Positions 1 through 64,000 of a DNA stretch of 64,000 nucleotides are shown in pieces (the first letter of the stretch is position 1; each line of letters starts with the position of its first letter). The notes below the pieces were generated by a model. It was not told the origin of the DNA, searched no databases, and was given only the letters and a program-made list of their open reading frames with translations. The stretch lies in NCBI RefSeq assembly GCF_015221995.1, contig NZ_JADFFM010000001.1:1922001-1986000 (forward strand). The letters are read 5' to 3'. The position numbers and the translations under genes are program-made. This stretch comes from Mucilaginibacter boryungensis. GTDB taxonomy: Bacteria > Bacteroidota > Bacteroidia > Sphingobacteriales > Sphingobacteriaceae.

Positions 1-2
1 CA

Positions 3-1871
3 GGCCTGGGGCTTGTACAACTGGCGCTGCTTAGTGCGGCAGCGCGCGCGCAGGACACCTCACGGGTGCTGCAAGATGTAGTGATTACGGCTACCAAAGC
101 CGACCAAAAACAGTCGCAAACCGGCAAGGTGGTTACCGTTATTTCCCGGCAGGAATTGCAGCGCAGTTCGGGTAAATCGGTTTCGCAATTACTGGCCGAA
201 CAGGCGGGTATTATGGTAAATGGGTCAAACGCGAACCCGGGGTTGAACAAAAGCGTTTATTTGCGTGGTGCAGATAACAAACACACTTTAATATTGCTGG
301 ATGGCGTGTTGATCTTCGACCCATCGGGCGTAGGCGGCGCTTTTGACCTGCGATTGTTATCTGTTGACCAGATAGACCATATCGAAATCCTGCGTGGCGG
401 GCAATCAACCCTCTACGGGTCAGACGCGGTGGCGGGAGTCATCAATATCATTACTAAAAAGAATGCCGGGGCAACGCCGGGTATTAATGGTGTTGCAAGC
501 GCAGGTAGCTACGGTACAGCTAAGGGTAATGTGGGTTTAACTGCCCGCGTAAAAGACCTGAGCTACAATATCAACTATAGTCACGAACGCAGCGATGGCG
601 TTTCAGAAGCTGCACAGCCTGCCACAGCTACCAGCTTTTTTGATAAGGACGGCTATAACCAGGATGCAGTTAACGCACAATTTGGAATAAAACTAAGTGA
701 TAGGTTTCAGCTGAACCCGTTTGTGCGGTTTTTACAAGGCAAGTATAGTTATGATAACGGAGGTTTTACAGATGGCGACGGTTATTTTACAAGCAAGCAT
801 TTAAACTTAGGTACAAATGCAACCTATAAAACTGACAAAGGACTGTTTAATTTGAACTACAGCTTTGAAAATACCGACCGTAACTATAATGGCACGAGCC
901 CATTTATCGGTCGCCTTAATTTTACGGAACTATACTATAAACACCAGCTTTCCGATCATATTAAAATATTAGGTGGGATTGATGATCGTTATTCAAGTAT
1001 GAATGCCAAAGGTAATGCAAGGGTCGATTCGTCGGCTAATTCGTTAGGCGTTTATACTTCGGTTTTCTTCAATAACATCGCTTCTGTCTTTAATCTGGAA
1101 GCGGGTGGCAGGTATACCCATCACACCAAATTTGGTAATAACTGGACCTATTCGGTTACCCCATCGGTTGATCTGATCGCTAACGATAAACTAAAAGTAT
1201 TTGGAACAATATCTACCTCATTTAAAGCGCCCGACTTAGGTGCATTATACGGGCTGTATGGCCCCAACCCAAATCTGAAGCCGGAGAAAGCACAGGAATA
1301 TGAGGCTGGCGCAAGCACGGCGTTATTCGGCAACTTTAATTTACGGGTAGTGGCTTATCAGCGTAAGCTTACTAATGCTATTATTTATCTGTATCCACAG
1401 GGATATCTTAACCAGGATAAACAAAATGCAAAGGGAATTGAAGTGGAGCCGTCTGTTAAGTTAGATAAATTAACCCTGAGAGGATATTACACTTATTTTA
1501 AAGCGGAAGCTATCTCTAAAAACGGCGCGGGGGCAGAAAAATCATTGGATTTTCTATACCGTCGCCCGGCACACAACTTTGGTTTATTCGCCGGTTTGCA
1601 GGCATCGCAAAAACTGTTTGTGAGTTTAAATTACCGTCATTACAGTCAGACTTACGACCTGTTCTACAACTCCAAAACCTTCGCTAACGAATTGCAAAGC
1701 CTTAAAGCTTATGGCTTGCTTGATGGTTATGCAGAATATGCGTTGATAGGTAAAAAGTTGAAAGTATTTGCTGATGTGAAGAATATACTGAACGCAAAAT
1801 ATGCCGAACTGTATGGTTATACGGCCCTGGGCACAAACTTTAATGCCGGGTTAAGTTTCAATATTCAGTAA
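3..1871 (+). CDS. TonB-dependent receptor, BtuB-like (5' end outside window)
   Basis: Outer-membrane TonB-dependent receptor that imports a scarce ligand. The reading frame is open from base 3 and the first visible residues look like the end of a signal peptide (hydrophobic stretch, then ARA before QDTS), so only the initiator region is missing. A TonB-box-like DVVITAT follows, then a plug domain with SVYLRGADNKHTLILLDGV and IEILRGGQSTLYGSDAVAGV. The remainder is barrel with the usual NLKPEKAQEYEAG segment. The plug resembles the BtuB/cobalamin class, but the ligand cannot be settled here because the leader, where a B12 riboswitch would lie, is outside the window. The next gene is a small membrane protein 37 bases downstream. 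Confidence 0.9.
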   Translation, partial: GLGLVQLALLSAAARAQDTSRVLQDVVITATKADQKQSQTGKVVTVISRQELQRSSGKSVSQLLAEQAGIMVNGSNANPGLNKSVYLRGADNKHTLILLDGVLIFDPSGVGGAFDLRLLSVDQIDHIEILRGGQSTLYGSDAVAGVINIITKKNAGATPGINGVASAGSYGTAKGNVGLTARVKDLSYNINYSHERSDGVSEAAQPATATSFFDKDGYNQDAVNAQFGIKLSDRFQLNPFVRFLQGKYSYDNGGFTDGDGYFTSKHLNLGTNATYKTDKGLFNLNYSFENTDRNYNGTSPFIGRLNFTELYYKHQLSDHIKILGGIDDRYSSMNAKGNARVDSSANSLGVYTSVFFNNIASVFNLEAGGRYTHHTKFGNNWTYSVTPSVDLIANDKLKVFGTISTSFKAPDLGALYGLYGPNPNLKPEKAQEYEAGASTALFGNFNLRVVAYQRKLTNAIIYLYPQGYLNQDKQNAKGIEVEPSVKLDKLTLRGYYTYFKAEAISKNGAGAEKSLDFLYRRPAHNFGLFAGLQASQKLFVSLNYRHYSQTYDLFYNSKTFANELQSLKAYGLLDGYAEYALIGKKLKVFADVKNILNAKYAELYGYTALGTNFNAGLSFNIQ

Positions 1872-1908
1872 ATAATTGATAGTTTTGCTTAAGCAGATAA
1901 ATACAAAA

Positions 1909-2478
1909 ATGTCAGAAAAAATAAAATCAAGGAACGCGGTACTTATCTTAATGATAGTTTTTGCCGTGGCTATGCGTTTAGTAAGCTATAAGTTTCAATG
2001 GCTAAGCAATTTTACGCCGGTAGGCGCAGTAGCGCTGTTTGGCGGCGCTTATTTCAGTGATAAATGGAAAGCCTACCTGGTGCCTTTAGCAGCATTGTTT
2101 TTAAGCGATATAGCTATTAACTACCTGTATACCGGCAAACTGGTGTTATGGTATGGCGGTTCGGTTTATGTATACCTTTGCTTTGCGCTGATGGTATTTA
2201 TTGGCACCATGATAAAGAAAGTAAATGTTACGAATGTATCCATAGCTTCATTAGCATCGGTTGCCGTACATTGGTTAATTATGGATTTGCCATGGTTATA
2301 CGGTACGCTTTACCCGCACACACTGGCTGGTTACGGTCAATCGCTAATTGCAGCTATTCCGTTTGAAAAGAACATGATATTAGGCGATGCCATTTATGGC
2401 GCTATATTATTTGGCGGCTTTGAATTAGCTAAAAGCAAATACACCCTGTTACGCAGCAAGGCGGAACTGGCGGTTTAA
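1909..2478 (+). CDS. Small polytopic membrane protein, DUF6580-like
   Basis: A 189-residue hydrophobic protein with about five or six predicted membrane segments. I recognise it as the DUF6580 type found in Bacteroidota. The ATG at 1909 (MSEKIKSRN) is preferred over an upstream TTG at 1876 because the extra eleven residues add nothing to the family core. It sits 37 bases after the TonB receptor and before a strong terminator, so the two are probably co-transcribed. Size and topology recall the S components of ECF-type vitamin transporters. A role as inner-membrane partner of the receptor is inference only. Confidence 0.75.
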   Translation: MSEKIKSRNAVLILMIVFAVAMRLVSYKFQWLSNFTPVGAVALFGGAYFSDKWKAYLVPLAALFLSDIAINYLYTGKLVLWYGGSVYVYLCFALMVFIGTMIKKVNVTNVSIASLASVAVHWLIMDLPWLYGTLYPHTLAGYGQSLIAAIPFEKNMILGDAIYGAILFGGFELAKSKYTLLRSKAELAV

Positions 2479-2498
2479 TTATAAAAGAACCCGATGAA

Positions 2499-2530
2499 AA
2501 GCGCCCTGTTATTACGGGGCGCTTTTTTTT
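2499..2530 (+). terminator. Rho-independent terminator after the DUF6580-like gene
   Basis: Stem AAGCGCCC / GGGCGCTT (2499-2506 with 2517-2524), ten-base loop, then a run of T. It closes the TonB receptor/DUF6580 unit and lies only 20 bases before the sirtuin start. Confidence 0.9.
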
Positions 2531-2549
2531 GTTTAAATTGAAATCAGGT

Positions 2550-3242
2550 ATGAAAAAGATAGTAATACTCACCGGTGCCGGAATAAGTGCGGAGAGCGGC
2601 TTAAAAACTTTTAGGGATAGCGATGGATTGTGGGAGGGATATGATATTGAAGAAGTAGCCACACCCCAGGCCTGGGCACGTAATCCGGCCCTGGTGCAGG
2701 AGTTTTATAATATGCGCCGTAAAGCCGTACTGGAAGCTAAGCCCAATGCGGCTCATTTGGCACTGGTTGAACTGGAGAAGCAATACGAGGTAACTATCAT
2801 CACCCAAAATATTGATGATCTGCACGAGCGGGCCGGATCAACCAACGTGCTACATTTACACGGGATCATCACGCGGTCGCAATCGAGTTTGAACCCCGAG
2901 TTGACTTACCCAATTGATGGCTGGGAGTTAAAAATGGGCGACCTGTGCGAATTGGGCTCGCAACTGCGCGCACACGTGGTTTGGTTTGGCGAGGATGTGC
3001 CCATGATTAGCAAAGCGGCGCAGTTATGCCAAAAGGCCGACCTGTTTATACTCATAGGTTCCTCGCTTGCGGTATACCCCGCAGCCGGTCTGGTAAACTT
3101 TGTGCGACCTGAAGTACCAAAATATATTGTTGACCCGGTTATCCCCGATATGCAGAGCGGAAGGATGTTTAACAAAATTGAAAAGAAAGCAAGCATCGGC
3201 GTGCCGGAATTGGTAGCTAATCTTCTTGATGATGATATTTAG
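2550..3242 (+). CDS. cobB: Sir2-family NAD-dependent protein deacylase
   Basis: Sirtuin of 230 residues that removes acyl groups from lysines using NAD+. Visible motifs are GAGISAESG (9-17), FRDSDGLW (21-28), TQNIDDLH (85-92), catalytic His104 in LHLHG, VVWFGE (143-148) and GSSLAVYPAAGL (170-181). Tyr53 and Arg56 form the YxxR pair that marks class III (CobB/SIRT5-type) enzymes acting on succinyl- or malonyl-lysine. The ATG at 2550 was chosen because an upstream TTG at 2529 lies in the T-run of the preceding terminator. The segment between His104 and VVWFGE, where the zinc-binding cysteines normally lie, has a single Cys (133), so the zinc site is absent or rebuilt. Confidence 0.92.
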   Translation: MKKIVILTGAGISAESGLKTFRDSDGLWEGYDIEEVATPQAWARNPALVQEFYNMRRKAVLEAKPNAAHLALVELEKQYEVTIITQNIDDLHERAGSTNVLHLHGIITRSQSSLNPELTYPIDGWELKMGDLCELGSQLRAHVVWFGEDVPMISKAAQLCQKADLFILIGSSLAVYPAAGLVNFVRPEVPKYIVDPVIPDMQSGRMFNKIEKKASIGVPELVANLLDDDI

Positions 3243-3327
3243 GTTTAGTTTAGCTTGTAAATATTGTTTGCAATATCGCGACGGAAAGTTGTGAACTTTC
3301 GCACCTGTTTTCTTAATTTAGATAAAT

Positions 3328-3804
3328 ATGAAATGTAGATTTATACTAATTATCGGGATTGTTATACTATTTGCAAGATGTCAGTACGACCCTTTTGCTG
3401 ATGAGTTAACTACAGTGCGACCTAAAATAAAAGATATCATCGGGACTTATATATTCGAAAAGCAGACTTTAATAAATAATTTAAGTAATAAACAAACGGA
3501 TTATTCAAAAATCACGTTGAAATCTGATAGTACATTTCTTGCAACTCATATTCCAAATTTTACCGGACAAGCAGAGTTTTATTACAATGGAGTTGTTTCT
3601 GCAAAGGGTAAGTGGCAGATTGCAACAAACGGGGGCGTTGCTAACGCCTCTGGTGGTACTGACACTGTATGGGGAATAGATTTAGATTCCTTACCGGTTA
3701 ATCTTAAACATATCGAGTTTTTAGGAAAACACCCTCCATATAAATTAATTGTGACTTACGGAGATCCCGATGAGGGCGCAGTAATGATATTTAGAAAACA
3801 ATGA
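3328..3804 (+). CDS. Putative lipoprotein of unknown function
   Basis: A 158-residue protein with a short hydrophobic N-terminus ending in FARC, a passable lipobox with Cys18. The rest is hydrophilic and probably beta-rich (TYIFEKQTL, ITLKSDSTFLA, KGKWQI), a look common in small Bacteroidota lipoproteins. I do not recognise the family. It is more AT-rich than its neighbours. The upstream gap contains a small inverted repeat (ATATTG TTTG CAATAT, near 3260-3275). Confidence 0.6.
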   Translation: MKCRFILIIGIVILFARCQYDPFADELTTVRPKIKDIIGTYIFEKQTLINNLSNKQTDYSKITLKSDSTFLATHIPNFTGQAEFYYNGVVSAKGKWQIATNGGVANASGGTDTVWGIDLDSLPVNLKHIEFLGKHPPYKLIVTYGDPDEGAVMIFRKQ

Positions 3805-3885
3805 TTCAATATATCAATAATATCATCTATGAAATTATTTCAAAAGCTACTACTATCGCCAAATCGATAACGTTTGTTCTCTGAC

Positions 3886-4611
3886 ATGAAATGCATCTTC
3901 AACTGGAGCGGCGGTAAGGACAGTGCGCTGGCTTTATACCATTGCCTCCAAAACCCTGATATAGAAATTAAATACCTGCTGACTACCGTTAACGATTCGG
4001 TGAACCGGATCTCTATGCATGGCGTACGGGAAAGCCTGTTGCTGCGGCAGGCTGAAGAGATCGGTATCCCATTATACCAGGTGCGCTTGCCCGAAATGCC
4101 GGGTATGCAGGAGTATGACGATACCATGCGCTATCACCTTAACAAACTAAAAGCTGAAGGCATCACGCATTCTATTTTTGGAGATATCTTTTTGGAAGAC
4201 CTGAAAGATTACCGTGATAAGCGTTTGGCAGAGGCGGGATTGACTGGTATTTACCCCCTGTGGAAACGAGACACCCGTGAACTCATTAACGAATTCTTGT
4301 CGCTGGGCTTTGGCACCGTGATAGCCTGCACGCAGGAACGCTTAGGCCATTTGGTAGGACAGGAGATAACCCCTGAATTGATTGCCGGGTTGCCGGCGGA
4401 TGTAGACGTATGCGGCGAGAATGGGGAGTTTCATACCTATGCTTTTAAAGGTCCCATCTTTAAAAATGAAATAAAATATCAAACAGGGGAGCGGGTGTTC
4501 AAAGCCTACAACGCCCCCAAAAATACTGACGAAACTTGCGGCGACAGCACCGCCGATAGACCAGCAATCAGTGGGTTTTGGTATTGTGATCTGCTGCCGT
4601 TGTCACTCTAA
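3886..4611 (+). CDS. Dph6-like ATP pyrophosphatase (diphthine-ammonia ligase family)
   Basis: Adenine-nucleotide alpha-hydrolase fold with the PP-loop SGGKDS at residues 8-13, which binds ATP for adenylation. The conserved late motif GENGEFHTYAFKGPIF lies at about 177-192 and is the signature of the Dph6/MJ0570 family. In eukaryotes and archaea Dph6 amidates diphthine; bacteria lack diphthamide, so the bacterial substrate is unknown and the transferred name should not be read literally. The ATG at 3886 (MKCIFNW) starts directly at the first beta-strand; a TTG four codons upstream is less likely. It stands alone and is followed by a palindromic repeat. Confidence 0.85.
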   Translation: MKCIFNWSGGKDSALALYHCLQNPDIEIKYLLTTVNDSVNRISMHGVRESLLLRQAEEIGIPLYQVRLPEMPGMQEYDDTMRYHLNKLKAEGITHSIFGDIFLEDLKDYRDKRLAEAGLTGIYPLWKRDTRELINEFLSLGFGTVIACTQERLGHLVGQEITPELIAGLPADVDVCGENGEFHTYAFKGPIFKNEIKYQTGERVFKAYNAPKNTDETCGDSTADRPAISGFWYCDLLPLSL

Positions 4612-4616
4612 TTATT

Positions 4617-4702
4617 TGTCATTGCGAGGAGTGAAACGACGTGGCAAACTCGTAATTCGCAGATCAAACTACGAGTTTGCCACGCTGTCGCTCGCAATGA
4701 CA
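4617..4702. repeat. Palindromic intergenic repeat, GTCATTGCGAGG family (copy 1)
   Basis: An 86-base near-perfect inverted repeat: TGTCATTGCGAG at the left end, CTCGCAATGACA at the right, with an inner palindrome GGCAAACTCGTA / TACGAGTTTGCC. It starts six bases after a stop codon. A second copy with the same ends lies at 9288-9373. Confidence 0.9.
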
Positions 4703-4931
4703 TTATTTTCTAACTTCTCATTTGTTTGGCATATTTAACTACAAAATATAATTTTTACTAATTTCTTAAATAACTATTTACCAATAGCTTAATTAGTATA
4801 TAATGTAGTGTAGCTTTAAATAGAGTAACTTTTAGAAGTAAAAAATAGCCCGGATTGCCAAATAAAATTCTGAAATTGAATATTTAAATTTATAAATCGC
4901 TGTAATATAATAAGTTGTGTACGATAGCGAG
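4703..4931. other. AT-rich intergenic stretch without recognisable features
   Basis: Together with the palindrome before it this makes 320 bases without a gene. The sequence is very AT-rich, with no open frame, tRNA or clear promoter that I can support. Confidence 0.6.
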
Positions 4932-5180
4932 TTAAAAATTATACCGACCATAAGCGGCACGATAATCCTGATGCATTTCTTTAAAACGCTGGCCAACTTT
5001 GGTTAAAAACTCCTCGTCCAATAATTCAAACACACTATTTACGCCGTCGGTCAGGTCCATTTCGGCGACTTTAAAAATCTGTTCATATACCCCTTTCTCT
5101 ATCTTCACAATAAACTTTTGGTTCATGCTCATAATGGTGATCTTAAAATCGGGGTGCGGTAGTTCGGCAACTATTCTCAT
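4932..5180 (-). CDS. Conserved small protein of unknown function
   Basis: An 82-residue soluble protein starting MRIVAELPHPDFKITIMSMN, then an acidic middle (DLTDGVNSVFELLDEEFL) and an aromatic C-terminus (DYRAAYGRYNF). It has no signal peptide, membrane helix or metal motif. Composition and codon use look coding, and it resembles small hypothetical proteins of the Sphingobacteriaceae, but I cannot name a family. It is divergent from msrC with an 83-base gap, and its opposite strand also has an open frame that I regard as a shadow. Confidence 0.65.
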   Translation of the reverse strand: MRIVAELPHPDFKITIMSMNQKFIVKIEKGVYEQIFKVAEMDLTDGVNSVFELLDEEFLTKVGQRFKEMHQDYRAAYGRYNF

Positions 5181-5251
5181 TTAAATCCTTTTGTAGCGAA
5201 ATAAAAGATTAAATATGATATTTCACTTATTTAATTCACAACGCGGTATTG

Positions 5252-5259
5252 TAACTTTG
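5252..5259 (+). promoter_or_regulatory. Candidate -7 box for msrC (TAACTTTG)
   Basis: TAACTTTG matches the Bacteroidota -7 consensus TAnnTTTG and lies four bases before the msrC ATG, so transcription would start at or next to the start codon. The -33 position holds only a weak ATTT. Confidence 0.45.
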
Positions 5260-5263
5260 AACC

Positions 5264-5743
5264 ATGGCAGAAGATTTAACCATCAATACATCAACCAACA
5301 AGGCTGAACAATACAAATCGTTGATCCCGCAAATTGAAGGCTTGCTTTATGGCGAAACCGACCTGGTAGCCAATATGGCCAATGTATGCGCAGCGTTAAA
5401 GGAGCAGTTCAACTGGTTTTGGGTAGGTTTTTACCTGGTGAAGAATGGCGAGCTGGTATTAGGGCCATTCCAGGGACCGGTGGCCTGTACACGTATTGCC
5501 AAAGGGAAAGGCGTATGCGGCTCGGCATGGGAGCAGGCCAAAACCCTCATTGTGCCCGATGTGGATGCCTTTCCGGGCCATATAGCCTGTAGTTCGCTTT
5601 CCAAATCCGAGATCGTACTGCCTGTGTTCAGTAATGGTGAAGTAGTAGGCGTGTTAGATGTCGACGCTTCGGAACTTGATCAGTTCGACGAGACCGATGC
5701 GCTATACCTTGAGCAGATCATACAACTCATAAATTTTGCATGA
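5264..5743 (+). CDS. msrC: Free methionine-(R)-sulfoxide reductase (GAF-domain fRMsr)
   Basis: Single GAF-domain enzyme of 159 residues that reduces free L-methionine-(R)-sulfoxide. The three redox cysteines are Cys75 (ACTRI), Cys85 (GKGVCG) and Cys109 (HIACSS), with the same 10- and 24-residue spacing as Cys84/94/118 of the E. coli enzyme. The C-terminal GVLDVDASE motif of the family is present. Its stop overlaps the ATG of the next gene (ATGA), and that gene overlaps aag, so the three form a coupled operon. Confidence 0.93.
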   Translation: MAEDLTINTSTNKAEQYKSLIPQIEGLLYGETDLVANMANVCAALKEQFNWFWVGFYLVKNGELVLGPFQGPVACTRIAKGKGVCGSAWEQAKTLIVPDVDAFPGHIACSSLSKSEIVLPVFSNGEVVGVLDVDASELDQFDETDALYLEQIIQLINFA

Positions 5744-6393
5744 GCAGGATATTCCTGATACCCGGTTTGGGCGCTGATAAACGTATCTACAAAAATATCA
5801 ATCCAGGCAGCGCTGCCGATGAACTGATCTATATCGATTGGCTCAAACCCGCTAAAACCGATACTTTAACCACCTATGCGCAAAAGCTGATAGATGAATA
5901 TGATATTACGCCCGGCGCTGTTGTTATTGGCAACTCGCTAGGCGGCATGCTGGCTGTAGAGATAGCCAATAAAATACAACTAAAAAAAGTGGTATTGATA
6001 TCCAGCATAAAAACTGCTAATGAAGCGCCGTTTTATTTCAAGTTGTTTAAATGGGTACCCATTCACCGTATCATCCCGGGTAGTTTGTTTAGCCGCATGG
6101 GGGGATTGATAGCGCCCTTGTTCGGTAAAATGTATTCGGTTGATGCATACCTGTTCAATAGCATGCTGCAAAATACATCGCCGGTATTTATTAAATGGGC
6201 TATGAGTGCGGCGCTGAACTGGCAAAACAAAATTGTACCGCCAAATCTTTATCATATAACCGGCGACAGGGATTTGATATTTGATCATAAGAAGATCAAA
6301 GAACCGATTATTATAAAAGGCGGAACGCACATTATGATATTTGACCGTGCCCGGGAAATAAACCAATTGTTGAAAGATATACTAAGTCATTGA
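5740..6393 (+). CDS. Alpha/beta-hydrolase fold protein
   Basis: A 217-residue alpha/beta hydrolase. The N-terminal strand-loop IPGLGAD supplies the oxyanion-hole region, and GNSLGG at 64-69 is the nucleophile elbow with Ser66. TGDRDLIFD and GGTHIMIF near the C-terminus are the likely acid and histidine positions. The substrate is unknown. It is the middle gene of a three-gene overlapping set (ATGA with msrC upstream, TTGA with aag downstream). Confidence 0.82.
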   Translation: MSRIFLIPGLGADKRIYKNINPGSAADELIYIDWLKPAKTDTLTTYAQKLIDEYDITPGAVVIGNSLGGMLAVEIANKIQLKKVVLISSIKTANEAPFYFKLFKWVPIHRIIPGSLFSRMGGLIAPLFGKMYSVDAYLFNSMLQNTSPVFIKWAMSAALNWQNKIVPPNLYHITGDRDLIFDHKKIKEPIIIKGGTHIMIFDRAREINQLLKDILSH

Positions 6394-6992
6394 AATTACC
6401 CGAATCTTATTATACCAGTAGTGATGTGGTCAGCATAGCGCGCGACCTTATAGGCAAGTACCTGTTTACCCGTATTGATGGTTTAGTTACTGGTGGTTAC
6501 ATTGTTGAAACAGAGGCATATAATGGCATTGTTGATAAAGCATCGCATGCCTATGGTAACCGACTTACGCCACGCACCAGTACGATGTACCAGCAGGGCG
6601 GTATAGCCTATGTTTACCTGTGTTACGGTATCCACGAAATGTTGAATGTGGTAACTTCGGGCGAAGGGCAACCCCATGCGGTTTTGATACGCGCTATAAA
6701 CCCAACCGTTGGATTAGATGTAATGCAGGCGCGCCGTAACATGGCAGTAATTAAACCAAACATTACCATGGGGCCGGGTTCGGTAGCTAAAGCTTTAGGT
6801 ATATCACGCAAAATAAACGCCATAAGTTTGCAAAGCGATACCATGTGGATAGAAGACCAGGGCTTAGCCTTCCCGGATGATGCCGTGGCTGCTGTGCCCC
6901 GCGTAGGCGTAGATTATGCCAAGGAAGACGCGCTATTGCCTTATCGCTTTTATGTGAAGGGGAATGTATTTGTGAGTAAGCCGAGGCAGTAG
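6390..6992 (+). CDS. DNA-3-methyladenine glycosylase, AAG/MPG type
   Basis: Base-excision repair enzyme of 200 residues that removes alkylated purines. Family motifs are ARDLIGKYL near 18, the catalytic-glutamate segment IVETEAYNG near 39-47, the DNA-intercalating YVYLCYGIHEMLNVV near 73-87 and MGPGSVAKALGI. The start is a TTG at 6390 overlapping the previous stop (TTGA). It is the only start giving the family N-terminus LPESYY and no in-frame ATG precedes the first motifs, so translation is probably coupled to the hydrolase gene. Confidence 0.9.
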   Translation: MKLPESYYTSSDVVSIARDLIGKYLFTRIDGLVTGGYIVETEAYNGIVDKASHAYGNRLTPRTSTMYQQGGIAYVYLCYGIHEMLNVVTSGEGQPHAVLIRAINPTVGLDVMQARRNMAVIKPNITMGPGSVAKALGISRKINAISLQSDTMWIEDQGLAFPDDAVAAVPRVGVDYAKEDALLPYRFYVKGNVFVSKPRQ

Positions 6993-7001
6993 CCTCAGAT
7001 G

Positions 7002-7028
7002 TGTCATTTCGAACGAGGAGAAATGACA
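7002..7028. repeat. Short GTCATTTCGA-type palindrome (abbreviated copy)
   Basis: TGTCATTT (7002-7009) and AAATGACA (7021-7028) flank an 11-base centre. The ends match the longer element at 14298-14382, so this looks like an internally deleted copy. Confidence 0.65.
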
Positions 7029-7056
7029 TGGGTTTTAAATTCGTAATATTGACCCA

Positions 7057-8337
7057 ATGATTTTTCAAAACACACCTGAATTTGCCAGCCAGCTTGATGC
7101 GCAGGACGAACTGAAACATTTGCGTAGCGAGTTTATTATTCCGCAGCATAACGGCAAGGATGCTATTTACCTGTGCGGTAATTCTCTGGGCCTGCAACCT
7201 AAAGCAACAGCTGAGGAGATAGCGAAGCAAATGGGTAGCTGGGCGTCAAAAGGTGTTGAGGGTTGGTTTGATGGGGATGAACCCTGGTTAAACTATCACC
7301 AGCAGTTAAAAAGTACCCTTGGCGAAATTTTAGGCGCGAACGAACAGGAAATAACGGTGATGAACTCGCTTACTGTAAACCTGCATCTGCTGCTGGTAAG
7401 TTTCTATCAGCCAACAGCTAAAAAGTACAAGATCATTATGGAAGCGGGCGCTTTTCCTTCCGACCAGTATGCGCTGGAAAGCCAGGTACGTTTTCACGGA
7501 TTTGACCCTGATGACGCGATCATCGAAATACATCCGCGTGATGGCGAATATACTTTACGGACTGAAGACATTATCAAAACTATAAACGACAATACCAATG
7601 AACTGGCCCTTGTGCTTTTTGCCGGGATAAACTATTATACAGGTCAGTTTTTTGATATGCCGGCCATTACACAGGCCGCGCATGCAGTTGGCGTGTATGC
7701 GGGGTTCGACCTGGCGCATACTGCGGGTAATGTGCCTTTGCATTTGCACAATTGGGAGGTAGATTTTGCCTGCTGGTGTTCGTACAAGTACATGAACTCG
7801 GGCCCGGGCGGTATCAGTGGGATATTTGTGCACGAAAAGCATTTCGGGAATACAAAGCTAAACCGATTTGCTGGCTGGTGGGGCAACCGCCGGGATACCC
7901 AGTTTAAAATGGCTAAAGGTTTCGAACCCGAGCGGGGTGCAGATGGGTGGCAAGTAAGTACCAGTCCGATACTTTTGATGGCTGTGCACAAAGTTGCGCT
8001 GGATGTATTTAATAAAGCGGGAGGGATGCTATCATTACGTAAAAAGGCCTTGCTGTTAACCGCTTATCTGGAATATTTAATCAATAACATTAGCAGTCAA
8101 CAAGGCCAGGCAATATTTAAAATTATTACTCCAACGAATGCTGAAAAACGCGGCAGCCAGTTATCCATCATCTGTAAGGAAAACGGGAAAGTGATATTCA
8201 ATTACCTCACCGAAAACGGCGTAATAGGCGATTGGCGTGAACCGGATGTGATCAGGCTTAGCCCGGTACCGTTGTACAATACTTTTACCGATGTTTGTAA
8301 AACAGGGCAATTACTATCGACCGCTGCAGGTATTTAA
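7057..8337 (+). CDS. kynU: Kynureninase
   Basis: PLP-dependent hydrolase of 426 residues that splits kynurenine into anthranilate and alanine (or 3-hydroxykynurenine into 3-hydroxyanthranilate) in tryptophan degradation. Motifs are CGNSLGLQP (40-48), PSDQYALESQ (134-143), GFDLAH with the PLP-pyridine Asp218, and the PLP lysine Lys244 in CSYKYMNSGPGG. Full family length with a good ATG. No other kynurenine-pathway gene is visible within the window. Confidence 0.95.
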   Translation: MIFQNTPEFASQLDAQDELKHLRSEFIIPQHNGKDAIYLCGNSLGLQPKATAEEIAKQMGSWASKGVEGWFDGDEPWLNYHQQLKSTLGEILGANEQEITVMNSLTVNLHLLLVSFYQPTAKKYKIIMEAGAFPSDQYALESQVRFHGFDPDDAIIEIHPRDGEYTLRTEDIIKTINDNTNELALVLFAGINYYTGQFFDMPAITQAAHAVGVYAGFDLAHTAGNVPLHLHNWEVDFACWCSYKYMNSGPGGISGIFVHEKHFGNTKLNRFAGWWGNRRDTQFKMAKGFEPERGADGWQVSTSPILLMAVHKVALDVFNKAGGMLSLRKKALLLTAYLEYLINNISSQQGQAIFKIITPTNAEKRGSQLSIICKENGKVIFNYLTENGVIGDWREPDVIRLSPVPLYNTFTDVCKTGQLLSTAAGI

Positions 8338-8340
8338 TTT

Positions 8341-8374
8341 GAATCGGTGGAATCATAAAGAATCAGTGGAATCA
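8341..8374. repeat. Tandem 15-base direct repeat before the deacetylase gene
   Basis: GAATCGGTGGAATCA, a TAAA spacer, then GAATCAGTGGAATCA: two copies differing at one base, ending two bases before the next ATG. Confidence 0.7.
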
Positions 8375-8376
8375 CC

Positions 8377-9279
8377 ATGTTAAAAATCGCCTTCGATCTC
8401 ATTTACGCGCATCCCCTGCCGGAGGGGCACCGTTTCCCCATGCTGAAATATGAGTTGATACCAGCACAATTACTGCACGAAGGATTGATCACTCCCGACA
8501 ATCTGTTTTCTCCTGATGAACTGGACGACGCCACGATCCTGCTAACACATGATGCGGATTACTACAAGCAATTAGCTGAATTAACTTTACCGCCCAAAGA
8601 ACAACGACGCATAGGTTTCCCTTTATCGGCACGGTTAATTGAGCGGGAACGCCGCATTGCCAAAGGCACTATTGACGGCTGTCACTATGCGCGGCAATAT
8701 GGCGTGGCTTTTAACGTAGCCGGTGGTACGCACCATGCCGGCACCAACTGGGGCGAAGGCTTTTGCATGTTAAACGACCAGGCTATTGCAGCTAATTATT
8801 TGCTGAATAATAAATTAGCCACATCTATCTTAATTATTGATTTAGATGTGCACCAAGGCAATGGCACGGCACAGATATTTGAAAATGAGACCCGGGTATT
8901 TACATGCTCTATGCATGGCGCCAATAATTTCCCTTATCGGAAGGAGCAGTCCGATTTGGATATTGCTTTGTCTGATGGGGTGACCGGAGAGGAGTATCTG
9001 AGCATACTTAAAGCAACTTTGTCTAAACTTATCGCACAACAAAAACCTGATTTTATATTTTACCTCTCAGGTGTGGATGTGCTGGCTACTGATAAATTAG
9101 GCAAACTATCCTTAACTATTGAAGAATGTAAAGCACGCGACAAGTTTGTATTTGAACAATGCCTGCAACATCATATTCCTGTACAGGTAAGCATGGGCGG
9201 CGGCTATTCGCCCGATATTAAGCATATTGTAGAAGCGCATTGTAATACTTTTAGACTGGCAGATGAGATGTGGTTTTAA
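8377..9279 (+). CDS. Histone-deacetylase-superfamily (AcuC/HDAC-like) protein
   Basis: Arginase/deacetylase-fold zinc hydrolase of 300 residues. It shows GGTHHAGTNWGEGFC with the paired His119/His120, the zinc motif DLDVHQGNGT (Asp157, His159) and GVDVLATDKLG, whose Asp239 is the probable third zinc ligand. Bacterial members deacetylate acetyl-CoA synthetase (AcuC), acetylpolyamines or other small amides; the substrate here is not determined. It follows kynureninase by 39 bases on the same strand and may share its transcript. A palindromic repeat follows. Confidence 0.9.
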   Translation: MLKIAFDLIYAHPLPEGHRFPMLKYELIPAQLLHEGLITPDNLFSPDELDDATILLTHDADYYKQLAELTLPPKEQRRIGFPLSARLIERERRIAKGTIDGCHYARQYGVAFNVAGGTHHAGTNWGEGFCMLNDQAIAANYLLNNKLATSILIIDLDVHQGNGTAQIFENETRVFTCSMHGANNFPYRKEQSDLDIALSDGVTGEEYLSILKATLSKLIAQQKPDFIFYLSGVDVLATDKLGKLSLTIEECKARDKFVFEQCLQHHIPVQVSMGGGYSPDIKHIVEAHCNTFRLADEMWF

Positions 9280-9287
9280 TCAAAAGT

Positions 9288-9373
9288 TGTCATTGCGAGG
9301 AGCGTAGCGACGCGGCAATCTCGTAGTATGATTTGCGAACTATGAGATTGCCGCACTACCGCTCGCAATGACA
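9288..9373. repeat. Palindromic intergenic repeat, GTCATTGCGAGG family (copy 2)
   Basis: An 86-base inverted repeat with the same ends as the element at 4617 (TGTCATTGCGAGGAG left, CTCGCAATGACA right) and inner arms GGCAATCTCGTAGT / ACTATGAGATTGCC. It lies between two convergent genes. Confidence 0.9.
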
Positions 9374-9395
9374 CATTGTAGTTGCTGAATTGAGT

Positions 9396-10751
9396 TTATA
9401 TATTGCTAAACTTCCTGCTCATCCGTTGAAACCGCACAAACAATAATATAGAGGCTGCCATTAACCCCAGGGTTAAACCATACCACACGCCGCTGACGCC
9501 CATCTTGTAGTGTATGCCTAATAAATATCCTATAGGTAAACCCAATATCCAATAAGCTAAAAAGGTAATAAACGCCGGTATATTAACATCACCCATGCCA
9601 CGCAGCGTGCCCAAACCAATAACTTGGGTGCCATCAAATAACTGGAAGAATGCAGCTATAATAAGTAATTGTGCTGCAATAGCTATTACCCGCTCATCTG
9701 AAGAATAGATCCATGGTAATAAATGGTTCCCAAAAGCAAAAATCAGCGCTGTAATGCTCATAAATGCGATAATCATATGATAGCTGGATATAGCCGACAA
9801 ACGTAGGGCCTGGTGGTTTTTCGCGCCGAAATGGTTGCCCGTTTTAATAGCTGCGGCATCGGCCATGCCGCTGGCCATAATGTAAGTAAGCGATGCCAGG
9901 CTTAAGGCTACCTGGTGTGCCGCAAGTGCTACGGGGCTGATAGTGCCTATAATAAACCCGGCCCCGCAAAACGCACTCACCTCAAAGATGTATTGAAGGG
10001 AAACAGGCAGGCCAATTTTGTACAACTGAAAACTGCGCACCCTGCTAATATTCCTGATGGCGAACTCGTGCAGATATTTTTTAAAGTGTACCGACCGCAA
10101 TACGTAAATAAACATAACAACGGCCATTATGCAGCGGTCTATCAGCGTGCTGTAACCTACACCACGAATACCCATTGGCGGTATCCCAAACCAGCCTTTT
10201 ACGAATATAATTCCCAGTACAATGTTTATCACATTGCCCCAAATGGATATCATCATGGCTTGTTTGGTAAAGCCCAGGCCTTGTGCAAATTGTTTGAATG
10301 TGTTGAATACGAGCATGGGTATCATAGATAAGCCCAGTAGGTACAAAAACGGCCGGGCCTGTTCAACAACCAATGGCGATTGATGCAAATAGGGTATTAC
10401 AGAATTAAACCCAAATTGAATAACCAGGCATAAAATAATGCCGCTGATGATATTGATAAACAAACTGTTTATTAACAGCTTGCCGCAGCCCGCAAAGTCT
10501 TCGCGGCCGTTTGCCTGTGCAATAAGCGGGGTTATGCCATAGGCTATCCCCATGCCAAGCACCATAACAATAATAAAAACATTATTGGCCAGCGACACCC
10601 CGGCAAGTGCAATGGTACCTACAAAGTGCCCAACCAAAACACTATCACTTACCTGGGTAAGCATGTGCCCTGCCTGGGTAATCACCACAGGGATAGCCAG
10701 TTTTAAATTTTCGGAATAATGTGTTTTGTATTTCTGGTAAAAGGCTTTCAT
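9396..10751 (-). CDS. MATE-family efflux transporter
   Basis: A 451-residue polytopic protein with twelve predicted membrane segments in two homologous halves, typical of Na+- or H+-coupled multidrug and toxin extrusion pumps. Family-like features are VVITQAGHMLTQVSDSVLVGHFVG near residues 20-43 and the second-half counterpart ISPVALAAHQVALSLASLTY. The substrate is unknown. It is transcribed divergently from purL across about 210 bases, with a TACCTTTG -7 box 16 bases before its ATG. Confidence 0.93.
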   Translation of the reverse strand: MKAFYQKYKTHYSENLKLAIPVVITQAGHMLTQVSDSVLVGHFVGTIALAGVSLANNVFIIVMVLGMGIAYGITPLIAQANGREDFAGCGKLLINSLFINIISGIILCLVIQFGFNSVIPYLHQSPLVVEQARPFLYLLGLSMIPMLVFNTFKQFAQGLGFTKQAMMISIWGNVINIVLGIIFVKGWFGIPPMGIRGVGYSTLIDRCIMAVVMFIYVLRSVHFKKYLHEFAIRNISRVRSFQLYKIGLPVSLQYIFEVSAFCGAGFIIGTISPVALAAHQVALSLASLTYIMASGMADAAAIKTGNHFGAKNHQALRLSAISSYHMIIAFMSITALIFAFGNHLLPWIYSSDERVIAIAAQLLIIAAFFQLFDGTQVIGLGTLRGMGDVNIPAFITFLAYWILGLPIGYLLGIHYKMGVSGVWYGLTLGLMAASILLFVRFQRMSRKFSNI

Positions 10752-10767
10752 AAGTTAGTGCGACAAG

Positions 10768-10775
10768 CAAAGGTA
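10768..10775 (-). promoter_or_regulatory. Candidate -7 box for the MATE gene (TACCTTTG)
   Basis: On the minus strand TACCTTTG fits TAnnTTTG, 16 bases upstream of the MATE ATG. No good TTTG is seen 19 bases further upstream. Confidence 0.4.
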
Positions 10776-10962
10776 GGTTATTGGTATAAATTTATGGATA
10801 TGAATGTAAATAGCGGATATTTTAAGGGTAAGACGAAAGGTTATCAACAACCTTACAGTTAAGCGCAGTAATTTCCAACATTATGCACATTTACCTATCC
10901 GCACAGCTACACATTCGCACAATTTTGCTAATTTCGCAGCGTCTTACCAAATCATAAAAACA

Positions 10963-13188
10963 TTGGAGCACCAGCAACTCACCACCGTAGAAACAGCTAA
11001 AGACCTGGGCCTTTTACCCGCAGAATACGATCGCATAAAAGAAATACTGGGCCGTGTGCCAAATTTTACCGAATTATCTATCTTTTCGGTTATGTGGAGC
11101 GAACACTGTTCGTACAAAAATTCAATTACCTGGTTAAAAACATTGCCAAAAGATGGCCCGCGTATGCTGGCCAAGGCGGGCGAGGAAAATGCCGGTTTGG
11201 TTGATTTGGGCGATGGTATTGGCTGTGCTTTCAAAATAGAATCGCACAACCACCCTTCAGCATTAGAGCCTTACCAGGGCGCGGCTACCGGTGTGGGCGG
11301 TATTAACCGCGATATATTTACCATGGGTGCACGCCCCATTGCGCAGCTTAATTCGTTGCGTTTTGGCGATTTAAGTCTGGATAAAACCAAGTGGCTGGTT
11401 AAGGGCGTGGTTAAAGGGATCAGTCATTACGGCAATGCCTTTGGTATCCCAACCGTTGGTGGCGAATTAGCTTTTGACGAGTGTTATAATATCAATCCGC
11501 TGGTAAATGCCTTCTCTGCAGGTATTGTTAAAGCCGGCGAAACGGTTTCGGCTACATCATACGGTGTAGGTAACCCGGTTTATATTGTGGGTTCGGCTAC
11601 CGGTAAAGATGGTATCCACGGCGCGGCTTTTGCATCAAAAGATATTACGGAAGATTCAGTGAATGATCTTCCGGCTGTACAGGTGGGCGACCCGTTTCAG
11701 GAGAAACTGTTACTGGAAGCTACTTTAGAAGTAATAAAAACCGGCGCTGTAGTGGGTATGCAGGATATGGGTGCGGCAGGTATCATCTGTTCAAACTCGG
11801 AAATGAGCGCTAAGGGCGAGCACGGTATGCGTATCGATCTGGATAAGGTACCCACCCGACAGGAAAACATGAAGCCGTTCGAGATCCTGTTGTCAGAATC
11901 GCAGGAACGGATGCTGATAGTGGTATTTAAAGGCCGCGAAGCCGAAGTGCAGGCCATATTTGATAAATGGGATTTAAACTGCGTGCAGATAGGTGAGGTA
12001 ACCGATACTAAACGCCTGCATTACTACATGCATGGCGAACTGGTAGCCGACGTACCTGCTGATGACCTGGTATTAGGTGGTGGCGCACCTGTTTACGAGC
12101 GTGAATACAAAGAGCCTGCTTACTACGCCGAAAACCAAAAATTTAATATTAACGATGTTCCTGAGCCTGCTAATTTATTAGACGTGGCCGAACACCTGAT
12201 ATCGCACCCTAACATCGCATCAAAGCGGTGGGTTACCGATCAGTACGATTCGATGATCGGTACAGCTACCATGACCACCAACCGCCCAAGCGACGCGGCC
12301 GTAGTTGCAGTTAAGGATACCGATAAAGCTATTGTTATTACGGTTGACTGCAACAGCCGTTATGTATACGCCGACCCGCAAAAGGGCTGCGCTATTGCCG
12401 TTGCCGAAGCTGCACGTAACATTACCTGCGCAGGTGGCGAACCTGTGGCCATTACCAACTGCTTAAATTTTGGTAACCCATACAAACCCGAGGTATACTG
12501 GCAGTTTGTAGGCGCTATTAAAGGTATGGGCGAAGCTTGCCGCAAGTTTGAAACCCCTGTAACCGGTGGTAACGTAAGCTTCTACAATCAATCCAGCGAC
12601 GAAGGGCCAGTATTCCCCACGCCAACTATCGGTATGCTGGGTGTAATGGATGATATCGGCAATATCATGACATCGGATTTTAAACAGCCGGATGATCTGA
12701 TCTACCTGATAGGCGAATCGGTGAATGACATTGCTTCATCACAATACCTTGCATCGTACCATAAAATATTAAAGGCGCCTGCGCCATATTTTGATCTTGA
12801 TAAAGAATACGCCACCCACCAGGTTATTAAGCAACTCATCACTGGCAAAATTATACAGTCGGCGCATGATGTGGCTGATGGCGGGTTGTTCATTACCCTG
12901 GTAGAATCGGCCATGCCAAACGGCCTGGGCTTTGATATAGCAACGGATAGCAGTATCCGTAAGGATGCCTTCTTATTCGGTGAGGCACAGGGCAGGATAG
13001 TAGTGAGCATAGCACCTGCAGACCAGGAACGTTTTATTGAACTGATGGCTACCAGCGAGGTAGAGTTTAGCTTATTAGGTACAGTAGCGCACGAAGGTGA
13101 CCTGATGATAGATGAAGAGCACTTCGGAAACATTCAGGATGTGAAATTGGTTTACGATAACGTGTTGCACGTGATATTAGGCGAATAA
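10963..13188 (+). CDS. purL: Phosphoribosylformylglycinamidine synthase subunit PurL
   Basis: ATP-dependent synthase subunit of 741 residues that converts FGAR to FGAM in purine biosynthesis. The length is that of the short PurL working with separate PurS and PurQ, neither of which is in the window. Motifs include FSVMWSEHCSYKNS near 45-58, IESHNHPSALEPYQGAATGVGG, GGELAFDECYNINPLVNA and a C-terminal ATP-grasp-like half with SAHDVADGGL. The start is a TTG (MEHQQLTTVETAKDLGL); no ATG precedes the first conserved motif. The stop touches the ATG of the VOC gene, so purL, the VOC gene and trmN6 form one transcription unit. Confidence 0.96.
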   Translation: MEHQQLTTVETAKDLGLLPAEYDRIKEILGRVPNFTELSIFSVMWSEHCSYKNSITWLKTLPKDGPRMLAKAGEENAGLVDLGDGIGCAFKIESHNHPSALEPYQGAATGVGGINRDIFTMGARPIAQLNSLRFGDLSLDKTKWLVKGVVKGISHYGNAFGIPTVGGELAFDECYNINPLVNAFSAGIVKAGETVSATSYGVGNPVYIVGSATGKDGIHGAAFASKDITEDSVNDLPAVQVGDPFQEKLLLEATLEVIKTGAVVGMQDMGAAGIICSNSEMSAKGEHGMRIDLDKVPTRQENMKPFEILLSESQERMLIVVFKGREAEVQAIFDKWDLNCVQIGEVTDTKRLHYYMHGELVADVPADDLVLGGGAPVYEREYKEPAYYAENQKFNINDVPEPANLLDVAEHLISHPNIASKRWVTDQYDSMIGTATMTTNRPSDAAVVAVKDTDKAIVITVDCNSRYVYADPQKGCAIAVAEAARNITCAGGEPVAITNCLNFGNPYKPEVYWQFVGAIKGMGEACRKFETPVTGGNVSFYNQSSDEGPVFPTPTIGMLGVMDDIGNIMTSDFKQPDDLIYLIGESVNDIASSQYLASYHKILKAPAPYFDLDKEYATHQVIKQLITGKIIQSAHDVADGGLFITLVESAMPNGLGFDIATDSSIRKDAFLFGEAQGRIVVSIAPADQERFIELMATSEVEFSLLGTVAHEGDLMIDEEHFGNIQDVKLVYDNVLHVILGE

Positions 13189-13578
13189 ATGTTAAAACTG
13201 AATAAGATACACCACATAGCCATTATCTGTTCGGACTATGCAGTATCTAAAAGGTTTTACACCGAGGTTTTAGGCCTTGAAATTATACAGGAAGTTTATC
13301 GCGCTGAGCGAAAATCATACAAGCTCGATCTGGCTGTTGGAGGGCAATACCAGATCGAGCTTTTTTCTTTTCCAAACCCACCTAAAAGGACATCCCGCCC
13401 AGAAGCGGCTGGTCTAAGACATTTAGCTTTTGAAGTAGCTGATATTGAAGCTGCGATATTGGCCCTAAGCGACCATAAGGTTGTTGCCGAACCCATACGC
13501 ATTGATGAGCACACGGGCAAGCGCTTCACTTTTTTTGCCGATCCGGATGGTTTGCCTATTGAACTTTACGAGCAATAA
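13189..13578 (+). CDS. VOC-superfamily (glyoxalase I-like) metalloprotein, YaeR-like
   Basis: A 129-residue vicinal-oxygen-chelate protein of two beta-alpha-beta-beta-beta modules. Metal-ligand candidates are His9 (IHHIAI), a glutamate in QIELFSF, a histidine in LRHLAFEV and the glutamate in PIELYEQ. Closest in look to E. coli YaeR and SMU.1112c, glyoxalase-like proteins of unproven substrate. Its ATG follows the purL stop directly and its stop overlaps the next ATG by one base (TAATG). Confidence 0.88.
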   Translation: MLKLNKIHHIAIICSDYAVSKRFYTEVLGLEIIQEVYRAERKSYKLDLAVGGQYQIELFSFPNPPKRTSRPEAAGLRHLAFEVADIEAAILALSDHKVVAEPIRIDEHTGKRFTFFADPDGLPIELYEQ

Positions 13579-14291
13579 TGGCTGACTTATTCCATTTCAA
13601 GCAATTTAGCATAGACCAAAGCGGTTGTGCCATGAAGATCAATACCGATGGTGTGTTGTTAGGTGCGCTTGCCGAAGTAAATAAACCTCAGGCCATACTT
13701 GATATAGGTACGGGAACCGGGGTAATCGCCTTAATGCTGACACAACGATTCCCTGAAGCTAAAATTGATGCGGTTGAAATTGATGAAACAGCGGCCAAAA
13801 CAGCAGCCTCTAATTTTGCCAAGTCCCAATTTGTAAATCGTCTTACCTTATTCCCCAGTTCATTTGAACAATTTTTTGAAGCTAATGATGATAAGCATTA
13901 CAACCTGATCGTTTCCAACCCACCGTTTTACATCAATTCGCTGCATTCGCCTGGCGCAGGAAAGAAGCTGGCCAAGCATGCGGATGTGGATTTTTTTAAA
14001 AATTTAATTAGTGATGCTGCAAAGCACCTAACTGCTGAAGGTATGTTTTGGTTGATTTTACCTGTAGATACCGCTGAATTGGTGAAACAGCTGTCAATAG
14101 TTAACGGGTTAATGATACATCATATTATCAATATTAGATCATACCCTGAATCAAAACCGCATCGGCAGATAATTTCTTTTGACCGGCAGCAAACAAATAT
14201 GTTCGAAACGCAATTTGTTATCTACGATGCACTTAAGCAGTATTCAGGACAATACCAAACAGCTTTAAAAGATTTTTTCACGATATTTTAG
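13578..14291 (+). CDS. trmN6: tRNA1(Val) (adenine37-N6)-methyltransferase
   Basis: Class I SAM-dependent methyltransferase of 237 residues, YfiC/TrmN6 type, which methylates N6 of adenine 37 in tRNA-Val. It has the SAM-binding motif ILDIGTGTGVIALML, the acidic loop AVEID and the NPPFY catalytic motif typical of N6-adenine methylases (VSNPPFYINS). The opening FHFKQFSIDQSGCAMKINTDG is the family signature. It is the third gene of the purL unit, overlapping its neighbour by one base. Confidence 0.9.
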   Translation: MADLFHFKQFSIDQSGCAMKINTDGVLLGALAEVNKPQAILDIGTGTGVIALMLTQRFPEAKIDAVEIDETAAKTAASNFAKSQFVNRLTLFPSSFEQFFEANDDKHYNLIVSNPPFYINSLHSPGAGKKLAKHADVDFFKNLISDAAKHLTAEGMFWLILPVDTAELVKQLSIVNGLMIHHIINIRSYPESKPHRQIISFDRQQTNMFETQFVIYDALKQYSGQYQTALKDFFTIF

Positions 14292-14297
14292 CCAACT

Positions 14298-14382
14298 TGT
14301 CATTTCGAACGAGGTACGAGGAGAAATCTTCTACATGAAGCAGGTTGCTTTTAGAAGATCCTCCCTACGGTTCGAAATGACA
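14298..14382. repeat. Palindromic intergenic repeat, GTCATTTCGA family
   Basis: An 85-base inverted repeat: TGTCATTTCGAACGAGG left, TTCGAAATGACA right, inner arms GGAGAAATCTTCTA / TAGAAGATCCTCC. It runs almost to the next gene and creates a spurious N-terminal extension of that reading frame. Confidence 0.88.
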
Positions 14383-14394
14383 CATTTTAATTAT

Positions 14395-14886
14395 ATGACC
14401 CGTATAGGCCTCCTTTCAGATACCCACAGCTATATAGACGATAACATTCTATCGCATTTTAACAATTGCGATGAGATTTGGCATGCCGGCGATTTTGGAA
14501 ATATGGAGGTTGCCGACAGGCTCTCAGCCCTGAAACCTTTGCGCGGGGTATATGGAAATATCGATGGCGGCGATGTGCGTAAAACCTTTCCCGAACATCT
14601 GCGTTTTAAATGCGAAGAGGTGGATGTTTGGATGACGCATATAGGCGGTTATCCGGGCAGGTACAACCCGGCTATTAGAAGTGAAATTTACACTAAGCCC
14701 CCTAAGTTATTTATTTGCGGACATTCGCATATTTTAAAGGTGATGTTTGACGAAAAGATAAAATGCCTGCATATTAATCCGGGAGCGGCTGGAAAACAAG
14801 GCTGGCATAAGGTTAGGACCTTAATTAAATTTTGTATTTCTGACGAAAAAATCCATACCTTAGAAGCAGTAGAATTGTTAAAGTAG
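14395..14886 (+). CDS. Metallophosphoesterase, YfcE/MJ0936-type phosphodiesterase
   Basis: Calcineurin-like phosphodiesterase of 163 residues with a two-metal site: [11 protein letters not shown] (Asp, His), [25 protein letters not shown] and ICGHSHI. Small members of this family hydrolyse phosphodiesters in vitro; the natural substrate is usually unknown. The ATG at 14395 ([11 protein letters not shown]) is the true start, because the longer frame from 14335 is encoded by the palindromic repeat upstream. Confidence 0.88.
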
Positions 14887-14908
14887 TTGTAAAAAATACA
14901 CTAAGTAT

Positions 14909-15958
14909 ATGAAGGTAGTTAAAACCCTTGGTCAATTTATTATTGAAAAACAAGCTGATTTTCCTTACGCGAAAGGTGAACTTTCAAGGTTATTAAGGGA
15001 TATTGCTATAGCGGCTAAAATTGTTAACCGTGAGGTAAATAAAGCCGGACTGGCTGATATTATTGGCGATGCGGGCAGTATTAATGTGCAGGGCGAGGGC
15101 CAAAAATTACTGGATGTGTATGCTAACGAACAATTTATATCTGCACTGAAAAGTGGTGGCGAATGCTGCACGGTGGTATCTGAAGAAAACGACGAATATA
15201 TTTACATCGATCATGAGATTTCTAAGAATGCCAAATATATTGTAGCTATCGATCCGCTGGACGGTTCATCAAATATTGACGTGAACGTAGGGGTGGGCAC
15301 CATATTTTCTATTTTCCGGCGTAAAAGCCAAAATGGCAAGGCTACTATGGAGGACGTGCTGCAGACAGGTACAGAACAAGTAGCGGCCGGGTATGTTATT
15401 TATGGCTCATCCACCATGCTGGTTTATACTACAGGCAAAGGTGTTAACGGCTTTACGTTAGACCCATCAATTGGCGAGTTTTGCCTGTCGCACCCCAATA
15501 TGAAGATACCTAAGGATGGTATTATCTACTCGATCAACGAAGGATACTATGCTCATTTCCCCGATGGCGTTAAAAAATATATTAAGTTTTGCCAGGTAGA
15601 AGATGATAAAACCAACCGTCCTTACACCTCGCGCTATACCGGTTCTATGGTGGCCGACCTGCACCGTAATATGATAAAAGGGGGGATATTTATCTACCCG
15701 ATCACTGCCAAATCGCCCAAGGGTAAGCTGCGGCTAATATACGAATGTAACCCTATGGCCTTTATTATTGAACAGGCTGGGGGCAAAGCCAGCGATGGTT
15801 ATAACCGTATACTTGAATTGGAGGTTACCGAACTCCACCAACGCTCGGCCATATTTATAGGATCTGAAAATATGGTTAAAAAAGCGGAAGAAATGATGGC
15901 ATGCTTCTCGCCGCAAGTAACCAAAAAGAGTTTTGAGGGAGTGGTATCGGTGCAGTAA
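14909..15958 (+). CDS. fbp: Fructose-1,6-bisphosphatase class 1
   Basis: Gluconeogenic phosphatase of 349 residues that converts fructose-1,6-bisphosphate to fructose-6-phosphate. It shows VVSEEND near 89-95, the metal/phosphate motif DPLDGSSNI at 115-123, [14 protein letters not shown] and the C-terminal [22 protein letters not shown]. Length and motifs are complete. It follows the phosphodiesterase by 22 bases and may be co-transcribed. Confidence 0.96.
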
Positions 15959-15968
15959 GTAGAATAAA

Positions 15969-16063
15969 GCGTCATTCTGAGCGATAGCGAAGAACCTCAT
16001 ATAGCCGGAGGACTTATAGTATAACTGCCAACCGGGGATTCTTCCCTCTGGTCAGAATGACGC
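15969..16063. repeat. Palindromic intergenic repeat, GTCATTCTGA family
   Basis: A 95-base element bounded by GCGTCATTCTGAGC and TCAGAATGACGC, with a less perfect interior (GAAGAACCTC / GGGGATTCTTC). It lies between the convergent fbp and rnhA genes. Confidence 0.85.
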
Positions 16064-16075
16064 GTATCTTGCAAT

Positions 16076-16549
16076 TTACAACAAATCCGTCCGCATAGCC
16101 TCAGTTTCAAACACGGCATCAATTAGCAAGTCTTTCTGTTTACTTGCTGCCACCGCTAATTGATCACAGCGCTCATTTTCCGGGTGACCGGCATGGCCTT
16201 TTACCCAAACAAATTTTATTTGATGGATGCGGCTTACTTCAAGGTAACGTATCCACAGGTCCTTATTCTTTTTACCGGCGAAGCCTTTTTTTACCCAGCC
16301 TTGCAGCCATTTCTTTTCAATAGAATCAATAACGTATCTTGAATCGGAATAGATAGTAACCTGTTGGTTAGGGTTCTTCAAGGCTTCCAAACCTTTAATA
16401 ACGGCTAATAGTTCCATGCGGTTGTTGGTGGTTTTGCGGTAGCCTGCCGATAGTTCTTTGTAGTGTTGCCCTGAACGTAATATAGCTCCATAACCACCCG
16501 GACCCGGGTTTCCGCTCGATGCACCGTCAGTAAATAGTTCGATAGCCAT
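16076..16549 (-). CDS. rnhA: Ribonuclease HI
   Basis: RNase H of 157 residues that cuts the RNA strand of RNA/DNA hybrids. The catalytic set is visible: Asp8 (LFTDGASSGNPGPGG), Glu (NNRMELLAV), Asp (YSDSRYVIDS) and the C-terminal His/Asp segment (WVKGHAGHPENERCDQLA). It is downstream of copA on the same strand, separated by an inverted repeat. Confidence 0.95.
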   Translation of the reverse strand: MAIELFTDGASSGNPGPGGYGAILRSGQHYKELSAGYRKTTNNRMELLAVIKGLEALKNPNQQVTIYSDSRYVIDSIEKKWLQGWVKKGFAGKKNKDLWIRYLEVSRIHQIKFVWVKGHAGHPENERCDQLAVAASKQKDLLIDAVFETEAMRTDLL

Positions 16550-16577
16550 TGTGCTGCAAGTATAGGAAATGTTGATG

Positions 16578-16668
16578 GTTCATGGTTAATAGTTCATAGA
16601 AAAAGCTATTGTAAACCATCTCTATAAAGCAAAGTTCAATTATGAACGATTAACCATAAGCTATGAAC
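16578..16668. repeat. Imperfect inverted repeat between copA and rnhA
   Basis: Arms ATGGTTAATAGTTCATAG (left) and TTATGAACGATTAACCAT (right) match at 16 of 18 positions when folded; outer GTTCAT / ATGAAC extend the stem after a five-base bulge. The right arm covers the copA stop codon. It may act as an attenuator or be a member of another intergenic repeat family. Confidence 0.55.
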
Positions 16669-18754
16669 GCACATTCTTTACCTTCAATCGCAATGAATTC
16701 CCAATTACTACCACATCAGAGAATGCCATGATAAATGCGCCCAGCATTGGGCTCATGAAGCCTAATGCGGCTAAGGGAATAGCTACAATGTTATAAGCAA
16801 AGGCCCAAAACAGGTTCTGCTTAATGGTGACTAGCGTATGCTTGCTGATCTGCAAAAAGAAAAGCAGCGAGTTAAGGTCGGTGTTAAGCAATATTACCCT
16901 GGCCGATTGTATAGCGATATGGCTGGCATCATTCACAGATACGCCAACATCGGCTTTGGTGAGGGCAGGGGCATCGTTAACACCATCACCTATCATAATG
17001 GTTTTCCCTTTTTGCTTGTATACATCTATAATGGACAGTTTTTCATCCGGCAGTTTTTCTGCATGTATGGCAGTAATACCCAGGGTTTGTGCCACAGTAT
17101 CACAGCGAGATTGTTTATCACCGCTTAATAATACCGTGACAACCCCCATTTTTTTCAGACTGGCAATCAAATTTGCCGCACCGGGTTTAACATCGTCCTG
17201 TATAGCTATTTCAGCAATTAATTGCTGGTTTTTGTATAAGGCAAGGTTATAGGCAATGTCGGTTCCTGTTTTTGCCGCACCCAGGAAATAATGATTACCC
17301 TCTACATCTTCGGCACGCATGCCCAGGCCCTTTTCTTCGGACACTGCTTTCAGGATGGTCTTTTGTTGCGGCTGGCCTTTCAATTGTTGCACTAATGAAC
17401 GCGCTATAGGGTGGTTAGAACGCTCCTCTATAGCCGTAACAATACCGCGTATGGTTTCAATTGAAGCGCTGCCTTGTGCCCGGATATCGCGTAGGGCAAA
17501 TGTACCTGTAGTTAGTGTCCCGGTTTTATCAAACACTATATATTTAGTATTAGCAACGGCTTCAATAGTATCGCCGCCTTTAATCAGCACGCCGTTTTTT
17601 GCCGCACGCCCCAAACCTACCATTACTGCGGTAGGCGTGGCCAGTCCCATAGCACAGGGGCAGGAGATGACCAGCACGGCAATAGCATGCATCAGCGAGT
17701 TTTGCAATGTGCCGCCGAAAGCAAAATAGGTTAACACAAATGTTATTAAGGAGATCAAAATAACAGTGGGGACGAATATGCCCGCTACTTTATCGCCCAG
17801 TTTTTGGATAGGAGGTTTTGCCGCCTGGGCCTTCTTCATCAGGTCGATGATCTGCGCCAGTACCGAATTGGAGCCTACTTTGGTAGCAATGATACGGATA
17901 TTACCCGATTGCAAAATAGTGCCGCCAATAACACTGTCGTACTTTTGCTTCTCCACCGGGACGCTTTCGCCAGTGAGCATTGATTCATCAACCGAGGCGT
18001 TTCCCTCTAATATATCACCATCAACAGGTATTTTATCGCCTGTATTCACCAGCAAAATATCGCCCGACTTAACTTCCCCGGCATTAATGATCTCTACCTG
18101 CCCGTTTATGATTCGGCGGGCATCTACCTGCTGATATTTTACCAAATCCTTAACCGCCGATGTGGTTTGGGTTACCGAACGTTTCTCGAACAGGTTGCCC
18201 AGCAGCACCAAAGTGATAATGGTAGCACAAGTTTCGTAAAATTGATATTGTTCACCAAGGTTTTGTATAGTACCTGCCAGGCTGTAAATAAAGGCCGCTG
18301 ACGAGCCAATAAATATTAGTACATCCATATTTGGCACACCACCTCTTATTGAACTGATGGCGCTTTTACCAAAGTGCAGGCAGCCGACAATAAACACCGG
18401 CAGGCATAAAGCTAATTGAATATACGGATGGTGCAGCAAGTGCCACGGTAAAACCATGTGCAGCAGGAGCGGAGCTGTAAGTATGGCGCAGAAGATGAAT
18501 TTGTTCTCTATTTTCTGATAAAATTTCTCGCGATGGGTGGCCACATCATCTACTACGTGAAAGCCAAGGCCTTCAATATCTTTGATTATCTGCGGTATAA
18601 CAGTTTCATCGGTTGTAGAGAATTTAACTTCTTCGCCTGCAAAATCGACCAGAATATTCTGCAGCCCTTTTTTTTCTAACAGGCGATGGACGGATATCGC
18701 ACAGTTATTACAGTGCATCCCGGTAACGTTCAACTCAACTAACTGGTCTGTCAT
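16661..18754 (-). CDS. copA: Copper-type heavy-metal P1B ATPase
   Basis: Metal-exporting P-type ATPase of 697 residues. An N-terminal HMA domain carries GMHCNNC (Cys15, Cys18). The membrane part has the CPC metal-transport motif at 365-367 (SCPCAMGLATP), which indicates Cu+ or Ag+. The soluble domains have TGES (actuator), DKTGT (phosphorylated Asp) and GDGVNDAPAL. Only one N-terminal metal domain is present, normal for short CopA. No copper-responsive regulator is adjacent. A TAAATTTG box lies four bases before the ATG. Confidence 0.94.
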   Translation of the reverse strand: MTDQLVELNVTGMHCNNCAISVHRLLEKKGLQNILVDFAGEEVKFSTTDETVIPQIIKDIEGLGFHVVDDVATHREKFYQKIENKFIFCAILTAPLLLHMVLPWHLLHHPYIQLALCLPVFIVGCLHFGKSAISSIRGGVPNMDVLIFIGSSAAFIYSLAGTIQNLGEQYQFYETCATIITLVLLGNLFEKRSVTQTTSAVKDLVKYQQVDARRIINGQVEIINAGEVKSGDILLVNTGDKIPVDGDILEGNASVDESMLTGESVPVEKQKYDSVIGGTILQSGNIRIIATKVGSNSVLAQIIDLMKKAQAAKPPIQKLGDKVAGIFVPTVILISLITFVLTYFAFGGTLQNSLMHAIAVLVISCPCAMGLATPTAVMVGLGRAAKNGVLIKGGDTIEAVANTKYIVFDKTGTLTTGTFALRDIRAQGSASIETIRGIVTAIEERSNHPIARSLVQQLKGQPQQKTILKAVSEEKGLGMRAEDVEGNHYFLGAAKTGTDIAYNLALYKNQQLIAEIAIQDDVKPGAANLIASLKKMGVVTVLLSGDKQSRCDTVAQTLGITAIHAEKLPDEKLSIIDVYKQKGKTIMIGDGVNDAPALTKADVGVSVNDASHIAIQSARVILLNTDLNSLLFFLQISKHTLVTIKQNLFWAFAYNIVAIPLAALGFMSPMLGAFIMAFSDVVVIGNSLRLKVKNVRS

Positions 18755-18758
18755 GCCA

Positions 18759-18766
18759 CAAATTTA
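18759..18766 (-). promoter_or_regulatory. Candidate -7 box for copA (TAAATTTG)
   Basis: TAAATTTG on the minus strand fits TAnnTTTG and is followed after four bases by the copA ATG, the same spacing as at msrC. A -33 element is not evident. Confidence 0.4.
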
Positions 18767-18878
18767 CCATTAGTTTAGCCGGGGGATTAAATTATTAGGT
18801 AAGCTTTGTGTAATTTTAAAATGATACAAGGTCAATATCAATTATTTATGCAGGGATTAATGAATTTGAAAAAAAGCA

Positions 18879-18909
18879 TTTGACATTAAACCTGATTTTT
18901 ATACATTTG
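18879..18909 (+). promoter_or_regulatory. Vegetative Bacteroidota promoter of tRNA-His
   Basis: TTTG (18879-18882), exactly 19 bases, then TACATTTG (18902-18909), a full match to the phylum consensus TTTG-N19-TAnnTTTG. The tRNA begins 13 bases downstream. Confidence 0.85.
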
Positions 18910-18921
18910 CAGTCCCAACAC

Positions 18922-18999
18922 GGTAGGTATAGCTCAGTTGGTTAGAGCATCGGTTTGTGGTACCGAGGGTCGTCGGTTCGAGCCCGATTACTTACCCCA
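18922..18999 (+). tRNA. tRNA-His (anticodon GTG)
   Basis: Cloverleaf with acceptor GTAGGTA / TACTTAC (one G-T pair), D-arm GCTC...GAGC, anticodon stem TCGGT / ACCGA with GTG at 18957-18959, and T-arm GTCGG TTCGAGC CCGAT. The extra G at 18922 and discriminator C are the tRNA-His identity pair. CCA is encoded (18997-18999). Confidence 0.96.
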
Positions 19000-19000
19000 G

Positions 19001-19034
19001 CGCCTCTTAGGAAACTAAGGGGCGTTTTGTTTTT
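19001..19034 (+). terminator. Terminator after tRNA-His
   Basis: CGCCTCTTAG / CTAAGGGGCG with GAAA loop (19001-19024, one wobble), followed by TTTTGTTTTT. Confidence 0.88.
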
Positions 19035-19118
19035 ACTACAAATCATGATATGAAAAATGATTTTGGTAGGATAGCAGGATGATTAGTTATAAGCGTAATT
19101 AACAAGCCATATCTTAAT

Positions 19119-21929
19119 TTATTTTTTTAAATCGATAATACCGGTCTTCTCAATAATCGATCGGATCACCTGGTCTAACTCATTAGCCGATGCTACAAGG
19201 TATTCTTGGATAAGCCGCTGTTCGGGATCATCTCCTGTATATGGGGTAAGCATTGGGATCAAACCCATAATGCGGGATAGGGGCGCGCGGATAATATGCG
19301 ACTGCATCCAGGAAATATCCATCAGTTTTTTATTTTGTGCTTCGATAGCTTCTATATAACGCACCCGCTCGGTCACATCATTAGCCAGCACCACTTTGGC
19401 CCTAACGCCTTTATAACTGATCTGGTTGCTTTGGATGTCCACCTGGATAATTTCGCCGGTTTTTTTACGGTGCCTGAAGATGCCGTGCAGTTGTACTTTT
19501 TCTTGTTCCTGTTGCTCGGCAACGGTCTGTTTAAGCAGCGGGATATCGTCTTCAGGCCTGATGTCCACAATGGTCATGGATAAAAATTCTTCACGGCTGT
19601 AACCATAATGTGTAATAGCCGCAGCGTTCACATCCAGATATTTTAACGTCTCCATATCATAAACGAACATGGGCTGTGGACTAAGCTGAAAAAGGTTGCT
19701 GTATCGTCTTTCCGATTCAGCCAATGCTTGCGCGGACTTTTTTGCTTCTGTAATGTCCCTGAAAAATACAGATAATCCATTTTCTGAAGGATACGCATGC
19801 ACACCAAACCAGGTTTGCATAGGCGGGTAATAATCCTCAAAATGGACCGGTTTACCTGTAAACATTGCCTGTTGGTAGTATTGGTAAAATTCCAGATCGA
19901 CAGCATCACTGTATATATCCCAGAAATACTTTCCAAGCATCATTTCCCTTGGCGTACCCATTGTTTGTTCGGCCGTAGCGTTCCAATAGGTGACGATCCA
20001 GTTACGGTCGACGGCAAAAAAACCATCACCAATGCTGTCCAAAATATTGTTGCGTTCGGCGAGTGCTGCAGTGGCGGCTAATTCCGCTTTTTTACGATCG
20101 TCAATGTCCTGAAAACTGCCATACACCCTCACACACACTCCGGCACGAAACTCTGCCTCAGCAATTGCGCGAACCCAACGCGTATGGCCCTTCGCTGTAA
20201 CCAATTGCACTTCAGCATCGCAAGGCTGCCCAGTGGCAATGGTGCCGGCCATTTTACCGGCGATATAGTCCCGGTCAGCACCTTCCCTATAAAAAGGAAG
20301 CCAGTTATCACTATTTGGCACAAAATCTTCAGGCACGTCGTAAATTTCCCTTGTAATTGGCGACCAGTAAGCCGTTCCATTCACCCGGTCTACCTCCCAG
20401 CCACCAATCCTGGCAAGTTGATTAACTTTTTGCAACAGGTTTTCCATTTCCTTTTTATCTGAAATATTTTTCCCTACGCAAAACATTATCCCTTCTTCCG
20501 CAGAACGCGTTACAGTCCAGGATAGCCATATCGCTTTGCCGTTTTTAGTTAAAAAGCGATTTTCGAAATACATGGTCTGGTCACCACCGACTATAAATGC
20601 TTTCGTACGTTCCCGGCTGACCTCCAGATCATCTGGGTGTACCAAAAGATCGAGCGGAGTGGCCAACAGTTCCTGTTCTGTATATCCCAGTTGCCTGCAC
20701 ATGGCTGCGTTAACCCTTTTGAAATAACGGTCGATCCCAACAATGCCGATCAAATCAGGAGCACGGTCAAATAGCAACCGAAGCTGTTCATCTGCCTTTT
20801 TACGGCTGGTTATATCGCGAATGAACATCGAAAAACCATCAGCCCTGGGATAAATACGGTTTTCCTGCCACAGGTCAAGCGGGGCATAATAATCTTCACT
20901 CACTATATATCGGTTTTCACGCAACGCCTGTTGAATGGATTCGTAGGTTATTGAGCCTACGGCATCGGGGAATAACTCCCACATATTGCGCCCGATCATT
21001 TCTTCTGGTGTTAAGCCGACCATTTCACACAGCCGTTTATTCACATAGGTATAACACTGGTTGGCATCAGCGGCAATAAAACCGTCGGTAATGCTGTCCA
21101 GCAGTTCTTCCATCTGTTTCGATTTTTGCCTGATCTCAATTTCAGCAGCCTTGATCTCAGTAATGTCATACACCAGCGAGTAAAAGCCTTTAACATTTCC
21201 AGGTTTACCATCTGGCAGGTATTGGGTATGCGTGAATAGGGTAGTACCCTCCGGGCCAGGCAGGCTGCGTTCAAAGCTTTGACGCTTTCCTTTTAAAACA
21301 GCTTTTATATGACGTTCGTGGGCGCTGTTTTCACCAGGCAATAATAGTTCGGTCTTTAACTTTCCAATCACGCTTCCGCCAGCGCCAAAATGTTCTTCGT
21401 AGGGTTTATTAGCAAAACGGCAGCGCAGGTCTGCTGAAAAGTAGGCGATCATAGCCGGCACATGATCAGTAACAAGGCGAATAAAGGCGGCATTATCCCG
21501 AATGATGTCCTGGCTTTGCTGCTGTTCGGTTTCCAGATCCACTTGCCGCGTTATATCTACAAAATTAAAAACTATGGCCTCCACTTCAGGCTCATACAAC
21601 AGATTGGTGAGAATACATTCCACCCAGATATAATGCCCTGCATAATGCCGCGTGCGGAACCTGGCCGATAAGGGCTCGCCGGGTTGCGCATATACCCGCA
21701 GCAAAACTTCCTGAAGTATGTGTTCATCCTGAGGATGTACCAAAGCGGCAAGGGCAACTTCTGCACGGTCTGTGCCCTTCCAGCCCGTAATACGTTCGGC
21801 AGACGGGCTTCGGTAAATTACGTTCAAGTCCCGGTCAAGAAGCGTTACGCCTGCGTAACTGTGTTCTATGAGCTTGCGGAAACGCACGTCGCCGTGGTTC
21901 ATCTGGTCAGTTTTTAATAATACACCCAT
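19119..21929 (-). CDS. Seven-PAS sensor protein with DHp-like C-terminus and no ATPase domain
   Basis: A soluble protein of about 936 residues with no membrane helix. I count seven PAS/PAC repeats, each opening with the usual helix and ending in FxDITxxK-type PAC segments (for example GFSMFIRDITSRK and GLSVFFRDITEAK). The last 80 residues resemble a histidine-kinase dimerisation helix pair with an H-box-like SHIIRAPL, then DQVIRSIIEKT. The frame stops there: no N, G1 or G2 boxes of a HATPase domain. The start at 21929 (MGVLLKTDQMNHG) is preferred to the frame's longer N-terminus, which is intergenic-like. It may signal through another kinase or as a dimeric adaptor. Its ligand is unknown. Confidence 0.88.
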   Translation of the reverse strand: MGVLLKTDQMNHGDVRFRKLIEHSYAGVTLLDRDLNVIYRSPSAERITGWKGTDRAEVALAALVHPQDEHILQEVLLRVYAQPGEPLSARFRTRHYAGHYIWVECILTNLLYEPEVEAIVFNFVDITRQVDLETEQQQSQDIIRDNAAFIRLVTDHVPAMIAYFSADLRCRFANKPYEEHFGAGGSVIGKLKTELLLPGENSAHERHIKAVLKGKRQSFERSLPGPEGTTLFTHTQYLPDGKPGNVKGFYSLVYDITEIKAAEIEIRQKSKQMEELLDSITDGFIAADANQCYTYVNKRLCEMVGLTPEEMIGRNMWELFPDAVGSITYESIQQALRENRYIVSEDYYAPLDLWQENRIYPRADGFSMFIRDITSRKKADEQLRLLFDRAPDLIGIVGIDRYFKRVNAAMCRQLGYTEQELLATPLDLLVHPDDLEVSRERTKAFIVGGDQTMYFENRFLTKNGKAIWLSWTVTRSAEEGIMFCVGKNISDKKEMENLLQKVNQLARIGGWEVDRVNGTAYWSPITREIYDVPEDFVPNSDNWLPFYREGADRDYIAGKMAGTIATGQPCDAEVQLVTAKGHTRWVRAIAEAEFRAGVCVRVYGSFQDIDDRKKAELAATAALAERNNILDSIGDGFFAVDRNWIVTYWNATAEQTMGTPREMMLGKYFWDIYSDAVDLEFYQYYQQAMFTGKPVHFEDYYPPMQTWFGVHAYPSENGLSVFFRDITEAKKSAQALAESERRYSNLFQLSPQPMFVYDMETLKYLDVNAAAITHYGYSREEFLSMTIVDIRPEDDIPLLKQTVAEQQEQEKVQLHGIFRHRKKTGEIIQVDIQSNQISYKGVRAKVVLANDVTERVRYIEAIEAQNKKLMDISWMQSHIIRAPLSRIMGLIPMLTPYTGDDPEQRLIQEYLVASANELDQVIRSIIEKTGIIDLKK

Positions 21930-22173
21930 AGCATTAGATTTTACTTTCTGGTTAGTGAAAGTGGGATATTCTAAAGTTACAACCTTATACAGATAATCAA
22001 AAAAAAGATTTTGAAGGGGGTTTATAATTGAAAACAACACTGGTAAGCAATTTCAGTTTGCATATCGATGGAATAAAAACCGAAAAAGTTAAAATATAAT
22101 CAATTGATAAACAAGCCAATTGAAAAAAACGATTTTTTATAGTGAAAATTTATTCAAAAAGTTTGCAATAACA

Positions 22174-22204
22174 TTTGCAGCGATAGGTAAAAAAACTATC
22201 TTTG
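22174..22204 (+). promoter_or_regulatory. Vegetative Bacteroidota promoter of tRNA-Pro
   Basis: TTTG (22174-22177), 19 bases, TATCTTTG (22197-22204), then the tRNA ten bases later. Exact consensus. Confidence 0.85.
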
Positions 22205-22214
22205 CAAACCCAAA

Positions 22215-22288
22215 CGGGATGTAGCGTAGCCCGGTATCGCGCCACATTTGGGATGTGGAGGCCGCAGGTTCGAATCCTGCCATCCCGA
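22215..22288 (+). tRNA. tRNA-Pro (anticodon TGG)
   Basis: Acceptor CGGGATG / CATCCCG, D-arm region GCGTAGCCCGGTATCGCGC, anticodon stem CCACA / TGTGG with loop TTTGGGA (anticodon TGG), T-arm GCAGG TTCGAAT CCTGC, discriminator A. CCA is not encoded (CGA follows). Confidence 0.96.
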
Positions 22289-22308
22289 CGAAAGCGATAC
22301 CAAGCAAA

Positions 22309-22346
22309 ACCCTCTTCAGATTAACTGAAGAGGGTTTTTTGTTTTT
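22309..22346 (+). terminator. Terminator after tRNA-Pro
   Basis: ACCCTCTTCAG (22309-22319) pairs perfectly with CTGAAGAGGGT (22325-22335), then TTTTTTGTTTTT. Confidence 0.92.
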
Positions 22347-22555
22347 GCTCAATCCTTTGAAGTGATCATACTATCCCTTGCCTATATGAACAAAAAAGGT
22401 GAACAGATTTAATAAATCAGCCAACCCTTTAATTAATGTGTTTACATACATATTCATGGCTTGTTGTGATTCTGCTTTTTTTTGCGAACTTTACATATGA
22501 CTACGTATGCAAATATGGCATGGAGGCAGATATAGTTAGACTGATCTCAAATATT

Positions 22556-24697
22556 ATGAAAATTAAATTTATGTTTATCTTTTTTTTATCCCTGGTACTG
22601 AACACGGCAGGGGGATATGCTAAAAACAAGGCTGTGTTTTTTTGCGGAAGTGTGAAGAATGATCTTTATCTTCTGCTTTCCTGTGAGGGTTTTAAGATAA
22701 ACCTTTATAGATCGCCGTTTGCTGCGATCGATGAAGCCCCCAAAAGATCAGCTGTATTTATTGTATCAGATACCTACCCCTTAGTCGATGAAACCAAACG
22801 GATCACACAGGAGATGCTAAATATTGCAGCTAAAAAGAAGCTACAGCTGTACATTGAATATCCCGCTTCTTATCCCGGGCTTAACCTTACTCAAAAACCG
22901 GTTGAAACGAGGCTGGAGCGCGGGGTGATTACCAGTGATGTTTTTGGCCCCAAATTATTACCCATGAGTTTACTGGGGATACATAATTGTCACGTGTTGC
23001 CGGTGAATATTGATAACCCATTAATAGTGCTGGCCAAAGTAGTAGGTTTTGATAAAGCCGAATATGGATTAGACAGTACAAAAGCCTATCCGTTGCTTTT
23101 TGAGAAAGGGAATTCAATCATCGCTATGACAAGTATGAGCAACTTTGCAACCGGTCGTTATGGGCCTAATGAATCTGTAAAACAAGTCTGGACTTACATC
23201 CTGTCCCGGATGCTCAAAGATGAATCATTTAAGATAAATCATTGGTTTTCTTATGTTTCGCCTACGTACAGCAAAAATGAAATTTTGCCTGTTAATGCAA
23301 GAGTAAAAAGTATTCAAAAAGGGGCCAACTGGTATTATAATGGTCGGTTTTTTGTTCACCCAACATGGAAACAAGACTGGTTGAAATATGGAAGTAATGG
23401 TTCAAATCCGGTGGGGCCGCCTGTCGGTAAGGATAAACTAATTGGTGACGGGAACCTTGGGGTGATAGAAGGTCATACTTCTACTATTAACTATGACGGC
23501 ACCCAACGATATCGGTATTGGATGCGCGGTGACGTTCAGGGGGAAGTGAGTATGACACTGGCTGCAGCAGGAAGTTTATTGAACAATAAAGATTATAAAA
23601 AGAAATCCGCAAACCTGATCGATTATCTGTTGAAAACTTCGAACCTTCGGGCTGGCGCCAAAAATGATTCAAATAGTGCGGCATATGGCCTGATTGGATG
23701 GGCAACTACCAATTCGGGGACATTCTATGGCGATGACAATGCCAGATCCATATTAGGGATGATCGCTGCTTCGTCTTATCTTAATAGTAATAAATGGGAC
23801 AAAGAAATAGCCGAAGCCATTTTAGGTAATTTCAGGACCACTGGTAAAAAAGGTTTCCGGGGTGAACGCCTTGAAGAAGAAGATATTTTAAAGAACGGAT
23901 GGAAATACTACTGGAACAGAGATTATATTCACCTTTCCCCCCACTTTGAATCCTGGATGTGGGCATGTTATCTGTGGCTATACCATAAAACCGGCTATCA
24001 GCCATTGCTTGATAAAACAAAGACAGCTATTAGGCTAACCATGGAGGCCTATCCTAAAAAATGGTTATGGGGAAGCAGCCTTCAATCCCAACGGGCGCAA
24101 ATGATCCTTCCCTTAGCCTGGTTAGTACGAATTGAGGATACAGAAGAGCATCGCCGCTGGTTAGACATCGTAGTTTCAGATATGCTTAGATGCCAAGCAA
24201 CATGCGGCGCCATCCGAGAAGAGGTTGGAGAGGGGAAGGGCCAGTTTAAAGAATTAAAATCTAACAAGGATTATGGAACGGATGAAGGTTCGATGATTTT
24301 TAAAAACGATGACCCGGTTGCGGACATGCTAGCTGCCAATAACTTTGCATTATTCAGCCTTAATGAAGCAGCGCATGCTACCGGTAATCGGGCGTATAAA
24401 GCAGGTGTTGATAAATTATCTGATTTCCTTACCCGAATACAAATTAACAGTGAAAAATATAAAGACCTGGATGGTGGATGGTTCAGAGGATTCGATTATA
24501 GCCGCTGGGATTATTGGGCTTCTAATTCTGATGCAGGATGGGGGGCCTGGTGTACATTAACCGGATGGAGCCAAAGCTGGATAGTTGCCACACAAGTACA
24601 GGTTCAGGAAAATCAAAGTTACTGGGGCCTTACCCGTAAATCTGAAATAAATAAGTATATGCAACAAACTGTTAAACTAATGTTTGGCAAGGAATGA
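22556..24697 (+). CDS. Secreted protein with alpha/beta N-domain and helical-barrel-like C-domain, function unknown
   Basis: A 713-residue protein with a cleavable signal peptide (MKIKFMFIFFLSLVLNTAGGYA). Residues about 22-240 look like an alpha/beta domain (FFCGSVKNDLYLLLS, FIVSDTYP, LYIEYPASYPGL) reminiscent of ThuA/amidotransferase-like folds. Residues about 320-700 are aromatic-rich and helical with spaced Trp/Gly motifs (GGWFRGFDYSRWDYWASNS, DAGWGAWCTLTGWSQ), as in six-hairpin (alpha/alpha)6 glycosidases and lyases. The ATG at 22556 is chosen because it gives a clean signal peptide. A shortened tandem paralogue follows. The setting (symporter, ceramidase-like hydrolase, pectate lyase) suggests carbohydrate breakdown; the exact reaction is unknown. 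Confidence 0.72.
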   Translation: MKIKFMFIFFLSLVLNTAGGYAKNKAVFFCGSVKNDLYLLLSCEGFKINLYRSPFAAIDEAPKRSAVFIVSDTYPLVDETKRITQEMLNIAAKKKLQLYIEYPASYPGLNLTQKPVETRLERGVITSDVFGPKLLPMSLLGIHNCHVLPVNIDNPLIVLAKVVGFDKAEYGLDSTKAYPLLFEKGNSIIAMTSMSNFATGRYGPNESVKQVWTYILSRMLKDESFKINHWFSYVSPTYSKNEILPVNARVKSIQKGANWYYNGRFFVHPTWKQDWLKYGSNGSNPVGPPVGKDKLIGDGNLGVIEGHTSTINYDGTQRYRYWMRGDVQGEVSMTLAAAGSLLNNKDYKKKSANLIDYLLKTSNLRAGAKNDSNSAAYGLIGWATTNSGTFYGDDNARSILGMIAASSYLNSNKWDKEIAEAILGNFRTTGKKGFRGERLEEEDILKNGWKYYWNRDYIHLSPHFESWMWACYLWLYHKTGYQPLLDKTKTAIRLTMEAYPKKWLWGSSLQSQRAQMILPLAWLVRIEDTEEHRRWLDIVVSDMLRCQATCGAIREEVGEGKGQFKELKSNKDYGTDEGSMIFKNDDPVADMLAANNFALFSLNEAAHATGNRAYKAGVDKLSDFLTRIQINSEKYKDLDGGWFRGFDYSRWDYWASNSDAGWGAWCTLTGWSQSWIVATQVQVQENQSYWGLTRKSEINKYMQQTVKLMFGKE

Positions 24698-24764
24698 AGT
24701 GATTGATAGCGTTACTTCGAAAGCTGTTTCACAAACATAATATTTGTCTTTAATCCTAATATAA

Positions 24765-25508
24765 ATGAAAATTAGATTCCGAATCGGCTGTGTGTTTTTC
24801 CTGGTGCTGCTTTCAGCAATGGGATATTCAAAAAGTAAAACTGTATTTTTTTGTGGAAGTGTTAAGAATGATCTTTATCTTCTGCTATCCCATGAGAGTT
24901 TTAAGATAAAACTTTATACATCCCCGTCTGATGCGATCAGTGCAGCCAAAAAAGGATCAGCTGTATTTATTGTATCAGATACCTATCCCTTAGTTGATGA
25001 AACCAAACGGATCACACAGGAGATACTAAATATTGCAGCTAAAAAGAAGCTACAGCTGTACATTGAATATCCCGCTTCTTATCCCGGGCTTAACCTTACT
25101 CAAAAACCGGTTGAAACGAGGCTGGAGCGCGGGGTGATTACCAGTGATGTTTTTGGCCCCTTGTTCAGCCTGAATGAAGCCGCACACGCCACCGGAAAAA
25201 TAAAATATAAACAGGCGGTTGATAAATTATCCAATTTTCTGATACGTGTGCAGATCAAAAGTAAAAAGCATACAGATTTAGACGGTGGATGGTTCAGAGG
25301 GTTCGATTATAACCGCTGGGATTATTGGGCTTCTAACTCTGATGCTGGCTGGGGGGCTTGGTGTACATTGACAGGATGGAGTCAGAGCTGGATAGTTGCT
25401 ACCCAAATACAGGTTCAGGAAAACCAAAGCTATTGGGATATTACCCGTAAATCAGGGGTAAACAAGCATATGCAACAAACTGTTAAAATTATGTTTGGCA
25501 AAGAATAA
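24765..25508 (+). CDS. Internally deleted tandem paralogue of the preceding gene
   Basis: A 247-residue protein colinear with its upstream neighbour except that 466 consecutive codons (equivalent to 22952-24349 of the longer gene) are missing in frame at the GP/LFSLNE junction. The signal peptide, the front of the alpha/beta domain and the last ~115 residues remain, so most of the putative catalytic barrel is gone. The 206 bases before the junction (24955-25160) differ from the long copy (22746-22951) at only three positions, while the flanks on both sides are clearly diverged. It could be a decaying copy, a non-catalytic binding protein or a product of recombination. The frame is intact, so I keep it as a CDS. 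Confidence 0.6.
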   Translation: MKIRFRIGCVFFLVLLSAMGYSKSKTVFFCGSVKNDLYLLLSHESFKIKLYTSPSDAISAAKKGSAVFIVSDTYPLVDETKRITQEILNIAAKKKLQLYIEYPASYPGLNLTQKPVETRLERGVITSDVFGPLFSLNEAAHATGKIKYKQAVDKLSNFLIRVQIKSKKHTDLDGGWFRGFDYNRWDYWASNSDAGWGAWCTLTGWSQSWIVATQIQVQENQSYWDITRKSGVNKHMQQTVKIMFGKE

Positions 25509-25588
25509 AGTAATCCATTTTTCAATTAACAAAGCGTAAAGAATAGTCTTAACTACTTTTTTAATGCTTTATATTACTCTGGTATATA

Positions 25589-26806
25589 TTATTTATTATA
25601 CAGTTTATTCAGTAAACGAACAGCTTCGTTAAAAACAATTTGATCGGAACCCTTTTCCAGGAATGACCATTTACCCGGTCCTGCCTCATAGCCACCTTCT
25701 TCAAAAGCAGTAGCTGTAGGGATATAACCAATGTTATTTTCACTAAAACCCATGATGATGATATGTTCAAAAGGCGACGCTTTTTCAATGTCAAACGCCG
25801 TTTCAATAAAAGGTTCGCCCGGTAAAAATAATAATGCTAATGAACCAATTTTTATGGCATTGATTCTGGCTATAGCGTCTTTTCGGCTTTCTCTACCAGT
25901 TCCGGGTCTGATAGCCAATTGCTTTTCAATATGCACAAAATCAAATACAGAGGTATCAATATCATGTAACCCCGATTTTTCCATGGCCACATTCGCCAGC
26001 GCCTGACCATGCTTTCGTGCATATTCCTTGCCCACAGAAACGGTGGGGGGATTTGTATTACCTGCAGCACCATTTAAAAAAACAGAGGTTCCGTATCCGC
26101 CTAAAGTATCCAATGTTAAACACATTTCTCCGGGGAACTCTGACGAAACCTTGGGAATGCACATTTCATGCACGGGGTGGCAAATAGCATGCACAATAGT
26201 TGCAATGGCATTTTCATCCATATCCCGAAAATACAAAGTATTAACCCTCCGATCTACAGGCTCCCTGTCAAATAACTCAGGAGCTATCGGCTGAATGGAA
26301 TCAGACATGATAATATTACCTTCAGGTGTTTTTATACGGCGTTGCAGCGAGAATCCATCTAAACGGGAGGCCGAAATTTTTAAATTGCATGGTTTTATAT
26401 TCGCTACGGCCTCGTTAATGGCATCTTTAATCTGCGACCTTATGTACGCAATCCAGATTTTATAACTATCTGTCAGGTATAGATTCGATGCACCACCTGA
26501 TTCGGGCGCGCAGTGTGTATGTGTACAGCATATAATTATTCTTTCGGGGGCAATAGCATCTGAAAGCCCTTTTTTGAATTCTCTCCAACCGCCAACTCCT
26601 GTATCATTCAGGTTTAGCAAGTCTAAAGACACAATAACTACATATTCATCATTAAACCTAAAAACCAGCGCTTTTGCATTTAAAGGTGAACTTACACTTT
26701 CGAAAGGTTTGTACGTGCCCTTAACAGATGAGGTTAAAAGTCCCACCTCTAGCGGTGGCGTTATATCTCTTACCGAAACACCGGTCATTAATTTTGATTG
26801 CCGCAT
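25589..26806 (-). CDS. Neutral/alkaline ceramidase N-domain-like hydrolase
   Basis: A 405-residue protein of the neutral/alkaline non-lysosomal ceramidase N-terminal domain family (PF04734 type). It opens with GVSVRDITPPLEVG, the family hallmark. Putative zinc ligands lie in CCTHTHCAPESGG (near 93-105), in HAICHPVHE (near 205-213) and in SSEFPGEM, with FLNGAAGNTNPP as another conserved block. No signal peptide is visible, so it may be cytosolic. Bacterial short members are common in sugar and glycoside utilisation loci and are unlikely to be true ceramidases; the substrate is unknown. Convergent with the paralogue pair, it lies 147 bases downstream of the symporter on the same strand. Confidence 0.82.
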   Translation of the reverse strand: MRQSKLMTGVSVRDITPPLEVGLLTSSVKGTYKPFESVSSPLNAKALVFRFNDEYVVIVSLDLLNLNDTGVGGWREFKKGLSDAIAPERIIICCTHTHCAPESGGASNLYLTDSYKIWIAYIRSQIKDAINEAVANIKPCNLKISASRLDGFSLQRRIKTPEGNIIMSDSIQPIAPELFDREPVDRRVNTLYFRDMDENAIATIVHAICHPVHEMCIPKVSSEFPGEMCLTLDTLGGYGTSVFLNGAAGNTNPPTVSVGKEYARKHGQALANVAMEKSGLHDIDTSVFDFVHIEKQLAIRPGTGRESRKDAIARINAIKIGSLALLFLPGEPFIETAFDIEKASPFEHIIIMGFSENNIGYIPTATAFEEGGYEAGPGKWSFLEKGSDQIVFNEAVRLLNKLYNK

Positions 26807-26953
26807 TATTTCTTTTTTATCCTGTATAGCGCTTATTGCTAAAATGCATCATAGGCTTCCCACAACTCAAAGTTTATTCCCCAAGCAGCGCTCATGTCCA
26901 GAAGTTAGTTTTGTAATAATTAATAATTGACTTTTTAAATCGTATTAAACGAT

Positions 26954-28783
26954 TTAGCTGTCTCCTCTAAATTTATATTCCGCATCCCCGGTATGTTTCG
27001 CTAGGAAGTTTAGGTAAGATTTGGATGTTTTTTTAAATACAACGAATAAAATAATAGACGTAACTATAGCGGCAAATGCAATCCAATAACGGCCAAACCA
27101 AGCCTCGGTAAGTCCTTGTATCAGTAAGGCTGTTGCCGCAAAGCCAATTGTCGCTACCCACAGTCCTCGTAATATAGGTTTTAGTATTTCTTTTGTTGAT
27201 GTAGTTGAACCAGCTAATTTGAAGGGCTTCCAAAAACCTAAAGGACGCACCTTTTGGTAAAAGTCTTGTAATAGTTCTTTAGGATCAGGCGGAGTCAATA
27301 AAGCTACCGCAATCCAAAGAATGGTCGTTAGCCCCATAACTAGCAGGGTTTGCCACCACCAGGGTAAAACTAGCTGTTGGGCAGCTGTTACACCAAGCAA
27401 TATTAGCAGCTTCGGTACAAGAACCACGATACAGAAGATTGCTGCGCCGCCAAATGAGGCTGCCATGCGGGCCGGGCCGTTAAAGCGCCACCACCACCAT
27501 TGTGCCCAGTTGGCAGGTAGTTCTGCCGCGCTGAGTTGCAACATAAATATAGCTACATTAGTGATAAACGTGACATTAAACACTACGGCTATAGCCATGC
27601 AAACAATGATGGCCATGCTTATTTTTCCAACAATCATATAATGCCGTTCGCTGGCTGATTTGACAAACCATTTACGGTAGATATCACTTAGAATAACCTG
27701 ACTGCCAAAGTTAAGGTTATCCCCAACTACAGACATGGTGGCAGCCATCATAGCGGCTATCAGCAACCCCATCGCACCAGCCGGCAGCATCTCTTTCATT
27801 AAGCGTCCATAAACCAATTCACGGTCGGCACCTACGGCGCGCAATTCTGGCCAGATTACGGTGGCCGAGATACTGGGCAAGGTAACCAGCAACAGCAGTA
27901 TAAACATAGTAATAGCGGTTACTACATACATTGTTAGTGCTTCAGCAGGGGTTCGTGTAGATAATATCCGTTGCCCTTCCATGGCTCCGCCCATTGGCGC
28001 GGCATCGCCACCGTAGCCTATGCTCTGCCCGAACAACCAGGCCATGGCCCCCACCATGGGGAATATGTTATGTTTGGTGGGTGGTGTTAATTGTAATATT
28101 TCGGGATGTGTTGTACTGAAAGCATGACTGATCGCACGAGTCATGGCAACAGGCCCGCCGAAATGATGAAGTGTAAGTCCTGCAAGCACTACAGTGCCTA
28201 CAAAAAAAATGGTCATTTGTATAAGGTTGGAGATAACCACTCCTTTATATCCGGAAAAAAACACGAAAAGGAAAGAGGCCGGTACAACCAGGCATAAGGT
28301 TTCAATTTTTGTTAAACCAAATGCTGGCCCCATAATTTTAAAAGCAGCTAATAAGGTTATACCTGTCCAGGCGGGCATCGCTATAAGTGAGGTACGTACG
28401 GCTATCCATATGCGCATGGCCGCAGCTGGTTTGGTTTTGAAACGCATGTCATAAAACTCCAGCGAAGTAAACAGGTTCAACCTGCGCCAGAATACAGCAA
28501 ATAGCACCCCGCCGATAAATAGCGCTAGTCCAAAACGGCTCAAATACCACCAGGAAACAAATGCGCCGGTAACCACTGCTAAACCGCCTAAACCGGTTGC
28601 AGCATCCGGACTGACCATAGCTGCAGTATAGGAGATGCCGTTCAGCCAGCCGGGAATTTTACGGCCACCCAGGAAAAAGTTTTCCAGGTTGGCTGATGCA
28701 AAACGCCTATGCCATAACGACATCACCAGCATTAATATTAAATATATGATCACTATCCAGATGTCTATTTGGTGCCAGTTCAT
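26954..28783 (-). CDS. Sodium:solute symporter family (SSS) transporter
   Basis: A 609-residue protein with about thirteen to fifteen membrane helices. It starts with WHQIDIWIVIIYLILMLVMSLWHRRF, followed by the SSS-type segment NLENFFLGGRKIPGWLNGISYTAAMVSPDA. It carries Na+-coupled uptake of sugars or other organic solutes. Bacteroidota members next to carbohydrate-active genes usually import a mono- or disaccharide or uronate; the solute is not determined. The ceramidase-like gene lies downstream on the same strand and probably shares its transcript. A perfect 22-base palindrome lies 29-50 bases before its ATG. Confidence 0.9.
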   Translation of the reverse strand: MNWHQIDIWIVIIYLILMLVMSLWHRRFASANLENFFLGGRKIPGWLNGISYTAAMVSPDAATGLGGLAVVTGAFVSWWYLSRFGLALFIGGVLFAVFWRRLNLFTSLEFYDMRFKTKPAAAMRIWIAVRTSLIAMPAWTGITLLAAFKIMGPAFGLTKIETLCLVVPASFLFVFFSGYKGVVISNLIQMTIFFVGTVVLAGLTLHHFGGPVAMTRAISHAFSTTHPEILQLTPPTKHNIFPMVGAMAWLFGQSIGYGGDAAPMGGAMEGQRILSTRTPAEALTMYVVTAITMFILLLLVTLPSISATVIWPELRAVGADRELVYGRLMKEMLPAGAMGLLIAAMMAATMSVVGDNLNFGSQVILSDIYRKWFVKSASERHYMIVGKISMAIIVCMAIAVVFNVTFITNVAIFMLQLSAAELPANWAQWWWWRFNGPARMAASFGGAAIFCIVVLVPKLLILLGVTAAQQLVLPWWWQTLLVMGLTTILWIAVALLTPPDPKELLQDFYQKVRPLGFWKPFKLAGSTTSTKEILKPILRGLWVATIGFAATALLIQGLTEAWFGRYWIAFAAIVTSIILFVVFKKTSKSYLNFLAKHTGDAEYKFRGDS

Positions 28784-28811
28784 AAAAAGGTTGAGCTAAA
28801 TAGGTTAATTT

Positions 28812-28833
28812 ATTGTGAATACGTATTCACAAT
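28812..28833. promoter_or_regulatory. Perfect 22-base palindrome, probable operator of the symporter gene
   Basis: ATTGTGAATAC followed by its exact reverse complement, 29 bases upstream of the symporter ATG. Symmetry and length fit a dimeric repressor or activator; the cognate regulator is not evident in the window. Confidence 0.65.
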
Positions 28834-28890
28834 GATAATTTATTTAATTCATTTTCTAAACATTTTTTAAATAAAATTTAATCATATATG

Positions 28891-28911
28891 GAGTTTGATC
28901 CTGTGCTCAGG
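28891..28911 (+). other. Short match to the 5' end of 16S rRNA
   Basis: GAGTTTGATCCTG, an extra T, then GCTCAGG: this equals the universally conserved first bases of bacterial 16S rRNA (the 27F region) with one insertion. Neither flank continues the similarity, so it is not a rRNA gene. Confidence 0.5.
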
Positions 28912-29100
28912 TAATCGGAGCGAGTCAACAATCCAACCTTTTTTCGATTTTTGAACGATTTTCAAAGCATGTTAAATCAGTGCAGCTCGCCGGTTCGCTA
29001 CGATTTTACCTACAATGGCGAGTGGTTAGGCACTATTTCCCTTAAATAGAAATACTTTTTTGTTTCTCCCGGTTAAGCCAAATTTGCAAATGTTCTCCTT

Positions 29101-29132
29101 TATGCGTTTTATTTTGTAAAATAAAACGCATA
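29101..29132. repeat. 32-base inverted repeat, possible operator or hairpin
   Basis: Arms of 15 bases, TATGCGTTTTATTTT and its exact reverse complement, separated by GT. A further ACGCA follows at about 29136-29140. It lies about 180 bases before the lipoprotein gene. No T-run follows, so it is not a standard terminator. Confidence 0.6.
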
Positions 29133-29313
29133 AAAACGCAAATAATATTTGTTTTAGAATATTATTCCATTAATTTTGATTCAACGTGTACGTAAACTAT
29201 CAATAGGGTACACAGAATTATACATCTGCCAGGATCTATCTGGAAATAAACATCCCTGTTAATCATTCCACTGAAATAATCAACTATGTATAATTTTACT
29301 AATCACTAAAAAA

Positions 29314-30783
29314 ATGAGATCAAAAAGAAAACTATGGTATTGCTTTTTAGCAGGCCTGTTAGGTGTTGTTTCCTGTTCAAAGGATAAACAAAGTTTAATC
29401 ACCGAAAAACAACCGGAAAAAGGTTTAAAAACAACATCAACCAGTTCAATTGTCAGCTATGTGAAGGATAACAGCACATCCGTTACCAAACTTGAATCTG
29501 ATAAAGTAGGCGGAGTATTTCCTAAATATGTTGTCTATTCTATCGGCCCGCTAACTGTTGAGGCGGCAGATGTTGTTTCGGCGCACCTGCAACGTGAACT
29601 TACCTGGACGGGTACCAACGAAATTTCTGCCAATTGCGGTATTGTTGTAGCAACATCAGCCACATGCAGGGACAATACGGATCCTGGTTTCCTGGGCATG
29701 TTATCCCCGTTTTGCGGAAATAACCTGGTTGTTGGCGCGGAAGGTAATTCTGAGATTCTGACCCGCACGGGCTCTTATCAATTTGCAGCGGCATCAAGCT
29801 CTATCTATATAAATGCAGTATTTTACGCTGCTAACCTGGGGACGCCGGGTGCAGGTATTGATATGGACTTGCCGGTAGGAAGTAATTATGGCGAACTGGT
29901 ATCTGTAGTAGAACGTGGGGTTCAGCGATATTCAAGTACTACTCATAATACACCATACGGAACCTGGTGGTTCGGCACCGGTTATGCCATACCAATTGGC
30001 GGTACCCAGTACGTTGACAATTCAATCGGGCCCCTGACTATCGCGCCAAACACTATGGTAGATATACGGTACCAAACAGAAGTAACCGCTGATATAGCCA
30101 ACGGTACAGACCCTGCCCAAACATTGGGAAGAAAAACCATTTATACTACATCTGCAACCTCTACTACAGGCACTAACTTTACCAGCCCCAGCCAGCATGG
30201 GATTGTAAAATACGAACGGCATGATGTATCATCGCACGTAGGCGGGGCATTTTTTGGCTCAACAGGCGCCACTAACGCATATTTTAATTCAGTAGTATGG
30301 TCATATGGTGGGTCAGGTTCTCCGTTACAACTTGAAAACGGAGGCTCAGCCAGCCTGCTTTATGGTAGCTGTGCCGTTGAAACCCGGCCATACGTATATT
30401 TTAGTCAGGACCTTTCGCGAAATATTACCACAGTTAGCAGTACGCCACAGGTGCTTTACTCAGTCGGGCCAGTTGATATTGATGCCAATCAGGTTGTCGA
30501 GATCAGATATGTGGCGGCTTTCGGTGCGCCGGCCAGCCTCACACCCTTTAATTCCAGCATTATCAGGGCCACATCTCCTACAGCTACAACAGGTGTTACT
30601 GTACAGCCGGCGCTTTATCGTAAATACGGGCCTTCTTATGTTTATAACCAGGCTATACATTCTACAGCGGAAAGGCCAACTACTGCTTTAACCGGGCAGT
30701 ACTATAATGTAATAGTAACATTGCCAAGCGGCGGCTCTCTTCCGGTGATAGATTGGGGTGAATTAGAAGTAGTTAAACGATAA
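29314..30783 (+). CDS. Lipoprotein with three internal beta-rich repeats, function unknown
   Basis: A 489-residue protein with a lipoprotein signal (LLGVVSC, Cys21, followed by SKD). After a Ser/Thr-rich linker there are three modules of roughly 140 residues, each opening with the same pattern: YSIGPLTVEAADVVSAHLQ (about 76), NSIGPLTIAPNTMVDIRYQ (about 231) and YSVGPVDIDANQVVEIRYV (about 387). Each continues into a Ser/Thr/Gly-rich beta region ending with Tyr/Val strands. I do not recognise the family. It is probably surface or periplasmic and may bind a polymer, given the pectate lyase downstream. A strong terminator follows. Confidence 0.78.
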   Translation: MRSKRKLWYCFLAGLLGVVSCSKDKQSLITEKQPEKGLKTTSTSSIVSYVKDNSTSVTKLESDKVGGVFPKYVVYSIGPLTVEAADVVSAHLQRELTWTGTNEISANCGIVVATSATCRDNTDPGFLGMLSPFCGNNLVVGAEGNSEILTRTGSYQFAAASSSIYINAVFYAANLGTPGAGIDMDLPVGSNYGELVSVVERGVQRYSSTTHNTPYGTWWFGTGYAIPIGGTQYVDNSIGPLTIAPNTMVDIRYQTEVTADIANGTDPAQTLGRKTIYTTSATSTTGTNFTSPSQHGIVKYERHDVSSHVGGAFFGSTGATNAYFNSVVWSYGGSGSPLQLENGGSASLLYGSCAVETRPYVYFSQDLSRNITTVSSTPQVLYSVGPVDIDANQVVEIRYVAAFGAPASLTPFNSSIIRATSPTATTGVTVQPALYRKYGPSYVYNQAIHSTAERPTTALTGQYYNVIVTLPSGGSLPVIDWGELEVVKR

Positions 30784-30814
30784 TAATTGGTGCCATGGTT
30801 GGCAATAATGTATA

Positions 30815-30853
30815 AAAGCCCTTGTTGGAATTTACCGACAAGGGCTTTTTGTT
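30815..30853 (+). terminator. Terminator after the three-repeat lipoprotein
   Basis: AAAGCCCTTGT (30815-30825) and ACAAGGGCTTT (30838-30848) pair perfectly, then T-rich sequence. Confidence 0.92.
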
Positions 30854-30992
30854 TCGAATATCTGGTAATAAACACGGTGAATTTAAAATTGGGAACGTTT
30901 CCGGAGATTTAGTCGCCGAATTGTTACCAATAAGCAATTGTTATGGGTTTCAAAAAAGTAAATTTACAGAACAATATAACCCTCAATTCGCC

Positions 30993-32210
30993 ATGAAGTA
31001 TAATACCCCGCTAATAAAAGTGGTTTTTGGTTCAATTATTTTAACTGTGCTTAATACAGTTTTTATATCGAAAGCACTGTCACAAAACCAGGCAAAAACA
31101 TATGCCTATACCCGGGTTGATCCGGCTCCCTTTGCCGATAATGCCGGTCATTGGTATGCTATTTTTGATAAAAAGAATATCATTAACGCCCGCCCCGGCA
31201 GGCCAAAATACGATGCGACCGAAATAACTAATATTGCCGATAATATCCTGCTGTTCCAAAAAAGTAACGGAGGCTGGCCAAAGAACTACGACATTTTTGC
31301 TAAACTGACCAACGACCAGAAGGATAGCGTAAGCGCCGCCCGAAACGAATTGAACACCACTTACGATAATGGCAGCACTTATACACAAATAGCCGTGTTG
31401 GCTAATGTGTATACCGTTACTAAAAATGAGAAATACAAAACCGGAGCCCTGAAAGGTTTCGATTTTATACTGAAATCGCAATATAAAAATGGCGGCTGGC
31501 CACAATATTATCCCCTGGAAAATAATTATAGCAGGTGTATAACCTTAAACGATGGGGTATTTGAAGGAATAATGCGATTATTAAAAGATGTTCAGGACGA
31601 TAAACCGGAATATGCTTTTATTGATGCTAAGTATCGCGCTAAGCTGGCTGCCGCTTACAATAATGGCCTGCAATGCCTTCTGAAAATGCAGATAAACGAT
31701 AATGGTAAGCCCACGGCTTGGTGTCAACAGCATGATGAGGTTACGCTGCAACCGGCTTGGGCCCGCAAGTTTGAACCACCAAGCATTTCCAACGGTGAAA
31801 GCTCCGGCATAGTATTATTTTTAATGAGTATCGATCATCCTCAAAAAGGGGTTATTGATGCCGTGCAAAACGCTGTAAATTGGTTTCAGGAATCAAAAAT
31901 TTACAATACTCGTGTAAAAAGTATTCCGGCACCACGTATGGTTACACCCTTTCGCGTATCTACCGGAGATAGGGTAGTAGTAACCGATACTACGGCGCCG
32001 CCTATATGGACACGTTACTACGAGTTGAAAACCCATAGGCCTTTGTTCTGCAACCGGGATAGCAAAGTAGTATACTCGCTGGCTGAAGTTGACCGTGAGC
32101 GGCGCGATGGTTATGGCTGGTATACTTATGCCCCGCAAAAAGTGCTGGACCAGTACCCAACATGGCAAAAAAAATGGGCTGCCGATAATAATGTGTTAGA
32201 GAAAAAATAA
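30993..32210 (+). CDS. Pectate lyase, PL10 (PelA) type
   Basis: A 405-residue secreted lyase that cleaves polygalacturonate by beta-elimination. A signal peptide (start at 30993; hydrophobic to about residue 30, then LSQNQ) is followed by the PL10 (alpha/alpha)3-like catalytic domain: QKSNGGWPKNYD, TTYDNGSTYTQIAVLANVY, QYKNGGWPQYYP, TLNDGVFEGIMRLL and WCQQHDEVTLQPAWARKFE. A longer frame begins at 30822 inside the preceding terminator and is rejected. Together with the SSS symporter it suggests use of plant pectin. Confidence 0.9.
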   Translation: MKYNTPLIKVVFGSIILTVLNTVFISKALSQNQAKTYAYTRVDPAPFADNAGHWYAIFDKKNIINARPGRPKYDATEITNIADNILLFQKSNGGWPKNYDIFAKLTNDQKDSVSAARNELNTTYDNGSTYTQIAVLANVYTVTKNEKYKTGALKGFDFILKSQYKNGGWPQYYPLENNYSRCITLNDGVFEGIMRLLKDVQDDKPEYAFIDAKYRAKLAAAYNNGLQCLLKMQINDNGKPTAWCQQHDEVTLQPAWARKFEPPSISNGESSGIVLFLMSIDHPQKGVIDAVQNAVNWFQESKIYNTRVKSIPAPRMVTPFRVSTGDRVVVTDTTAPPIWTRYYELKTHRPLFCNRDSKVVYSLAEVDRERRDGYGWYTYAPQKVLDQYPTWQKKWAADNNVLEKK

Positions 32211-32252
32211 GCTTCAATTACATATATCTATTAGTGCCACTGCTAATTGATG

Positions 32253-32284
32253 TTTGGAAATATCAAATTGATGATATACCTTCG
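32253..32284 (+). promoter_or_regulatory. Candidate vegetative promoter of the PVC-type haem protein
   Basis: TTTG (32253-32256), 20 bases, TACCTTCG (32277-32284): near-consensus in both boxes, 31 bases before the ATG. Confidence 0.45.
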
Positions 32285-32315
32285 GTAACGTAAACAATCG
32301 ATTGCATACTATCAC

Positions 32316-34580
32316 ATGAATACTCGTAAACTCTTGTTGGCAGCAAGCCTGATTGCTGTTTCTATATTGGTAATTACCTGTAAAAATTTAAGAAATGGTA
32401 GAAGCGGCCATTATCAAAGCCAAATATTAAGAGATGCCGCAGGCAACGTTATCGTGAACCCGCACCCGGCCAATACTTACTTATCTCCACAGGAAAGTAT
32501 GCAGAACTTTGTGCTCCCAAAAGGATATCACATGCAACTGGTGGCCAGCGAACCCATGATAAGTAAACCGGTGGCTATAGTATGGGATGGCAATGGCGCC
32601 ATGTATGTTGCCGAGATGAATACTTACATGGAAGATGTGGATGGCACAGGCGAAAGCAATAGGACATGTAAAATTAAAAAGCTGGAAGATACCAATGGCG
32701 ACGGTGTGATGGATAAGGCCACAGTATTTATTGATAGTTTGTTATTGCCGCGTATGATCATGACGCTGGACGATCGTCTTTTAGTGAACGAAACTTACTC
32801 TAACAATATTTATAGCTATAGAGATACCAAGGGTACAGGCCATGCCGATGAAAAAAAACTGGTTTATCGCAACGATGTTGTTAGTACGGCCAATTTAGAG
32901 CATCAAAAAAGCGGACTTGTATGGAATATAGACAACCGTATTTATGTAACATATGATGATTTGCGATACAAATATGCCAATGGTAAACTGGATGCAGAAA
33001 AACTCCACGAAAATGCAGGCGGGCAATGGGGGCTGGCTACAGATGATTATGGACGAATATTTTATTCTGTAGCCGGTGCGGAGAACCCGGCCTCAAATTT
33101 TCATCAAAACCCTTTTTACGGCCGCCTGGACATAAAAGACCAGTTTAACGAGTTTTTTCAGGAGCCCTGGCCAATTATAGCTACGCCCGATGTGCAGGGT
33201 GGCGTAAAAAGGTTACGTCCTGATAGCACCCTGAACCACTTTACAGGTTGTAACGGGCAATCCATATACCGTGGCGATAAGTTACCAGCTGATTTAAAAG
33301 GCGACTACATATTATGCGAACCCGTTGGCCGGCTTGTCCGACGTGCAAAGGTTATTGATAATGATGGAAAAATAACACTGGAAAACGCCTATTACAAAAA
33401 AGAGTTTATTGCTTCGGCCGATGTAAATTTTCGCCCGGTTAATTCAGCCACTGGCCCCGACGGTTGTTTATACATTGTTGACATGTACAACGGTATAATA
33501 CAAGAAAGTAACTGGACAAAGGAAGGCAGTTATTTAAGGCCTCAGATATTGAGAAAGGGTTTAGAGAAACACACTGGCCGCGGACGCATTTACAGGGTTG
33601 TGTATGATGGTATAAAACCATTAAAAACCCGCCCTAATATGTTAAACGAACCAGGTTCAGCCCTGGTAAAATACCTATCGCACCCTAATGGGTGGTGGCG
33701 CGATAATGCCCAGAAGCTGTTAGTGATACGCGGCGAGAGATCGGTAGTGCCGGCATTGAACCAACTTGCAGCTAACTCCCAAAACACCATAGCCCGGATA
33801 CATGCGCTTTGGACCCTCAATGGTTTAAATTCGCTTAGTGACGACCTGCTTTTTGCAAGTTTGAAAGATAAGGATACCCACCTGCGCAAAACCGCGGTTT
33901 GGATAGCCGAAGACCGCATGAGAATAGACAAAGCTGTATTGCCACAATTGGCCTTGCTTAAAGATGATCCCAGCGCCGATGTCCGTTTTCAGCTATCATT
34001 AACGCTGCGTTATAATGAAACAGTCGAAGCTCAGGACCTGGAAAAATACCTTATTCAGCATTATCCGAATGACCAAGTGATGATTGCATCAAACACCAAA
34101 TATACTGACGCTATTATTGCAAAAAAGAAGCGCGACGAAGCGGAACGGTTATTAAAGGAAACTGATAGACTGTTAGTGAATAACGGGGCAATAATTTTTA
34201 AGACACTGTGTGCTACGTGCCACGGCTTGGATGGTAAAGGGATTGCCATTGGTGGTAAGGAAATGCCTGCGCCGCCGCTTGCCGGCGCGCCTGACGTTAA
34301 TGGCAGCCCTGAAAAATTGGTGCGGATATTACTGCATGGGCTTACAGGCCCGGTTAATGGAAAAGTTTATGCAGACGTAATGCCCGCATTGGGGGCTAAT
34401 AGCGATAAGTATATCGCATCTGTTTTAAGCTATATACGTAACGATTTTGGCAATAAGGCAAAAACTGTGACAGTGGAAGAGGTAAAAAAGATACGCGAAG
34501 CAACCATTGGCCGGACCAAAAGCTGGACGATAGATGAATTAAATGCGCTTAATCCATCCGCGCCCAACATAAAAAAATAA
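32316..34580 (+). CDS. PVC-type haem-binding CxxCH protein (beta-propeller + HEAT + cytochrome c)
   Basis: A 754-residue lipoprotein (VITC lipobox near residue 22). Residues about 50-440 form an NHL/PQQ-like beta-propeller of the membrane-bound-dehydrogenase type (KPVAIVWDGNGAMYVAEMN, TGPDGCLYIVDMYNGIIQE). Residues about 440-590 are HEAT-like helical repeats (LVKYLSHPNGWWRDNAQKLL). The C-terminus is a class I cytochrome c domain with CATCH at 632-636 and a probable Met ligand in VMPALG. Such proteins are thought to oxidise sugars or alcohols or pass electrons periplasmically; the substrate is unproven. It follows the pectate lyase by about 100 bases with its own probable promoter. Confidence 0.88.
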   Translation: MNTRKLLLAASLIAVSILVITCKNLRNGRSGHYQSQILRDAAGNVIVNPHPANTYLSPQESMQNFVLPKGYHMQLVASEPMISKPVAIVWDGNGAMYVAEMNTYMEDVDGTGESNRTCKIKKLEDTNGDGVMDKATVFIDSLLLPRMIMTLDDRLLVNETYSNNIYSYRDTKGTGHADEKKLVYRNDVVSTANLEHQKSGLVWNIDNRIYVTYDDLRYKYANGKLDAEKLHENAGGQWGLATDDYGRIFYSVAGAENPASNFHQNPFYGRLDIKDQFNEFFQEPWPIIATPDVQGGVKRLRPDSTLNHFTGCNGQSIYRGDKLPADLKGDYILCEPVGRLVRRAKVIDNDGKITLENAYYKKEFIASADVNFRPVNSATGPDGCLYIVDMYNGIIQESNWTKEGSYLRPQILRKGLEKHTGRGRIYRVVYDGIKPLKTRPNMLNEPGSALVKYLSHPNGWWRDNAQKLLVIRGERSVVPALNQLAANSQNTIARIHALWTLNGLNSLSDDLLFASLKDKDTHLRKTAVWIAEDRMRIDKAVLPQLALLKDDPSADVRFQLSLTLRYNETVEAQDLEKYLIQHYPNDQVMIASNTKYTDAIIAKKKRDEAERLLKETDRLLVNNGAIIFKTLCATCHGLDGKGIAIGGKEMPAPPLAGAPDVNGSPEKLVRILLHGLTGPVNGKVYADVMPALGANSDKYIASVLSYIRNDFGNKAKTVTVEEVKKIREATIGRTKSWTIDELNALNPSAPNIKK

Positions 34581-34632
34581 ATAAGAATTTGTTTTAAAGG
34601 GTGTTATGTAAAAATAAATAAAAACATTTCTT

Positions 34633-34654
34633 AAATAAATGAATATTCACTTAT
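34633..34654. promoter_or_regulatory. Operator candidate 1 for the TetR-family repressor
   Basis: AAATAAATGAATATTCACTT plus AT, an imperfect palindrome centred on TGAATATTCA. It abuts and partly covers a TATATTTG -7 box (34652-34659) upstream of the tetR ATG. It is identical at 20 of 22 positions to the site at 35279. Confidence 0.75.
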
Positions 34655-34671
34655 ATTTGTGACGATTAACT

Positions 34672-35262
34672 ATGCGTACAAGAAATATTGATAAGGAACA
34701 GTTGGTAAAGCAAAAGGCCATTGAAAGTATTGTTAAATATGGTTTTGAGGGCTTTAGTATGAATAAACTGGCAAAGGCCTGCGGTATATCAGTAGCCACG
34801 CTATACATTTATTACAAGGACCGGGACGATTTGATTTTAAGTATAGCGCTGGAGGAAGGCGATAAAATGGGCGATGCGATGATAAAAAGCCTGGACCCGG
34901 AAAGCTCATTTGAAGAAGGGTTGAGGGTACAATGGAAGAATCGTTATAAGTATATGATTGAAAACCCTTTGCTGGGGAATTTTTTTGATCAGATACGAAG
35001 TTCGAGCTACCAGGTACAGTTTGCAGATATTTTTCTGAAAAAGTTTAAATCCATTGTGGGGCGATTTATGGAGAATGTGGTAGCGAGGGGAGAAATTGAT
35101 GAGATGCCATTTGAAGTTTACTGGTCGATAGCTTTTTCGCCTTTGTATGCATTAATAAAATTCCATATGGAAGGGACAAGTGTAGGGGGGAAGCCATTTA
35201 CTATGACAGATGAAATACTTTGGAAAACATTTGATCTGGTGGTTAAGGCTTTAAAGAACTAA
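34672..35262 (+). CDS. TetR/AcrR-family transcriptional regulator
   Basis: A 196-residue one-domain-pair repressor. The N-terminal helix-turn-helix is clear (AIESIVKYGFEGFSMNKLAKACGISVATLYIYYKDRDDLI, residues about 14-54) and the C-terminal ligand domain is helical and variable. It probably represses itself and the downstream 74-residue protein/MFS pump, because near-identical 22-base pseudo-palindromes lie in both promoter regions (34633 and 35279). The inducer is unknown, likely a toxic compound exported by the pump. Confidence 0.93.
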   Translation: MRTRNIDKEQLVKQKAIESIVKYGFEGFSMNKLAKACGISVATLYIYYKDRDDLILSIALEEGDKMGDAMIKSLDPESSFEEGLRVQWKNRYKYMIENPLLGNFFDQIRSSSYQVQFADIFLKKFKSIVGRFMENVVARGEIDEMPFEVYWSIAFSPLYALIKFHMEGTSVGGKPFTMTDEILWKTFDLVVKALKN

Positions 35263-35278
35263 TATTTTTTTTGAATTT

Positions 35279-35300
35279 AAATAAATGAATATTTATTTAT
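35279..35300. promoter_or_regulatory. Operator candidate 2, overlapping the start of the 74-residue gene
   Basis: AAATAAATGAATATTTATTT plus AT, 20 of 22 positions identical to the site before tetR. It ends on the A and T of the ATG at 35299, so bound repressor would block both transcription and start-codon access. Confidence 0.75.
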
Positions 35301-35523
35301 GAACAATTTTGATCACATACTCATATTTAAAACAAACATACAATCGGCCAGGGATAAACTGGTATTGCACGAATTATTGGACAATGATAATGCCATAAGC
35401 GAGTGGAGCATAGATATGGAAGATGAAGATTGTGTGCTGCGTGTAGTAACATATTCGCTTCAGCATTATCAAATTATCGATCTGTTAAATGCCAAAGGCT
35501 ATCTGTGCTGCGAATTAATTTAA
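35299..35523 (+). CDS. Small conserved protein between tetR and MFS gene (ferredoxin-like fold?)
   Basis: A 74-residue protein: MNNFDHILIFKTNIQSA, an acidic centre (WSIDMEDEDCVLRVV) and a C-terminal helix-strand (QIIDLLNAKGYLCCELI). The pattern of strand, helix, strand, strand, helix, strand recalls heavy-metal-associated (HMA) domains, but the CxxC metal motif is absent. Its function is unknown. The ATG overlaps operator 2 and the MFS gene follows in 12 bases, so the two are surely co-transcribed. Confidence 0.75.
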   Translation: MNNFDHILIFKTNIQSARDKLVLHELLDNDNAISEWSIDMEDEDCVLRVVTYSLQHYQIIDLLNAKGYLCCELI

Positions 35524-35535
35524 ACTAACACAACT

Positions 35536-36822
35536 ATGGAACAACAAAAACAAGAAATGATACCTTTTACCGGCTACCAAAAATTAGTGATATTTTTGTT
35601 AGCCATTACACAATTTACAGTAATATTGGATTTTATGGTAATGTCGCCGCTGGGCGATATGCTGATGAAATCCATGAACCTTAAACCCTCTGCCTTTGGC
35701 GTGGCCGTATCGGCTTATGCATTTAGTGCGGGTATATCCGGGCTGCTCACAGCCGGCTTTGCTGATAAATTCGATCGGAAAAAGCTATTGCTGTTTTTTT
35801 ATATCGGCTTTATTGCAGGCAGCGTATTCTGTGGATTATCGCAAACCTATGTACAATTGGTAGCCTCCCGTATTATCACCGGGCTGTTTGGCGGCGTTAT
35901 TGGTTCCATTTCTATGGCCATCATAACCGATCTGTTTGCTTTACAACAACGCGGGCGCGTAATGGGATTTCTGCAAATGGGTTTCGGCGCCAGCCAGGTT
36001 TTAGGTATCCCAATTGGTTTATACCTGGCTAATTTAATGGGTTGGGAAGCACCGTTTTTTATGGTAGCAGGGCTGGCAATTATCGTCGCCATTATTATTA
36101 TGATTAAAATGGCCCCTATTGTTAAACACCTGGAAATTCAGCGCGACAAATCAGCTTTTGTTCACTTGTGGCATACCGTTGCAAAACGCGATTATCGCAT
36201 TGGTTTTACCGCAACAGCGTTATTATCAATAGGTGGTTTTATGATGATGCCTTTTGGCAGCGCCTTTGCTATTAATAACCTGGGGATAACTAACGAACAA
36301 TTACCGGTATTATTTATGATATCGGGTGTAAGCTCGTTATTTATTATGCCGGTGATAGGTCGCTTAAGTGATAAAATAAGCAAGTTTAAACTATTTGTGG
36401 GGGCATCAATATGGATGATGGTGATGTGTGTGGTCTATACTAATCTATCGGTTACTCCTTTCTTTTTAGTGATTGTATTAAATATTTTGATGATGATGGG
36501 GATCATGAGCCGTATGATACCTTCATCGGCTCTGACCAGCGCCGTGCCGGATATGGCCGACCGTGGCGCCTTTATGAGCATTAACTCATCACTACAGCAA
36601 ATTGCCGGGGGCATAGCAGCCGCGGTTTCAGGAATAATAGTTGTTCAGCCATTTAAGGGGGCGCCGCTTCAAAATTATAATATTGTGGGCTATGTAATTG
36701 TAGGTATTTCCGTTATTAGCATGTTGCTTATGTCACGTGTTAGCGAACTTGTCCGCAAAAAAACAGCTAATAAACCAGCTGCCGTAAAAGAAGGGGATGT
36801 AGTTATCAGTGAGGGGTTTTAA
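35536..36822 (+). CDS. MFS transporter, probable drug/compound efflux
   Basis: A 428-residue protein with twelve predicted membrane segments. MFS motif A is visible after helix 2 (GFADKFDRKKLLLFF) and the helix 4-5 region has RIITGLFGGVIGSISMAII. The N-terminus has FTVILDFMVMSPLGDML, typical of DHA1-type exporters with a conserved Asp in helix 1. Controlled together with the 74-residue protein by the adjacent TetR. The substrate is unknown. A bidirectional-looking terminator follows. Confidence 0.92.
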   Translation: MEQQKQEMIPFTGYQKLVIFLLAITQFTVILDFMVMSPLGDMLMKSMNLKPSAFGVAVSAYAFSAGISGLLTAGFADKFDRKKLLLFFYIGFIAGSVFCGLSQTYVQLVASRIITGLFGGVIGSISMAIITDLFALQQRGRVMGFLQMGFGASQVLGIPIGLYLANLMGWEAPFFMVAGLAIIVAIIIMIKMAPIVKHLEIQRDKSAFVHLWHTVAKRDYRIGFTATALLSIGGFMMMPFGSAFAINNLGITNEQLPVLFMISGVSSLFIMPVIGRLSDKISKFKLFVGASIWMMVMCVVYTNLSVTPFFLVIVLNILMMMGIMSRMIPSSALTSAVPDMADRGAFMSINSSLQQIAGGIAAAVSGIIVVQPFKGAPLQNYNIVGYVIVGISVISMLLMSRVSELVRKKTANKPAAVKEGDVVISEGF

Positions 36823-36840
36823 TAGCTTACCACAGAAAAA

Positions 36841-36875
36841 CAAAGCCCCGTAATTTAATTGCAGGGCTTTGTTGA
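36841..36875 (+). terminator. Terminator after the MFS gene
   Basis: CAAAGCCC (36841-36848) pairs with GGGCTTTG (36864-36871), followed by TTGATTTTA. It separates the efflux unit from the polysaccharide locus. Confidence 0.8.
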
Positions 36876-36923
36876 TTTTAGGATACTGTACTTCGGTATA
36901 AATATTTTTCTTGTAAAAACACG

Positions 36924-36953
36924 GGCAACTATACTGCAAAAATTGCCGTAATA
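36924..36953 (+). promoter_or_regulatory. ECF-type promoter P1 (ABC exporter)
   Basis: GGCAACT, N16, CGTAATA; 32 bases before the ATG at 36986. One of ten copies of the same bipartite element in this locus; the only one with T at the seventh -35 position. Confidence 0.8.
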
Positions 36954-36985
36954 ACTTTAAGTAATACCAATGCTTAAAGCATTTT

Positions 36986-38650
36986 ATGAGGCAATTCATA
37001 ACGTCACTATTTAAAATACTAACCCCTAACGAGAAAAACCGTTTGTTTATAATGGCCGGTTTCGACCTGCTGATGGGTTTGGCTGACGTGGTTTTTCTGA
37101 TAGCTTTGGTATTTATCATCCGGGTGTATACCAGTGGTGTACCGGTTTCTTCCTCCCTAACTTATTATAGCGCGCTTGCTAATGCCAACCCCATAACAGT
37201 TACCGGGTTATTCCTGTTGCTGTTTTTTATTAAAAATATGGCTGGCGTATGGCTGTCAAAAAAACAACATAGTTTTGTTTATAGTGTAGCATCCCGCTTG
37301 TCGGGCGACCATATAAACAACTACTTACAAGGAAGTTATACCGATTTTGTTAATGTAGATTCATCAGTCCGTATCAGGCAAATAGGGCAGGTGCCTATTG
37401 AATTTGGTCATTACGTACTAACCAATTTTCAGCAGATCATTGCGCAGGGGGTATTGATCTTTTTCACCGTTGCGGCAATACTGCTGTATCATCCGGTTTT
37501 ATTTGTTTTATTACTTATACTGTTATTTCCACCGGTTGTATTGCTGGGCTGGTTTATTAAAGGCAAGCTTAAAAGCGTCCGCGCGCAAATAAAAGAATGC
37601 AGCGCCAGGGTGATCCAATATTTACAGGAATCATTATCAGGTTATGTGGAGAGTAATATCTATCATAAAAACAGCTTTTTTGTAAACCGTTATTCCCGGC
37701 AACAATCTCAGCTAAACCAAACACTGGCCGCACAGCAAACCTTACAAGGCATGTCATCGCGGTTTGTAGAGGTTTTTGCCCTGCTGGGCTTTTTTATCCT
37801 TATTGTTATCAATAAATGGTTTGGCGGTAAAACAACTATCGATGTGCTGACCATCGGCATATTTATGGCGGCAGCCTACAAAATTATTCCGGGCGTGGTA
37901 AAAATACTAAACTGTGCTGGGCAAATGCGTACGTATAGCTTTACGTTACAGCAACTATCCGGTACACATTCTACTACCATGCCCGAACCTGCAATAGCCG
38001 ATACCCCCATTCAAAATATCAGCTTTAGTAATGTAGTATTTGGGTACAATGGCAACCCGGTAATCCGCGACTTAAGTTTTGAAGTAAATACCGGCGATTT
38101 TGCGGCTATCTCGGGTATATCCGGGCGTGGGAAAACTACTATTATTAACCTGTTATTAGGGTTTTTAAAGGAAGATGCAGGCACTATTCTTATAAATGAT
38201 AAACCCGTTGATATGAAGCAGCGGCAAGTCTATTGGAACAGGATAGTTTACGTAAAGCAGCAAAGCTTTTTTATGAACGACACCATCTTAAAAAACATCA
38301 CCCTGAGTGACGAAGGCTATAATGAAGATAATTTAAACGAAGCCTTGCACATTAGCGGGTTAGACATGTTTTTAAACGAATACCCCGAAGGAGTGCATAA
38401 AATGATACACGAACACGGTAAAAATATTAGCGGCGGCCAGCGCCAGCGGATAGCTTTAGCACGTGCCCTTTATCACGAGTGTGATCTATTGATCCTGGAC
38501 GAACCCTTCAGTGAAATAGATGAAGCTGCCGGGCGGCAAATACTCAACAGGATCAGGAATGTTAAGCACGATAAAATAGTGCTATTTATAACGCATAATA
38601 AAACCAGTTTATCATTTTGTAATAAAACCATATCACCATATGCTGCCTAA
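36986..38650 (+). CDS. ABC exporter, fused permease and ATPase
   Basis: Half-transporter of 554 residues. An N-terminal six-helix exporter domain (about 1-320) is joined to an ABC ATPase with Walker A GISGRGKT (377-384), signature ISGGQRQRIALARAL, Walker B LLILDEPFSEID and a H-loop histidine (FITHNKT). It works as a homodimer in the inner membrane and could flip a lipid-linked glycan, a lipid or a small modified product. It is the first gene of the polysaccharide locus, driven by promoter P1, and overlaps the next gene by 11 bases. Confidence 0.92.
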   Translation: MRQFITSLFKILTPNEKNRLFIMAGFDLLMGLADVVFLIALVFIIRVYTSGVPVSSSLTYYSALANANPITVTGLFLLLFFIKNMAGVWLSKKQHSFVYSVASRLSGDHINNYLQGSYTDFVNVDSSVRIRQIGQVPIEFGHYVLTNFQQIIAQGVLIFFTVAAILLYHPVLFVLLLILLFPPVVLLGWFIKGKLKSVRAQIKECSARVIQYLQESLSGYVESNIYHKNSFFVNRYSRQQSQLNQTLAAQQTLQGMSSRFVEVFALLGFFILIVINKWFGGKTTIDVLTIGIFMAAAYKIIPGVVKILNCAGQMRTYSFTLQQLSGTHSTTMPEPAIADTPIQNISFSNVVFGYNGNPVIRDLSFEVNTGDFAAISGISGRGKTTIINLLLGFLKEDAGTILINDKPVDMKQRQVYWNRIVYVKQQSFFMNDTILKNITLSDEGYNEDNLNEALHISGLDMFLNEYPEGVHKMIHEHGKNISGGQRQRIALARALYHECDLLILDEPFSEIDEAAGRQILNRIRNVKHDKIVLFITHNKTSLSFCNKTISPYAA

Positions 38651-39761
38651 GCCTCCCATATTGGTTATACTAACGCCCGGTTTCCCTGAAAGCGAAGCCG
38701 ATACTACCTGCCTGCCTTTACAGCAGGCCCTGGTAAAAGCTATTAAGGAAGATCACCCGGGCATAAATCCGCAGGTGCTATCGTTTGAATACCCGTTCAA
38801 AGCCCGTAATTACACATACCATGGTGTCCCGGTACAGGCATTTGGTGGCAGGAACAAAGGGAAATTGTTCAGGCTATATAACTGGCTAAAGGTGTGGATG
38901 GCTTTGACCAAATTGAAAAAAGATTACGAAATAATTGGGCTGCTCAGCTTTTGGTTAGGCGAATGTGCTTTTATAGGCGAGCAGTTTGCAAGGCTGCACC
39001 GGCTTAAACATTATTGCTGGATGCTGGGACAGGATGCGCGGTTCGATAATAAATACTTTACCCTTGCAGGGATAGATAGCAACAGACTGGTGGCCATATC
39101 TGATTTTTTGGTAAGTAATATGGAAACCAATTATGATGTCACTCCTAAACATGTGATACCAGGTGGGATTGATCAATCGAAGTTTGAAGAGAACGATTGT
39201 GAGCGTACTATTGATATAATTGGGGTAGGCTCCTTGATCCCGCTAAAACAATATCATCTTTTTTTAGATGTAATTTGCCGGTTAAGACGCCGTTTTCCCA
39301 ATATTAAAGCTGTAATATGCGGCGCAGGCCCCGAGCGGGCCAGGTTAATGCGTATGATCTATAAGCTGAAAATACAAACAAATGTTACCCTTGTTGAAGA
39401 ACTGCCACACCCGCAGGTGTTGGCCATGATGCAGCAATCTAAAGTGCTTTTGCATACCAGTAATTATGAAGGCCTGGTAATGGTAGCACCCGAAGCTTTG
39501 GCTGCCGGAGCAAAGGTGGTAAGCCTGTTGCGCCTGATGGATAAAGATATCCCGAACTGGGAGATAGCTGAAAATACGCATGATGCAGCAGAAATAATTA
39601 CCGGTATATTAACTGATGCCAATGTTGAATATACACCCGTAGTACCTTTTAAAATTGAAGATACCGCCGCGCAGTTTGTAAAACTTTATACCGAAAGCAA
39701 TGTAGTAGCTATTTCGCGGAAACGGCTGGCAATAGCATTAAAAGATAAGGTAGCCTTATAG
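38640..39761 (+). CDS. Glycosyltransferase family 4-like
   Basis: A 373-residue GT-B glycosyltransferase. The C-terminal nucleotide-sugar half is recognisable (IDIIGVGSLIPLKQYHLFLDVI, AVICGAGPERARL, LLHTSNYEGLVMVAPEALAAGAKVVS), including the EGLVMVAPEALAAG loop with the catalytic-site glutamate. The N-terminal half is less conserved and binds the acceptor. Its start overlaps the ABC exporter gene. Its last 76 bases overlap the 3' end of the convergent glycosyltransferase gene. Confidence 0.9.
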   Translation: MLPKPPILVILTPGFPESEADTTCLPLQQALVKAIKEDHPGINPQVLSFEYPFKARNYTYHGVPVQAFGGRNKGKLFRLYNWLKVWMALTKLKKDYEIIGLLSFWLGECAFIGEQFARLHRLKHYCWMLGQDARFDNKYFTLAGIDSNRLVAISDFLVSNMETNYDVTPKHVIPGGIDQSKFEENDCERTIDIIGVGSLIPLKQYHLFLDVICRLRRRFPNIKAVICGAGPERARLMRMIYKLKIQTNVTLVEELPHPQVLAMMQQSKVLLHTSNYEGLVMVAPEALAAGAKVVSLLRLMDKDIPNWEIAENTHDAAEIITGILTDANVEYTPVVPFKIEDTAAQFVKLYTESNVVAISRKRLAIALKDKVAL

Positions 39762-40795
39762 TGCGCTAATGTATATTCCCTTTTTGCAGAGGTATCTATC
39801 TGTTGGGTTTGTATTAAAGCGGTTAACACCCCCCCTGCATCGCCCGGCTCGAATAGCATGCCGCATTTGCCATTATCGGTTATCATTTTAAAGGAATCGA
39901 TAGCAGTAACAATAGGTATACACCCGCAAGACATAGCTTCGCACAAGGCCGTTCCGCTGCCTTCATAAAAAGAGCACGAAATAATATAATCGGCGCTGTT
40001 ATACCAGTACAAAAGATCGGCATGCGGCACCTGGCCAATTAATTTGATATTGTTTTTTTGGCTCGGATGTTTGGCTAACTCTATCAGGATATCCTCCAGC
40101 AATTCATCGGTTTGATAGATCATATAAAGTTTTGCGAGTGGCTGAACTGAAGCATATTGTAAAAAAGCCCTTACAGCGGTTAACGGATCTTTGTTTGCAT
40201 TTAAACGGCCAACCCAAAGAAATACCGGCTGGCCTGCAACTGCTGTTTTAGATTGGGCAATTTCTTTATTGATAACTTTAAAATCTGACGATACTTCCAT
40301 TACCTCGTGCAGCTTTTTAGCTGATGCCAGGTTGCCTTTTTGTACCCAGCGCAACCCCATTGGTTTTGAAGCAAACATATAAGCATGCACGCCACGGTCG
40401 GCTATGCGCTGCAGCTGTTTTTTTATACCGGTAAATGGCTGTTCTGCATGGTTTTGGACTATGATTTTTACATGCGGGCTTAACATTAAACGCAATTGTA
40501 TTATCTGCAAAGGAAAATGCAAACCCTGTATAACTACTACATCAGGACTAAGGCTACGGATAAACCGGTGAAGTTTGGACGGAAAACGCCGTTCATGATT
40601 GCTGTAACGTTTAAAATAATATTTAACCCCGTTGTTTACGGCTTCGCCTTCATAATCAATCTGTTCAATACTAATCACCGTGTCGGTTACGGCCAGCGCT
40701 TCCAGGGTGCCCAAATAAAAACCGATATGCTTTATCCAGGCATGCGGGTCGGTAAATCCCGGGGAATATACATAGCTGGCAAAAACAAATTTCAT
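39686..40795 (-). CDS. Glycosyltransferase family 4-like
   Basis: A 369-residue GT-B enzyme with VFLWVGRLNANKDPLTAVRAF, IKLIGQVPHADLLYWYNSADYIISCSFYEGSGTALCEAMSCGCIPIV as the donor-binding core. It transfers a sugar from a nucleotide donor; donor and acceptor are unknown. It is the last gene of the minus-strand unit methyltransferase - amidohydrolase - glycosyltransferase starting at promoter P2 and overlaps the convergent plus-strand glycosyltransferase by 76 bases tail to tail. Confidence 0.9.
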   Translation of the reverse strand: MKFVFASYVYSPGFTDPHAWIKHIGFYLGTLEALAVTDTVISIEQIDYEGEAVNNGVKYYFKRYSNHERRFPSKLHRFIRSLSPDVVVIQGLHFPLQIIQLRLMLSPHVKIIVQNHAEQPFTGIKKQLQRIADRGVHAYMFASKPMGLRWVQKGNLASAKKLHEVMEVSSDFKVINKEIAQSKTAVAGQPVFLWVGRLNANKDPLTAVRAFLQYASVQPLAKLYMIYQTDELLEDILIELAKHPSQKNNIKLIGQVPHADLLYWYNSADYIISCSFYEGSGTALCEAMSCGCIPIVTAIDSFKMITDNGKCGMLFEPGDAGGVLTALIQTQQIDTSAKREYTLAHYKATLSFNAIASRFREIATTLLSV

Positions 40796-40814
40796 TAGCG
40801 CAATATTGTGGTTG

Positions 40815-41957
40815 TTAACTGGCGGTAACCGGAAATTGTATATGGTGATGGTAGGCTTGTATCTGCTTCATTAATCCGGGTAAATCGCCATATACATACT
40901 TGTATACCTTGTTTATCATTATCTTACTATAACGGCTTTTATCAATACTATCCAACTGACTGTAAAGCATTTCATCAAACAGGCGGATATTCCCCTTGCT
41001 CATCACCAACAGAATGTCTGCCGGGTCTACATCAAACAAGCTGTTCATGGTGCTTTGACCGTTCTTTAAACGCGCCACCACTAAATCGGCATCGTTGCCG
41101 GGCGCAATTACACCGCTGTTTATGCCCCAAACCTTTGCCGGGTTGGTGGTTAAATTGGCCAATAGTTCTTTGTCCGACAGGTAGGTGGTTTTCCGGGCCT
41201 GGCGTATATGCTCCCAAATATTCCAGTCCCCGGTAAGGGTTGAATCCGTTCCGAAAATAATAGGCACATAATCTTTAAGCCGGTGAACAGGCGCGGTAGT
41301 GCCCAACAGGAAATAGTTTGATTGCGGGCACCATACCAGAGCTTTAAAGCTTCTGGCTTGTTTGGGGGTCATAGCTACCCCATGTATGCCAATTAATTCA
41401 CGATGCAATAAATTCCAATGTATCAATTGTTCAATTTCATCGCAGGCAGCCTCGTCTGTGCCTTCGCCGGTATGTATAGCTACCCGGGCAGTTAATTTTA
41501 AGGGGTTATTCAGGCGGCGTTTCCAATGTTTTTCAAACCGTACCGAATGCAGCGACTGGCAATTTTGCATCACATTAATTGGTACGTCTTTTAATTCCAG
41601 TTCGTTACCGTGATTTACCACAGTTGTAACGCCGCAAAGCATGTTTTTATAAACACCCCATGCAGTACGCAAAGCAAGGGGGATATTCAATATGGCATCT
41701 ATCTCCGGCTTATAGTAACGGTGTATATAATTACCCCACTCGGTATAATTATGATAGATATGGTGCCCTAATTGGGGGAAAAGGTTAAAGTCTAAATGAT
41801 CGTGCGAGTTAATTAATCCAGGAAACACAATAGCATTATCAAAAACAAGTTTCGGGTGGTGTGCAGCGTGCACAGCGGTATCAGTTATCAGCCCATGGCT
41901 GATACTGATATTGCCGGCTTCATTACTGCCAACCCGATGAACATTGCTTAGTATCAT
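40815..41957 (-). CDS. Amidohydrolase-superfamily protein (deaminase-like)
   Basis: A 380-residue metal-dependent hydrolase of the type that deaminates aminated rings (the MTA/SAH deaminase or cytosine deaminase branch). Metal-site motifs are SHDHLDF (His52, His54), a histidine in IHTGEGTDE, IHGVAM, and GTDSTLTGDWNIWEH with the catalytic aspartate. The small beta-sandwich part is formed by both termini (LSNVHRVG, VIAPGNDADLVVARL). It is unusual in a polysaccharide locus and suggests processing of a small precursor or a modified sugar or base. Its ATG overlaps the stop of the methyltransferase (ATGA). Confidence 0.85.
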   Translation of the reverse strand: MILSNVHRVGSNEAGNISISHGLITDTAVHAAHHPKLVFDNAIVFPGLINSHDHLDFNLFPQLGHHIYHNYTEWGNYIHRYYKPEIDAILNIPLALRTAWGVYKNMLCGVTTVVNHGNELELKDVPINVMQNCQSLHSVRFEKHWKRRLNNPLKLTARVAIHTGEGTDEAACDEIEQLIHWNLLHRELIGIHGVAMTPKQARSFKALVWCPQSNYFLLGTTAPVHRLKDYVPIIFGTDSTLTGDWNIWEHIRQARKTTYLSDKELLANLTTNPAKVWGINSGVIAPGNDADLVVARLKNGQSTMNSLFDVDPADILLVMSKGNIRLFDEMLYSQLDSIDKSRYSKIMINKVYKYVYGDLPGLMKQIQAYHHHIQFPVTAS

Positions 41958-42697
41958 GCCTCATGTTTAAAATGGAGACCGTAAATAATCGGCATTCCTT
42001 TAAATTTATCGTAAACGTGTAATGCGTTATTGCTTTCGTAGTAATGTTTTAATGTTTCATCAATAACTATTTGTTCCCTGTGTATTACTTTCCATTTTTT
42101 TGAACCTAATACAGCTTCTATTTCATCCAGCCGGTGTACAAAATTGCGCACTGCAATATGGCCATTGCCATGCTTAAACGTACGTTGCCCGCCCTTAGCC
42201 AAAGCATCCGGATGAAAGTCGGTGATCAGTATATCACCGCTGTTTTTAACAATGCGGCACCAGTTAAGCAAGGCATCGTCCAGGTTTTTAATATGCGCCA
42301 TGGTTAGGGTAGATACAACAACGTCAAAGGCATCGGTAGGTACATTCGGCATGCGGTCGCTAATTATCTGGTGGGCTTCCGATTCGGGGAACTTTTGTTT
42401 CAGTTTGCTCAACATCCCCACAGAAACGTCAAAGCCTGCCAGTTCCAAAGGTTGGCGTCGCATTATTTTAGGCCAATGACGCCCTGTTCCACAACCAATA
42501 TCGGCAATTTTCTTTCCTTTTATATCGGTACGCGCCAGCATGCGGCTAAATATGATCTCATCCAGATCGAGCATTAAGTTGCCCGGCTGGTTATCGTAGT
42601 TTTCAGACCATATATCGTATGCCGTGCCCGCCTCGGTTTCGGGGATGTAGGGGTTTAATAAACGCTTGGGTATAAACCGTCTTAATTGTTGCAGCAT
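41954..42697 (-). CDS. Class I SAM-dependent methyltransferase
   Basis: A 247-residue methyltransferase with motif I KKIADIGCGTGRHWPKIM, an aspartate at the end of strand 2 (ELAGFDVSVGML) and DVVVSTLTMAHIKNLDDAL. UbiE/Methyltransf_11-like fold. The substrate is unknown. First gene of the minus-strand unit, with promoter P2 ending 23 bases before the ATG. Confidence 0.88.
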   Translation of the reverse strand: MLQQLRRFIPKRLLNPYIPETEAGTAYDIWSENYDNQPGNLMLDLDEIIFSRMLARTDIKGKKIADIGCGTGRHWPKIMRRQPLELAGFDVSVGMLSKLKQKFPESEAHQIISDRMPNVPTDAFDVVVSTLTMAHIKNLDDALLNWCRIVKNSGDILITDFHPDALAKGGQRTFKHGNGHIAVRNFVHRLDEIEAVLGSKKWKVIHREQIVIDETLKHYYESNNALHVYDKFKGMPIIYGLHFKHEA

Positions 42698-42720
42698 AAC
42701 AATGTTATTGTGAATAATAA

Positions 42721-42750
42721 GAATACGGTTTAACGATTGTAATGGTTGCT
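42721..42750 (-). promoter_or_regulatory. ECF-type promoter P2 (methyltransferase-amidohydrolase-GT unit)
   Basis: On the minus strand: AGCAACC, N16, CGTATTC, 23 bases before the ATG at 42697. It is back to back with P3. Confidence 0.82.
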
Positions 42751-42774
42751 TAGCAGGCTTTATTTACGCACAAA

Positions 42775-42804
42775 GGCAACCTGCATAGCCCAGGCGGCGT
42801 AATT
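42775..42804 (+). promoter_or_regulatory. ECF-type promoter P3 (radical-SAM operon)
   Basis: GGCAACC, N16, CGTAATT, 33 bases before the ATG at 42838. Divergent from P2 with 24 bases between the two -35 elements. Confidence 0.85.
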
Positions 42805-42837
42805 ATAAATGAGAATACACGACACCCGGACCATTGT

Positions 42838-44337
42838 ATGAACAAGATCATATTATTTAACCCCCTTAGCGCTGTTGCCAAGCACCGTATACCCAACTCG
42901 TTAATGAATATTGCCGCATCGGTAGAAGGTAAGTATGACTGGGTTATTGTTGATGGCAATTGCGAGACCGACCCATTACAGAAAATACAAAGCTACCTGT
43001 ATACAGGCGAATATAAATATATAGGCGTTACCGTAATGCCCGGGCCGCAATTAAAGCAGGCCACACCGGTGTGTAAAGCTATTAAAGCTAAAAACCCGCA
43101 GGTGAAAGTAATTTGGGGGGGCTATTTTCCATCTACCCAGCCCGATACTGTGCTGTGTTCGGGCTATGTGGATTTTATTATTAACGGCCCCGGCGATCAC
43201 GCTTTCCCCTTGCTGATAGATGCATTGGAAAATGGCACGCCCTACGAGTTCATAAAAAACATTATTTACAAAACCGATACCGGTATTGTTAAAAATGGTA
43301 AAGAAGATTTGATAGACCAGGAAACCCTGCCGCCATTACCTTACGATAAACTGGATACGATGTATCCGATAAAAAAATATCTGGGCCGCACTTACCTGGG
43401 CGAAAAAACGCTGGCTTACCATTCAAGCATAGGTTGCCCATTCACCTGTTCATTTTGCGCGGTAGTGCCTATTTACGAGGCCAGGTGGAAAGCCAAATCG
43501 GCACAAACCGTTTATAAGGATATTAAATACATTAAAGATAAATGGGGCGCCGATGCTATTGAATTTCATGATAATAACTTTTTTGTATCGGAAAAACGTG
43601 CGGTTGAATTTGCCAGGCTGATAGCGCCTGAAAAAATGTCGTGGTGGGGCATGGCGCGTATTGATACCATGGATAAATTTAGCGACGCATCGTTACAAGC
43701 GATCAGGGACGGCGGCTGTAAGATCATATTCTTTGGTGCGGAAAGCGGCAATAACGATATTCTGGAACAACTGGATAAAGGCGGTACCCAAACCGGCGAC
43801 CAGATCATCCGTTTTGCCGAGCGGTTGAAGAAGTTTGATATCATCCCCGAATACTCGTTTGTATTAGGCACACCCGCACCGACACCCGAAAAGGTACAGG
43901 CGCAGATTGATTTTGAAATAGAATTTATTAAGAAAGTAAAAGCGGTAAACCCCAATACCGAAATAGTAATTTATACCTACAGTCCTGTACCGACTGAAGG
44001 CTCGGAACTGTTTAAGCAGGTTTTGGATGCCGGCTTTAAATTCCCGCAGACACTGGAAGATTGGGTTAGCCCGGCCTGGGAAAATTTTGATATGCGCAAA
44101 AACCCTTTAACGCCATGGCTTACGCCTGAGATGATAAATAAGATAAGAAATTTTGAGACGGTGCTGAATGGGGTATACCCAACCGTAACTGATATTAAAC
44201 TTAACGATTTAAAACGCCGGTCGATACGGTTTGTGTCTGCAATAAGGTATAAAGCAAGTTTGTACAAATACCCATACGAGATAAAGCTATTACAACGGTT
44301 TTGGAAATACCGCCAGCCGGAGATACAGGGTTTTTAG
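42838..44337 (+). CDS. B12-binding-domain radical SAM protein 1
   Basis: A 499-residue class B-like radical SAM enzyme. Residues about 1-140 form a Rossmann-like cobalamin-binding-type domain (YIGVTVMPGPQLKQA, VIWGGYFPSTQPD). The radical SAM domain holds the 4Fe-4S cysteines 200, 204 and 207 (GCPFTCSFC), then FHDNNFFVSEKRA and IIFFGAESGNNDIL. Relatives do radical methylation or other difficult C-C and C-H chemistry; the substrate is unknown. First gene of a five-gene radical-SAM/methyltransferase run. Confidence 0.92.
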   Translation: MNKIILFNPLSAVAKHRIPNSLMNIAASVEGKYDWVIVDGNCETDPLQKIQSYLYTGEYKYIGVTVMPGPQLKQATPVCKAIKAKNPQVKVIWGGYFPSTQPDTVLCSGYVDFIINGPGDHAFPLLIDALENGTPYEFIKNIIYKTDTGIVKNGKEDLIDQETLPPLPYDKLDTMYPIKKYLGRTYLGEKTLAYHSSIGCPFTCSFCAVVPIYEARWKAKSAQTVYKDIKYIKDKWGADAIEFHDNNFFVSEKRAVEFARLIAPEKMSWWGMARIDTMDKFSDASLQAIRDGGCKIIFFGAESGNNDILEQLDKGGTQTGDQIIRFAERLKKFDIIPEYSFVLGTPAPTPEKVQAQIDFEIEFIKKVKAVNPNTEIVIYTYSPVPTEGSELFKQVLDAGFKFPQTLEDWVSPAWENFDMRKNPLTPWLTPEMINKIRNFETVLNGVYPTVTDIKLNDLKRRSIRFVSAIRYKASLYKYPYEIKLLQRFWKYRQPEIQGF

Positions 44338-44356
44338 TTAACATGAACTTTTAGAA

Positions 44357-45073
44357 ATGCAAAGCCCCGAATTAATTGAAACGGATTTTGAGCAGCTTTA
44401 CCTTGCCGTAAGGGCATATGAAGGGCGTGTATATACCGATGCCGAAGTTAGTCGGTTACCGGATGTTGATACTACCCATAAATACTACAACGAGTGGCTT
44501 ATACGTAAGCATTCAGCTAAAAGATTGATAAGTTATTTACAAAAGAAAAATAGGCCGTTGGCTATATTGGAAGTAGGTTGCGGTAATGGCTGGTTAGCGG
44601 CAAAACTGGCTGATATCCCCGGTGCAAAAGTGACAGGGATTGATATTAACCAGGTAGAAATAAGCCAGGCTATGTGGGTTTTTAAAAAAGATAACCTGCA
44701 GTTTGTTAATGATAGTTTGGATGGCGATGTGATCGGTCATATGCGTTTTGATGTCATCGTTTTTGCGGCGGTACTACCTTATTTCTCCGCTGCGCAAGCT
44801 ATCCTTAAAACGGCGCTCGGTCGTTTAAATCCGCATGGAGAAATACATATTATCGATACGCATTTTTATGGGCCGGGCGAAGTTTACGGAGCCATAAAGC
44901 GTTGCGCTGACTACTATCAGGCAATGGGGTTTCCACAAATGGCAGATCTGTACCATCACCATACTTTAAATATATTAACCGGTTTTAACTACGAGGTTTT
45001 GTTTGATCCGGGCAGCATTTTTAACCGAGTGGCCAAAAGAGGGCCGTTCTATTGGATCTGTATAAAGAAATAG
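44357..45073 (+). CDS. Class I SAM-dependent methyltransferase
   Basis: A 238-residue methyltransferase with motif I LAILEVGCGNGWLAAKLADI, the acidic end of strand 2 (KVTGIDINQ) and FDVIVFAAVLPYFSA. The acceptor is unknown. It lies 19 bases after the first B12 radical SAM gene and four bases before the second radical SAM gene, so it belongs to the same transcript from P3. Confidence 0.88.
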   Translation: MQSPELIETDFEQLYLAVRAYEGRVYTDAEVSRLPDVDTTHKYYNEWLIRKHSAKRLISYLQKKNRPLAILEVGCGNGWLAAKLADIPGAKVTGIDINQVEISQAMWVFKKDNLQFVNDSLDGDVIGHMRFDVIVFAAVLPYFSAAQAILKTALGRLNPHGEIHIIDTHFYGPGEVYGAIKRCADYYQAMGFPQMADLYHHHTLNILTGFNYEVLFDPGSIFNRVAKRGPFYWICIKK

Positions 45074-45077
45074 CACT

Positions 45078-46127
45078 ATGGGGCAGTCGTTACAACATAC
45101 CTGGAGAAGATACCGCACGTTGCAAACACATGCTATAAAAGCATTGCCTATTGTAATATTAATGCCCCATAGCGCCTGCAATTGCCGTTGTGTAATGTGC
45201 GATATATGGAAGGATAACCGCAACCTGAAGCAACTTACCGAAGATGATATTAAAGGTTTACTGGTTTCGCTGAAAGCTTTTGGTACACAACAGGTAGTGA
45301 TGTCGGGTGGTGAAGCTTTACTGAACCCTAATTTTTTTAACCTGTGTACAATTCTTAAAAAGCAGGGCATAAAAATAACGCTGCTATCAACAGGGTTATC
45401 CATCGAAAAAAATGCCCCGCAGTTACTAAAACTGGTAAATGACCTGATCGTATCCTTAGATGGTGATGAAGTTTTGCACGATGCCATCCGTAATATACCC
45501 ATGGCATTCAAACGGTTAAAAGCAGGGGTGGGGCACATTAAAACGATCAACCCGGATTATCGCATTACCGGTCGTACGGTTATCCACCGGCTTAATTTTC
45601 GTAACTGGCCAAACATTATTAAGGAGGCTAAAGAAATGGGTTTAAACCAGATCAGCTTCCTACCTGCCGATGTAAGCAGTCATGCTTTTAACCGCCAAAC
45701 GGCATGGAGCGAACCAAAGCAGCACGAGATATTATTAAGCGAACAGGATTTGCCGGAACTGCAAGCCATAATAGATCAAATACTTGTGGAATATAAAACC
45801 GAGTTCAGGAACGGTTTTATTGCCGAACCGCCTTTAAAAATTCAGGCTATACACGATTATTATGCCGCATTTTACCAACATAACCCTTTCCCCTATAAAA
45901 AATGTAATGCACCCTGGGTATCAACAGTTATTGAAGCCGATGGCAGCGTAAGGCCCTGCTTTTTTTTGGATACGATTGGCAATATACATGACACATCCTT
46001 AACCGAAATACTGAACAGCCCCGAAGCCGTAAACTTTAGGAAAACGCTTGATATGGATAAAAATGCCGCCTGTATAAAATGTGTTTGCTCGCTTAATTTA
46101 CCGCCGCGTATGAACCCGGTTGTTTAA
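45078..46127 (+). CDS. Radical SAM protein with SPASM-like C-terminus
   Basis: A 349-residue radical SAM enzyme with the cluster motif at Cys34, Cys38 and Cys41 (HSACNCRCVMCDIWK). The body shows VVMSGGEALLNPNFF (the GGE motif binding SAM) and DLIVSLDGDEVLHDAIRN. The C-terminus has a cysteine-rich segment (YKKCNAPWVS, VRPCFFLDTIGNI, ACIKCVCSLN) that looks like a SPASM or twitch extension holding an auxiliary Fe-S cluster. Such enzymes oxidise or cross-link peptides, sugars or other small molecules. No precursor peptide gene is visible nearby, which argues against a RiPP. Confidence 0.9.
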   Translation: MGQSLQHTWRRYRTLQTHAIKALPIVILMPHSACNCRCVMCDIWKDNRNLKQLTEDDIKGLLVSLKAFGTQQVVMSGGEALLNPNFFNLCTILKKQGIKITLLSTGLSIEKNAPQLLKLVNDLIVSLDGDEVLHDAIRNIPMAFKRLKAGVGHIKTINPDYRITGRTVIHRLNFRNWPNIIKEAKEMGLNQISFLPADVSSHAFNRQTAWSEPKQHEILLSEQDLPELQAIIDQILVEYKTEFRNGFIAEPPLKIQAIHDYYAAFYQHNPFPYKKCNAPWVSTVIEADGSVRPCFFLDTIGNIHDTSLTEILNSPEAVNFRKTLDMDKNAACIKCVCSLNLPPRMNPVV

Positions 46128-46136
46128 CTATAGGTA

Positions 46137-46166
46137 AGCAACCAGTATACTTTAATTAACGTAATT
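46137..46166 (+). promoter_or_regulatory. ECF-type promoter P4 (third radical-SAM gene)
   Basis: AGCAACC, N16, CGTAATT. The -10 ends only six bases before the GTG at 46173, so the message would be nearly or fully leaderless. Confidence 0.8.
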
Positions 46167-46172
46167 GATATA

Positions 46173-47642
46173 GTGAAACAGCACAGCATACTTTTTAGTC
46201 ACTCGTATTTTATGCGGTTCGACCCAAAGCAATGGGCGACGGGCAAGCCCTATCCACCATTGGGGACACTATATGCTGCTGCGTTAATGCGCCAGCAAGG
46301 TTACCAGGTTTCGCTGTTCGATACGATGTTTTTGAGCAATGCTGAAGAAGTATTAGCAGCCATTGAAACTAACAAACCGCAATTTTTTGTTGTGTACGAT
46401 GATGGTTTTAATTATCTGACTAAAATGTGCCTCACCAACATGCGTGAAGCGGCATTCCATATGTGTAAACTGGCCAAACAACAAGGCTGCACAGTTATAG
46501 TTTCCAGCTCGGATAGTACAGATCATTATAAAGAGTACCTTGATGAGGGTGCCGATTTTGTGATCATCGGTGAGGCTGAGCAGACATTATTGGAACTGAT
46601 TGATGCTTTGAGCGAGGAAATGACAATGGCCGAAGATATTTTAGGTTTGGCTTACAAGAATGAGGGGCAATTTGTAAAAACCCAGCCGCGACCGGTAATG
46701 AAAGACCTGGACGTACTACCATTACCTGCCTGGGACTTGGTTAACATGCAGCAATACAAAGATACCTGGCTAAAAAGCTCGGGCTACTTTTCGCTGAATA
46801 TGAATACCACACGGGGATGCCCGTTTAAATGTAACTGGTGTGCCAAACCAATTTACGGCAGCAGATATAACACCCGCAGCGTAGCCCATGTGGTAGAAGA
46901 ATTAAAACTACTGATCAATCACTACGGTGCCGAACACATTTGGTTTAGTGATGACATATTCGGACTGAAGCCCGGTTGGGTGCCTGAATTTGCAAAACAA
47001 GTAGCTGCTGCAAGTCTGAAATTCAGGTTTAAGATACAATCCCGCGCCGACTTGCTTTTACAGGATGATCAGATAGCGGCCCTCGCAGCTGCCGGTTGTG
47101 AAAACGTTTGGATAGGAGCGGAAAGCGGTTCACAAAAAGTGTTGGACGCTATGGATAAAGGCACAACTATCGAACAGATCCATCAGTCAACCAAATTGAT
47201 GAAGAAGTACGGCATTAAACCATCATTCTTTATCCAGTTCGGTTACCCTGGAGAAACCAAAGAAGACATTGCTTTAACTATAGCCATGATAAACCAGCTG
47301 CTGCCGTTTGAAATTGGCATATCCGTATCTTACCCATTGCCGGGTACCGCTTTTTACGAGCGCGTAAAAGCCGATCTGAAAACCAAAAGCAACTGGACAG
47401 ATTCGGACGAGATGGCGCTGATGTTTAGTAACACTTTCCCGCCGTCCTACTATAAACAACTGCACAAATATGTGCATAGTAATTACCATCAGCATTTGGC
47501 GCGCAATAGCTTTGCTAACCTGATAAGTAACCCCTTCAAGGCCGATATTAAAGCCATCAGAAAGGCTTTATCAGTGCTGTATTATATGCCGGCTACCATG
47601 TTTCAGAAATTTAAACTTAACCAAACCGAACGCTCATGGTGA
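46173..47642 (+). CDS. B12-binding-domain radical SAM protein 2
   Basis: A 489-residue enzyme with the same architecture as the one at 42838: a cobalamin-binding-like domain (ILFSHSYFMRFDPKQW, PPLGTLYAAALMRQQGY, ADFVIIGEAEQTLLEL) and a radical SAM domain with Cys216, Cys220 and Cys223 (RGCPFKCNWC). WIGAESGSQKVLDAMDKGT and the C-terminal region follow the BchE/HpnP-type pattern. The start is a GTG immediately after promoter P4; the next Met (14) would cut the first beta-strand. It overlaps the following methyltransferase gene by 7 bases. Confidence 0.9.
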   Translation: MKQHSILFSHSYFMRFDPKQWATGKPYPPLGTLYAAALMRQQGYQVSLFDTMFLSNAEEVLAAIETNKPQFFVVYDDGFNYLTKMCLTNMREAAFHMCKLAKQQGCTVIVSSSDSTDHYKEYLDEGADFVIIGEAEQTLLELIDALSEEMTMAEDILGLAYKNEGQFVKTQPRPVMKDLDVLPLPAWDLVNMQQYKDTWLKSSGYFSLNMNTTRGCPFKCNWCAKPIYGSRYNTRSVAHVVEELKLLINHYGAEHIWFSDDIFGLKPGWVPEFAKQVAAASLKFRFKIQSRADLLLQDDQIAALAAAGCENVWIGAESGSQKVLDAMDKGTTIEQIHQSTKLMKKYGIKPSFFIQFGYPGETKEDIALTIAMINQLLPFEIGISVSYPLPGTAFYERVKADLKTKSNWTDSDEMALMFSNTFPPSYYKQLHKYVHSNYHQHLARNSFANLISNPFKADIKAIRKALSVLYYMPATMFQKFKLNQTERSW

Positions 47643-48457
47643 GCGATAACCTCACGCACGAATTGTTGGCCGGCGATGCTTTTACGCGTCAGTCGGTTAT
47701 TTTTGATGAGTTATACTCATCAAACACTATCGTTACTTACAAGCGCGACAGGGTGCGCAGCCATATCCTGCAATACCTGAAACCTGGTAGTAATATTTTA
47801 GAATTGAATAGCGGAACAGGGGAAGATGCGCTGTTTTTTGCCAGCCAGGGCTATTATGTGCATGCTACTGATATATCAACAGGTATGCAGCAGGTATTGA
47901 AAGAAAAGATAGAAAAAGCCGGAAAAACAACTATGGTGAGCACAGAACTATGTTCGTTCACCAAACTGGAACAATTAACAGCGCGCGGCCCTTACGATGC
48001 CATATTTTCAAACTTTGGCGGCCTTAACTGTACAGGTGAGCTGGATAAAGTGCTTGCCTCGCTGCCATCGCTATTGAAACCAGGGGGGACGGCAACTCTT
48101 GTTATTATTCCTGGTTTTTGCCTTTGGGAAGCCTTACTGATATTTAAGGGCAAGTTTAAAACGGCTACACGGCGGTTCTTTAGTAAAAACGGGCGCACAG
48201 CGCATATTGAAGGCCAATATTTTAAATGCTGGTACTACAACCCGGCTTACATAATAAAAAATAGCAGGCAATACTTTAACTGTTTAAGTATTGAAGGTTT
48301 ATGCACTATTGTACCACCATCGTACATAGAAGGTTTCGCTGAAAAGCATCCGGCAAAATTCAACTGGCTTAAGAAATGGGAAAATAAAATGAAGGGTACC
48401 TGGCCGTGGCGCACTATGGGCGATTATTTTATTATCACCCTGCAAAAAAAGCACTGA
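47636..48457 (+). CDS. Class I SAM-dependent methyltransferase
   Basis: A 273-residue methyltransferase with motif I NILELNSGTGEDALFFASQG, VHATDIS at the end of strand 2 and YDAIFSNFGGLNC as motif IV region. The C-terminal third is Trp/Lys-rich (KFNWLKKWENKMKGTWPWR). Substrate unknown. Overlaps the second B12 radical SAM gene by 7 bases and is convergent with the nucleotidyltransferase gene two bases away. Confidence 0.87.
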   Translation: MVSDNLTHELLAGDAFTRQSVIFDELYSSNTIVTYKRDRVRSHILQYLKPGSNILELNSGTGEDALFFASQGYYVHATDISTGMQQVLKEKIEKAGKTTMVSTELCSFTKLEQLTARGPYDAIFSNFGGLNCTGELDKVLASLPSLLKPGGTATLVIIPGFCLWEALLIFKGKFKTATRRFFSKNGRTAHIEGQYFKCWYYNPAYIIKNSRQYFNCLSIEGLCTIVPPSYIEGFAEKHPAKFNWLKKWENKMKGTWPWRTMGDYFIITLQKKH

Positions 48458-48459
48458 TC

Positions 48460-49380
48460 TTAATAAACCATGCTGCTTTCGCGGTTTTGAAACAGGCACG
48501 CTATTTTATCATTATATCGGCCCACTAACTTTTTCTGAAATTCAACAGGGTGCGGTTTTGCGCAATGCTTTTCGGCGCTCATACTTAAGACTATTCCATG
48601 TGCATTCAGGCGCTTTTCAATGGTTTTTTTGCTCCAACGGCTGCCGGTTATTTTCATTAATATCCTGTCGAAAAAGTCGCCTACATGGTTGTTGAATAGT
48701 GACTCTACCGCGTTTTTTAATGCATTGTTTTTTACTGACTGGGCTGACGATAAACGGAGGTAATTGTTAGGTAAATACTCCTGTGTCCAAGCGTTAGCTG
48801 CAAAAAACTGATCGAATATGGCATCGCCTTGTAACGGTATCAGAGTAACTACTTCAGTGGCGGTATAAATGTTTTTTTCTGTTATCTGCATTTGCTGCTC
48901 ATCCACATAGTAGTTCATGCAAAAATAATGTTGCTTATTTATCAGGAAAGTAAGTTTTTTAAAGGCATGCATTATAGTGCGTGCTATCCATAATCGGTTT
49001 TTGGCTGTAATAATAAACAGATCGATATCCGATTTATCATCAGCATAATTTTTTGATAACGAGCCTGAAATAGCGATACCTCTTACATAGGGAAAGCGGA
49101 TAAGCAATTCGCTCACCCTGCGGGCTGTCTTCATCAGTTCGGCGGCTTTTCGGTTGCCCATTATGCGCCGGTCAACTAAACCATGATCATTCTTTAGCGT
49201 ATAAAAATTATCAAACTTATATATGGCCTGGCTTACCACCAAATATTGCAGGGCAACATCAAAATCCTGCTGACGATATTTTTGCTGCAGGAACAGGAAT
49301 ATCTCTACACGCGTTAACGGGTAATTAAACATATCGAAATACGCGAGTGTAGCTAAAATATTTTTGTTGATCTCTGTCAA
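48460..49380 (-). CDS. Nucleotidyltransferase-domain protein (Pol-beta-like)
   Basis: A 306-residue protein. Residues about 5-65 look like a winged helix (LATLAYFDMFNYPLTRVEIFLFLQ). Residues about 95-200 hold a polymerase-beta-type nucleotidyltransferase core with G106-S107 and the DxD pair Asp118/Asp120 (GSLSKNYADDKSDIDLFI). It could transfer a nucleotide to a small molecule or polymer. It has its own promoter P5 and lies between the radical-SAM operon and the polymerase genes. Confidence 0.82.
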   Translation of the reverse strand: MTEINKNILATLAYFDMFNYPLTRVEIFLFLQQKYRQQDFDVALQYLVVSQAIYKFDNFYTLKNDHGLVDRRIMGNRKAAELMKTARRVSELLIRFPYVRGIAISGSLSKNYADDKSDIDLFIITAKNRLWIARTIMHAFKKLTFLINKQHYFCMNYYVDEQQMQITEKNIYTATEVVTLIPLQGDAIFDQFFAANAWTQEYLPNNYLRLSSAQSVKNNALKNAVESLFNNHVGDFFDRILMKITGSRWSKKTIEKRLNAHGIVLSMSAEKHCAKPHPVEFQKKLVGRYNDKIACLFQNRESSMVY

Positions 49381-49452
49381 GGTGTTTTGATGTTTATGCG
49401 TCTGATCACTACGTTCTTAAAGAGGTATATTGTTTAGTGTTATACCTGTAAT

Positions 49453-49482
49453 GATGACGGAACAAAAGAGGCTTTGGTTGCC
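49453..49482 (-). promoter_or_regulatory. ECF-type promoter P5 (nucleotidyltransferase gene)
   Basis: Minus strand: GGCAACC, N16, CGTCATC, 72 bases before the ATG at 49380. Confidence 0.78.
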
Positions 49483-49519
49483 AGCAACTGTAAATATTTA
49501 AGGAATATTTATTTACTTT

Positions 49520-50761
49520 TTAACGGGCTTTTTCCCGTTCAGAAAAGACAAAGAATGAAAAGAACAAACTATAGAAATAAATCCCTTTCTCCGCGTGAAG
49601 CAAACTCTCTGATACTGAAACAACAACAATAGTAAGCAGGAAGATAAAGAAAAGCATATCGCGTTGTCTGAAGGCTATTTCGAAGCCGAAATATAGTGTA
49701 CTCAAGTAAATCAATAAACCAATAATACCGGTAGTAAGTAAGAAAGTAATGTATTGATTATGCGCATTAAGCCTGTTTACAAAAGAGATATACATTTTTT
49801 TCTCGAAATATTTGTCGGCCAGTATAGGTAGTTCGGCACCGGCGCCATAGCCGACTATTGGGTTTTTAACGGCCACCTCAAGCGCAGCCTGCCATCTTAC
49901 AACACGTGGTTCTACATTTTCATAATCGGTAAATTTTGACAGATCTGTTTCCAGGCCGGTAACATAGCGTTGTTTAAAACTGTTAATGCTTAATGCACCG
50001 CCCACAACTATTACTGTAATAACCGAGCTGACTAATACATACCTCATCTGTTTACGGGCGGATATAATAAAATAAGGGACGGCCACCAGCATACCAAGCA
50101 ACACTACAATAAATATAGCTTTGGACCCTAACTGAATTATCCCAGCAAGCAATATTAAGGAGGTAAGGATATATACGGCTTTGGTTAAAAAGTTTTGTTG
50201 TTTTAATAGCCTGATGACTATATAAAAAAATGCTATCACTACCTGCATTGAAAAAAAGGTAGCATGTATACCAATAGGTGCGCTGAATTTGTGATTGATA
50301 AAAGTTTCAGAAAAAATGACTTTTACCGGGAGTTTAAAGTAATGTATAACGTACAATGCATACAGGTACAGATAAACAATTGTGGCGGCAGAAACAATGG
50401 AAAATATCAGCAGCAAATTATCCCGGTATTTGCGAAAATTGAACGATGTAAGGGAAAAAAATACAGGGAATAGCAAAATGGTTAGCTGTCGTGTAATATC
50501 ATCTCCTGCTTTTGCCGGATATGCTGTATAAGTTAAACTGATAAGTGTTACAAAAAAGATGGCTTGCATAATTCCTGTCCTTAGGGTAGCTAACTGTTTA
50601 ATCCTGTCTTTTTGTAGATGGAACAGGGTATGCAGCGCAAAACTGATAAATATAATGTGGCTGTAAAACTGATCGAACGGAAGCACGGCCAACATTAGCG
50701 CCAGATGATAGTAGCTTATCTGGTTAGATAAGGTGTCCTTAATCAGCAATAACTGTTTCAT
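49520..50761 (-). CDS. O-antigen ligase/polymerase family membrane protein
   Basis: A 413-residue protein with about eleven to twelve membrane helices and a large loop with the Wzy_C-type motif VKNPIVGYGAGAELPI followed by LNAHNQYITFLLTTGIIGLLIYL. The family polymerises or ligates lipid-linked glycans at the periplasmic face. Last gene of the minus-strand polymerase unit, overlapping the upstream glycosyltransferase gene by 23 bases. Confidence 0.87.
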   Translation of the reverse strand: MKQLLLIKDTLSNQISYYHLALMLAVLPFDQFYSHIIFISFALHTLFHLQKDRIKQLATLRTGIMQAIFFVTLISLTYTAYPAKAGDDITRQLTILLFPVFFSLTSFNFRKYRDNLLLIFSIVSAATIVYLYLYALYVIHYFKLPVKVIFSETFINHKFSAPIGIHATFFSMQVVIAFFYIVIRLLKQQNFLTKAVYILTSLILLAGIIQLGSKAIFIVVLLGMLVAVPYFIISARKQMRYVLVSSVITVIVVGGALSINSFKQRYVTGLETDLSKFTDYENVEPRVVRWQAALEVAVKNPIVGYGAGAELPILADKYFEKKMYISFVNRLNAHNQYITFLLTTGIIGLLIYLSTLYFGFEIAFRQRDMLFFIFLLTIVVVSVSESLLHAEKGIYFYSLFFSFFVFSEREKAR

Positions 50762-51851
50762 GGGGTTGGGCGCTATGGGGTATTACTGCCTGGTAAGCTT
50801 TTAATGTTTCTTCGGCTGTTTTTTGCCAGGTAAAGTTTTCCAAAATTCTATAATATAATTCTTTATTGTAAGCCGCCTGGCTTGCTTCGTCTACCGCTTT
50901 ATAAATACTTTCAGGTGATGATGGATCGCAATAGAAGGCGTAATCTTCAAAATAATACTGTGTGTCACCTTTATTGGTTATTACAATATTGCAGCCCATG
51001 GCTGCTGCTTCAAGTGTGCTTAGTCCGGTGGTTTCAAACCAACTGGGTAGCGCATGTACTTTGGCCCAGCGGTAGTGTTCAACCAACTGTTTCAGCGGCA
51101 GGTAATCAATAAATTCAATATTGGCGGCTGCTATTTTACGGCACTGGGCATAATAATCTAATTGGTTGGGGGCTGGTTTGCCTACAACTACCACTTTAAA
51201 GCGAGTGTTATTTAAAGCTTTAATTAAATTAAGCTGGTTTTTATTGCCTTCAATCCGGGCTACACATAGTACCATATCAGGGTACTTATCAGTATCAGGG
51301 GAGTTAAATGTAGCCTGTTCAACCCCATTGGGGATAACCCGGTATTTTGCTGTTAAGCCATACTGTTCAACCAACCTTTCATATTCTGACGGCGAATTGG
51401 GTAACAATATGGCTGCTCCTTTAATCAGTTCTTTTATGCATCTGCGCTGCCCTTTCCATATAAACTCCTTACTGGCCAGGTAATCCTTACCCAGCAGACA
51501 CCGGGCTATGGTTTTAATATATTCAATCGCATCTGCTGAAAAAAACTTTAACAAGCGACCGGCACCGCGGCGGAAATACTTATCATACTCACTATGATCT
51601 AACAGTATGGTTGAAATTACATAGGGCTTATTCGATGCCTTACTATGCCGCAACATATCGGCAGGGCGGGGGATGTTAAAAAAGTGCAACAGGTCATACT
51701 CATCATAATTAATAACCTCATTTGAAAGTTTTACATCCACTTCAACATCAAGTGTACGCAAATGCTCAGCAGTTTTTAATACCTGGACGGTATCTCCTCC
51801 GCGCCCTGTATAGGCTGTAGATCGGGTAATAAATACAATTTTCATTGGCAT
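50739..51851 (-). CDS. Glycosyltransferase family 4-like
   Basis: A 370-residue GT-B enzyme. The N-terminus has RSTAYTGRGGDTVQVLKTAEHL, the acceptor side of GT4. The donor side has MVLCVARIEGNKNQLNLIKAL, IEFIDYLPLKQLVEHYRWAKVHALPSWFETTGLSTLEAAAMGCNIV. It overlaps both neighbours, one base upstream (TAATG) and 23 bases downstream. An alternative ATG two codons in (MKIVFITR) is equally plausible. Confidence 0.9.
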   Translation of the reverse strand: MPMKIVFITRSTAYTGRGGDTVQVLKTAEHLRTLDVEVDVKLSNEVINYDEYDLLHFFNIPRPADMLRHSKASNKPYVISTILLDHSEYDKYFRRGAGRLLKFFSADAIEYIKTIARCLLGKDYLASKEFIWKGQRRCIKELIKGAAILLPNSPSEYERLVEQYGLTAKYRVIPNGVEQATFNSPDTDKYPDMVLCVARIEGNKNQLNLIKALNNTRFKVVVVGKPAPNQLDYYAQCRKIAAANIEFIDYLPLKQLVEHYRWAKVHALPSWFETTGLSTLEAAAMGCNIVITNKGDTQYYFEDYAFYCDPSSPESIYKAVDEASQAAYNKELYYRILENFTWQKTAEETLKAYQAVIPHSAQPHETVIAD

Positions 51852-52810
51852 TATAGCTTATTGGGACTTAATTTATGCAACCATAAAATTATTTTCACAG
51901 GCAGGTAACTAACAAGGTATAAAAGGTAATTGTCCAATCTTAACGGATGTATTTCAATAGCCTTTTTAATATGTGCGCGTGCTTTCTCCAGTTGGTAGTT
52001 TTCGGCCAGGTATTTTTTTCCGCTCAGTGCATGGTACGATCCTTCCTTTATACGCGGGGTGTCTTGTCTTTTTATGATAGCTAATAGTTCATCACCTTCT
52101 TCGTGGGTAATGGCCCCGCGTTTTACAGCCATGCGTTTTAAATCCCGAAACCGTTTACCTCGCCAGCGTTCGTCAATAGTTACCGAAGAAGGATTGTGGC
52201 GATATTTTATCAAGGCTTCGGGCAGGTTGCCCATTTTACCCGTTTTTGCTATGCTGGTCCACAATAAGTAGTCTTCAAAATTATGCGCATGTGCCGAATA
52301 ACCGCCAGCATTACAGATGACATCTTTACGGTACATTACAGCCGGGTGTATAAAAGGGCAATAAAAATATAGCTTGTCCATCACCTCGTTATAGGTATGT
52401 GCAATACATTGAAAATGGAAAAGGAAATCGCCATCTTCTAAAATATAGTCGGCATCGCTGCCAACCATTACATAATCGGGGTAACTGGTTAAAAAATCAT
52501 ATTGTTTTTGTAATCGTTCAGGATAACAAATGTCGTCGGCATCAAAGCGGGCAATGTATGCGCCTTTTGCATACTTTAAACCGGTATTTAATGCTTCGGC
52601 AATACCTTTATTTTGCTGATTTATTACTACGATCCGCTTATCATCAAAACTGTTTATTACAGCAAGCGTACCATCGGTTGATCCATCGTTAACAATTAGT
52701 AGTTCAAAATCAACAAAGGTTTGCTGCAATACCGACTGTATAGCTTCGCCGATATATTTCCCGGCATTATAAGCTGGCATTAAAACTGTTATGGACGGTT
52801 TATGATGCAT
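51851..52810 (-). CDS. Glycosyltransferase family 2
   Basis: A 319-residue GT-A enzyme that opens with SITVLMPAYNAGKYIGEAIQSVLQQTF and has the nucleotide-binding VNDGSTDGT and the metal-binding DADD (FDADDICYPERL). The catalytic region has HPAVMYRKDVICNAGGYSAHAHNFEDYLLW. It transfers one sugar during repeat-unit assembly at the cytoplasmic face. It overlaps the upstream polymerase gene by 11 bases. Confidence 0.93.
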   Translation of the reverse strand: MHHKPSITVLMPAYNAGKYIGEAIQSVLQQTFVDFELLIVNDGSTDGTLAVINSFDDKRIVVINQQNKGIAEALNTGLKYAKGAYIARFDADDICYPERLQKQYDFLTSYPDYVMVGSDADYILEDGDFLFHFQCIAHTYNEVMDKLYFYCPFIHPAVMYRKDVICNAGGYSAHAHNFEDYLLWTSIAKTGKMGNLPEALIKYRHNPSSVTIDERWRGKRFRDLKRMAVKRGAITHEEGDELLAIIKRQDTPRIKEGSYHALSGKKYLAENYQLEKARAHIKKAIEIHPLRLDNYLLYLVSYLPVKIILWLHKLSPNKL

Positions 52811-54464
52811 GAGACGTCATGTTAACTAATTTTTCACTTTCTTTTATATTTAAAAAAAGCAGCAGCTCAAAAACTATCATAATAGATAATTGCTCAAACC
52901 AGTAATCTGTAATCAACACCATGGCCAGGAAAAAAAGTAGTAGCAAACCGTAGGTCAGTTGTTTATACCGCTTTAAAAAGTACCCCAAATAGCAAATAAA
53001 AAATGCCAGCAGGCCTAATAAACCATATTCGGCCAGTAACTGATCATATACCGAAGCAGGGTTGTTACTGATGGAATGAAAGCCTTCCTCTTTGCTGAAA
53101 TAATGCATATATAGGTCCAAATGATTGCTTAAAAAAGCGGGATGGATATAAGTAAGATCTTTGGGATAGCCGCCATTCAATCCTAATCCCGTTGCGCGGA
53201 AAGCAATTTTTGATGAAAAACATCCGACGCCAAACCCCGCTATTATACCTTGGGGGTGTTGCTTTATATAATCGATAGTTTGTACCGCACCTGCTATTTT
53301 TCCTGGCAAATTTGAACGGTAGTTGCTACTGCCCGATACAGGCAGGTTTTGCTTATGGTCGTTGATAAAACGAAGTAGTTTTACTCTGTCGGGTTCCGGG
53401 ATGTTGCTTACGTTAAGTTGGCCGGCATTAGTATCTGGTAGTGGGATAATTATACCCCCGTCTTTCATGAATTTTAGCGGCAATAATGGTATATAACGCC
53501 GATAACCATACTTATTTCTGATAGCCGCATTAACACTATCCAAATAATGCAAGGCAAATTTCTGTCTTCTTTCATCAAATGTTAAAAGGTTATCGGGCTT
53601 TTGCGTGATAGCTAGATTGGTGGGCGTGGGTGTTACATAATCCTGGTGTTTTATATGCAGGCTTCGGTAAATAACCTGGGTAAGGTATACTTTATTTTGC
53701 GGCGATACCTTGATCATAAATATACCGAAAAGCATAATGCAAACAACTATTATACTTTTTTGGTCGCGGCTGCTTTTGAAAGCAAATAAAGCCAGCAGTA
53801 TAATTATTAACATTATGGTTATGCAGTTGTTGTAGGTAAGCATCAGCATACACATGCATAGCATACTCATTACCGTGTTCCTTTTAAATAAAAAATAGAT
53901 CACCCCAAACGAGTTTAGGATAGCGCCGGTGGGGGCAATATCAAACGTAACTCCTTTTATAAAATCGCCGGTATTGATGAAGTATTTCTGATAATCCCCC
54001 CTGAAGGTATAGGGGTTAATATCGTGTATCCTGAAAATAATAAACACTAGGTTAGCTAAAGAAAATATGGCATTAATGATAAAAAAAGCAATAATAGTTT
54101 TATGGACAGTTTGGGTATCGGCCCGCTCAACCATCAGTTTAACCTGGTGCATGGCCAGCAATGCCAGTACCCAAAAAGCAATCCCGGTAAAAAATATCGG
54201 CATATAATGATGGGCCTGGTAATTTTGATTAACAATCAAGCCAGTAAAAGCGATGGGAATAATCAGCAAATAAAACAGCGGCAGCCTGGAATTTTTGAAG
54301 CTGAGTTTAAACTTAAGATCAAATTGCAGCAGGTATATTAATACTAAGGCCGCAATTTTAATAGGCAGCTTAATGTTTAAAAACAGCAGCAGGAACAGGA
54401 GTAGTTTCCAATCAACATTGGCCGTAAGTTTTTTAAAGTTTAATGTAAGCTGTTTAATCATCAA
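52800..54464 (-). CDS. Wzy-like polysaccharide polymerase / O-antigen ligase-like membrane protein
   Basis: A 554-residue protein with about ten membrane helices and a long soluble loop (about 260-420) before the last helices, the topology of repeat-unit polymerases. The loop-to-membrane segment IIAGFGVGCFSSKI resembles the GxGxGxF motif of the O-antigen ligase family. It heads the unit polymerase - GT2 - GT4 - ligase and is preceded by promoter P6. Having two polymerase/ligase-like proteins in one locus suggests one polymerises and the other ligates. Confidence 0.8.
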   Translation of the reverse strand: MMIKQLTLNFKKLTANVDWKLLLFLLLFLNIKLPIKIAALVLIYLLQFDLKFKLSFKNSRLPLFYLLIIPIAFTGLIVNQNYQAHHYMPIFFTGIAFWVLALLAMHQVKLMVERADTQTVHKTIIAFFIINAIFSLANLVFIIFRIHDINPYTFRGDYQKYFINTGDFIKGVTFDIAPTGAILNSFGVIYFLFKRNTVMSMLCMCMLMLTYNNCITIMLIIILLALFAFKSSRDQKSIIVVCIMLFGIFMIKVSPQNKVYLTQVIYRSLHIKHQDYVTPTPTNLAITQKPDNLLTFDERRQKFALHYLDSVNAAIRNKYGYRRYIPLLPLKFMKDGGIIIPLPDTNAGQLNVSNIPEPDRVKLLRFINDHKQNLPVSGSSNYRSNLPGKIAGAVQTIDYIKQHPQGIIAGFGVGCFSSKIAFRATGLGLNGGYPKDLTYIHPAFLSNHLDLYMHYFSKEEGFHSISNNPASVYDQLLAEYGLLGLLAFFICYLGYFLKRYKQLTYGLLLLFFLAMVLITDYWFEQLSIMIVFELLLFLNIKESEKLVNMTSHAS

Positions 54465-54533
54465 TTGTTAACAGTTTAATGTTATAACCGCGTTGCTTTC
54501 GGCGACTGATCATCCCTGTTATATCTCATTAAT

Positions 54534-54563
54534 CATTACGTTGCGTTGCTTAAATAGGTTGCT
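54534..54563 (-). promoter_or_regulatory. ECF-type promoter P6 (Wzy-GT2-GT4-ligase unit)
   Basis: Minus strand: AGCAACC, N16, CGTAATG, 69 bases before the ATG at 54464. Confidence 0.82.
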
Positions 54564-54663
54564 TTAAATACGCATCTTTATAACCTTGTTTTATAATGGC
54601 CGACTTGTTTTTGCGGCAGTTGATTAGTTTAGGAATAATTAATACCTCAATTAGTTAAATACA

Positions 54664-54693
54664 GGCAACCAGTGCGATGAAAAAAATGTATTA
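54664..54693 (+). promoter_or_regulatory. ECF-type promoter P7 (Wzx-GT4 unit)
   Basis: GGCAACC, N16, TGTATTA, 25 bases before the TTG start at 54719. It has a T for C at the first -10 position. Confidence 0.7.
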
Positions 54694-54718
54694 GTTTTAA
54701 TCCCAAAGAAATATAACG

Positions 54719-56140
54719 TTGCCAAAAAATAAACTATCCACCAGGTTTTTTTCATCCGGATTGCAATCTGTAGCAGTACAGGTATTGGGCAGTGTGTTCT
54801 TTTATTTAGTATCGGTTTATTTTACCAAGGAAACCTTCGGTATGATCAGCTGGATGAACGCGGTTTCATTGTTTATTACCACCATATTAGGGTTAGGGCT
54901 TGAACAGGTGGTTATCCGGCGTATAGCGGCATCCAGCCGGTCAGATTGGGCGGCGGCGGCGTTCTTTTTGCACTCGCTCACAGGTTTCGCTATAACATTG
55001 GCTGCATTGTTACTATTGAATTCCATTCTGGGGGATAAAAACCCTGTGTACAAATACCTACCATGGTTTTTCGCGGCGCAGGGCCTTATATTTACCGGTA
55101 CCCCCCTGAAGCAGTTTTTAAACGCGAAGGAGCAATTTACTCCATATGGCATTATCGCCTTTATCAGCAATAGCAGTAAGGTGGCGGCAACTGTTATACT
55201 TCAGCAAACGCATCAACTCACTATTAATACCGTTATAGTTGTGCTTGTTAGCGCGGCGGGTTTTGAGTTAGTGGCCTTGCTTACCTATGTTTTAATAAAC
55301 ACCAGCTTCAGGTTTAAATTGCGGTTAAAGGCTTATGTTAAGCTGGTGAAGGAATCGTCGGCACAATATATTTCGGTAATATTTGACATGAGCCTTTCGC
55401 GTATGGATTGGATATTGCTGGGGATAATGACCACCAACGTAATGCTGGCCGATTACAGTTTCGCTTACCGGGCTTTCGAGCTGGCCCGTTTGCCCATCCT
55501 AATTATAGCTCCCATTATTATGCCGCGTTTATCACGGTTAATGGCAGCTAATCATAAACCCGACATTGCAAACCGGCAATTGATAAATGCTTTTAATTCG
55601 GTTGAAATGTTTTTTGCTATGCTGATACCTTTATCGCTTAATATTTTGTGGGTGCCCGTGGTCAGCTTCATTACAAAGGGTAAATATGGCGACACTAATT
55701 CTATGCAATTTCTCATTCTATCGTGGGGTATCCCACTGCAGGTTTTTATTAATCTGCTATGGTCGTTAAGTTTTGGGGCTAAAAAGTACAAGCAAGTTAC
55801 CCTTATAACTATTTATTGCGCTGTTACAAATATGGTGCTAAACCTTGTTTTCATTCCCAAATTTGGCGGACTGGGTTCCGCTATTGCGTTTTTAGGGACT
55901 ACCTTATTACAATGCGGCCTGTTGTATAAACTTGTTTACCGGCAAATTATGGCCATATCATTAAAGCCGTTTTTTCTGTTTGCCACTATTGCCGCCGTGG
56001 TTTATTTATTGGTTTTATGGCTAAATACCTCATTTTTTATAAGCCTGCCAATTGCTTTGGTAGTTTATATTTTAGGGGGTATTTTAAGCAGGCAAATAAC
56101 CAGGCAGCACCTGTATAACTTTAAAAATTTTTTATCCTGA
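54719..56140 (+). CDS. Oligosaccharide flippase, Wzx-like
   Basis: A 473-residue polytopic protein of the polysaccharide transport (PST/MOP) superfamily with about twelve to fourteen helices (STRFFSSGLQSVAVQVLGSVFFYLVS; SRMDWILLGIMTTNVMLADYSFAYR; FGGLGSAIAFLGTTLLQ). It moves lipid-linked repeat units across the inner membrane. The start is a TTG; an upstream in-frame ATG at 54677 is closed off by a stop. It overlaps the downstream glycosyltransferase gene by one base (TGATG). Confidence 0.9.
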   Translation: MPKNKLSTRFFSSGLQSVAVQVLGSVFFYLVSVYFTKETFGMISWMNAVSLFITTILGLGLEQVVIRRIAASSRSDWAAAAFFLHSLTGFAITLAALLLLNSILGDKNPVYKYLPWFFAAQGLIFTGTPLKQFLNAKEQFTPYGIIAFISNSSKVAATVILQQTHQLTINTVIVVLVSAAGFELVALLTYVLINTSFRFKLRLKAYVKLVKESSAQYISVIFDMSLSRMDWILLGIMTTNVMLADYSFAYRAFELARLPILIIAPIIMPRLSRLMAANHKPDIANRQLINAFNSVEMFFAMLIPLSLNILWVPVVSFITKGKYGDTNSMQFLILSWGIPLQVFINLLWSLSFGAKKYKQVTLITIYCAVTNMVLNLVFIPKFGGLGSAIAFLGTTLLQCGLLYKLVYRQIMAISLKPFFLFATIAAVVYLLVLWLNTSFFISLPIALVVYILGGILSRQITRQHLYNFKNFLS

Positions 56141-57342
56141 TGAACATACTATACCTGTGCGATGAGTATCCTCCCGGTCAGCACGGGGGCATAGGCAGTG
56201 CGGTACAGTTAATGGCCCGGCAAATGGCGGCAATGGGCTATACGGTTGTGGTTGCAGGGTTGTACACCCCGGGTTACGGCGGCGAAGATGAATTTTGGGA
56301 TGAAGGGGTAAAAGTTTACCGCTTCCGCCTGGAGCTTGACGGAAGATTTTTTGAAAAGCGCAGCCGACTAATGGTACGCATAGTTACCCGGTTACTTAAA
56401 GATACCGGACTTATGCAACGGGATATCCGTAAAAGACTGCCTGAATTTAAAGACCGGCTGGAAGAAATTATTGACCGGTACCATATCGACCTGGTTGAAA
56501 TGCCTGACTATAATGATTATATAAAGTTTTGTACATCGTATCTGCCCTTTCCTAAACTATCGGTGCCTGTGATAGTGAAGTTGCATGGCTCAATAACCTA
56601 TACCAGGCAGGTAACAAAACTACCGCCCGCACATATTATTAAAATGGAGCAGGATATTTTAAATCAGGCGGTGGCGGTTGTTGGTGTAAGCGAGTATATG
56701 GCCCGGGAAAGCGCTAAATATTTATCGTACACAAAAGCTATTGAGGTAATATATAACGGAATAGATACGGATATTGCTATTGATATAACAAGAAATACAG
56801 AGCAAGTTATTTATACCGGTACCCTTGTAGCCTCGAAAGGGATATATCAATTAGCCAAGGCATGGAACCTGGTAAATAAAGCCGTCCCCGGTGCACGGTT
56901 AATAATTTGCGGCAGGGGAGACCAGAGAAAGGTAATTTCTTATTTATCAAACGAGGCTAAAAAAACAGTGACCTTTACCGGGCATATTACTAAACAGGCT
57001 TTATTTAAGCATTTATCATCTTCGGTAATAAGCGTGTTCCCTTCCTATTCCGAAGCTTTTGCCCTGGCGCCGTTAGAAGCTATGGCTTGCGGTACAGCCG
57101 TCATTAATACCAAGCGCACATCAGGACCTGAATTAATTGAAGATAAGATAGATGGCTTATTGGTAGATCCGGATGATGTTGAACAAATAGCTTCCTCTAT
57201 CATCTCTCTTTTAAATAACCCTGACGTATGTAAAACCCTGGCAGTAAGGGGTAATAAAAAAGTAAAGGCGCAGTTTGATATCAAAACTATAGCCCAACAG
57301 CATGTTGAGTTTTACAAACGTATATTACAGCTTGATTTATAA
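56140..57342 (+). CDS. Glycosyltransferase family 4
   Basis: A 400-residue GT-B enzyme with the N-terminal DEYPPGQHGGIGSAVQLMARQM, VKLHGSITYTRQ, and the donor half VIYTGTLVASKGIYQLAKAW, LIICGRGDQR, VISVFPSYSEAFALAPLEAMACGTAVI. The E(x)7E motif is present (EAFALAPLE). Coupled to wzx by a one-base overlap and convergent with the glycosyltransferase gene at 57346. Confidence 0.93.
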   Translation: MNILYLCDEYPPGQHGGIGSAVQLMARQMAAMGYTVVVAGLYTPGYGGEDEFWDEGVKVYRFRLELDGRFFEKRSRLMVRIVTRLLKDTGLMQRDIRKRLPEFKDRLEEIIDRYHIDLVEMPDYNDYIKFCTSYLPFPKLSVPVIVKLHGSITYTRQVTKLPPAHIIKMEQDILNQAVAVVGVSEYMARESAKYLSYTKAIEVIYNGIDTDIAIDITRNTEQVIYTGTLVASKGIYQLAKAWNLVNKAVPGARLIICGRGDQRKVISYLSNEAKKTVTFTGHITKQALFKHLSSSVISVFPSYSEAFALAPLEAMACGTAVINTKRTSGPELIEDKIDGLLVDPDDVEQIASSIISLLNNPDVCKTLAVRGNKKVKAQFDIKTIAQQHVEFYKRILQLDL

Positions 57343-57345
57343 AAG

Positions 57346-58164
57346 CTAAGACGTTTGCTTTATTTGCGGGTACATGTATAACAGGTTATCGCTTTGGTAA
57401 GTTTTTTGGATAGGCATACTTTCTAACTGATACAGGTGATGGTACTTAAGCCAAGTGTGTCTGGCGGTATTTTTGGCAATGCACCATCCTTCCCAACCAT
57501 CTAAAAAGCCCAGGTATAAGCAATAGTTCCGCAAGAAATTAAAAGCAGGGGAAAGGTATAATTTAATAAAATTACTTTTTTTACCAATGTGGTAGTATTT
57601 TTTTGCGCTCAGCAAAGCATAGTGTAAAGCCTTTTCCCGGCACTCTTTCTCGTTTTTAACCGAATAATGATGTATAAAACCCGCAAGGGTTTTTTGTTTG
57701 GTGCCTTTGGGGAATAGCAAAGTTTCGTGTACGGGCAATTCCGACCATTTTACCGTACCGCGATGGAATAAGCGCACGTGATGGTCGCGGCCCCAACTAC
57801 CGAAACTGATCAGCTTATCGCCAAAATAAGTTTTAAACCTGATGTTATAAACAGTATCAGGGTTGTTATAATGCAGGTGATGGAGCGCTGTAACCAGCTC
57901 TTCGTCAATTATTTCATCCGCATCAATACTTAATATCCAATTGTACCGGGCGCAGGCTATGCCTTTGTTTTTGTTAGCGCCGTAACCGTCCCAATTTTTT
58001 TGGAATACCCGGCATCCGTATTCAGTTGCTATTTTGCCGGTATCATCGCTGCTGCCATTATCAATAATTACAATATCATCGGTAATTAACCGAGCCATTG
58101 CAACACTGCGTTGAATAACGTCAGCCTCGTTCTTTGTAATAATGACAACTGAAACAGGAACCAT
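57346..58164 (-). CDS. Glycosyltransferase family 2, WaaE/KdtX-like
   Basis: A GT-A enzyme of about 272 residues starting MVPVSVVIITKNEADVIQRS, with IVIIDNGSSDDTGKIA, the RYNWILSIDADEIIDEEL metal site and GTVKWSELPVHETLLF, which are typical of the lipopolysaccharide-core beta-1,4-glucosyltransferase (WaaE/KdtX) subgroup. Start at the ATG 58164; a TTG eleven codons upstream is weaker. It has its own promoter P8. Confidence 0.9.
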   Translation of the reverse strand: MVPVSVVIITKNEADVIQRSVAMARLITDDIVIIDNGSSDDTGKIATEYGCRVFQKNWDGYGANKNKGIACARYNWILSIDADEIIDEELVTALHHLHYNNPDTVYNIRFKTYFGDKLISFGSWGRDHHVRLFHRGTVKWSELPVHETLLFPKGTKQKTLAGFIHHYSVKNEKECREKALHYALLSAKKYYHIGKKSNFIKLYLSPAFNFLRNYCLYLGFLDGWEGWCIAKNTARHTWLKYHHLYQLESMPIQKTYQSDNLLYMYPQIKQTS

Positions 58165-58221
58165 AATGAAGTTAGATTTTATTAGATAGTTAAGCAAATG
58201 AAAGACCGCTTATCTATTTAA

Positions 58222-58251
58222 TATATCGGATGGATGGCTTACAGGGTTGCC
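58222..58251 (-). promoter_or_regulatory. ECF-type promoter P8 (GT2 gene)
   Basis: Minus strand: GGCAACC, N16, CGATATA, 57 bases before the ATG at 58164. The -10 is CGAT rather than CGTA. Confidence 0.7.
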
Positions 58252-58273
58252 TGTGGCATGCAGCAAGGCGGGA

Positions 58274-58462
58274 TTATTTTTTATTTTGCTCGTCCCACGC
58301 TTTAAAATTAGCCGTTTTACCCTCTACGCTATTATTACATGCTGCATTGGGGCATAACACAATCCAGGTATAGGCATCCTGCGCAACAACAGGTCTGCGG
58401 CCGCATTTTATACAATTAGCTACCATAAAGTTATCCTGTATTTTATAAGTGGTTACACTCAT
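58274..58462 (-). CDS. Small four-cysteine (zinc-ribbon-like) protein
   Basis: A 62-residue protein with Cys17, Cys20, Cys37 and Cys42 (NCIKCGRRP, VLCPNAACNN), arranged as a treble-clef or zinc-ribbon knuckle pair. No signal peptide. Function unknown. Its own P9 promoter belongs to the same family as those of the polysaccharide operons, so it is probably part of the regulon, perhaps as a small regulator or chaperone. Confidence 0.72.
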   Translation of the reverse strand: MSVTTYKIQDNFMVANCIKCGRRPVVAQDAYTWIVLCPNAACNNSVEGKTANFKAWDEQNKK

Positions 58463-58492
58463 TTGGTTTTATATAATGTGTATATTTATATT

Positions 58493-58522
58493 TAACACGT
58501 GTAAACGGCGGTTACGGTTGCT
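58493..58522 (-). promoter_or_regulatory. ECF-type promoter P9 (four-cysteine protein gene)
   Basis: Minus strand: AGCAACC, N16, CGTGTTA, 30 bases before the ATG at 58462. Divergent from P10. Confidence 0.8.
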
Positions 58523-58601
58523 TACAAATTATTCAAATACGGCTTCATAAATTGATTAGGAATATCTAAATAGTTCCCTGCGAAAAATAAATTATAACCA
58601 A

Positions 58602-58631
58602 GGCAACCTTTTAAACCATGTTTCCGTGATA
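58602..58631 (+). promoter_or_regulatory. ECF-type promoter P10 (sigma factor gene, autoregulation)
   Basis: GGCAACC, N16, CGTGATA, 46 bases before the sigma factor ATG at 58678. Confidence 0.82.
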
Positions 58632-58677
58632 ATGATATTAATGATCGATAAACGCATTACTTAAGGGGATTCCCCAT

Positions 58678-59316
58678 ATGACAGAGGAAGATTTACATCA
58701 ACTGATCAGAGGCTGCGCTAAGCAGGATAGAAAATGCCAAAAAATGCTGTACAAAGCTTTTTATGGCTTTGCTATGGGTATTTGCTTAAGATATGCGGGT
58801 AACAGGGACGAGGCTGCAGAAGTGATGAACCAGGGATTTTTTAAAGTATTTACACATATAGACAGGTACGATCATGATCGACCTTTTAAAGCATGGCTGG
58901 GCCGCATTATGATGAATGCTTCTATAGACCATTACCGGGCCAACTTGAAAATGGCCTATACGGATGACCTGGATAAAGCTGAACATATTAGCGACGGGGA
59001 ACTGGCCGATAAAAAATTAAGTTACGATGAGCTTTTAGCCATGGTACAATTGTTACCCCAGGCCTACAGAACAGTATTTAACTTATTTGCAATTGAAGGT
59101 TATGGGCATGATGAAATTGGCGAAATGCTTGGCATTAGCGCCGGGACATCAAAATCAAACCTGCACAAAGCACGACAAAAACTAAAACAAATGATATTAA
59201 AAGCCGACCAGCCATATACAGACCGTGGCGACGGTAAAATGACCTATTCATCTGTTGTAGCAATAAATTCAACAGATATGAACGGGGTATTCTTTAACAG
59301 GGGAATCAGGATATGA
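58678..59316 (+). CDS. ECF-family RNA polymerase sigma factor
   Basis: A 212-residue sigma-70 family factor with only regions 2 and 4. Region 2 is at about 20-95 (MLYKAFYGFAMGICLRYAGN, DEAAEVMNQGFFKVF, RPFKAWLGRIMMNASIDHYR). Region 4 is at about 118-170 (LLPQAYRTVFNLFAIEGYGHDEIGEMLGISAGTSKSNLHKARQKLK). The C-terminal 35 residues form an extra tail of unknown role. Its gene overlaps the beta-barrel/membrane partner gene by four bases (ATGA). The promoter P10 in front of it matches nine others in the adjacent polysaccharide locus, so it is the best candidate for the sigma factor that reads them all. Confidence 0.95.
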   Translation: MTEEDLHQLIRGCAKQDRKCQKMLYKAFYGFAMGICLRYAGNRDEAAEVMNQGFFKVFTHIDRYDHDRPFKAWLGRIMMNASIDHYRANLKMAYTDDLDKAEHISDGELADKKLSYDELLAMVQLLPQAYRTVFNLFAIEGYGHDEIGEMLGISAGTSKSNLHKARQKLKQMILKADQPYTDRGDGKMTYSSVVAINSTDMNGVFFNRGIRI

Positions 59317-60590
59317 GCGCGGAAGAGAAAAATAAACTGGATGAGCTATTTAAAAGCGGGCTGGATGTTCCGGACACCCACTTTGAATATAATGACCAGG
59401 ATTGGGATGACCTTGAGGAACTTATGGGGGACCGCAAGCGCCCGCGTATTATTGCATTTTGGCTGCCTGTTCTTAGCGGGGTAGCCGCATTATTGCTATT
59501 GGTTTTGGGCTGGTGGTTTTTTAAACCAGCGCCGATAGATACCCAGCAGGTTGCCATTAATAAAAAACCGGTGACCCAGGCGCCTGTAAATAATTCAAAC
59601 GGTACCGCAACTAAAGCTGACAGTGCCAATGGACTGGCTGTTCACACAACTGCTCCGCAACAAGTTAAACAGGAGTTTGCAAAACAAAAGCCTGCCTATA
59701 CTAAAGTGTTGCACTCACCCCCACATTACTTTGCTATTGTAGATCCTTCTGTTACTAAACAACCAGTTAGTGACAACAACAAAGTGGCTCCTGTTAACCC
59801 GGTACAGCAAAACAACCCGGAAGTTATCGCTAATAATACGTCCCCAAAAAATAATGCGGTGAATACTGAGAATACCGTTAATTCAGCGACATCAGGAAAC
59901 ACCGATAACGCCAACGCGAAAGTTATTGCTAAAGTAACCGACGAGCCCGCTACCTCAGTTGCAAATGAGAAGCCTAAGAAGGTAAAAACTGTAATAAGTG
60001 GGCATAAAGGGCCACAATTTGGATTGGCGATGCTGCTATCGCCTGATATTAACGGGGCCGGATCATTCCAGGATGCAAAGGTGGGCACCAATATTGGTTT
60101 ACTGTTTTCGGTATCAATTAAAAAGCTGACCATAAGTACCGGGGCGGCATATGCTAAAAAGCCTTATCTCACCAAGTTTGACAATTACTATACCGCATAT
60201 AAGTTTAAAACCGACCCGCAACAGGTAAGTGCCGATTGCCGTGTGTTAGATATCCCTTTAAATATTGATTACCAGGTATATCATAAAAGCAAAAATTCAT
60301 TTAGCATAGGGACGGGGTTATCATCGTACATTATGCTGAAGGAAACTTATAATTACGATTATGCTGTTCCGGGCACAACCGGCCCGTCAAGCGTTACTTT
60401 TATAAACAGGCACCAGCATATTTTAGGGGTGTTGAATTTAGATGCTACCTATGCGCACCAGTTGAATGATAAATTCAGTATCGCGGCACAGCCATATTTA
60501 AAAATACCACTAACAGATATTGGTAACAGTCGGGTGAAATTACAATCGGCAGGGGTGGCTGTAGGACTGCGCTGGAATATTAATAAATAG
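59313..60590 (+). CDS. Membrane-anchored probable anti-sigma protein with C-terminal beta-barrel domain
   Basis: A 425-residue protein in three parts. Residues 1-46 are a short acidic cytoplasmic segment (KNKLDELFKSGLDVPDTHFE, DQDWDDLEELM) of the kind that could clamp a sigma factor. A membrane helix follows at about 47-70 (IIAFWLPVLSGVAALLLLVL). Then come a Pro/Asn/Thr-rich periplasmic linker (about 75-225) and, from about 228, alternating strands with aromatic girdles (PQFGLAMLLSPDINGAG, DIPLNIDYQVYHKSKNSFSI, SAGVAVGLRWNINK), the look of an outer-membrane beta-barrel domain. Translationally coupled to the sigma gene. An anti-sigma role is inferred from context. Confidence 0.8.
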   Translation: MSAEEKNKLDELFKSGLDVPDTHFEYNDQDWDDLEELMGDRKRPRIIAFWLPVLSGVAALLLLVLGWWFFKPAPIDTQQVAINKKPVTQAPVNNSNGTATKADSANGLAVHTTAPQQVKQEFAKQKPAYTKVLHSPPHYFAIVDPSVTKQPVSDNNKVAPVNPVQQNNPEVIANNTSPKNNAVNTENTVNSATSGNTDNANAKVIAKVTDEPATSVANEKPKKVKTVISGHKGPQFGLAMLLSPDINGAGSFQDAKVGTNIGLLFSVSIKKLTISTGAAYAKKPYLTKFDNYYTAYKFKTDPQQVSADCRVLDIPLNIDYQVYHKSKNSFSIGTGLSSYIMLKETYNYDYAVPGTTGPSSVTFINRHQHILGVLNLDATYAHQLNDKFSIAAQPYLKIPLTDIGNSRVKLQSAGVAVGLRWNINK

Positions 60591-60646
60591 GATATTAAGT
60601 ATTGAAATAGTTTTTGAGAATTGTGATAGAATGGTTTAAGTAGGGA

Positions 60647-60680
60647 AAAGCCCGGTAGTAAAATATCGGGCTTTCTCTTT
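60647..60680. terminator. Bidirectional terminator between beta-barrel protein and transporter genes
   Basis: AAAGCCCG (60647-60654) pairs with CGGGCTTT (60667-60674), A-rich before and T-rich after. It lies between two convergent genes. Confidence 0.82.
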
Positions 60681-61788
60681 ATGTTAAGGTAACCGTTTCT
60701 GCTTGTTCACGATTAGTTGGTTTACGGTGCCACCACGAGGCCAGCACCGATCCTGTAATATTCATTACCGGGCCAAAAATAGCGGGAGCAAGGCCTACGG
60801 TAGCTATTTTACCCATACCTTTAGCCAGGCCCGATGCAAGGCCACCGTTTTGCATGCCTACTTCAATAGCCATTGTACGGCAATCGCGCTCGCTCATCCT
60901 GAATAACCTTCCCGACCAATACCCTAAGCTGTAACCCAGTAAATTATGTACAAGCACCAGAAATATCAGTAAAGGGCCAATGGTTAACAAACTGTTGCGG
61001 CCGGCCGATATAATGATCAGGATGATAATGGCTATACCCGCCATGGAAACTACCGGCAGCGCTTTATCCAACCATTTTACCTTTCCGTGTAGAAAATGAT
61101 TGAAAACCAATCCGGCACCTATAGGCATTATTACCATTTTAATAATATCCCACATCATGCTCAGCACATTTATTTCAATAAAGCTGCCGGCCAGTAATTT
61201 AATAAGCAGCGGGGTAAGCAATGGTGATAACAGCGTAGACACAGCGGTAATAGTAATAGATAACGCCAGGTTTGCTTTAGCCAGGTACGATATAACGTTG
61301 GAAGCCATACCATTTGGCGAACAGCCGATCAGCACTATGCCCGCGGCTATTTCCGGCTGGAAGCCGCTTAAATGGGCCAGCGTAAAGCCAATTAGAGGCA
61401 TAATTACAAAATGACTGCCCACGCCGATAAAAACGCCGCGCGGGTTTTTAAGTACGCCGGCAAAATCATGCACGCTCATAGAAGTACCCATGCCAAACAT
61501 AATTACCTGCAATAGCGGCGTAATAAGGTTGGACAGTTTATAACCGTTAAGATCAACAAAGTGTGCCGGATAATATAACGCCAAAGCTACGGCCGCAAAT
61601 ATGATGATAGTATAAGTAAAGCCTTTTAGTGTAGCGCTGCCGCTGAAACCCACGGCCAGTAATAAAAAGAAAAGAATAATTGCCGGCCCGCCATTGCTAA
61701 TATGGCCGGTACCTATCAATATAAAAAACACAATCAGGCAGGCTATAGCCGCACCGAAAGCCAGGGTATATAAATTAGCTTTTTTCAA
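60679..61788 (-). CDS. Bile acid:sodium symporter family (BASS) transporter
   Basis: A 369-residue protein with about ten membrane helices of the BASS/NTCP-like fold. Visible family segments include LLQVIMFGMGTSMSVHDFAGVLKNP and the crossover region AGIVLIGCSPNGMASNVISYLAKANLALSITITAVSTLLSPLLTP. Substrates of bacterial members range from organic acids to pantoate; none can be assigned here. A second hallmark is EVGMQNGGLASGLAKG near the C-terminus. Confidence 0.92.
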   Translation of the reverse strand: MKKANLYTLAFGAAIACLIVFFILIGTGHISNGGPAIILFFLLLAVGFSGSATLKGFTYTIIIFAAVALALYYPAHFVDLNGYKLSNLITPLLQVIMFGMGTSMSVHDFAGVLKNPRGVFIGVGSHFVIMPLIGFTLAHLSGFQPEIAAGIVLIGCSPNGMASNVISYLAKANLALSITITAVSTLLSPLLTPLLIKLLAGSFIEINVLSMMWDIIKMVIMPIGAGLVFNHFLHGKVKWLDKALPVVSMAGIAIIILIIISAGRNSLLTIGPLLIFLVLVHNLLGYSLGYWSGRLFRMSERDCRTMAIEVGMQNGGLASGLAKGMGKIATVGLAPAIFGPVMNITGSVLASWWHRKPTNREQAETVTLT

Positions 61789-61896
61789 TTATTGCCGATA
61801 AATGGTTTACCCGTTAAAGATATTCATTTCCGGCAAAAAATAATGTTGTGCCTGTTGCAGCTTTACGAAGCCCTTTCAGGGAAAGTTGTGGGAGTA

Positions 61897-62100
61897 TTAC
61901 TCCTGATCTTTAAGTTTCGGTTTTTCGGGTGGGGTAGAAGTGATCTCGCCAAATTCATTCACATAAGCCATCATGTTTTCCAATCCGCCGCCTGCAGAGT
62001 TTTCTTTGCGTTCCTGCTTGCGTTCCGCCTTTTCATTTTTCTTTTTTTTACGGTTAGCGTCTAATTGTTTTTTCATGAAGGATGCTTGTGATTTAGCCAT
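61897..62100 (-). CDS. Small lysine-rich protein associated with the cold-shock gene
   Basis: A 67-residue protein, basic in its first half (FMKKQLDANRKKKKNEKAER) and then GGGLENMMAYVNEFGEITSTPP. I recognise the AYVNEFGEITxTPP ending from small proteins next to cold-shock genes in Bacteroidota. It probably binds RNA or the ribosome, but this is inference. It lies downstream of the cspA terminator on the same strand and could be expressed by readthrough. Confidence 0.75.
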   Translation of the reverse strand: MAKSQASFMKKQLDANRKKKKNEKAERKQERKENSAGGGLENMMAYVNEFGEITSTPPEKPKLKDQE

Positions 62101-62140
62101 ATGCTGATGTGGGATTACGTGAATAAGAATATGAAGAATA

Positions 62141-62168
62141 AAAAAGCACCCCGATTATCGGGGTGCTT
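62141..62168 (-). terminator. Terminator downstream of the cold-shock gene
   Basis: AAGCACCCCG (62144-62153) and CGGGGTGCTT (62159-62168) form a perfect 10-base stem with loop ATTAT. The A-run at 62141-62145 gives the T-run on the minus strand. Confidence 0.92.
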
Positions 62169-62189
62169 ACGATTAAATTTTATAGTGGT

Positions 62190-62384
62190 TTAAAGTACTT
62201 TTACATTTATCGCGTTGATACCTTTTTTGCCGTTTTCAACCTCGTAAGATACTTGGTCGTTCTCACGGATTTCGTCAATAAGGCCTGTAGAGTGAACAAA
62301 TACGTCCTGGCCACCTGCTGTAGGTGTAATAAAGCCGAAACCTTTTGTTCCGTTAAAAAATTTTACTGTTCCTTGTGTTTGCAT
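62190..62384 (-). CDS. cspA: Cold-shock protein (CspA family)
   Basis: A 64-residue single cold-shock domain that binds single-stranded RNA or DNA. RNP1 is KGFGFI (14-19) and RNP2 is VFVHST (28-33); the N-terminus QGTVKFFNGTKGFGF is canonical. The upstream non-coding region of about 250 bases could hold a temperature-responsive leader. A strong terminator follows. Confidence 0.96.
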   Translation of the reverse strand: MQTQGTVKFFNGTKGFGFITPTAGGQDVFVHSTGLIDEIRENDQVSYEVENGKKGINAINVKVL

Positions 62385-62642
62385 TATATTGTTTTTTACT
62401 AAGCGGGCAAGGTAGGTATAATAAATGGGGTATTTTTACTTTTGGTTAAACTATTTAAATAAATTTTAAATAAAGGGATTTAGAGGCGACGACATTATTG
62501 AATTTTTGATCAGCGTTAAAAGCGTCATAACCAATTGGAATCCGCTGCAAAAAGCTCAATAATTATTTATTATTATCTATAATTATCTAAAATGTTTAAA
62601 AAGGGCAAAGTAATTATTCAGATTATTAGGTAAACAAGTTGA
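62385..62642. other. Upstream region of cspA
   Basis: AT-rich, 258 bases between two minus-strand genes. It should contain the cspA promoter and 5' leader, but I see no exact TTTG-N19-TAnnTTTG on the minus strand. Confidence 0.5.
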
Positions 62643-64000
62643 TTATTTCACTACATAATTCTTTACTGCATTAACCGGTTCACCGGTATCGGTAACCCCT
62701 TGCACAATTACGCGTACCGTTGTTTTTGGATCAGCGTTATAGAAACTAACCTTTGCAGATCCTGTGGCATCTGTCTTAACCATAGGTTCCCAATGTATGG
62801 TATTCCTCATATCAGGCTTAGATGAATCGAAGCCTGTACTATTATGTATGGGTTTGTAAAAGGTGCGTGCTTCATAATATCCCTGAATGTTAGCTGTGGT
62901 TATCCCGCCGTTGTTCTTTTGCAAAGCACCGGGTTTTAAAGTAAGATAAATTATAAAAATAAAGTTTATCCCGCCACTTTTGGCCCCTAACACTGTATTG
63001 CCCATTATGTTTGCCTGCTGGTTGCCGCCAATTTTAGGGGCTTTTAATCCGGCCATTAATCGCTTTATCACTACTTTCTCCACAACATTCATAGGCAAAT
63101 TGAGGTAGGAATTATAATAATGCTCTAATATATCAGCGTCATCTTCGTCAGTAAAAGGGACCTCTGTATTGTCAACTATAATTCTGGGCTTATAAGTATG
63201 GCCATCAGCAAAAAAAACAATATTATCCCCATTAGGGTCGGGTTTTGCTTGTTTGGAAGCGTACAGTATATAAGCCTTCAAACTTTTAAAGGTCAAATCG
63301 TCGGCTTTAACGTTTAATACCTCATCAGGGTAACCGCTAGTTACTGCAATCTGGTCGCGCAGGGTAATATTGTGGGTGCCCCTTATTTTTACCTCTTTCA
63401 AGTTGGTCACGCTGTCCAAACCTTTTATCAAAGGCGCGCGCCTGGCCACTTCTGCTATAAGTTGCGGGTTTACATCCTGGTTGGATTTAACACCGGCTTT
63501 ATTAACGGACAGACTATGCGTAGCCAGGGAGTCAAGTTCGATAATGCCATTTGCTTCACCTTTAACATCACGGGTAGATACACGAACGTTTTGTTCGCCA
63601 AATAACTGTAAATTATCAAAGTAATAATTACCTGAAGCGTCTGTTTGTGTAAAGAACAACTTTTGCCCGCTTGCCCTGGGCGCCGATAGCGTAACATTTG
63701 CTGCGGCAACAGGCGCCTTGTTCGATTCCTTTTTTACCCGGCCGTTCAGCGTAAAGCCCTGCTCGGGTAAATAGGATATATTAATGGGTGCATCGGCCAG
63801 CCGCTTCCAAACAAAATCGCGCCAGCCCTGGGTAAGTAATAACAGGTCTAATTGCTTTACCCTATTTATGTTAGTGGTATCAAAATAACGTTCGGCATGT
63901 TCAATATTACCTTTTATTTCAGATTGCAGCATAAAATAAGCGGCAATATTGCTGCGCTCTACCGGATTAAGCCCTGCATCCACCACCGCTACCGAAAGGT
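62643..64000 (-). CDS. C-terminal part of a large carboxypeptidase-regulatory/TonB-plug-like protein (5' end outside window)
   Basis: The frame is open to the window edge (LSVAVVDAGL reads through 63998), so more than 450 residues of N-terminus may be missing. Visible parts are a segment like that of MG2/macroglobulin-type Bacteroidota proteins (LDLLLLTQGWRDFVWKRL), a CarboxypepD-regulatory-like domain (FTLNGRVKKESNKAPVAAAN to SGNYYFDNLQLFGEQ), a plug-like stretch (LKEVKIRGTHN, VVEKVVIKRLMAGL) and a C-terminal macroglobulin-like strand region (DATGSAKVSFYNADPKTTVRV). No barrel follows. Probably a large periplasmic or outer-membrane-associated protein. The function is unknown. Confidence 0.72.
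   Translation of the reverse strand, partial: LSVAVVDAGLNPVERSNIAAYFMLQSEIKGNIEHAERYFDTTNINRVKQLDLLLLTQGWRDFVWKRLADAPINISYLPEQGFTLNGRVKKESNKAPVAAANVTLSAPRASGQKLFFTQTDASGNYYFDNLQLFGEQNVRVSTRDVKGEANGIIELDSLATHSLSVNKAGVKSNQDVNPQLIAEVARRAPLIKGLDSVTNLKEVKIRGTHNITLRDQIAVTSGYPDEVLNVKADDLTFKSLKAYILYASKQAKPDPNGDNIVFFADGHTYKPRIIVDNTEVPFTDEDDADILEHYYNSYLNLPMNVVEKVVIKRLMAGLKAPKIGGNQQANIMGNTVLGAKSGGINFIFIIYLTLKPGALQKNNGGITTANIQGYYEARTFYKPIHNSTGFDSSKPDMRNTIHWEPMVKTDATGSAKVSFYNADPKTTVRVIVQGVTDTGEPVNAVKNYVVK

What the first reader, a model, noticed from the sequence alone, without database searches (positions are those of the whole stretch)
36924..58678. Ten copies of an RGCAACY-N16-CGTAAT promoter define an autoregulated ECF-sigma regulon for the whole polysaccharide locus
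Reading the gaps of the locus gives ten bipartite elements. The -35 part is GGCAACC (five times), AGCAACC (four times) or GGCAACT (once); the spacer is exactly 16 bases in all ten; the -10 parts are CGTAATA, CGTATTC, CGTAATT (twice), CGTCATC, CGTAATG, TGTATTA, CGATATA, CGTGTTA and CGTGATA. Positions: 36924+, 42721-, 42775+, 46137+, 49453-, 54534-, 54664+, 58222-, 58493-, 58602+. Each points at a gene start 6-72 bases away, on both strands. They cover the ABC exporter, the amidohydrolase unit, the radical-SAM operon (two promoters), the nucleotidyltransferase, both polymerase/flippase units, the last GT2, a four-cysteine protein and the ECF sigma gene itself. AAC in the -35 and CGT in the -10 are established features of ECF promoters. 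I saw no such element in the intergenic regions outside the locus. That the sigma factor at 58678 reads them is inference.
Basis: partly seen in the sequence, partly recalled or inferred. Interest (0 to 1): 0.95.

Follow-up and report, generated by a model that had tools for sequence, protein, structure and literature searches.

The report
Sigma-factor regulon for a polysaccharide locus
In a bacterium of the genus Mucilaginibacter, each gene group of a 22-kb locus predicted to build a surface polysaccharide begins with the same promoter-like signal, which the locus's own sigma factor likely reads while an anti-sigma protein predicted to span both membranes would hold it back, so one outer-membrane sensor would switch the whole assembly line.

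Summary
All ten elements are present with a 16-base spacer, and a weight matrix trained only on relatives ranks them 1-10 in the window.

Comparison supports one regulon. The element lies upstream of the sigma gene in 69 of 75 distinct orthologs fetched and 0 of 22 other sigma genes of the genome. In 38 related loci, 143 of 167 matches sit at gene starts; the reversed pattern gives 0. Loci 0.5-1.8 Mb from the sigma gene keep the sites. A glycosyltransferase that left the locus in two species has its own site there; 29 of 29 other copies fetched have none.

[quoted passage not shown] In another genus a related locus lacks the motif while that genome's sigma gene keeps it, so the locus was probably captured by an older sigma/Dma regulon.

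Limits: the rSAM2 and Cys4 sites have no exact counterpart in relatives. That this sigma reads the sites, and that Dma restrains it, is inferred; no transcript was measured.

The parts
36924..36952 (+). promoter-like element before ABC exporter + GT4a
   Evidence: matrix rank 8 in the window; counterpart in 2 of the 7 scored loci that show ABC
42722..42750 (-). promoter-like element before MT1-amidohydrolase-GT4b
   Evidence: 19 counterparts in relatives
42775..42803 (+). promoter-like element before rSAM1-MT2-SPASM
   Evidence: rank 1; 20 counterparts
46137..46165 (+). promoter-like element before rSAM2-MT3
   Evidence: no exact counterpart in 38 related loci
49454..49482 (-). promoter-like element before nucleotidyltransferase
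   Evidence: 31 counterparts, -10 CGTCAT in 24
54535..54563 (-). promoter-like element before Wzy2-GT2a-GT4c-WzyC
   Evidence: 24 counterparts
54664..54692 (+). promoter-like element before flippase Wzx-GT4d
   Evidence: rank 10; 1 counterpart, L061
58223..58251 (-). promoter-like element before GT2b
   Evidence: 25 counterparts, -10 CGATAT in 20
58494..58522 (-). promoter-like element before four-cysteine protein
   Evidence: no exact counterpart
58602..58630 (+). putative autoregulatory promoter element before sigma-Dma
   Evidence: exact in 69 of 75 distinct orthologs fetched
36986..38650 (+). ABC exporter (MsbA/PglK-like)
   Evidence: Pfam ABC_tran; NCBIfam hits below cut-offs
38640..39761 (+). 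glycosyltransferase GT4a
39686..40795 (-). glycosyltransferase GT4b
40815..41957 (-). amidohydrolase
41954..42697 (-). methyltransferase MT1
42838..44337 (+). B12-binding radical SAM enzyme rSAM1
   Evidence: found in 92 of 149 genus genomes
44357..45073 (+). methyltransferase MT2
45078..46127 (+). radical SAM/SPASM protein
46173..47642 (+). B12-binding radical SAM enzyme rSAM2
47636..48457 (+). methyltransferase MT3
48460..49380 (-). nucleotidyltransferase-like protein
   Evidence: weak Polbeta/NTP_transf_2, both below cut-off
49520..50761 (-). Wzy_C/O-antigen ligase-like protein
50739..51851 (-). glycosyltransferase GT4c
51851..52810 (-). glycosyltransferase GT2a
52800..54464 (-). hydrophobic membrane protein, called Wzy2 here; no Pfam match
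   Evidence: polymerase role is a guess from position and sequence
54719..56140 (+). flippase Wzx
   Evidence: Polysacc_synt/MurJ
56140..57342 (+). glycosyltransferase GT4d
57346..58197 (-). glycosyltransferase GT2b
58274..58462 (-). 62-aa four-cysteine protein, no Pfam match
58678..59316 (+). ECF sigma factor (regions 2 and 4)
59313..60590 (+). Dma-type putative anti-sigma factor: helices, membrane helix 50-69, tether 79-229, 8-strand barrel 235-422
   Evidence: model, fold match, PF13568 in some homologs

Best explanation
The ten elements are promoter-like sequences, most of them conserved in relatives, that stand before each predicted transcription unit of the locus and are likely read by the ECF sigma factor encoded beside them, which the overlapping gene's Dma-type protein is predicted to hold inactive at the inner membrane. 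Inferred cycle: the outer-membrane barrel of the Dma-like protein senses an envelope or surface cue; a pull or a cleavage passes through the disordered tether and the single membrane helix; the short cytosolic head lets go of the sigma factor. The sigma factor then directs RNA polymerase to GGCAACC-N16-CGTNNT promoters and switches on exporter, glycosyltransferases, radical-SAM and methyl-transfer enzymes, flippase and polymerases together. It would also raise its own and Dma's synthesis, a positive feedback with a built-in brake. Shown: the elements, their spacing, their conservation at the same genes, the predicted fold. Inferred: transcription units, sigma recognition, Dma inhibition, the signal, and the polysaccharide product.
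For: Ten sites against 0.33 expected; a matrix trained on 137 sites of relatives ranks exactly these ten on top in the window. Sharp spacer: GGCAACC-Nk-CGT counts 152 at k=16 and 0-6 at each other k from 8 to 26 in 39 segments, 780.6 kb. Upstream of the sigma gene in 20 of 20 genomes first fetched and 69 of 75 distinct orthologs; upstream of 0 of 22 other sigma genes of this genome. In 38 related loci 143 of 167 matches lie within -20..250 bases of a start (128 strictly intergenic; 11.3% of that sequence is intergenic), reversed pattern 0. Loci far from the sigma gene keep sites: G008 about 1.6 Mb, G036 about 1.8 Mb, the polymerase half in G046 about 1.8 Mb, the radical-SAM half in G010 about 0.46 Mb, G004 and G076 on other contigs. 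A glycosyltransferase that left the locus in G000 and G035 has its own site; 29 of 29 other copies fetched have none. Within the genus rSAM1 goes with the sigma ortholog: 67 of 105 good genomes with it, 0 of 12 without, Fisher 1.6e-5. Dma plan: compared with PMC13088901 (passages and two sections).
Against: No expression data. Three second-copy sigma genes (L232, L240, L242) lack the element; L055, L186 and L245 have a variant. The rSAM2 and Cys4 sites have no exact counterpart in relatives. One stretch of ordinary sequence (L122) scores 16.4, above the weakest of the ten sites (54664, 16.3). Sigma-bearing genomes without rSAM1 average 5.45 matches against 2.16 control, more than one autoregulatory site explains. 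In other genera 6 of 18 sigma genes examined have no GCAACC-N15..17-CGT near the start. A related locus in G168 and an rSAM1 gene in G264, both other genera, show no site, so the link is not universal. Absence of sigma-A-like patterns from the gaps is weak evidence: that pattern hits only three gaps in the rest of the window. The Dma head's binding is untested and its model confidence moderate (10-residue means 53-84 up to residue 70).
Confidence: 0.83

Rival explanations
1. The elements are ECF-type promoters, but another or several ECF sigma factors of the genome read them, and the local sigma gene is only one of the targets.
For: The genome has 22 further matches to sigma proteins, and in Flavobacterium psychrophilum one CGT-box promoter class may be read by several ECF factors (PMC9723704, passages).
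Against: None of the other 22 sigma genes carries the element. Among 117 good genus genomes the locus gene rSAM1 occurs only with this sigma. Sigma and motif stay together in 12 of 18 sigma genes of other genera (10 upstream, 2 just after a probably over-long start call) and, with one changed base, in Dyadobacter.
Confidence: 0.1
2. The elements are operators for a DNA-binding activator or repressor, not sigma recognition sites; transcription starts from other promoters.
For: A conserved bipartite sequence with a fixed spacer can also be a dimer site; no start was mapped.
Against: The halves are neither inverted nor direct repeats of each other; 16-base spacing with AAC and CGT boxes fits ECF promoters; 143 of 167 matches face a gene start.
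Confidence: 0.05
3. The downstream protein is not an anti-sigma factor but an envelope protein merely co-transcribed with the sigma gene.
For: It matches no Pfam model, anti-sigma ones included, and binding cannot be tested here.
Against: Overlap with the sigma gene; a Dma-like gene directly after the sigma gene in 18 of 18 short stretches from other genera (L250-L267); the four-part plan described for Dma proteins.
Confidence: 0.12
4. The repeats are chance, or copies of a mobile repeat scattered in the locus.
For: None found.
Against: Spacer columns carry 0.01-0.41 bits, box columns 1.0-2.2 bits except one -10 column (0.12); chance expectation 0.33.
Confidence: 0.01

Closest known systems
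Das1/Dma1 and Das2/Dma2 of Bacteroides thetaiotaomicron (ECF21 sigma with dual membrane-spanning anti-sigma; PMC13088901: abstract, passages, introduction and discussion read)
   Same: Sigma gene beside a gene for a protein with N-terminal sigma-binding head, membrane helix, long disordered tether and C-terminal beta-barrel; genes near dma2 are among the most upregulated when dma2 is lost.
   Different: Known phenotypes are vesicle production and utilisation loci; the word 'motif' does not occur in that paper's main text. Here the pair is tied to a polysaccharide-building locus by ten promoter-like elements. Homology to the Bacteroides proteins was not tested.
ECF factor BT0248 and capsule loci of B. 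thetaiotaomicron (PMC12596196, passages read)
   Same: An ECF sigma linked to capsular polysaccharide genes in Bacteroidota; that paper also cites ECF regulation of other capsule loci.
   Different: BT0248 is reported as a negative influence on CPS6, known from expression modules; the passages show no promoter motif for it and no Dma partner. Here one sigma is predicted to activate every unit of the locus directly.
AlgU-MucA control of alginate in Pseudomonas (recalled, not searched)
   Same: Autoregulated ECF sigma with membrane anti-sigma controls a polysaccharide.
   Different: Different sigma group and anti-sigma; as recalled, mainly one biosynthetic operon promoter, not a site before each unit of a locus.
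SM6 promoter class of Flavobacterium psychrophilum (PMC9723704, passages read)
   Same: ECF-type promoters with a CGT box at -10 in Bacteroidota, an ECF sigma/anti-sigma pair among the targets.
   Different: Targets are type IX secretion and envelope genes; the responsible sigma factor was left open.

Membership tests
ECF (group IV) sigma factors | sigma regions 2 and 4 only | tested here: met
   Sigma70_r2 residues 24-89, Sigma70_r4_2 117-169; no region 1 or 3 model among the matches
ECF (group IV) sigma factors | promoters with AAC at -35 and CGT at -10 | tested here: met
   AAC in 10 of 10, CGT in 8 of 10 sites; that this sigma reads them is inferred
ECF (group IV) sigma factors | transcription of its own operon | not testable with these tools
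   element upstream of the sigma gene in 69 of 75 orthologs; no transcript measured
ECF21 group | membership by ECF21 profile or tree | not tested
   no ECF21 profile at hand; only the general NCBIfam superfamily TIGR02937 passes its cut-off among the hits shown
Dma (dual membrane-spanning anti-sigma) | encoded beside the cognate ECF sigma | tested here: met
   59313-60590 overlaps the sigma gene by 4 bases
Dma (dual membrane-spanning anti-sigma) | N-terminal cytosolic sigma-binding domain | tested here: inconclusive
   helices 3-18 and 28-40 in the model, moderate confidence; binding not tested
Dma (dual membrane-spanning anti-sigma) | single transmembrane helix | tested here: met
   model helix 50-69 with a hydrophobic sequence; no topology program was run
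Dma (dual membrane-spanning anti-sigma) | long disordered tether | tested here: met
   pLDDT under 50 over most of residues 79-229
Dma (dual membrane-spanning anti-sigma) | C-terminal outer-membrane beta-barrel | tested here: met
   eight long strands 235-422, block pLDDT 76-96; Foldseek finds NspA (TM by target 0.80) and OmpA; some homologs list PF13568; on re-scan P0006 is above and L112's Dma just below the cut-off, and the window's protein has no Pfam match
Dma (dual membrane-spanning anti-sigma) | sequence homology to Bacteroides Dma1/Dma2; sigma inhibition | not tested
   Bacteroides sequences were not fetched; inhibition needs an experiment
Wzx/Wzy-type polysaccharide locus | flippase, polymerase/ligase and glycosyltransferases together | tested here: met
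   Polysacc_synt, Wzy_C and six GT genes
Wzx/Wzy-type polysaccharide locus | initiating phosphoglycosyltransferase and Wza/Wzc export parts | tested here: not met
   none among the 20 proteins scanned; not searched elsewhere in the genome, so the product stays a prediction

The most novel reading that the evidence does not exclude
A protein that spans both membranes senses the outer membrane or the cell's own glycan coat and directly gates a complete polysaccharide assembly line: an older sigma/Dma regulon (with YceI, DUF5777 and Lipoprotein_15 neighbours) captured a polysaccharide locus promoter by promoter, and each captured gene keeps its own fixed -10 word (sigma CGTGAT, GT2b CGATAT, NTase CGTCAT, Wzy2 CGTAAT), a gene-by-gene strength code read by one sigma factor.
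Probability: 0.4. Interest if true: 0.85.

Novelty: new variant of a known kind. Interest (0 to 1): 0.7.

Why it matters
Dma proteins were described only recently, and PMC13088901 leaves open what Dma2 senses and whether Das2 acts directly or indirectly. Here a Dma-like pair comes with a readable promoter code and a defined set of targets, so its direct regulon, signal and promoter grammar can be tested together. Loci that moved, split, reached Dyadobacter, or still lack the sites in another genus are natural experiments on how a bacterium wires a pathway to an existing sigma factor.

Tried and rejected
A first look at sigma upstream regions ignored the orientation of minus-strand loci and was redone; its sigma counts are not used (its reading of L143 and L173 is, and repeats it). 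Chance and mobile-repeat origins were rejected. The sigma tree (69 rows chosen from those at hand) has 7 changes of the locus label, at least 5 forced by well-supported branches, so it does not settle one capture against several; long branches make it a sketch. Papers: the searches listed no report that I recognised of this motif or of a Dma pair driving a polysaccharide-building locus; (GGCAACC with sigma factor and bacteroid) listed two papers, seen as listings only. PMC8999054 was opened for passages and held nothing on ECF21. Subscription papers, among them the ECF classification papers and the first Dma1 paper (recalled), are not in that library, so an ECF21 promoter consensus may already be in print.
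Full report
OBSERVATION. The pattern RGCAACY-N16-YGWNWT occurs 11 times in the 64-kb window, against a mean of 0.33 in shuffled sequence. The box words and the 16-base spacer are as described. The whole genome (4.88 Mb, 3 contigs) has 36 matches against 13 for the reversed pattern. Of the 25 outside the window, 20 were read in context: 14 inside ORFs, 3 non-coding without an ORF downstream in the piece fetched, 3 promoter-placed; 5 were not read.

INDEPENDENT TEST. A matrix was built from 137 distinct sites of relatives only, using the two boxes, and run over the window. The top ten scores are exactly the ten sites (16.3-24.7); the next is 15.9 at 4394. In 120 kb of six own-genome stretches, three of them fetched because they hold a match, the best scores are those three known sites: 24.65 before a DUF1972 glycosyltransferase, 21.6 before a small lipoprotein-like ORF, 18.4 before a LysR-like ORF (LysR by eye); then 16.4 and 16.2, the first just above the weakest of the ten.

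ANATOMY. By gene order the ten sites begin these units: ABC-GT4a; MT1-amidohydrolase-GT4b; rSAM1-MT2-SPASM; rSAM2-MT3; nucleotidyltransferase; Wzy2-GT2a-GT4c-WzyC; Wzx-GT4d; GT2b; a four-cysteine protein; sigma-Dma. That covers the 21 genes called from 36986 to 60590. No sigma-A-like TTG-N17-23-TANNTTTG pattern lies in the gaps (two hits are inside genes); but the pattern hits only three gaps in the rest of the window, so this is weak evidence.

THE SIGMA FACTOR AND ITS PARTNER. The 212-aa protein has sigma regions 2 and 4. The next gene overlaps it by 4 bases. Its product has helices 3-18 and 28-40, a membrane helix 50-69, a disordered stretch 79-229 and an eight-stranded barrel 235-422; the barrel matches NspA and OmpA in the PDB, and some homologs list PF13568. 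This is the four-part plan given for Dma proteins in PMC13088901. Sources name homologs as Mucilaginibacter, which gives the genus.

CONSERVATION AT THE SIGMA GENE. In 20 of 20 genus genomes the exact element begins 74-86 bases before the called sigma start. Over 75 distinct orthologs fetched it is exact in 69; one has a -10 variant (L055), one a 17-base spacer (L186), one a changed first base (L245, Dyadobacter frigoris), and three second copies lack it (L232, L240, L242). None of the 22 other sigma genes of this genome has it within 250 bases.

CONSERVATION AT THE TARGETS. In 38 related loci (L061-L075, L077, L103-L108, L123-L138) there are 167 exact matches; 143 lie within -20 to 250 bases of a gene start and 128 are strictly intergenic, while 11.3% of the sequence is intergenic; the reversed pattern gives 0. 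Targets: NTase 31, GT2b 25, Wzy2 24, rSAM1 20, sigma 20, MT1 19, ABC 2, Wzx 1, one 305-aa ORF. Some genomes enter by two overlapping or separate pieces, so these are not all independent. The other 24 matches (listed) are sites in the MT1/rSAM1 gap swallowed by an over-long ORF call or 259-382 bases from the called start, matches inside genes, and matches at the edge of a piece. Against the reading: no exact counterpart was found for the rSAM2 and Cys4 sites.

SPACING AND -10 WORDS. GGCAACC-Nk-CGT occurs 152 times at k=16 and 0-6 times at any other k from 8 to 26 (39 segments). Targets keep their own -10 words: sigma CGTGAT 18 of 20, GT2b CGATAT 20 of 25, Wzy2 CGTAAT 20 of 24, NTase CGTCAT 24 of 31; the link of target and word exceeds all 2000 shuffles (relatedness adds to it). 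Pooled spacers carry 0.01-0.41 bits per column. The window's sites have the same words for these four targets.

NATURAL EXPERIMENTS. Where the locus sits far from the sigma gene the sites remain: G008 (about 1.6 Mb), G036 (about 1.8 Mb), G046 (polymerase half about 1.8 Mb away), G010 (radical-SAM half about 0.46 Mb away), G004 and G076 (other contigs); the MT1/rSAM1 pair alone in G090, G025 and G038. A DUF1972 glycosyltransferase lies among the locus genes in the relatives compared by position (for example G008, G017, G019, G022, G036, G045, G053). In G000 it is on another contig and in G035 about 1.95 Mb away, and in both it has its own exact site, 66 and 82 bases before its start; the other 29 copies fetched have none. 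Dyadobacter frigoris, of another class (Cytophagia, Mucilaginibacter), carries a 70% identical sigma with part of the locus and exact sites before GT2b, Wzy2 and NTase.

CO-OCCURRENCE. Among 117 good genus genomes, rSAM1 is present in 67 of 105 with a sigma ortholog (best E 1e-76 or better) and 0 of 12 without (best E 1e-48 or weaker); Fisher 1.6e-5. Three incomplete assemblies (61-80%) have rSAM1 but no ortholog-grade sigma. Mean matches to RGCAACC-N16-CGTNWT: 9.64 with rSAM1 (control 2.24), 5.45 with sigma but no rSAM1 (2.16), 2.25 without sigma (1.67). The middle group is higher than one autoregulatory site explains; at least one of these genomes keeps a locus glycosyltransferase 7 kb from the sigma gene (G042), and further targets are possible but unidentified.

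AN OLDER REGULON AND A LOCUS WITHOUT SITES. Of 18 sigma genes from other genera (4.6-kb stretches, one shorter), 18 are followed directly by a Dma-like gene; 10 have GCAACC-N15..17-CGT upstream, 2 just after a probably over-long start call, and 6 have none (L250-L252, L257, L262, L266; the last two show a one-base variant). Five (L253-L256, L261) also have it facing a divergent gene, scanned in one case as Lipoprotein_15 and alike by eye in the others; YceI and DUF5777 genes follow Dma in L112, a Mucilaginibacter without rSAM1, with ORFs of like size in others. rSAM1 was found in 27 of 301 family genomes, only 2 of them outside the genus. In one, G168, a related run (ABC, GT4a, amidohydrolase, MT1, rSAM1, MT2, rSAM2, MT3, NTase) has no site at all, while the sigma gene of the same genome, on another contig, has GGCAACC-N16-CGTGTC at its start; the other, G264, has rSAM1 without sites and no sigma match. 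This fits capture of the locus by an older sigma/Dma regulon; loss in G168 is the alternative, and the tree does not tell how often it happened. These last calls were made on re-checking; they raised the probability of the novel case from 0.35 to 0.4 and changed nothing else.

PRIOR WORK. In B. thetaiotaomicron an ECF factor, BT0248, is reported to influence capsule locus CPS6 negatively, and other capsule loci are cited as ECF-regulated (PMC12596196, passages), so an ECF link to capsule genes in Bacteroidota is not new in itself.

VERDICT. Sigma recognition, Dma inhibition, the cue and the glycan product remain inference. It is a new variant of a known kind: an ECF sigma/Dma pair whose predicted direct targets are a complete polysaccharide-building locus.

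Noticed in passing
L117:9582-10781 (G000:C2:689581-690780): Eleventh canonical site, before a DUF1972 glycosyltransferase that in relatives sits among the locus genes; the gene moved out in G000 and G035 and carries the element there.
   Followed up: yes
L270 (G168:C92) and L272 (G168:C96): Another genus has a related radical-SAM/ABC/NTase run without any site, while its sigma gene keeps the element: a possible state before capture.
   Followed up: partly
L118:9827-9855 - and L116:9439-9467 +: Two further promoter-placed matches in the genome, before a 133-aa lipoprotein-like ORF (no Pfam match) and a LysR-like ORF; possible extra regulon members.
   Followed up: partly
L253-L256, L261 (other genera): Sigma-Dma pair with a divergent Lipoprotein_15-like gene that also faces the element: an apparent older regulon.
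   Followed up: partly
L245 (Dyadobacter frigoris): Part of the locus with sigma and sites in a genus of another class, suggesting horizontal transfer of the wired locus.
   Followed up: partly
L232, L240, L242: Second copies of the sigma gene (63-67% identical) without the element; possibly paralogs with another regulon.
   Followed up: no
window 40815-48457: Two B12-binding radical-SAM enzymes, a SPASM radical-SAM protein, three methyltransferases and an amidohydrolase in a polysaccharide locus: an unusual sugar or lipid modification seems likely.
   Followed up: no
window 30822-34580: Pectate lyase gene next to a DUF7133/cytochrome c protein, upstream of the locus and without the element.
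   Followed up: no
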